Positions 1 to 20,739 of a DNA stretch of 20,739 nt are shown one piece after another. The position numbers and the translations under genes were made by a program. Source of the stretch: a virus. How positions within the stretch are numbered: the first letter of the stretch is position 1; each line of letters starts with the position of its first letter. Below the pieces are notes generated by a model. That model saw only the letters and a program-made list of their open reading frames with translations, did not search any database and was not told the DNA's origin. The stretch spans positions 1-20,739 of the IMG/VR virus record IMGVR_UViG_3300042006_000235; one strand, given 5' to 3'.

Positions 1-537
1 GGATGTGGCCGTCTTGGCCTGCACGCGGATGCTCCGCGCCTGGGCGCGCATCGCGACGACCTGCTGGCGCAGGATCCTGACGTGCTCTGGCTCCGCCTCC
101 CTCGCCTTCTGGCGGTGCGCTGCGACGCGCTCGCGGTTCAGGCGCCGCATCCGCTCAGCCTTGTCCTCGTTGGGGCGCACGACGTCGCGGCCCTCGGCCT
201 CCAGCGCGGCCCGCACGCGCTGACCCTGCTCGGCGAGCACCTCCAGCACCCCGCCGCGCCGCAGCGTGGGCAGCGCTGGCGCGTAGGTGCCCAGCGCTGT
301 GCTGAACGCGCTGTCCCACGACAGCGCCTGCGTGATCTCCCTCGGCCACCACTCGCGCGCGGCCTCGACCTGGGCGTGCGTGTCGGCGTCGTACCAGTCG
401 CCCGGCATCGGCAGACCGGCGGTGTCGAAGCCCTCAGCGTCCGCGCGCCGCAGCGCGTGCGACAGGTAGTCAACGATGTGTTCGCGTGTAGCGTCGAGCT
501 GCGTGGCTGCGAGCTGCACCTCCATGGGTATGAGCAT
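1..537 (-). CDS. Hypothetical protein, 3' end beyond the window
   Basis: The frame runs leftward from ATG at 537 to the window edge without a stop: 179 codons are visible and the C-terminus is missing. An AAGGAG Shine-Dalgarno (complement of 544-549) lies six bases before the ATG, which fixes the start. The protein has a mixed N-terminal half with a Trp/Tyr-rich patch (MPGDWYDAD at about 44-52, REWWPRE at 61-67). From about residue 115 on it is a strongly charged, Arg/Glu/Gln-rich segment that should form a long helix or coiled coil. I do not recognise the family. It is the only gene on this strand and faces away from the rest of the phage, so it has its own promoter in the divergent control region. 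Such a placement is often used for regulatory or early genes, but the sequence does not show a function. Confidence 0.75.
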   Translation of the reverse strand, partial: MLIPMEVQLAATQLDATREHIVDYLSHALRRADAEGFDTAGLPMPGDWYDADTHAQVEAAREWWPREITQALSWDSAFSTALGTYAPALPTLRRGGVLEVLAEQGQRVRAALEAEGRDVVRPNEDKAERMRRLNRERVAAHRQKAREAEPEHVRILRQQVVAMRAQARSIRVQAKTATS

Positions 538-550
538 GATGGACTCCTTG

Positions 551-563
551 CGTTACAGTAACG
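551..563. promoter_or_regulatory. Palindromic GTTAC site, possible operator
   Basis: CGTTAC-A-GTAACG is a perfect 13-base palindrome with a central A. It lies just upstream of the ribosome site of the leftward gene, where a repressor would block its transcription. Related GTTACA half-sites occur at 635-640 and, inverted, at 672-677. Operator function is inferred from symmetry and position only. Confidence 0.4.
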
Positions 564-570
564 TGCCTAC

Positions 571-599
571 CACACGGCGCAGCGTTGCGTAAAGCTGGC
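571..599 (-). promoter_or_regulatory. Possible promoter of the leftward gene
   Basis: Read on the minus strand, TTACGC is followed after 17 bases by TAGGCA, which resembles the TAGGGT -10 boxes of the plus-strand promoters but lacks the final T. It would give a short leader containing the 551-563 palindrome. A TAAAAT box (complement of 696-701) is an alternative -10 without a good -35. Both are weak matches. Confidence 0.25.
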
Positions 600-630
600 A
601 AACGGAAATGGGGCTCCCCATAGACCCCGC

Positions 631-681
631 ATTGGTTACATGAGACTCGCCTCTCACTCCCCGACACTGCCTGTAACCAAT
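631..681. repeat. 10-bp inverted repeat, possible operator pair
   Basis: ATTGGTTACA at 631-640 is repeated in perfect inverted orientation as TGTAACCAAT at 672-681. The arm centres are 41 bases apart, close to four helical turns, which would put two bound proteins on the same face of the DNA. The element sits between the leftward gene and the AT-rich core at 690-730. It could also form a hairpin in the leftward transcript. Confidence 0.5.
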
Positions 682-698
682 ATCACCCTTACCGCATT

Positions 699-727
699 TT
701 ACACCGTTATAGTATGTTATGTAGGGT
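699..727 (+). promoter_or_regulatory. Possible promoter in the AT-rich core
   Basis: TTACAC at 699-704 and TAGGGT at 722-727 are 17 bases apart. The -10 is identical to those at 6637 and 8845, but the -35 is not of the GCTTGCG type. No convincing gene follows for 500 bases, so a product would be untranslated RNA or a long leader. TATAGT at 708-713 is an alternative -10. Confidence 0.25.
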
Positions 728-952
728 ATAGGAGAGCGGGGTGGCTGTTGTAGAAAAGTTGAGCTCGAGTCGACCTATCGGACCGACGCGGCGATCTGCA
801 TCTGCTCCGAGCTGTGGTCAGCAGCGACGCACCGTCACTTGCGATGTGGCTTGCGATCAGGTAGAAGGGTGCTGAGCTTGAGGTAGCCAGGACACGCATC
901 GGATGCACTCCCTAGGGCGTCACGGTGCTATCAGGTCAGGAGCCTCAGGACA

Positions 953-1134
953 CCCCGCGCCGGGGCAGGTGACCACAGTTTACGGCGACGTATGAACTCA
1001 CGACAGGCCGGGCTCACCCGGACAAGTCAGCGACGGGTCGTAACCCGTGGCGCTGGCAAGGCGAACCAATGGCAGTCGACGGCCGGAGGGGAGTCGCTGG
1101 TCCTTGACCAGTCGTCAGCAGGGCTGCGCTGCCC
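953..1134 (+). other. Cluster of four short hairpins
   Basis: Perfect stems are CCCCG/CGGGG with a 3-base loop (953-965), ACGGGT/ACCCGT with a 4-base loop (1033-1048), CTGGTC/GACCAG with a 3-base loop (1097-1111) and GGGC/GCCC with a 6-base loop (1121-1134). None is followed by a T-run, so they do not look like ordinary intrinsic terminators. A structured RNA, a long regulatory leader or an origin are possible readings; in GC-rich DNA some such stems occur by chance. Confidence 0.3.
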
Positions 1135-1199
1135 GGTCGCGGGCTTCAGGGAAGGCGCGCCGAGTACCCCGCGCCCTGCTGGCACTCACCAGAACTATC

Positions 1200-1230
1200 G
1201 CTTGCGTCGGTCAGGACGATGTCCTACCTT
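1200..1230 (+). promoter_or_regulatory. GCTTGCG-type promoter 1
   Basis: GCTTGCG (1200-1206; -35 TTGCGT 1202-1207) is followed by a 17-base spacer and TACCTT (1225-1230). Transcription would start near 1237, leaving a short leader with AGGAGG at 1246-1251 before the ATG at 1258. It matches four other promoters in this window in sequence and spacing. Confidence 0.7.
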
Positions 1231-1257
1231 GCGACCGTTCAACTCAGGAGGTATCAG

Positions 1258-1482
1258 ATGGACATCATCGAGACGAAGGTCGTCCGCACGGAGACGACTA
1301 AGCGCATTGAGCTCGGGTTCACAGCGATCCGGCGGATGCTGGAGGAGCAGGGCGTCGTCCTGCCTTCCAACGCTAAGATCGTCGTTGAGGTGCCGTGTGG
1401 CGGCGACTGGTCGAACACCGAGCTCGACATCGACGATGGCAACCCGGTTGTCATCAGCTGGTCCGAAGTGAAGGTGCTGTGA
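1258..1482 (+). CDS. Small conserved phage protein of unknown function
   Basis: 74 residues. The start is set by a perfect AGGAGG six bases before the ATG. The C-terminal half carries a VPCGGDWSNTELDID stretch (about 49-63) followed by a short hydrophobic strand. From memory, similar VPGGGDWSNT-type segments occur in many small phage proteins of unknown function. No enzymatic motif is visible. It is the first gene behind promoter 1, and its stop overlaps the next ATG (TGATG), so it leads a translationally coupled group running to about 3911. It is probably an early accessory protein, inferred from position only. Confidence 0.75.
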   Translation: MDIIETKVVRTETTKRIELGFTAIRRMLEEQGVVLPSNAKIVVEVPCGGDWSNTELDIDDGNPVVISWSEVKVL

Positions 1483-1931
1483 TGGAGAAGACCCTGTTCG
1501 ACGAGTTCTTCCGGCAGCGGAGTGACCTCGGGGAGGCGTCCAAGACGCCAGTCTGCGTGCTGTTCAGCGATGCAGGCTACGCGCGAGCGATGAAGGAGCG
1601 TCCGATCTCGTTCGGCCACTATAACGACCATACGATGGAGCCATGGTCCTACTGCGGGCTCCCGTACCACATCGTCCGCGGACAAGAGTCGTTGATGATC
1701 GTGAGCGACAAGCCTTACGACCCGCTCGCTGCACGTCGCACAACCGGGCCAATTACCGTACATGTCGACGGTATTGAACATCGTACCGACAAGACGACTA
1801 TTGAGCTTGTTGGCTCCAAGCTGACTTCCGATCAACTCTGCGACGTCATCACGGAGTGGACGAAGCACAACCCGAGCAGGCTCGCGGTTGCCCTCAGCGA
1901 CGCTGTGCGGCAGCACGGGAGGTTCGAATGA
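1482..1931 (+). CDS. Hypothetical protein
   Basis: 149 residues, starting at the ATG that shares one base with the preceding stop (TGATG), which implies translational coupling. The protein is mixed alpha/beta, soluble and rather acidic. It contains an aromatic patch (FGHYNDHTMEPWSYCG, about 44-59) and a Thr/Val-rich beta-like stretch at about 88-113. There is no signal peptide, membrane segment or recognisable catalytic motif. I do not recognise the family. Its stop overlaps the next start as ATGA, so it is made together with its neighbours. Confidence 0.65.
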   Translation: MEKTLFDEFFRQRSDLGEASKTPVCVLFSDAGYARAMKERPISFGHYNDHTMEPWSYCGLPYHIVRGQESLMIVSDKPYDPLAARRTTGPITVHVDGIEHRTDKTTIELVGSKLTSDQLCDVITEWTKHNPSRLAVALSDAVRQHGRFE

Positions 1932-2434
1932 TCGAGATTAAGACTGATGGAACCGATCACTCAGCGTTCCATGCGCTCCAGCGTGCTGTCTACGAGGGAA
2001 CCGTCGGATATGATCAGCTCCCGAAGCGCTACCGAATCGAGGATCCTTATCACGACGATGGTCGCCCTACGCTCGTGACGTACTACGTCGTCCGCAAGAC
2101 CAAGAGCGGTGCCTGGGTCGCTCCACGCTGGGCGGTCAGCGGTTTCGACGCGTCAACCGGCAAGGGCGTCCCGTGGGGCGAGCTCAAGCGCGATCAGCTC
2201 AGGATGGAGGGTGCTCGATTCGTCCTTGACGGCGACGGCAAGCGGTTCGCCCACGAGTCGGTCGAGTGGGCGCGTGCATCGTACAAGCGTCGGAAGCAGT
2301 GGCAGATCCGGTGGGCCCAGCGCTCCATCCGCAGGGCAGAGAACGGTCTGCACTGGCTCATGACTGGCAAGTCAATGCAGGACGAGGTGCAGGAGCTGCC
2401 GATGGCAATCAGTTGTTCGGATAGGATCTTCTGA
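1928..2434 (+). CDS. Hypothetical protein with a basic C-terminal helix
   Basis: 168 residues, with ATG in an ATGA overlap with the previous gene. The first 110 residues look alpha/beta with several Asp/Gly turns (EDPYHDDGRPT at about 38-48, DGDGKRF at about 100-106). Residues 108-140 are rich in Arg, Lys and Trp (ASYKRRKQWQIRWAQRS) and should form a basic amphipathic helix, suitable for nucleic-acid contact, though that is inference. The family is not recognised. The TGATG junction with the next gene keeps it in the same coupled set. Confidence 0.65.
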   Translation: MIEIKTDGTDHSAFHALQRAVYEGTVGYDQLPKRYRIEDPYHDDGRPTLVTYYVVRKTKSGAWVAPRWAVSGFDASTGKGVPWGELKRDQLRMEGARFVLDGDGKRFAHESVEWARASYKRRKQWQIRWAQRSIRRAENGLHWLMTGKSMQDEVQELPMAISCSDRIF

Positions 2435-2862
2435 TGACCCTCGTCCTAGTCGATCGCGACGCACTCGAGCAGCTGATCCAGGGCGATTACGCTAACCGCG
2501 AGGAGATCGCTATCGAGGGCGGCTGTGCTTCGCTGTGGGACGCCGACTGGCGGTTCCTGGACCCTGACGACGTCCTTGTGACGCTCGCGGTGCAGGCCGG
2601 CTTGCAGGTGCCTGGTCCGCTGAAGGGTCCACCGCCCGCACCTCCGATGATCAACGACACCCTGTCGAATAGGTGCGCCCAGACGTTCAGGCATCCGAAC
2701 GACAGGCGACTGCGTTGCGCTGAAGACGGGAAGGTCGTATATACGAGCTCAGGACAGGCCGAGCACGCTGCCCAGCGTATTTCCAGTCGCCAACCGATGC
2801 GGAGCTATCTCGGCAGGTGTGGTCACTACCATGTATCAAGGAACAAGCATCATGCCGATTGA
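2434..2862 (+). CDS. Zinc-ribbon-like small phage protein
   Basis: 142 residues, starting in a TGATG overlap. The N-terminal 60 residues are acidic and unremarkable; a Pro-rich linker (about 59-72) follows. The C-terminal domain (about 78-135) has the pattern C81...C95...K-V-V-Y...A..A..I...Y...C129-G-H-Y-H133. This resembles the common small phage domain ending in Y-x-C-x-x-C-G-x-W-H, thought to bind zinc. The first Cys of that terminal pair is missing here and Trp is replaced by Tyr, so metal binding may be altered. It may be a DNA- or RNA-binding accessory factor. The last 11 bases overlap the next gene. Confidence 0.65.
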   Translation: MTLVLVDRDALEQLIQGDYANREEIAIEGGCASLWDADWRFLDPDDVLVTLAVQAGLQVPGPLKGPPPAPPMINDTLSNRCAQTFRHPNDRRLRCAEDGKVVYTSSGQAEHAAQRISSRQPMRSYLGRCGHYHVSRNKHHAD

Positions 2863-3571
2863 ACAATCGAAGGATAACCCCAATCCGCAGACGGCGGAGC
2901 TGGTGCCTGTGACGCAGGCGGACGCGATCCGTTTCCTCGAAACCGCAGTGCGCAACTGGTCTCACGTTCCGGTGCTGAGCAACAGCGATGTGGATGATGT
3001 GCGGAGCGCACTACAAGCCTTCGCCCGCCACCGCCTCGCCCACGCCAAAGAGCAGGCACCGGTGCCGGGGGAGCAACATATCCTGAGCCTTCGCGCAATG
3101 CGCGACGTGGCGGTGGCCGGCAATGGTTTCCGGGAGGCGCTGGACTTCGCAATAGCAGCCCTCGCCGCCAACCCGGTGCCCGGCGAGCGCGTTTGGACGC
3201 CGCACCTTGACTATGCAGGCGAGCCGATGCGCGAAGGTGAGTTCCGCGATGCGCCCGAGGACAACCCGGTGCCCGGCGATACGGGTGGGGCTTACAGGGC
3301 GGCACTTGAACAGATCGCGAGCAACAATTGGCGGGACCAGTCGCGAGCGCGACACGTAGCCCGACAAGCCCTCGCCCATGCCGCGCCAGCCCTTGGGGCA
3401 GAGCGTATCTGCCGGGAGGCAGCGCAATGGGAACTGGCGCAGGCCGCTACTCCCGGCATCGGCAAGAAGACCGCCGACAATCACCGTAGCGCTGCGCACG
3501 CGCTTGAGATGGTCGCAGACAAGATCGCTGCCCATGCTGCGCCAACACTCTCGGATGAGCAGCGTGCCTGA
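2852..3571 (+). CDS. Repeat-linked modular protein, unknown function
   Basis: 239 residues. ATG 2852 is preferred because AAGGA lies nine bases upstream and it overlaps the previous stop by only 11 bases. The protein is a string of short helical modules joined by repeated linkers: PVPGE at 70-74, PVPGE at 108-112 and PVPGD at 139-143, then AHAAPAL at 175-181 and AHAAPTL at 227-233. The modules have an A-L-x-x-I-A...A-R-x-x-A-x-x-A-L flavour seen in phage proteins of unknown function. No catalytic residues are recognisable. The repeats suggest growth by internal duplication or shuffling of cassettes. Confidence 0.7.
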   Translation: MPIEQSKDNPNPQTAELVPVTQADAIRFLETAVRNWSHVPVLSNSDVDDVRSALQAFARHRLAHAKEQAPVPGEQHILSLRAMRDVAVAGNGFREALDFAIAALAANPVPGERVWTPHLDYAGEPMREGEFRDAPEDNPVPGDTGGAYRAALEQIASNNWRDQSRARHVARQALAHAAPALGAERICREAAQWELAQAATPGIGKKTADNHRSAAHALEMVADKIAAHAAPTLSDEQRA

Positions 3572-3911
3572 GTTCGACGACGTCCTCCGCAACGCCCTGG
3601 CTCGCATCGTCCCGCCCTCGGAGCTCAGGCTGCCGGTGATCTACGACGACCTGTCGTGGCACGAGCGTAAGGAGGTCCGCGAGGAGTATGCGCGGCGCCA
3701 GGGCAATCGGTGCTACCACTGTCAGTGCGACCTGGACGGTCCGCCGCCAAAAGCGATCACCGACTTGCCCCTCGACGTCCGGATGTTCGGACCGGTGAAG
3801 GAGTGGTGCCGGCATCCGATCCATCTTCATCACAATCACCGCACGGGGCTGACAATCGGTGCCACTCACGCCTATTGCAACGCGGTCCTGGCGCAGTACC
3901 ATGGCGAGTGA
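3555..3911 (+). CDS. HNH / endonuclease VII-like nuclease
   Basis: 118 residues. The C-terminal half carries C53-x-x-C56 (CYHCQC), then HLHHNHRTG (90-98) and H105-x-x-C108-N, ending L-x-x-Y-H-G-E. This is the arrangement of zinc-bound His-Asn-His nucleases related to phage recombination endonuclease VII: two Cys pairs around a beta-beta-alpha metal active site. Such proteins cut branched or nicked DNA, or act in packaging or homing. ATG 3555 overlaps the previous gene by 17 bases and has a poor ribosome site; GTG 3564 is an alternative start. The last conserved His of the HHNH block replaces the Asp seen in some relatives. Confidence 0.75.
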   Translation: MSSVPEFDDVLRNALARIVPPSELRLPVIYDDLSWHERKEVREEYARRQGNRCYHCQCDLDGPPPKAITDLPLDVRMFGPVKEWCRHPIHLHHNHRTGLTIGATHAYCNAVLAQYHGE

Positions 3912-3952
3912 AGTCTGTTGCAACATCTGAATTATTCTGCAAGACCTGTCGG

Positions 3953-3965
3953 TCCTGTAACAGGA
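3953..3965 (+). promoter_or_regulatory. Palindrome overlapping a ribosome site
   Basis: TCCTGT-A-ACAGGA is a perfect palindrome whose right arm contains most of the AGGAG ribosome site (3962-3966) of the gene at 3975. It lies in a 63-base gap without a GCTTGCG promoter. It contains the TGTAAC core also seen in the control region near 551-681. It could be an operator, or a very short translational hairpin. Confidence 0.35.
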
Positions 3966-3974
3966 GATGAGACT

Positions 3975-4511
3975 ATGATACATCCCTTCCGTAAGGTGGG
4001 CTACTCGGAGGCCCTCAATGTCACATTGTTCAAGGATCGCGGAATCACGGTCAACGAGAGCTACTCGCTCAGATTGATCGCTGTCGCCGACGGGAAGCTG
4101 CTGCTCGAGGTCAGGCAATCCGCCCAGGGTTGCACGCCATACGAGGTCACTGCGCGTCCCGGGGAGCTGCGTATCAACACGCGAGTCGCAGGTCGACATA
4201 TTGTACCGCCCTTCGGTGCGACTATTCCCGAGTCAGTCGAGGCTGTTCCTGGCGGTTGGAACGTCGTGTTACCGAAGGACCGGATGCGGTTGCGTAAGCC
4301 GAAGAGTGGGCCGAGGACTGTCCCGGCGGTTCCTCGTGCTGTCCCGGCGGTCCCCGTGCAGTCGGAGCGTCCTGCCCAGTCTTCACATGGGGCAACAAGT
4401 CTTCGCGATGCGGTGCGAGCAGTCAATGCGCTCAAGGACGAGCTTGGAAGCGATCTGTGCCTGTCGATCGGGGCCGACGGCAGGCTCCGTGCTATGGTTG
4501 AATACAGCTAG
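3975..4511 (+). CDS. Hypothetical protein with Pro-Val repeat linker
   Basis: 178 residues. AGGAG eight bases before ATG 3975 sets the start. The N-terminal 100 residues are beta-rich. A short tandem linker, VPAVPRA followed by VPAVPVQ (about 116-129), separates it from a C-terminal helical/beta domain (142-178) of the form LRDAVRAVN...ELG..L.L.I..DGRL. It looks like two globular parts joined by a flexible hinge. The family is not recognised. The TAG stop is followed five bases later by promoter 2, so this gene probably ends its transcription unit, although no hairpin terminator is visible. Confidence 0.7.
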   Translation: MIHPFRKVGYSEALNVTLFKDRGITVNESYSLRLIAVADGKLLLEVRQSAQGCTPYEVTARPGELRINTRVAGRHIVPPFGATIPESVEAVPGGWNVVLPKDRMRLRKPKSGPRTVPAVPRAVPAVPVQSERPAQSSHGATSLRDAVRAVNALKDELGSDLCLSIGADGRLRAMVEYS

Positions 4512-4513
4512 GC

Positions 4514-4544
4514 GCTTGCGTCTTCCGGAACGATCCGCTAGGTT
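4514..4544 (+). promoter_or_regulatory. GCTTGCG-type promoter 2
   Basis: GCTTGCG (4514-4520; -35 TTGCGT 4516-4521), a 17-base spacer and TAGGTT (4539-4544). It starts right after the preceding stop codon. The predicted start near 4551 leaves a leader of about 18 bases with AAGGAGG at 4557-4563, ahead of the 36-residue membrane protein gene. Confidence 0.75.
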
Positions 4545-4568
4545 CGGTGCGTCAAGAAGGAGGTTGAT

Positions 4569-4679
4569 ATGAAGCTGAAGTTCTTGGAGTCCGGGCCGGC
4601 TATTGTTGTGATCGGTAGCTTCTTCATCGTCTTGCTAGTCGCGCTCCGCGTGCTAGTCGCAGTGGGAGCATTCCAATGA
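4569..4679 (+). CDS. Tiny membrane protein, 36 residues
   Basis: ATG 4569 is preceded at five bases by a full AAGGAGG, the strongest ribosome site in the window, and lies just behind promoter 2. The product begins MKLKFLESGP and then has one uninterrupted hydrophobic stretch (about 10-35, with a single Arg at 27), so it should be a single-pass inner-membrane peptide. It ends in an ATGA overlap with the next gene. The function is unknown; tiny early phage membrane peptides often act on host membrane proteins, but nothing here shows a target. Promoter, ribosome site and overlap together make a real gene likely despite the size. Confidence 0.7.
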   Translation: MKLKFLESGPAIVVIGSFFIVLLVALRVLVAVGAFQ

Positions 4680-4906
4680 AGGTCCAACTGACGGACGTGC
4701 GCGGCAAGAAGGTCGTGTACGAGTTCGAGGTGCCGCCGGAGGTGTCCAAGCTGCTTGTCCGGAGGGACCAGACGGTCGCCTTCCAGGGCGTCCAGTACGG
4801 CTTCCTGAGCTCGAACGCGGAGCGGGCGAGGTACTGCCCCATGCTCCCGGCAGCGCAGCTCACTGAGGACATGCTGGAGGGGCCGGACTCGGCCACCGGG
4901 CAGTGA
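4676..4906 (+). CDS. Hypothetical small protein
   Basis: 76 residues, ATG in an ATGA overlap with the membrane peptide gene. The first 50 residues alternate charged and hydrophobic positions as in a small beta-barrel or ubiquitin-like fold (VQLTDVRGKKVVYEFEVP, then VAFQGVQYGFL). The C-terminal tail is acidic. No motif is recognised. It is coupled to the next gene through a GTGA junction. Confidence 0.65.
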   Translation: MKVQLTDVRGKKVVYEFEVPPEVSKLLVRRDQTVAFQGVQYGFLSSNAERARYCPMLPAAQLTEDMLEGPDSATGQ

Positions 4907-5049
4907 GGGTCGTCGCTCGCATTGCGATGGTCGCAGCCGGCGTCGGGGTCATGTACCTCGAGGGCCAGCATCAGCCCGCCCCCGGCATCGGGTTCGCGAT
5001 CGGGATGATCCTGATCCTCGGCGCCGTGGTCCCATGGAGGGCGCAGTGA
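4903..5049 (+). CDS. Small two-segment membrane protein
   Basis: 48 residues from GTG 4903, which overlaps the previous stop as GTGA. Two hydrophobic stretches (about 4-19 and 29-45) are separated by a short polar loop, LEGQHQPAP, so a hairpin-shaped inner-membrane protein is predicted. An ATG at 4927 is an alternative start that would shorten the first segment. There is no strong ribosome site, so translation probably relies on coupling. The stop overlaps the next GTG. The function is unknown. Confidence 0.5.
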   Translation: MRVVARIAMVAAGVGVMYLEGQHQPAPGIGFAIGMILILGAVVPWRAQ

Positions 5050-5246
5050 GCCTGCCGGGGAACGCCACCTGCTCGACATGCGTATTCTTCTGCCGTAGCA
5101 GACCGCCCCACGACCACGGCGGCCAGTGCAGGCACGATCCGCCCAAGCTATCGTTCGGGAAGGACGGCCCGCGTTCCATCTGGCCGCTCGTCTATCTTGA
5201 CTCGTGGTGCGGTCAGCATTCAATCATCGAGGAGGAAGTACGATGA
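5046..5246 (+). CDS. Small Cys-rich, probably zinc-binding protein
   Basis: 66 residues. GTG 5046 is chosen over ATG 5034 because GGAGG lies five bases upstream and the start forms a GTGA overlap with the preceding stop. The pattern C9-x-x-C12...G-G-Q-C28-R-H-D-P-P...W-P...D-S-W-C55-G is that of a four-Cys zinc site. I recall this C-x-x-C...C-R-x-x-P-P...W-C-G layout from small proteins of proteobacteria and their phages. No enzymatic function is known to me. C16 is an additional Cys. The next gene overlaps by four bases. Confidence 0.7.
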   Translation: MSLPGNATCSTCVFFCRSRPPHDHGGQCRHDPPKLSFGKDGPRSIWPLVYLDSWCGQHSIIEEEVR

Positions 5247-5629
5247 AGAAGGCGCTGTACTACGCGATCCGCACCGGCTCGCTCTACAACCCCGTCGTCG
5301 CAGTCACGACCGAGAAGCAGCACCGCTGGCACGGCCGCGAGGTGCGGGTCTCCAAGATCCTCAACGCGATCATCAGCGGCATGCCGACGCACGGCGTCCT
5401 CTCCGACCTGAGCGGGCGCTTCGAGCACGTCGAGGACGCGATCAAGACGCGCGACAGCATTGCCAAGGTCGCCGATTCCTACGACGAGGCGCGTAAGCTC
5501 CTTGCGAGGGAGAGCTCCGCCCTGTACGCTCGTGAGCGCGAGGCTATGGCGGCCCTGCTCCGCGGGGAGCCCGTCACCCATCACCCGTGGCCGCAGGTCA
5601 CGTACACTCAGAGGGAGATCAAGTTGTGA
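5243..5629 (+). CDS. Hypothetical protein
   Basis: 128 residues. GAGGAGGAA five bases before ATG 5243 gives a very strong ribosome site. The N-terminal 60 residues look like a small alpha/beta fold (MKKALYYAIR, then VVAVTTEKQHRWHG and VSKILNAIISG). The rest is helical with many Glu, Arg and Ala (about 60-108). No motif is recognised. A possible internal promoter lies inside the gene at 5502-5530. It is joined to the next gene by a GTGA overlap. Confidence 0.7.
   Translation: MKKALYYAIRTGSLYNPVVAVTTEKQHRWHGREVRVSKILNAIISGMPTHGVLSDLSGRFEHVEDAIKTRDSIAKVADSYDEARKLLARESSALYAREREAMAALLRGEPVTHHPWPQVTYTQREIKL
5502..5530 (+). promoter_or_regulatory. Possible internal promoter
   Basis: TTGCGA (5502-5507), a 17-base spacer and TACGCT (5525-5530) match the window's promoter pattern except that the base before CTTGCG is C, not G. 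It lies inside a gene, about 100 bases before the next start. Such a match can arise by chance in coding DNA. Confidence 0.2.
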
Positions 5630-6174
5630 AACTTCTCGAACACTTCAAGGCCATGCAGGCCATGTGCGCGACATTCGTTGCACCGGGCGAGTATACGGAT
5701 CGTCAGGGAAATGTCTTCAGTGACGAGGACGCCGGTTCGGATAAGCTCCGTGACCAGGCGTTCATCAACGACACGATCTACATGCTCGACGGTCCGGAGC
5801 AGCGTGAAGCCGAGAGGGCGTTCGGCGAGTTCATGGACGAGCACGAGGAGCTCCAGCGGCAGGTCGCTGAGCTGCGCGACAAGCTGGCAGTCGCCCACAG
5901 CGATCGCGGACGCGCAACTACTGCTCTCGCGGAGGAACGGCAGATCCAGAACGACCTCCGCGACCGTCTGTTCGACAGCGAGCTGGCCTACGCCAAGCTG
6001 CGCGGCTACGTCGAGCGGATCGAGGACGAGCGCCCGGTCGAGATGGTGCCCGCGCCCCGCGAGCGCTTCCTGGCGCACTCGCCTGACGGGAGCGAGGGTG
6101 CTAGCTACCAGGCGTTCGACCACTACAGCGGCAATCGGACCTCGCCGGTCAAGCGCTGGTATCATCGGTCGTGA
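5626..6174 (+). CDS. Coiled-coil hypothetical protein
   Basis: 182 residues from GTG 5626, in a GTGA overlap, with GGGAG about eight bases upstream. The central part (about 62-138) is dense in Glu, Arg, Gln and Leu (EELQRQVAELRDKLAV, RDRLFDSELAYAKLRGYVERIEDE) and should form a long coiled coil. The C-terminal 45 residues are polar and probably flexible. There is no signal peptide or catalytic motif. A structural or partner-binding role is plausible. The gene ends in a GTGA overlap with a tiny gene. Confidence 0.7.
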   Translation: MKLLEHFKAMQAMCATFVAPGEYTDRQGNVFSDEDAGSDKLRDQAFINDTIYMLDGPEQREAERAFGEFMDEHEELQRQVAELRDKLAVAHSDRGRATTALAEERQIQNDLRDRLFDSELAYAKLRGYVERIEDERPVEMVPAPRERFLAHSPDGSEGASYQAFDHYSGNRTSPVKRWYHRS

Positions 6175-6299
6175 TCCGCTGGCTGCTCCGCTACCTGGAC
6201 CGCTGGGAGGCGGGGCTCGCCCAGCTCGAAGGTCGCATGACCCCCGAGCAGCGGGCCCTCGCCTACTTCATCGACCGCGGCGGGTGGTCGCAGTGGTAG
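6171..6299 (+). CDS. Tiny hypothetical protein, 42 residues
   Basis: The frame starts at GTG 6171 (GTGA overlap with the previous stop) and ends at TAG 6297-6299, seven bases into the following gene. The product starts MIRWLLRYLDRWEAG and ends GGWSQW: a Trp/Arg-rich amphipathic helix followed by a polar segment. There is no ribosome site of its own, so expression would depend on coupling. The fit between its two neighbours and the lack of another gene in this gap support it, but the evidence is modest. Confidence 0.45.
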   Translation: MIRWLLRYLDRWEAGLAQLEGRMTPEQRALAYFIDRGGWSQW

Positions 6300-6610
6300 C
6301 AGTCCTGACCCTGCTCGCCCTCCTAGCTGGCCACGCGATCGCCGACACCTTCCTCCAGCCCTACCCGCTCTCGCAGGCCAAGCGACATCGGGACCCGTGG
6401 ATCCGGTGGATGTCCCTCGCGGTGCACGGCACCTGCCACGGGTTCTTCGTCCTCCTGTTCACCGGGATGTGGCAGCTAGGGCTCGCCGAGGTCGTCAGCC
6501 ACGCGCTCATCGACCGGGGCAAGGGTCGCGGCTGGTACGGCGACGTGACCGATCAGCTCCTCCACGTCGCCTGCAAGCTGATGTGGGTCGCGATGCTAGC
6601 CGTGACCTAG
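6293..6610 (+). CDS. DUF3307-like membrane protein
   Basis: 105 residues from GTG 6293; GTG 6284 is an alternative. The protein is hydrophobic with about three membrane segments (1-20, 43-62, 88-104). Conserved polar residues within them are of the DUF3307 kind: H14...D18-T-F-L-Q22, H45...H49, H70-x-x-x-D74 and D87...H91. DUF3307 proteins are small multi-pass inner-membrane proteins of unknown function in bacteria and phages; the buried His/Asp set suggests metal or proton handling, but this is unproven. It ends the chain of overlapping genes from promoter 2. Promoter 3 starts just after its stop. Confidence 0.7.
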   Translation: MVAVLTLLALLAGHAIADTFLQPYPLSQAKRHRDPWIRWMSLAVHGTCHGFFVLLFTGMWQLGLAEVVSHALIDRGKGRGWYGDVTDQLLHVACKLMWVAMLAVT

Positions 6611-6611
6611 C

Positions 6612-6642
6612 GCTTGCGCCAACTGCGTGGTAAGCGTAGGGT
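6612..6642 (+). promoter_or_regulatory. GCTTGCG-type promoter 3, predicted leaderless
   Basis: GCTTGCG (6612-6618; -35 TTGCGC 6614-6619), a 17-base spacer and TAGGGT (6637-6642). Only eight bases separate the -10 from the ATG at 6651, so transcription should start zero to two bases before the gene and no Shine-Dalgarno sequence can be in the mRNA. The -35 block starts two bases after the preceding stop codon. Confidence 0.75.
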
Positions 6643-6650
6643 GCCGCCGC

Positions 6651-7250
6651 ATGGAGGAGTCCCGGCCTGACTTCGACGATCTGTCGGTGCGACAGCGGCT
6701 CCGCGGAGTGAGCTGTCCTATACATCCTGACCACAAGATAGGGTTGGTGGGCGAGGCTCCGGGTCCGAGGACGCGGGCCGACTGTCCCTTCTATCCCTAC
6801 CCGCCGCAGAGTGCAGCCGGACGTCTCCTGGCCTACCTTGGCTGGACGCGTGCCCAGTACCTCACGACGTTCGCGCGCATCAACCTCCTGTCCGAGTGGC
6901 CGGGTCCGTCGTTCCCCGTGGGCAAGGCGAGGGAGTGCGTCCCGCACGTCGTGGCAGCGCTCCACCCGCGCCCGATGCTCCTGATGGGGAAGGGAGTCGC
7001 CGCCGCCTTTGGCGTGTCTGTGATCCCGCCACTGTCGCTCGTCAAGATCCCGCTCGCTCATAGGGAGCGCGGCACGGTGCTTGCAGAAGTGGCGATCGTG
7101 CCCCATACTTCGGGTCGGAACCTCTGGTACAATGATCCGGCCAACCGGCTCGCCGTGCGGGAGTTCGTCAACTCGCTTCTAGGAGGCCGGCTGTGCACCC
7201 AAGATATCCCATCCCCAGAGGTCCTCAGGACCCCGAGCCAGAGCGCCTAG
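6651..7250 (+). CDS. Uracil-DNA glycosylase superfamily-like protein
   Basis: 199 residues. The superfamily signature is visible: GLVGEAPGPRT (31-41) corresponds to the catalytic GxxPG loop, a central ALHPRPMLLMGKG strand follows (103-115), and VPHTSGRNLWYND (150-162) corresponds to the H-P-S-x-x-N DNA-intercalation loop, with Thr in place of Pro. Family members flip bases out of DNA and cut the glycosidic bond of uracil or damaged bases; several phage members have no proven activity. Substrate cannot be read from sequence. Promoter 3 abuts this ATG, and the bases before it (GCCGCCGC) contain no ribosome site, predicting a leaderless message. Its last 58 bases overlap a small gene. Confidence 0.75.
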   Translation: MEESRPDFDDLSVRQRLRGVSCPIHPDHKIGLVGEAPGPRTRADCPFYPYPPQSAAGRLLAYLGWTRAQYLTTFARINLLSEWPGPSFPVGKARECVPHVVAALHPRPMLLMGKGVAAAFGVSVIPPLSLVKIPLAHRERGTVLAEVAIVPHTSGRNLWYNDPANRLAVREFVNSLLGGRLCTQDIPSPEVLRTPSQSA

Positions 7251-7324
7251 GAGTGGGCTGTTGGATCGGCCTGCTCGTCGGGCTTAGCCTCTACGGCGGT
7301 GGTCTCTGGTGGTTCATCGGATGA
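7193..7324 (+). CDS. Tiny membrane protein, 43 residues, overlapping
   Basis: GTG 7193 has a perfect AGGAGG six bases upstream (7181-7186), inside the end of the glycosylase-like gene. The product has a polar, Pro-rich N-terminus (MHPRYPIPRG) and one hydrophobic segment (about 20-42, Gly/Leu/Trp-rich), so it is a single-pass membrane protein. Its stop overlaps the ATG of the next gene as ATGA. The excellent ribosome site and the exact overlap support it in spite of its 58-base overlap with the upstream gene. Confidence 0.65.
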   Translation: MHPRYPIPRGPQDPEPERLGVGCWIGLLVGLSLYGGGLWWFIG

Positions 7325-8253
7325 TCGACTGGGAGCTCGACCTTGGCCTGCCCGACGAGGAGCTGGTCGTTCCGCTCAGTGGCTGGGAGCCGCCCGAGGA
7401 CGACGCGCCGCACAAGGCTGACTCTGGCCGAGGCATTGGGCAGCACGGCACGCGCCACACTCGGAAGGCCTACGCGGCCCTTGGCGACGACACGACCTTC
7501 AGCCGGTTCGTCAAGATCAAGGGCGTGCCGCGCAAGGTGCAGCCGAAGCAGCTCGCGATGGACGCCCGCCACCCTGCGTTCGTCGAGGGGCGCAGCATCT
7601 TCAGCCGGAAGGGCGTGCGCCACTACTTGCAGTTCAAGAACCTGCTCGTCAGCGGTCACAACAACGTCAAGATTGGCAACGACGTCCGGAAGGGGCTGTT
7701 CCGCGGGTACCGCATCTTCACCCTCACCTTCCCCGAGCGCACGACTTGTCCTCGGTCGTGCCTGAATTGGACGACCTGCTACGGAAACAACATGCCCTAT
7801 GCGAGGAGGGTGGCCGTGCCCCTGCCCCACGAGCGGGCGGACTTCGAGCGCAAGCTGGAGGCTGAGCTCGTCAGGTGGCTCGCCAGGCCGTGGCCGGGCA
7901 TCCTGATCCGACTCCATGCCCTTGGCGACTTCTACGACGAGCAGTACGTCGAGTTCTGGCGGAACATGCTCGCCCGGTACGACCGACTCGCGATCTTCGG
8001 GTACACCGCCCGCCGTCAGTCGGATGCCGTAGGAGCTGAGATCCAGGACACGAAGCGGGCGTTCGGCAGGCGCTTCGCGATCCGCTGGTCCGACGCCGAC
8101 TACGGCAGGGATAGCACCGTCAGCATTCTGAACGAGGCCGACAGGCCTGCCACTGCGTTCGTGTGCCCGGAGCAGACCGGGCGGGTTGACGGGTGCGGTA
8201 AGTGCGGGGCCTGCTGGTCTGGCGACAAGGACGTGGCGTTCATCATACACTAG
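7321..8253 (+). CDS. GP88-family phage protein
   Basis: 310 residues, ATG 7321 in an ATGA overlap. The central region has TCPRSCLNWTTCYGNNM (142-158; Cys 143, 147, 153), then RLHALGDFYDEQYVEFWR (197-214) and AIFGYTARR (224-232), ending in a second Cys cluster (C282, C292, C295, C298). This matches the phage GP88 family as I remember it. The spacing C-x3-C-x5-C followed by an R-L-H-x-L-G-D strand resembles radical-SAM-like or iron-sulphur proteins, so a metal cofactor is likely, but activity is unproven. It is in the same operon as the glycosylase-like and beta-helix proteins. Confidence 0.7.
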   Translation: MIDWELDLGLPDEELVVPLSGWEPPEDDAPHKADSGRGIGQHGTRHTRKAYAALGDDTTFSRFVKIKGVPRKVQPKQLAMDARHPAFVEGRSIFSRKGVRHYLQFKNLLVSGHNNVKIGNDVRKGLFRGYRIFTLTFPERTTCPRSCLNWTTCYGNNMPYARRVAVPLPHERADFERKLEAELVRWLARPWPGILIRLHALGDFYDEQYVEFWRNMLARYDRLAIFGYTARRQSDAVGAEIQDTKRAFGRRFAIRWSDADYGRDSTVSILNEADRPATAFVCPEQTGRVDGCGKCGACWSGDKDVAFIIH

Positions 8254-8262
8254 GAGGACATC

Positions 8263-8817
8263 GTGAAGCTAATCGACGCACCGACCATCGTCCGGAAGTT
8301 CACAGCTGACAGCGACTGGATCGCTGCGGCCGCAGCGAGGGTCAGGGTGCTCCACTCCGACCCGCCCAAGGAGAACCGGCAGGGCGTGGACCAGACCGGG
8401 TTCGACCTGAAGCAGCTGGCCGAGGACGTGTGGTCAATCGACGGGCAGCTCGGGATCCACACCGACAAGACCCGCAAGGGCTTCAGGGTGATCGGCGTCG
8501 TGCTCGTGAACGAGCCGCGCCTGCGGCTGGTCACGCACGATGGGATCTTCAGGCTGGAGGTCGGCACGGTGTACCACATCGACGGGCGGTCGCCGCACGG
8601 AGCGCTCGAAGTGCGTCGTGAGCGACAGGTCTCTTGGGACGGCACCTGTCGCCCGCTGCTCGAACGGGGTGGCTTGTTCGGCTTCATGGCCTGGGACGTG
8701 CACCGCAACGAGGACATCGAGGAGCTGATCAGCAGCATCCCGGAGTCGATGACTGCCTTCGCGAATGGCGAGGCACGGATCGACGTATCAACGGCGGTGC
8801 GCGACCTGCCCAAGTAG
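8263..8817 (+). CDS. Predicted beta-helix (cupin / 2OG-oxygenase-like) protein
   Basis: 184 residues from GTG 8263, with GGAGG seven bases upstream. The middle of the protein reads as successive beta strands with H66-x-D68 (IHTDKT), then VIGVVLVN, LRLVTHDG, a V-G-T-V-Y-H-I-D turn and H112 (SPHGAL). This order, HxD followed by a distal His after a G-x-V-Y-x-I-D turn, is that of Fe(II)/2-oxoglutarate oxygenases and related cupins. A clear C-terminal Arg for 2-oxoglutarate is not certain. Hydroxylation of DNA or protein would be possible. I am moderately sure of the fold and unsure of the activity. The stop is followed directly by promoter 4. Confidence 0.6.
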   Translation: MKLIDAPTIVRKFTADSDWIAAAAARVRVLHSDPPKENRQGVDQTGFDLKQLAEDVWSIDGQLGIHTDKTRKGFRVIGVVLVNEPRLRLVTHDGIFRLEVGTVYHIDGRSPHGALEVRRERQVSWDGTCRPLLERGGLFGFMAWDVHRNEDIEELISSIPESMTAFANGEARIDVSTAVRDLPK

Positions 8818-8818
8818 G

Positions 8819-8850
8819 GCTTGCGATGGAGCAACGGTTACGCTTAGGGT
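8819..8850 (+). promoter_or_regulatory. GCTTGCG-type promoter 4, predicted leaderless
   Basis: GCTTGCG (8819-8825; -35 TTGCGA 8821-8826), an 18-base spacer and TAGGGT (8845-8850). Six bases (GCTGTT) separate the -10 from ATG 8857, so the A of the start codon is the expected first transcribed base. The spacer contains CGGTTACG, related to the GTTACA sites of the control region. The element begins one base after the previous stop. Confidence 0.75.
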
Positions 8851-8856
8851 GCTGTT

Positions 8857-9120
8857 ATGAGCGATGAACCGCCAGGACCCTGTCCGATCATGTTCGACGA
8901 GCCCACCTCAGACACGGGGTGGGCTGTAGTCGGTCCGATCACGTACGAGGGCCGCGTCATGCACATGCACGTCGTCCCGAACTGCGACCTGCGACATCAC
9001 CAGCTCGATCCGACGTGCTGGTGCAACCCGGTCCAGGACGAGGACGACCCGCTGCTCTGGGGCCACAACAGCCTCGACCAGCGCGAGAGGTACGAACAGG
9101 GCGACAGACGCCCCAACTGA
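8857..9120 (+). CDS. Small conserved phage protein with CWC motif
   Basis: 87 residues. The segment HVVPNCDLRHHQLDPTCWC (38-56) followed by P, an acidic stretch and LWGHNSLDQRERYE matches a small family I know from phages and mobile elements: H-x-x-P...D-L-x-x-H...C-W-C-x-P...H-x-S-x-D-x-R-E. The function is unknown; the His and Cys residues suggest metal binding. The ATG lies seven bases after the -10 of promoter 4, so the mRNA should be leaderless. If transcription began upstream, only a weak AGGG would serve as ribosome site. It is the first gene of the operon running to about 11434. Confidence 0.75.
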   Translation: MSDEPPGPCPIMFDEPTSDTGWAVVGPITYEGRVMHMHVVPNCDLRHHQLDPTCWCNPVQDEDDPLLWGHNSLDQRERYEQGDRRPN

Positions 9121-9130
9121 GGAGTGAGTG

Positions 9131-9412
9131 ATGGGTACCAAAGCAAACGAGATGATCAACGGCTGCTTCGCGAAGGCGATGGACGACGAGCCGATGTTCG
9201 TCCTGCTCGCTCGCGATCAGCAGGCACCGACGCGGGTCCGCGACTGGGCGACGCGGCGCAAGGCGGACATTAGCATGGGCCTCAAGCCCGAGACCGACAT
9301 GGCGATGGTCGACGAGGCGTTCGAGTGCGCCGACCGCATGGAGGCCTGGCGCGAGGAGAACGACGGCAAGTGGCGCAACGGCCTGTTCGCCGGCGTGGAC
9401 CCCCGCCCGTGA
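9131..9412 (+). CDS. Small conserved phage protein
   Basis: 93 residues; GGAG (9121-9124) six bases before ATG 9131 sets the start, and GTG 9128 is in frame just before it. The core DDEPMFVLLARDQQAP (18-33) then VRDWATRR (36-43) and the A-x-x-C-A-D-R-M-E-A-W-R end (68-79) match a widespread family of small, mostly helical proteins in proteobacterial phages. Function is not known. It is cytoplasmic by composition. It ends in a GTGA overlap. Confidence 0.7.
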   Translation: MGTKANEMINGCFAKAMDDEPMFVLLARDQQAPTRVRDWATRRKADISMGLKPETDMAMVDEAFECADRMEAWREENDGKWRNGLFAGVDPRP

Positions 9413-9744
9413 AGCCGCCGCTCAACATCCAGGCGGCGCAGCTGATCCGCAGCCTGCTCGTCCAGGGCAGGTTCTCCGACCACGTCCTCAACCCAGGCAA
9501 GGGCGACGACACGATCGTCGCGTCGGAGGTCGTCACGCAGCTCGAGGCGTCCAAGGTAGGCGACGGCACGCCCGACGCTGCGTTGGCCATCGGCAAGCAC
9601 GCATTTCGAGCGGGGTTCGCAGCGGGTAAGTTTGGCATCAACTACGTCAATCGCGAGAACCCCTTTTCACATTTGGGGGCCCCCGAGGTCGATGCGGCTT
9701 GGTCCGATTATAACCCGCCTGAAGACATCAAGGCGTTGTCCTGA
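9409..9744 (+). CDS. Hypothetical protein
   Basis: 111 residues from GTG 9409 (GTGA overlap). The N-terminal part is helical (LNIQAAQLIRSLLVQG), followed by a segment with alternating Ala/Gly helices (DAALAIGKHAFRAGFAAGKFG, about 60-78) and a polar C-terminus. No signal, membrane or catalytic motif is recognised. The stop overlaps the following ATG (TGATG). A GC hairpin-like run at about 9660-9692 is inside the gene and probably fortuitous. Confidence 0.6.
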   Translation: MKPPLNIQAAQLIRSLLVQGRFSDHVLNPGKGDDTIVASEVVTQLEASKVGDGTPDAALAIGKHAFRAGFAAGKFGINYVNRENPFSHLGAPEVDAAWSDYNPPEDIKALS

Positions 9745-10124
9745 TGTTTGTGCTCCTCGCTGCCGCAGCCCTGACCGGCTGCACCGTCACCGACGGCGAC
9801 ACGATCCGCTGTGGCGAGGAGCGCATCCGCCTGCTCGCGATCCAGGCCCCCGACAAGACCAGCGCGGCAGGGTGCAGGCGCCGCGACCCCGCCTACGTCT
9901 GCGACAACCGCCGCGCAGCCGGCAGCGCCGAGCACCTGCGGGCGCTCACGCGGGGCAGGGTGTTGCGGGTGGAGAAGGTGCGAGTCGGCGCGTGGGGCCG
10001 CTGGGACTCGGTCGTCTACGCGGACGGGATCAACCTCAACTGCGCCCAGATCGCAAGCGGTCACGCGACCTACTGGGCGCAGTACGACCTCCGCGGACGC
10101 ATCCGGCGGGAGTGCCGCCTGTGA
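9744..10124 (+). CDS. Thermonuclease (SNase)-like protein with lipobox
   Basis: 126 residues. After MFVLLAAAALTGC, which matches a lipobox (L10-T-G-C13), the nuclease fold starts at once: VTDGDTIRC (15-23), RIRLLAIQAPD (27-37), V-x-V-x-x-V strands, WGRWDSVVYADG (84-95) and a C-terminal helix. In staphylococcal nuclease the active residues are D21, R35, D40, E43 and R87. Here D19, R29 and R86 are kept, but D40 is replaced by Q34 and E43 by D37, so activity may be changed. The leader is short and lacks a positive charge, so export is uncertain; the six Cys residues would suit a periplasmic protein. ATG overlaps the previous stop (TGATG) and no upstream in-frame start exists. Confidence 0.7.
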   Translation: MFVLLAAAALTGCTVTDGDTIRCGEERIRLLAIQAPDKTSAAGCRRRDPAYVCDNRRAAGSAEHLRALTRGRVLRVEKVRVGAWGRWDSVVYADGINLNCAQIASGHATYWAQYDLRGRIRRECRL

Positions 10125-10597
10125 TCAACATCCGTCAGAAGGGTGCTGAGGGGGAGCGGGAGGTTGCCAAGATCCTCAACGCGATCATCGTGGAGGTCGC
10201 AACCGCCATGGGCTACCCGCCGGATCAGGTGGAGGCTTCGACGAAGTGCGTCCAGCGGAACCAGAACCAGAGCGCGGTTGGCGGCTGCGACCTCACCAAC
10301 GTCTTCGGCATCGCCGTGGAGGTCAAGCGCCAGGAGCAGCTGAGCGTCGAGACGTGGTGGAAGCAGTGCGTCGCCGCAGCGCAGCGGAACAACGAGCTCC
10401 CCTTGTTGATATGGCGCCAGAGCCGTAAACCGTGGCGGGTCAGAACCTATGCGTGGCTCCCGCTGCCCGGCGCCGAACCGGGAACGTGGTCACGCCAGAA
10501 GATGATCGTCGCAGACTTCGACGTCGACACGTTCAAGGTCTGGTTCGCGGAATGGGTCCGCGGCCGGCTGGAGCAGGGCTGGGAGATTAAGTCGTGA
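10121..10597 (+). CDS. PD-(D/E)XK nuclease, resolvase-like
   Basis: 158 residues from GTG 10121 (GTGA overlap; GGAG eight bases upstream). The nuclease signature is in order: GEREVAKILN with E12 or E14, then SAVGGCDLTN with D57, then AVEVKRQE with E67-x-K69, followed by a WWKQC helix and a LLIWRQSRKPW strand. This is the metal-dependent PD-(D/E)XK core shared by Holliday-junction resolvases and restriction-like nucleases. In phages such proteins cut branched DNA or take part in recombination or host-DNA breakdown. Substrate is inferred, not visible. It follows directly after the SNase-like gene. Confidence 0.75.
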   Translation: MINIRQKGAEGEREVAKILNAIIVEVATAMGYPPDQVEASTKCVQRNQNQSAVGGCDLTNVFGIAVEVKRQEQLSVETWWKQCVAAAQRNNELPLLIWRQSRKPWRVRTYAWLPLPGAEPGTWSRQKMIVADFDVDTFKVWFAEWVRGRLEQGWEIKS

Positions 10598-10992
10598 AGT
10601 GGGACCGGATAGTTCGCAACGAGGAGGACGGCGAGCCAGTGCTGTCGATCAAGTATCTCGTGTATTTTCGCGGTCGTCGGATTGACCTTCATAAAATCCA
10701 CCGGGCCGACCTGCCAAATCAGTTTCACAGTCATCCTGCAAGGATAGCTATTCGAATTATCCTCTGGGGCGGCTACGCCGAGCAGTTCTATCATGGGCCG
10801 CAGAATCGAATTTGGCGTCCCGGCATGATTGGTATCGTGCGGAACACCTGCATCCACCGTATTTCCAGGCTTCTGCGAGGACCGTCGTACAGTCTCTGGA
10901 TCCGTGGTCGCATCCGCTTTCCTACTATCCTGAAGGGTCGGGGATGGCCCGAACAGCTCAGAGATACAAGCCACAGGAGTTCTGAACAATGA
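10594..10992 (+). CDS. Phage cupin-like metal-binding protein
   Basis: 132 residues from GTG 10594 (GTGA overlap). FHSHPARIAIRIILWGGYAE (44-63) carries H45-x-H47 and E63, followed by RPGMIGIVR and C-I-H88-R. That is the two-motif layout of small cupins (H-x-H...E...H), and the H-P-x-x-x-x-x-x-I-L-x-G-G-Y form is one I recall from phage cupins. A metal site is likely; the substrate is unknown. The first half is clearly AT-richer than the neighbours (62 G/C of 120 at 10681-10800) and uses codons such as ATA, CAT and AAA more often, which suggests more recent acquisition. Confidence 0.65.
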   Translation: MKWDRIVRNEEDGEPVLSIKYLVYFRGRRIDLHKIHRADLPNQFHSHPARIAIRIILWGGYAEQFYHGPQNRIWRPGMIGIVRNTCIHRISRLLRGPSYSLWIRGRIRFPTILKGRGWPEQLRDTSHRSSEQ

Positions 10993-11192
10993 TCACGAAG
11001 GCAGGCGAGCTCATCGACCACCTCGCAGCGGCTGCGTCGCAGGGGTGCACGCCGCACCACGACGTCCGGGTCCGCATCGGGACGATCCAGGGGGCGCCCG
11101 AGTACCGCATCAGTCAGCTCAAGGGCGTCAACGACCCGCGCGGCAACTATCTGCTCATTGAGCTGTGCCCGGTGCCAGAGAGCGGCGGATGA
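10989..11192 (+). CDS. Small hypothetical protein
   Basis: 67 residues; ATG in an ATGA overlap, with AGGAG nine bases upstream. The N-terminal helix (AGELIDHLAAAASQG) is followed by a beta-like portion with DVRVRIG and NYLLIEL. It resembles short phage proteins that start with a helix and a small sheet, and I assign no function. It is coupled to the next gene by ATGA. Confidence 0.65.
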   Translation: MITKAGELIDHLAAAASQGCTPHHDVRVRIGTIQGAPEYRISQLKGVNDPRGNYLLIELCPVPESGG

Positions 11193-11434
11193 CCACGCGC
11201 AACGCCGTGCAGGTCGTGCGGGAGCTCGAGCGCCTCGCAAGGGTTGCCCAGGGCATCCAGAACAGGTACGGGGCCCACTTCTCGCTCCACATCGCCGCCT
11301 GCCTGAACAGGGACGAGCAGGAGATGCGCCAGCGGCGCGACGAGCTGCACACGATCCTCGACTCGCTGCTCGACAATCAGGAGGCGATCCAGCGGGCGAC
11401 CGACGAGCTCACGGAGCTCAGCCGGCCTCGTTAG
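11189..11434 (+). CDS. Small helical protein
   Basis: 81 residues from ATG 11189 (ATGA overlap). Nearly the whole protein is predicted helix with heptad-like Leu/Val spacing (VVRELERLARVAQG, DEQEMRQRRDELHTILDSLLDN), so it is probably a short coiled coil or helical bundle. It has no charge cluster or Cys pair that would suggest a specific role. It is the last gene of the coupled set that started at 8857; a 50-base gap follows. Confidence 0.65.
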   Translation: MTTRNAVQVVRELERLARVAQGIQNRYGAHFSLHIAACLNRDEQEMRQRRDELHTILDSLLDNQEAIQRATDELTELSRPR

Positions 11435-11460
11435 TCCTTCCTTAACTCGGCGGCGGTACG

Positions 11461-11484
11461 GGTGCATCCAGAAGGAGATGCACC
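11461..11484 (+). promoter_or_regulatory. Hairpin presenting a ribosome site
   Basis: GGTGCATC (11461-11468) pairs perfectly with GATGCACC (11477-11484), leaving an eight-base loop, CAGAAGGA. The AAGGAG ribosome site lies mostly in the loop and its last G in the stem, and the ATG at 11485 follows directly. Folding would decide access of the ribosome to the 46-residue gene. Such hairpins can serve as thermosensors or protein-binding translational operators. Confidence 0.5.
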
Positions 11485-11625
11485 ATGTACGCAGAGCTGA
11501 GTTACTTCGAGGGTTATCACTTCCAGCACATCGCCGCGTGGCAGGAGGGGCAGCGCCTTGCGCGCATCCGCAGTCAGACGGGTCGGATCCTCCGCGAACG
11601 ACGGCGAAATAGTCGTTGCATCTGA
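11485..11625 (+). CDS. Tiny basic protein, 46 residues
   Basis: ATG 11485 has AAGGAG seven bases upstream and stops at TGA 11623-11625. The product starts MYAELSYFEGYHFQHIAAWQ and ends with an Arg-rich tail (RIRSQTGRILRERRRNSRCI, 27-46). The aromatic front and basic end would suit a small nucleic-acid- or protein-binding factor, but that is inference. It stands alone between two gaps, and its ribosome site is enclosed in a perfect hairpin, so it probably has its own translational control. Confidence 0.6.
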   Translation: MYAELSYFEGYHFQHIAAWQEGQRLARIRSQTGRILRERRRNSRCI

Positions 11626-11644
11626 TGCAGAGTTGCCCTAGCGG
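11616..11644 (+). promoter_or_regulatory. Weak promoter candidate before the helicase
   Basis: TTGCAT (11616-11621), a 17-base spacer and TAGCGG (11639-11644), followed by GTAACGG. The -10 lacks its last T and the -35 lacks the GCTTGCG block, so this is a poor match. It is the best candidate in the gap before the helicase gene, which has its own TAGGAGG ribosome site. Confidence 0.25.
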
Positions 11645-11681
11645 GTAACGGTGCACAGAGCACATCTTAGGAGGTAGGAAA

Positions 11682-13337
11682 ATGAGTGACTTGAACTTCG
11701 ACGCCAGCAAGGTGAAGCCGGCCGGCGTCCCCGCTGACGACATCCAGGACCAGCCGATCGACACCGGGCGCAAGTGGTCGCCCTACCAGCAGGCGGTCTT
11801 CAGCCACATGAGCACGTCGAGCCGCAACGCCATTGTGGTGGCGGTCGCGGGGTCCGGCAAGTCGACCACGATCATCGAGGCCATGAAGCTGGCGCGGGGC
11901 GAGTCCATCTTCCTCGCGTTCAACAAGGCGATCGCCGAGGAGCTGAAGGCCCGCGGCGTCAACGCCCGCACCTTCCACTCGCTAGTCTTCAGCGCGGTGA
12001 TGCGCTTCTACCAGCAGCGCGACCCGTCGTTCGACAAGTTGCACAAGCTCACGATGGAGAACTGGTCGTTCGACGAGCGCAAGCTGTACGGCGCGTTTGC
12101 GAAGCGGCTGGTCGGTCTCGCGCGCGGCATGGGCATTGGGATCGACGGGATGCTGCCTGATACGGCGGAGGAGTTCATCGCGCTCGCGGCCTACCACGAT
12201 ATCGAGCCCGAGAGCGACCGGGCGGAATTCGGAGACGCCATCGGGTACGCCCGCCAGCTGTTCGACTTGTGCTGCGCTGACCCGCGCGTCGACTTCGACG
12301 ACATGCTGTACCGCGCCGTCCGCGACGGCATCCGCCTGCCGCAGTTCGACACGGTGTTTGTTGACGAGGCGCAGGACACGAACCCGATCCAGCGCGCCAT
12401 CCTGCACAAGATCCTGAAGCCGGGCGGGCGGCTGGTGGCGGTGGGCGACCCGGCGCAGGCCATCTACGGCTTCCGCGGCGCCGACAGCGACGCGCTGGGG
12501 CTGATCGCCAAGGAGTTCGACTGCGTCGAGCTGCCGCTGAGCATCACCTACCGCTGTGCGAGCAAGATTGTTGAGTACGTCCAACAGTGGGTGAGCCACA
12601 TTGAACCCCGCGAGGGCGCGCCGGAGGGTGTGGTCAAGGACTTGGGCGTCGACTGGAACCCGACTGACTTCCTGCCCAGCGACCTCGTCGTGTGCCGCAA
12701 GACCGCGCCGCTCGTGACCGCTGCCCTGCGCTTCATCCGCGCAGGCATCCCTGTCCAGGTGCTCGGCAAGGACATCGGCGAGGGGATGAAGGCGCTCATC
12801 AAGAAGATGAACGTCAGCACCGTCGACCAGCTGAAGGAGGCGCTCAACGCGTACCTCGACCGCGAGTTAGAGCAAGCCCGCAAGGAAGAGGACGAGGCCA
12901 AGGCGGAGGCGGTCAGCGACAAGGTCGGCGTCATCCTGTTCATGTGCGACGAGCTGCTAGAGGACCGGCGCACCATCGCTGACCTCGAGGCTGGCATCGA
13001 CTACCTGTTCAAGGACAAGGCGACGGCGGTGACGCTGTGCACCATCCACAAGTCGAAGGGGCTGGAGGCGCCGCGCGTCTTCTGGCTGGAGCGCAGCGAG
13101 TGCCCGGCGCGCTGGGTCCGCAAGGATCACCAGCGCCAGCAGGAGATCAACCTCTGCTACGTCGCCGGCACCCGCGCCATGGACGAGCTGTACTTCATCG
13201 AGCTCGAGACCGAGGAGCAGAAGGACAGCAAGGCCGCCCAGCGGATGGCTGCCGCCATCGCTCGCAAGGAGAAGCGCGCGGTGACCCGCGCAGACTTCGA
13301 CTACGCGCTGAGCGTCATCCAGGGGGAGAAGGAATAA
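11682..13337 (+). CDS. UvrD/Rep-type (superfamily 1A) DNA helicase
   Basis: 551 residues, ATG after a TAGGAGG ribosome site. All helicase motifs are present in order: Q-motif SPYQQAVF (33-40), Walker A AGSGKST (56-62), TFHS (97-100), Walker B VDEAQD (227-232), motif III VGDPAQAIYGFRGA (254-267), motif IV around TYRC (289-292), motif V TIHKSKGLEAPRVF (454-467) and motif VI CYVAGTRA (492-499). Such enzymes unwind DNA 3' to 5' with ATP, in replication, recombination or repair. The length is shorter than full UvrD (about 720), with reduced 1B/2B subdomains, as common in phages. No DNA polymerase or primase is in the window, so its partners lie elsewhere or come from the host. Confidence 0.92.
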   Translation: MSDLNFDASKVKPAGVPADDIQDQPIDTGRKWSPYQQAVFSHMSTSSRNAIVVAVAGSGKSTTIIEAMKLARGESIFLAFNKAIAEELKARGVNARTFHSLVFSAVMRFYQQRDPSFDKLHKLTMENWSFDERKLYGAFAKRLVGLARGMGIGIDGMLPDTAEEFIALAAYHDIEPESDRAEFGDAIGYARQLFDLCCADPRVDFDDMLYRAVRDGIRLPQFDTVFVDEAQDTNPIQRAILHKILKPGGRLVAVGDPAQAIYGFRGADSDALGLIAKEFDCVELPLSITYRCASKIVEYVQQWVSHIEPREGAPEGVVKDLGVDWNPTDFLPSDLVVCRKTAPLVTAALRFIRAGIPVQVLGKDIGEGMKALIKKMNVSTVDQLKEALNAYLDRELEQARKEEDEAKAEAVSDKVGVILFMCDELLEDRRTIADLEAGIDYLFKDKATAVTLCTIHKSKGLEAPRVFWLERSECPARWVRKDHQRQQEINLCYVAGTRAMDELYFIELETEEQKDSKAAQRMAAAIARKEKRAVTRADFDYALSVIQGEKE

Positions 13338-13570
13338 TGGAACTGCCCTACAAGAAGGTCGAGACGTTTCAGCTCGGAACCGACGTGTACACGACCGAGG
13401 CGTCCGCTCTCCAGGCAGCGATCGAGAAGGTCGTGGGCAACCCCGGCATGGCGTCGCAAGTGATGCGGGAGGCGTGCGCCCTCGCGCCGCTGCTCGCAAG
13501 AGCCTGCGAGCTGGGCCTCGGAAACAAGCCGGCTACAGGGGCTGAATCGGAGCCGCCAGCCCCAGCGTAG
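13337..13570 (+). CDS. Small hypothetical protein coupled to the helicase
   Basis: 77 residues. ATG 13337 shares its A with the helicase stop (TAATG), so the two are translationally coupled. The first 20 residues are beta-like (YKKVETFQLGTDVYT), followed by two helices (ALQAAIEKVV and VMREACALAPLLARACELGLG) and a flexible Pro/Ala tail. No known motif. The tight link suggests a helicase accessory factor, but only by position. A strong hairpin follows the stop. Confidence 0.65.
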   Translation: MELPYKKVETFQLGTDVYTTEASALQAAIEKVVGNPGMASQVMREACALAPLLARACELGLGNKPATGAESEPPAPA

Positions 13571-13619
13571 GGGCAAAAGAGCTGCGCGCTGCTACGTGGC
13601 GCGCAGCGAACCCCTTGCC
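13570..13619 (+). terminator. Strong hairpin, possible terminator
   Basis: GCTGCGCGC (13581-13589) and GCGCGCAGC (13599-13607) form a perfect 9-bp stem with a nine-base loop. Outer blocks can extend it: GGGG (13570-13573) with CCCC (13611-13614), or GGCAA with TTGCC. No T-run follows, so it would be a weak intrinsic terminator or an RNA end protector. It separates the helicase unit from the lysis genes, where a transcription boundary would make sense. Confidence 0.5.
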
Positions 13620-13644
13620 GGACTTTGATTCAGCATGTTAGAGG
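13615..13644 (+). promoter_or_regulatory. Weak promoter candidate for the lysis genes
   Basis: TTGCCG (13615-13620), an 18-base spacer and TAGAGG (13639-13644), followed by GTGCAC. It recalls the TAGGGTGC boxes at 6637 and 8845, but both elements deviate from that pattern. It is the best candidate between the hairpin and the lysis cassette. Confidence 0.3.
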
Positions 13645-13698
13645 GTGCACCCATCAACGGGGCCATGTGGCACGTTCCACCTGTACGGAGCTCGCCGA

Positions 13699-14211
13699 GT
13701 GTCCCTCCCCGCTGAGATCGTAAGCTCCTCGTTCACCTGGACCTCATTCTTCACGGGAGGTTCGTTCCTCGCGCTCATGGCGCTGCTGATCAGGCAGGTC
13801 GGCCCGTGGCGCAAGCAGGCTAGTGACGAGACTCAGCAACTCATCACCAACTTGCAGAACACAGTCAAGACGGTCACCACAAGGCTCGACAAGGTGGAGA
13901 AGCAGCTCCACCTTGAGCGAAAGCTGCACTTCATCCAGACTGCACGGCTTGAGGCGAGGCACGCTGCCCAGCGGGCGCTTGACCGCCACAAGTTCGTCAA
14001 TGCGGATGCCAATCTCGACGCGCTCCTGCGCATCCTGGAGGTGAGCCCGGAGAAGGCACCAGAGGCGGCCCGCCAGGCGCGCGAAGCGAGGGCCTTGCAG
14101 CGCGACACCGAGCGACTGGAGGCGGCGGAGATCCACAAGGCGGAGATCCTCGCGGTCGAGATGGCCGAACAGGAGCTCCGCGAACAGGATGAGAGGGACG
14201 CAGAGCTATGA
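13699..14211 (+). CDS. Lysis-cassette membrane protein with coiled coil
   Basis: 170 residues if translation starts at GTG 13699, which has GGAG eight bases upstream; a GTG at 13645 in the same frame would add 18 residues but has a poorer site. A single membrane segment (about 14-31, TSFFTGGSFLALMALLIRQV) is followed by a long Arg/Glu-rich helix (about 38-170) with heptad spacing. It lies directly before the 2-TM holin and the endolysin. An accessory (minor) holin or a holin regulator is likely by position. I do not recognise a named family. Confidence 0.6.
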   Translation: MSLPAEIVSSSFTWTSFFTGGSFLALMALLIRQVGPWRKQASDETQQLITNLQNTVKTVTTRLDKVEKQLHLERKLHFIQTARLEARHAAQRALDRHKFVNADANLDALLRILEVSPEKAPEAARQAREARALQRDTERLEAAEIHKAEILAVEMAEQELREQDERDAEL

Positions 14212-14570
14212 ACTTCGGTGGCCTGGCCAACGCTCTCAAAGGGATCGGCGGCGAGTTCGAGCTCAACCGGCTGGTCGGGTTCTTCGGCGGGGTAGCATAC
14301 GTCATCTGCGCCAACATCTTCGTAGGCTACGAGGTGTTCTACCTTGGCAAGGAATTCGACATCACCGCCTACTGTCTGGCGTTCCCCGGTGGGCTCGCGG
14401 TCATCGCGGGCGGCACCGCTGGCGCCATTGCCTGGAAGGACAAGGCAGTCGCGTCCGCCAAGGTCACCGAACAGACCGGCACCATCCCAGCGGCACCTCC
14501 GCAGGGACCGAAGACACCTGCCGGAACCGACGTGACGCAGCCTTCCCTTGAAGTGGACCTCGCACCATGA
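14208..14570 (+). CDS. Holin, two membrane segments
   Basis: 120 residues, ATGA overlap with the gene before. Two hydrophobic stretches (about 21-45, LVGFFGGVAYVICANIFVG, and 54-74, YCLAFPGGLAVIAGGTAGAI) are separated by a short acidic turn. The C-terminal 45 residues are polar, Pro/Ala-rich and probably cytoplasmic. This is a class II holin layout: the protein collects in the inner membrane and opens holes that release the endolysin. The position immediately before the endolysin, with which it overlaps (ATGA), supports the call. Confidence 0.75.
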   Translation: MNFGGLANALKGIGGEFELNRLVGFFGGVAYVICANIFVGYEVFYLGKEFDITAYCLAFPGGLAVIAGGTAGAIAWKDKAVASAKVTEQTGTIPAAPPQGPKTPAGTDVTQPSLEVDLAP

Positions 14571-15385
14571 TCCAGCTGACCCCTGAGCAGCGCCGCCCCA
14601 TCTTCAACGCCGCCAAAGCGCTCGGAGTGAAGTTCAACACTCAGGAGAAGGTCGACACTCTCGATCGAGGGATCAACGAGTCGCTGGCGCTCATTATGCC
14701 CGCCGCGCCGACACCTGTGGTCACACCGCCCCGCACACCGTCCGTCACCCTCGACGGGCTCAGCTGGGACAAGATGCTGCTCCTCATCACGAACGCGCGG
14801 GCTGAGGCGCTGACGGATGCTGACTTCCAGCGCGCGGCTGACGAGCTCGGCCACGGGGTGACGCCGAAGCACATGAGGGCGAGCAAGAAGGTCGAAGCGC
14901 CGCGAGGTGCGTTCGATGATCAGGGCCGGCCGTCCATTCTGTACGAGCGACACGTCTTCAGCCGGAACACGAATCCGAAGGGCAAGTTCAACGCGAGCCA
15001 TCCGAACCTGTCGGCGCTCAGGGGGTACGGCGCCGGCGGGTACGGCTCGTTCGGGGCGCAGTACGGCAAGTTGGAGCTCGCCTACGCGCTGGACCCCGAG
15101 GCAGCCTTCGAAGCGTGCTCGTGGGGGGCGTTTCAGGTGCTCGGCGAGAACGCTGTGGCACTCGGCTATCAGTCAGCGCGCGCAATGGCTGTGGAGCTCG
15201 CGACCAGCGAGGCTGCTCACCTCGACAGCTACGTCAGGTTCATCAAGACGAACAACCTTGCCGACGAGCTCGGGCGGTGCAGGGCAGGCGATCCCGACAG
15301 TTGCATCCCGTTCGTGCGCGAGTACAACGGCGAGGGGTTCCGAGGCTTCGGCTATCACATCAAATTCGCAGACGCGCTGCGCTAG
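14567..15385 (+). CDS. Endolysin, N-acetylmuramidase (DUF3380 type)
   Basis: 272 residues. The C-terminal catalytic domain (about 113-272) shows the family marks: ILYERHVFSR (124-133) with E127 as the probable catalytic acid, FNASHPNLS, GGYGSFGAQYGKLELAYALD, SWGAFQVLGENAVALGY, and near the end FVREYNGEGF. It cuts the glycan strands of peptidoglycan in the periplasm. The N-terminal 110 residues hold two short helical parts around a Pro/Thr-rich linker (45-60) and may bind the cell wall. There is no signal peptide, so export depends on the holin. It sits between holin and spanins. Confidence 0.88.
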   Translation: MIQLTPEQRRPIFNAAKALGVKFNTQEKVDTLDRGINESLALIMPAAPTPVVTPPRTPSVTLDGLSWDKMLLLITNARAEALTDADFQRAADELGHGVTPKHMRASKKVEAPRGAFDDQGRPSILYERHVFSRNTNPKGKFNASHPNLSALRGYGAGGYGSFGAQYGKLELAYALDPEAAFEACSWGAFQVLGENAVALGYQSARAMAVELATSEAAHLDSYVRFIKTNNLADELGRCRAGDPDSCIPFVREYNGEGFRGFGYHIKFADALR

Positions 15386-15394
15386 GAGGGCATC

Positions 15395-15781
15395 ATGATC
15401 CCCGCATTCCTGGTCACGAGGTTCGGCAAGACCGGCGCCAAGCTCGTCTTCTTCGGCGGCATCGCGCTCGCCCTCCTACTGGCCGCGCTGACGATCTACC
15501 TCGTGGGTCGCAGCGACGGCAAGAGGGGTGAAGTCGTTGACCAGCTCGAGCGCGAGGTGGAGGTACAGGGCAAGGTCGGGGACGCCAACGAGAACTCATC
15601 GGCCACCCGCGTCGCAGACGAAGTGCGGGCCGAACGTGAACGAAGGGAGATCAACGATGCGCTCGAAGCTACTCAAGATCCTGACCGCCAGCGCGCTGTG
15701 CGTGGCTGCGTCATCCTGCGGCAACAGGGTCGAGACACGTCTCGCATTCCCGCCTGTAGCAGATCTGAAGGTCGACCCTGA
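15395..15781 (+). CDS. i-spanin (Rz-like)
   Basis: 128 residues; GGAGG is seven bases before ATG 15395. One N-terminal membrane segment (about 15-37, LVFFGGIALALLLAALTIYLVG) is followed by a charged periplasmic helix (about 45-95). This matches the inner-membrane half of a spanin complex, which joins the o-spanin across the periplasm and fuses the two membranes in the last lysis step. The next gene starts inside this one in another frame and encodes the matching lipoprotein. The assignment rests on topology and context, since spanins share little sequence. Confidence 0.8.
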   Translation: MIPAFLVTRFGKTGAKLVFFGGIALALLLAALTIYLVGRSDGKRGEVVDQLEREVEVQGKVGDANENSSATRVADEVRAERERREINDALEATQDPDRQRAVRGCVILRQQGRDTSRIPACSRSEGRP

Positions 15782-15959
15782 GCCCGCGTACCCGGAGGCC
15801 GCCTTGCAGCCAGGCGCTGCGGGCGAGCAGGCCGAGCGCGCGTGGTGGAACGACACGCTGGCCTGGGGTCGCGCTCACCACGACCGCCTCGCCCGAGTGT
15901 GCTCCTGGGCGCGTGAGCTAGGCCTCGAGCTGCCGGACGGCTACTGCGGCCCGAGGTAA
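15657..15959 (+). CDS. o-spanin (Rz1-like lipoprotein)
   Basis: 100 residues from ATG 15657, eight bases after AAGGGAG, in a different frame from the i-spanin gene and overlapping its last 125 bases. MRSKLLKILTASALCVAASSC is a textbook lipoprotein signal with lipobox A-S-S-C, so the mature protein would be attached to the outer membrane. The rest is Pro-rich near the lipid end (AFPPVADLKVDPEPAYPEA) and then helical. At 100 residues it is longer than lambda Rz1 (60). The nested gene pair shows that the host has an outer membrane. The stop is followed at once by promoter 5. Confidence 0.85.
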   Translation: MRSKLLKILTASALCVAASSCGNRVETRLAFPPVADLKVDPEPAYPEAALQPGAAGEQAERAWWNDTLAWGRAHHDRLARVCSWARELGLELPDGYCGPR

Positions 15960-15964
15960 GATAC

Positions 15965-15996
15965 GCTTGCGTGATGCAATCTCGACCCCATATACT
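15965..15996 (+). promoter_or_regulatory. GCTTGCG-type promoter 5 (late genes)
   Basis: GCTTGCG (15965-15971; -35 TTGCGT 15967-15972), an 18-base spacer and TATACT (15991-15996). The -10 is the closest of the five to the TATAAT consensus, suggesting the strongest promoter. It would start transcripts near 16003 and leave a leader of about 40 bases before the small terminase gene. Confidence 0.75.
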
Positions 15997-16043
15997 CGGA
16001 GACAATCGGTCCGCTGGGGATCGCAGGTCACTGAGTTGCTGAG

Positions 16044-16454
16044 ATGCTCGACGCCCGCCAGCTAGAACAGCCGCTCACCGAGCAGGAACGACTCCTGCGC
16101 GACCACTTCGTCGCGGAGTACCTCAAGGACTTCAACGCCTATCAGGCTGCGATCCGGATCGGTTTCCAGGCCACCTTCGCGGTCGAGTGGGCGCGCCGCT
16201 TGTTCGAGTGCGGGTACGTCCAGCGGAAGATCCAGCACATGACGCGGACCCAGAAGATCGCTGACGACGAGGCGCGGGTGCTGCTCGAGAACGAGTTGCT
16301 CCGCATTGCCCAGTGCGGGAGCGATACCGCCCGCGTGTCCGCCATCCGCGAGTACAACGCCATGAAGGGCTGGAGCAAGCCCGACGGCGCCACCGACGGC
16401 GCTGAAGCACTCGTCGAGGTGTTCAAGGACCTGGCCCAGCGGTTGCCTGCGTGA
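16044..16454 (+). CDS. terS: Terminase small subunit
   Basis: 136 residues. The N-terminal part (10-60) reads LTEQERLLRDHFVAEYL, D-F-N-A-Y-Q-A-A-I-R-I-G-F, then A-V-E-W-A-R-R-L-F and Y-V-Q-R-K-I: the helix-turn-helix fold of phage small terminases, which bind the packaging site. The central helix (about 68-95) should make the ring oligomer, and the acidic tail contacts the large subunit. The large terminase gene follows with a 4-base overlap. The ribosome site is poor (no clear GGAG within 12 bases), so translation may be limited, as needed for a subunit made in low amount. Confidence 0.82.
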   Translation: MLDARQLEQPLTEQERLLRDHFVAEYLKDFNAYQAAIRIGFQATFAVEWARRLFECGYVQRKIQHMTRTQKIADDEARVLLENELLRIAQCGSDTARVSAIREYNAMKGWSKPDGATDGAEALVEVFKDLAQRLPA

Positions 16455-17788
16455 GCAGGCACGTCCTAGAGCGCCAGGCGCAGCGATGGTACGAGCTCAA
16501 GGACCATCCCGAGCAGCTGAAGCTCGTCAGCGCGGTCGACAACGGCGTCCGCTTCCCCGTCGTGCCCGCGGGGCGACGCAGCGGCAAGACCGAGCGGTTC
16601 AAGCGCTTCCTCTCGAAGACGGCAATGTGGCTCCCGAACGAGCGGTACTTCGCAGCGGCGCCGACCTTCAATCAGGCGAAGAAGATCTTCTGGGACGACC
16701 TTAAGGCGCTCACCTTCAGCGCCGCGCACCCCCGCCGCCCCAGCGAGTCGAACCTGATCATCTACCTGCCGAACGGGACGGAGATTCACGTCCTCGGATT
16801 GGACCAGCCGCAGCGCATCGAGGGCATCGAGTGGACGGGCGGTGGCGTGGACGAGATCGCGGACGTCAAGCCCGAGGCCGTGCAAGAGAACATCATGCCG
16901 GCGCTCAACACCGTGAACCCCCTGCGGCCGTTCTACCGCGCCTGGTGCTGGTTCTTCGGCGTGCCGGAGGGGCTCAATCACTTCTACGACATGGCGGAGT
17001 ACGCCAGGACCAGCGGCGACCCTCAGTGGGGCTACTACCACTGGAAGAGCTCCGAGATCCTCCCGCCCGACGTGATCGAGCAGGCGCAGCGCACCATGAG
17101 CCGGCGCCAGTACCTCCAGGAGTACGAGGCCAGCTTCGAGACCGCTACCGGCCGCATCTACGATGACTACGACGGCAGCGTCACGGGCCGCAACTGGACC
17201 GACCGCACCCTGAAACCGACGGACGCCATCCACTGGATGCACGACCAGAACTTCACGCCCCTGAGCAGCGCCATCGCCGTAATCGAGGGCGGCAAGGTGT
17301 GGTTAGTCGACGAGATCGTGCTCGAGTCCGCCATTAGCCTCCAGTCGGCGATGGAGTTCGTCGAACGGTTTAAGCATCACCAGAACAAGGTCGTCTTCAT
17401 CTACGGCGACCCGGCTGGTCGGGCGGGTGAGAAGCACGGTCACAAGTCCGACTATACCGAAATCGAGGACGTGCTGCGGCTGCACGGCTGGCGCTTCGAG
17501 CGTCGGGTACGGGCAGCCGCGCCGTCCATCCGCGACCGCCAGAACGCAGTGCGCGCCAAGGTGCTGAACGCGAAGGGCGACACGACGCTGTTCGTCAACC
17601 CCGTCGCGGCGCAATGGTGCCACAAGGGCCTGGCGACGGTGCAGCTCCAGAAGGGGAGCACCTATCAGGAGGATCAGAAGAACCCGTTCCAGCATATCAC
17701 CACAGCGATCGGTTACTTCGTTGACTGGCACTGGCCCGTCGGCAAGAGCAAGGGCGGGGCTGGCCAGACGGTCGGCGGGAACTACTAG
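16451..17788 (+). CDS. terL: Terminase large subunit
   Basis: 445 residues from GTG 16451 (GTGA overlap with terS). The ATPase part shows a Walker A variant AGRRSGKT (40-47) and Walker B GGVDE (131-135). The nuclease part has HDQNFTPLSSAIAV with D265, VVFIYGDPAGR with D320, and a final block NPFQHITTAIGYF (411-423). Together they cut concatemers and drive DNA into the procapsid with ATP. In the last block a Thr stands where many terminases have the metal-binding Asp of T-D-A-x-x-Y; H415 may substitute. The length fits the family. The family suggests headful or cos packaging equally; I cannot tell which. Confidence 0.92.
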   Translation: MSRHVLERQAQRWYELKDHPEQLKLVSAVDNGVRFPVVPAGRRSGKTERFKRFLSKTAMWLPNERYFAAAPTFNQAKKIFWDDLKALTFSAAHPRRPSESNLIIYLPNGTEIHVLGLDQPQRIEGIEWTGGGVDEIADVKPEAVQENIMPALNTVNPLRPFYRAWCWFFGVPEGLNHFYDMAEYARTSGDPQWGYYHWKSSEILPPDVIEQAQRTMSRRQYLQEYEASFETATGRIYDDYDGSVTGRNWTDRTLKPTDAIHWMHDQNFTPLSSAIAVIEGGKVWLVDEIVLESAISLQSAMEFVERFKHHQNKVVFIYGDPAGRAGEKHGHKSDYTEIEDVLRLHGWRFERRVRAAAPSIRDRQNAVRAKVLNAKGDTTLFVNPVAAQWCHKGLATVQLQKGSTYQEDQKNPFQHITTAIGYFVDWHWPVGKSKGGAGQTVGGNY

Positions 17789-17859
17789 CAGGGCAGGCTG
17801 GACGTTTCGGAGGCCGCGTGCTAACGCACCTCCCGCCAGCAAAGGACAGGGACAACACG

Positions 17860-19395
17860 ATGGCGCTCGACTCGGTGCACCCCCTCTACGCAGACATGCG
17901 CCCCGATTGGGACAAGATGCGCGACGTGTATCGCGGGGAGCGGCACGTCAAGAGCCAGGGCGAGAAGTACCTGCCCCCGACGAAGGGGATGCGGCTCGAC
18001 GGGTATGGGACGGCCACGACGGGGATCAATCTCGGTCAGGAGGCGTACGACGCCTATCGGCTCCGGGCGGTCCTGCCAGACTATGTCAAGGACGCGGTCG
18101 AGGTGTTCGTCGGGCTGCTCCACAGCCAACCGGCGGTGATCGAGCTCCCCGAGCAGATGGAAGCGTTGCGCGACAAGATCACGACCTACGGCGAGTCCAT
18201 GGAGCTGCTCCTCCGGCGCATCAACGTCGAGCAGCTCGTCACGGGGCGCCTCGGGCTCCTGCTGGACCTGCCGAAGAACCCCGACCCGGCCAAGCCGCTC
18301 CCGTACATCGCCCTCTACGTTGCGGAGGCTTGCATCAATTGGGACGATGGCGAGGGCAACGAGGGCACCGCTGCACTCAACATGGTCGTCCTCGACGAGT
18401 CTGGCTTCGTCCGCGAGGGGTTCGACTGGAAGAACCAAACGAAGCACCGTGTCCTCGAGCTGCCGTTCACGGTGCGCGAGGATGGGACGGTCACGTACGG
18501 CAAGTACCGTCAGGGCGTCTTCGAAGCGTCTGGCGGGGCAGCCACGTTCGTCGAGAGTGACATGGAAGAGCCCAAGCTGCGCGGCGAGATGTTGAACGAG
18601 ATCCCGTTCGTGTTCGTCAACACGAACGACATCATCTCGACGCCAGACGACCCGCCGCTGTTGGGCCTCGCCAACGCCTGCCTCACGATCTACCGTGGCG
18701 AGGCTGACTACCGTCAGAACCTGTTCATGCAGGGTCAGGACACGCTCGTCGTGATCGGCGACCTCAAGCACAAGTCCGATCCAAACGAGCTCGCAGCGGC
18801 TGCCGACGACAGTCCCCTGCGGACCGGAGCCGGCAGCATGATCCATCTCGAAGCCGGGACGGGAGCCGACGCAAAGTACGCGGGGGTCAGCGCCGACGGC
18901 TTGTCAGAGCAGCGCGAGGCCCTGAAGGCGGATCGCGAGAGGGCGGAGGCGAAGGCCGGCGCACTCAGCAGCGACAACGCAGCGACAGCGGAGAGCGGCG
19001 AAGCGCTCAAGACTCGGGTGGCAGCGCGCACAGCATCGCTCAACCAGATCGCGAAGACCGGCGCTGCGGCGCTCGAGTGGCTGCTAAGGGTCGCTGCTGT
19101 GTGGATGGGGGCCGATCCCGAGAAGGTGAAGGTCACCCCGAACCTAGAGTTCGCCGACTTCCAGATGACCGGCGAGAACCTCGCCAAGCTGATGGCAGCG
19201 AAGGTTGCAGGGGCGCCTCTCAGCAAGGAAAGCATCCACAAGCTCATGGCGCAGGGCGGGCTCACCGAGCTCGACTTCGAAGCGGAGAAGAAGCTGCTCG
19301 AGGACGAGGCAGCCGAGGCGCCTCCCCCGGGAACGACCGCCGGCGGCAACCCTCCAGCCCCGGGGCAGCAACAGCAGACCCCGCCGCAGGCGTAA
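17860..19395 (+). CDS. Portal protein (DUF4055 family)
   Basis: 511 residues from ATG 17860, with AGGGA about seven bases upstream. GTG 17818 in the same frame, four bases after GGAGG, would add 14 residues; the shorter start fits the family opening VHPLYADMRPDWDKMRDVYRGE. Family marks include GEKYLPPTKGM, YDAYRLRAVLPDYVKDAVEVFVGLL and IPFVFVNT. The C-terminal 35 residues are Pro/Gln-rich and probably disordered. The portal is the twelve-subunit ring through which DNA enters and leaves the head. It follows the terminase and precedes the MuF-type protein, the usual order in head clusters. Confidence 0.85.
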   Translation: MALDSVHPLYADMRPDWDKMRDVYRGERHVKSQGEKYLPPTKGMRLDGYGTATTGINLGQEAYDAYRLRAVLPDYVKDAVEVFVGLLHSQPAVIELPEQMEALRDKITTYGESMELLLRRINVEQLVTGRLGLLLDLPKNPDPAKPLPYIALYVAEACINWDDGEGNEGTAALNMVVLDESGFVREGFDWKNQTKHRVLELPFTVREDGTVTYGKYRQGVFEASGGAATFVESDMEEPKLRGEMLNEIPFVFVNTNDIISTPDDPPLLGLANACLTIYRGEADYRQNLFMQGQDTLVVIGDLKHKSDPNELAAAADDSPLRTGAGSMIHLEAGTGADAKYAGVSADGLSEQREALKADRERAEAKAGALSSDNAATAESGEALKTRVAARTASLNQIAKTGAAALEWLLRVAAVWMGADPEKVKVTPNLEFADFQMTGENLAKLMAAKVAGAPLSKESIHKLMAQGGLTELDFEAEKKLLEDEAAEAPPPGTTAGGNPPAPGQQQQTPPQA

Positions 19396-19398
19396 CCC

Positions 19399-20445
19399 GT
19401 GGCCGATCCCGTCGAACTCGAGTGGCAGGGGAGCCTGAACGAGCAGCTCGTCGCCGTCGAGATTGTGCGCCAGATCCTCCTGCTCCGCTACAGCCTGCAC
19501 GTCAGGATGTCGTTGGTCCGCGCGCTCAACGACACCGAGCACCCCGTCGCGAGCATGGTCCGCGACTCGCTCTACACCGACGCCGGCCTGCGCGACCCGA
19601 CGCAGGTTCGGAAGCTCGACGAGCTGATCTCGCGCATCAACGCGATGCGCTCACCCGCCTGGGCGGTCGGGCGGGATGCTGTGGTCAACGAGATGCAGGC
19701 CTTCGGCACAGCGGAGGTCGAAGATCAGCACTCGCTGCTCGCTGGCCTAGCGCCGGCGCTGGGGCTGATTCTGCCATCCGCTGGCATGGTAGCAGCGCAG
19801 GCGGTGGCAACCCCCTTCCACGGGCGCACCATCCGGCAGTGGATCGACGACGCCCAGGCTGCGGAGGCCCGCAGAATCCGCGACGCGATCTACCTCGGCG
19901 TTGCAGCTGGCGAGGACCCCGCCACCGTGGCGCGTCGCGTCGTCGGTAGCGCGCCGGCCAAGGGGGCTGACGGTGCGACCCAGACTAGCCGCAATCACGT
20001 CGACACCCTGACGCGCTCGGGACTCGTACACATTGCGACGTTCGGCCGCATGTCGGTGTTCGCTGCGAACACTCACGCGCTGACCACGGAGCAGTTCGTG
20101 GCGGTGCTGGACGATCGTACGACGAACCTCTGCCGCGGACTCAATGGGCAGCGGTTCCCCATCGGGGACGGGCCGCGCCCGCCGCTCCACATGAACTGCC
20201 GATCGATGCGGGTCGTCGTGCTCCCGGAGCAGGTCGGCGGGCCGGTCTGGGAACCCGAGGTGTACGACTCGTGGATCCGTAAGCAGCCGTGGGCCGTCAA
20301 GCTCGAGCTGCTCGGCGCCACCCGCGCTGCTCAGACCCGCAAGGGCCCTGTTGACCTCGGGGCCTTCGTGGACTACGGTAGCCGTCCCATGACACTTAAG
20401 CAGGTCCGAGCTTCAGCCAGGCGGCTGATGGGGGCCTACAACTAG
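19399..20445 (+). CDS. MuF-type head morphogenesis protein
   Basis: 348 residues from GTG 19399, three bases after the portal stop. The C-terminal domain carries the MuF signature: VLDDRTTNLCRGLNGQ (236-251), a G-x-x-P-R-P-P-L-H-M-N-C-R-S block (257-269), then VVVLP. In SPP1 gp7 and Mu gpF relatives this protein is a minor head component that enters with the procapsid and can travel with the DNA. The N-terminal 130 residues are helical. C245, H264 and C267 may form a metal site, as in the family. There is no toxin domain fused at the C-terminus, unlike some MuF proteins. It follows the portal as expected. Confidence 0.85.
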   Translation: MADPVELEWQGSLNEQLVAVEIVRQILLLRYSLHVRMSLVRALNDTEHPVASMVRDSLYTDAGLRDPTQVRKLDELISRINAMRSPAWAVGRDAVVNEMQAFGTAEVEDQHSLLAGLAPALGLILPSAGMVAAQAVATPFHGRTIRQWIDDAQAAEARRIRDAIYLGVAAGEDPATVARRVVGSAPAKGADGATQTSRNHVDTLTRSGLVHIATFGRMSVFAANTHALTTEQFVAVLDDRTTNLCRGLNGQRFPIGDGPRPPLHMNCRSMRVVVLPEQVGGPVWEPEVYDSWIRKQPWAVKLELLGATRAAQTRKGPVDLGAFVDYGSRPMTLKQVRASARRLMGAYN

Positions 20446-20457
20446 GAAGGGAATAGA

Positions 20458-20739
20458 ATGATCCTGCGCCGCCACCTCCTGCTCGCCTCCTGCTCGGCGC
20501 TCTTCGCCGGGCCGAGCCGGGCCTTCGCCCTCGACGCCGTGCGCGACAGCGTCGACGACCTCCCCGAAGAGCTCAAGGGCGAGTACGTCCAGGGCGCTGA
20601 CGGTAAGTTCGTGCTCCAGGTCACCGGCATGAAGACACAGGCCGACTTCGACCGGGTCCAGGGCGCGCTCACGAAGGAGCGCAACGACCACAGTGCGCTG
20701 AAGTCGCGCATCAAGGAGCACTTCGGCGACGAGAAGTTC
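20458..20739 (+). CDS. Scaffold-like protein with signal-like leader, partial
   Basis: 94 codons are visible and the frame runs off the window. GGAAGGGA before ATG 20458 supports this start. Residues 25-94 look like the N-terminus of phage capsid scaffolding proteins: LPEELKGEYVQGADGKFVLQ (34-53), then a charged helix (RVQGALTKERNDH and on). The first 24 residues, MILRRHLLLASCSALFAG then PSRAFA, look like an exported-protein leader with a twin Arg, a hydrophobic core and an A-F-A cleavage site; L-A-S-C at 9-12 also resembles a lipobox. GTG 20539 is an alternative start without a ribosome site. Position after the MuF gene fits a scaffold. Confidence 0.6.
   Translation, partial: MILRRHLLLASCSALFAGPSRAFALDAVRDSVDDLPEELKGEYVQGADGKFVLQVTGMKTQADFDRVQGALTKERNDHSALKSRIKEHFGDEKF

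Follow-up and report, generated by a model that had tools for sequence, protein, structure and literature searches.

The window, that is, the whole stretch of DNA that was analysed (20,739 bases), is an IMG/VR fragment; the phage from which it comes is a relative of Sphingomonas phage MMDA13 and of the Queuovirinae. Its terminase, portal, and helicase are those of a Queuovirinae-type lineage, with identities, among the matches listed, of 71–73% (terminase) and 54–60% (portal) to MMDA13, NP1, or MiCath. The portal is 54% identical to that of MMDA13, 65% to that of contig G001, and 52% to that of MiCath. The recognisable genes are arranged as in MMDA13: a divergent gap is followed by the early genes, then by RusA-like and dioxygenase-like genes, the helicase gene, the lysis genes, and finally terminase and portal (Table 1). 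No match to DpdA was found in the window, a fragment lacking the arm that carries dpdA in relatives. Matches to DpdA, FolE, QueD, QueC, and QueE were found in G001; dpdA is also present in MMDA13, and DpdA in the records of two further relatives, L121 and L137. We infer that the phage of the window probably carries dpdA since its nearest relatives do. The window yielded no match in Rfam or tRNA scans, and neither did the ten of its proteins tried against Pfam. CtrA-like paired TTAAC sites were absent from the window and occurred twice in MMDA13.

Table 1. Genes and putative promoters of the window. Pairs are written as -35 hexamer, spacer length, and -10 hexamer; the first bases of the two hexamers are in brackets.
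Feature	Coordinates	Strand	Remarks
Promoter-like TTTACG-18-TAGGCA	564..593	-	leftward; divergent gap; without TTGC
Promoter-like TTGCGA-17-TAGAAG	839..867	+	putative promoter in divergent gap; overlaps GCTTGCG at 849
GCTTGCG; TTGCGT-17-TACCTT (1202/1225)	1200..1230	+	putative promoter; heads block starting with gene 1258-1482
GCTTGCG; TTGCGT-17-TAGGTT (4516/4539)	4514..4544	+	heads block from gene 4569
GCTTGCG; TTGCGC-17-TAGGGT (6614/6637)	6612..6642	+	heads block from gene 6651
GCTTGCG; TTGCGA-18-TAGGGT (8821/8845)	8819..8850	+	heads block from gene 8857
Promoter-like TTGCAT-17-TAGCGG	11616..11644	+	before helicase gene; -35 overlaps end of preceding gene
Helicase gene, PHROG 1967	11682..13337	+	identity 60% to MMDA13, 74% to G001
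Promoter-like TTGCCG-18-TAGAGG	13615..13644	+	before lysis block
GCTTGCG; TTGCGT-18-TATACT (15967/15991)	15965..15996	+	before terS
Terminase small subunit (terS)	16044..16454	+	
Terminase large subunit	16451..17788	+	identity 73% to MMDA13, 76% to G001

The first-pass annotation had placed the heptamer GCTTGCG in five intergenic gaps, followed after 17–18 bases by a second element, and had proposed that a single promoter type heads successive gene blocks. All five positions (1200, 4514, 6612, 8819, and 15965) were confirmed, and all fall in gaps of the hand gene list. The spacer is 17–18 bases if counted from the hexamer TTGCGN and 18–19 if counted from the heptamer. The last four copies lie close to the preceding stop codon, as described, at 2, 1, 1, and 5 bases from stop to heptamer. 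The number of copies alone is unremarkable (10 on both strands versus a mean of 6.2, sd 2.6, in shuffled sequences, 12 of 100 of which reached 10). Their placement is far from chance. Gaps make up 1309 of the 20,739 bases of the window (6.3%) according to the hand gene list and hold all six plus-strand copies, the four on the minus strand lying elsewhere (binomial P of 6 × 10–8 for six of six and 1 × 10–5 for at least six of ten). The sixth plus-strand copy, at 849, had been omitted from the annotation; it lacks a suitably spaced TA, which the TTGCGA at 839, a little upstream, does have. Three TTGC pairs, at 839, 11616, and 13615, were found beyond the five named sites, giving a total of eight plus-strand pairs with a spacer of 17 or 18 bases, which precede most gene blocks of the rightward arm.

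Gaps were then compared among 33 sequences. Gene borders in relatives and hosts were obtained with a simple caller, which recovered the stops of all the first 25 genes in MMDA13 and, applied to the window, 35 stops and 32 starts out of the 39 each in the hand list. On the coding strand, 12 of the 30 MMDA13 gaps and 9 of the 24 G001 gaps hold the TTGCG..TA pair, compared with 1 and 0, respectively, on the other strand. Five gaps contained the pair in each of L120-L122 (1–2 antisense) and in L137 (0 antisense). The TTGCG signal was weaker or absent in G004, G005, L123-L125, and most of L127-L145; some DpdA-positive relatives, such as L125, displayed no TTGCG preference. Pooling of five phages of the sphingomonad type from this comparison (the window, MMDA13, G001, L121, and L137) gave TTGCG pairs in 34 of 94 gaps, 3 antisense pairs, and TTGAC pairs in 3 gaps. 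The spacing of the pair in relatives peaks at 17–18 bases. As judged by eye, a TTGC pair precedes both the helicase gene and terS in each of these five phages, with spacers that have partly diverged. The gaps of the relatives provide good support for a single promoter type at the head of successive gene blocks. The annotation had detected a real, conserved set of promoter-like sites.

The eight pairs combine a TTG -35 with a TA -10 at 17 or 18 bases, within the 16–18 bases of sigma70-type promoters, and do not match the TTGACA/TATAAT consensus. A generic sigma70 scan of the window returned 2 matches versus 2.2 expected, none of them at the sites. This outcome, together with a copy number within chance, would fit a chance motif or a gap signal other than a promoter set. 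The strand bias, the location in gaps, the partner at 17–18 bases, and the recurrence of this pair at corresponding gene borders of relatives render this explanation very improbable, and we infer promoter activity from these computed features.

In T4 middle promoters, the MotA box is located about 12–13 bases before the -10. The sites described here share with these promoters a conserved element with a TTGC-like core that precedes an ordinary -10, but differ by their spacing of 17–18 bases, which does not correspond to that of the MotA class. One conserved element is also repeated at several gene borders in Pseudomonas phage YuA, according to the annotation of its record. In contrast to the present sites, the 28 base repeats of YuA are annotated as needing a phage cofactor, and YuA gaps contain no TTG..TA spacing signal. 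The sigma70 promoters of alphaproteobacteria, as described in the available part of the published text, likewise have a TTG -35, a commonest spacing of 17, and a -10 that starts with TA and departs from the TATAAT consensus at its last base, which is often not T (Myers et al., 2021, PMC8407463). The present sites differ in that they nearly always carry C as fourth base of the -35, a base that this part of the text does not specify. For MMDA13, 23 intergenic putative sigma70 promoters have been predicted with Bprom, in an account that in its available part gives neither a consensus nor a TTGC bias (PMC7472734); the gaps of this phage hold the same TTGC pairs. Searches of the open-licence PubMed Central literature, judged by titles and abstract openings, gave no report of a TTGC -35 in these phages.

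A preference of the host sigma factor had been one of the readings offered for the GC that precedes TTGCG. Motif discovery with neutral seeds in 266 Sphingobium gaps led to gCTTGCG-17-GCTATAGG (log-likelihood of 64.1 versus 46.8 for the antisense control), a weak motif, as the antisense control converged on a similar consensus. Three pooled sphingomonad genomes (686 gaps) gave CTTGC-17-gcTA, with C at 64% and A at 26% at the fourth base; cTTGCC was obtained with G050 and no clear motif with G045. In sphingomonad gaps, a peak was observed at spacing 17 both for TTGA (31) and for TTGC (49). Pattern counts over whole genomes of sphingomonads and other Alphaproteobacteria had given matches below or near the reversed control, the signal being swamped by coding sequence, and were replaced by this analysis of gaps. 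The comparison with host promoters suggested by the annotation thus recovered gCTTGC-17-gcTA in both the Sphingobium gaps and the pooled genomes, and this motif and the clear peak at spacing 17 indicate a GC extension and a spacing of host type.

The fourth base behaves differently. Promoter-like TTGA and TTGC occur at a ratio of 51:88 in the hosts, equal to the ratio elsewhere in host gaps, versus 5:48 in the five phages (P = 1.5 × 10–4; the host is known for MMDA13 only). Host preference therefore accounts for the GC extension and the spacing but not for the near-absence of TTGA, since the hosts use both sequences. That host preference alone is responsible, the phage copying a sphingomonad sigma70 that favours gCTTGC, is possible but rather unlikely. 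The motifs obtained with Sphingobium, G050, and the pooled genomes are in its favour; against it are the use of TTGA by the hosts, the occurrence of TTGC in relatives of Pseudomonas and enteric hosts, and the Sphingobium phage Lacusarx, which leans toward TTGA, with a ratio of 4:1 at spacing 17 among a small number of gaps (21).

Among relatives infecting other hosts, TTGA and TTGC were counted at spacing 17 with a -10 of the form TANNNT. The ratio was 0:17 in the Pseudomonas phages NP1, MiCath, and Iggy, and 6:22 in the enteric and Vibrio phages Vid5, CAjan, 9g, PSTCR4, and VhaS-tm, a group from which Seurat and CSP1C, resembling CAjan, were left out (CSP1C was used in motif discovery). At the same spacing, the ratio was 11:3 for lambda, P22, Chi, and Jersey combined and 2:7 for T1 and Rtp, all without a DpdA match in the stretches examined. 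No usable signal was obtained from seven Pseudomonadaceae prophage loci, from D3, or from YuA. In the relatives that infect Pseudomonas and enterics, the -10 varies with the host and the C after TTG is shared, which points to a cause that would reside in the phage lineage.

The C-for-A bias was also computed in IMG/VR contigs grouped by identity to the DpdA of MMDA13, after removal of contigs shorter than 8 kb (79 of 80 DpdA and 58 of 77 Chi-like contigs used) and with gaps sharing at least 30% of their 12-mers counted once. Contigs with a DpdA identity of at least 60% displayed a promoter-like TTGA:TTGC ratio of 4:52, versus 74:97 elsewhere in the same gaps; in their genes, the ratio of A to C after TTG was 1.01. 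The ratio was 10:32 for a DpdA identity of 50–59%, 16:11 below 50%, and 31:8 in Chi-like contigs without a DpdA match. The bias toward C was similar across three GC bins (DpdA identity of at least 50%). Counted by locus, C exceeded A in 27 of 32 loci of the group with at least 60% identity and A exceeded C in 1, the corresponding numbers being 2 and 17 of 21 for the Chi-like loci. None of 20,000 shuffles of the locus labels reached the difference between the DpdA and Chi-like groups, this being the one test with shuffling by locus; P values assume independent sites, and the statistics ignore ancestry. Phages RHEph06 and M39, with DpdA identities of 44–45%, use TTGAC.

The reading that we favour, with about even confidence in it as a whole, is that the sites are host sigma70 promoters whose GC and spacer are host-like and whose C is specific to the lineage, originating most likely from the 7-deazaguanine that DpdA places at GA. 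The vegetative (sigma70-type) RNA polymerase of the host would read the sites, each at the head of one block in a gene order like that of MMDA13. Both the GC preceding TTG and the spacer of 17–18 bases would be features of the presumed sphingomonad host's own promoters, and phages with an MMDA13-type DpdA would largely exclude TTGA from the -35, whatever the host. In TTGACA, the sole G of the -35 is the G read by sigma region 4. Insertion of 7-deazaguanine at GA by DpdA would affect this G, and TTGC would escape. GA occurs in TTGACA and not in TTGC, and the pattern would be explained if the phages excluded GA from the -35. Modification by DpdA as the cause of TTGC is the leading but unproven reading. 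More tentatively, we propose that phages with 7-deazaguanine at GA, including sphingomonad, Pseudomonas, enteric, and Vibrio phages, may have replaced TTGA by TTGC in the -35 genome-wide, thereby keeping modified DNA readable for host RNA polymerase.

According to the available parts of the published accounts, the DpdA of CAjan modifies G at GA and GGC (PMC8306585, citing Kot, 2020), and the modified share of G is about a third for CAjan and about a quarter for 9g (PMC8594841). Hutinet and colleagues, again in the part available, considered that the modifications might block sigma factors and dismissed this idea, the site being AT-rich (PMC6884629). A modification need not block a protein, since the DNA of phage MED16, which contains amido-deazaguanine, is reported to be still cut at GA-containing sites (PMC8306585, in the part available). 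The use of TTGC is not confined to dpdA phages, as both sequences occur in relatives for which no dpdA is recorded (TTGA:TTGC of 7:12 for TerL relatives and 2:6 for helicase relatives). Phages with a distant DpdA use TTGA, which counts against the modification reading, and lineage and dpdA are confounded.

What is new here is a one-base change of the sigma70 -35 running through a phage lineage rather than a promoter class. If modification is indeed the cause, the lineage-wide shift to TTGC would be a sequence trace of a conflict between polymerase and hypermodified guanine. With the TTGC rule, it would become possible to predict promoters that a generic scan misses, and to do so for a large group of phages. 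The modification reading also makes a one-base prediction, which is testable in E. coli K-12.

In contigs with a DpdA identity of at least 60%, C also outnumbers T at the fourth base (52:12), which goes beyond mere avoidance of A and suggests positive recognition. The preference for C over both bases would be accounted for by a phage-encoded specificity factor, as envisaged in the first-pass annotation, which would be conserved in the lineage and steer host RNA polymerase to TTGC promoters. Matches to the conserved domain family of MMDA13 gp37 and gp59, a candidate for the factor that is predicted to be small and helical, were detected in 68 and 64 of the 80 DpdA contigs, and the YuA repeats are annotated as sigma70 promoters that need a phage cofactor. 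We nevertheless consider such a factor unlikely. The pair retains ordinary sigma70 spacing, gp37 and gp59 have no match in the window, and RHEph06 (matches to gp37 and gp59) and M39 (gp37) use TTGA. The sequence search with the gp37-type domain gave nothing below an E value of 0.3, and the fold search no significant match (no Foldseek match below an E value of 1; the best VIA Z of 5.3 was not informative).

A general shortage of GA was considered as a cause of the bias and rejected as too weak, the GA odds ratio being 1.00 in contigs with a DpdA identity of at least 60% and 1.14 in Chi-like contigs. Motif discovery in Pseudomonas G010 was set aside, as it returned one very strong, repeat-like pattern; spacing counts in this genome lean toward TTGA without a clear peak. 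In Chi-like gaps, motif discovery led to a T-rich pattern from a neutral seed and kept TTGACA if seeded with it.

The start codons of two genes that follow promoter-like pairs lie close to their -10 elements: ATG 6651 stands 8 bases past the end of its element (both within 6637-6653), and ATG 8857 stands 6 bases past the end of its own (both within 8845-8859). Judged from the positions of the -10 elements, transcription is predicted to start 2 bases upstream of the start codon for gene 6651 and exactly at the A of the start codon for gene 8857. The mRNAs of both genes are therefore possibly leaderless. For the second gene, our own gene caller favoured a later start, at 8890.

The motif TTAC[AT]GTAA, shared with the palindrome in the divergent gap of the window, recurs twice in the divergent gap of the related Sphingomonas phage MMDA13 (at 47869 and 47976). 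The palindrome may represent an operator of the phage lineage. The inverted repeat preceding the lysis block looks like a terminator lacking the T run.

Features of the window and of related phage sequences.
Feature	Position	Location or relation	Remark
Inverted repeat GCTGCGCGC..GCGCGCAGC	13571-13614	Between helicase block and lysis promoter-like pair	Read from sequence
Palindrome GTTACAGTAAC	552-562	Divergent gap of window	Adjoins -10 of leftward promoter-like pair
Domain family, Lys/Ala-rich leader	L326:6424-6732 and relatives	MMDA13 gp37, paralogue gp59	
Gene matching PHROG 4786 (cysteine dioxygenase)	10594-10992	Window	

The gp37/gp59 domain family corresponds to PHROGs 18634, 11298, and 21588, and was matched in most of the 80 contigs encoding the DNA modification protein DpdA (gp37, 68/80; gp59, 64/80). 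Structure prediction suggested a small helical domain (pLDDT 80), for which fold comparison provided no firm match. Counterparts of the cysteine dioxygenase-like gene are retained in MMDA13 and in the related sequences L121 and L137, with 60-62% identity.
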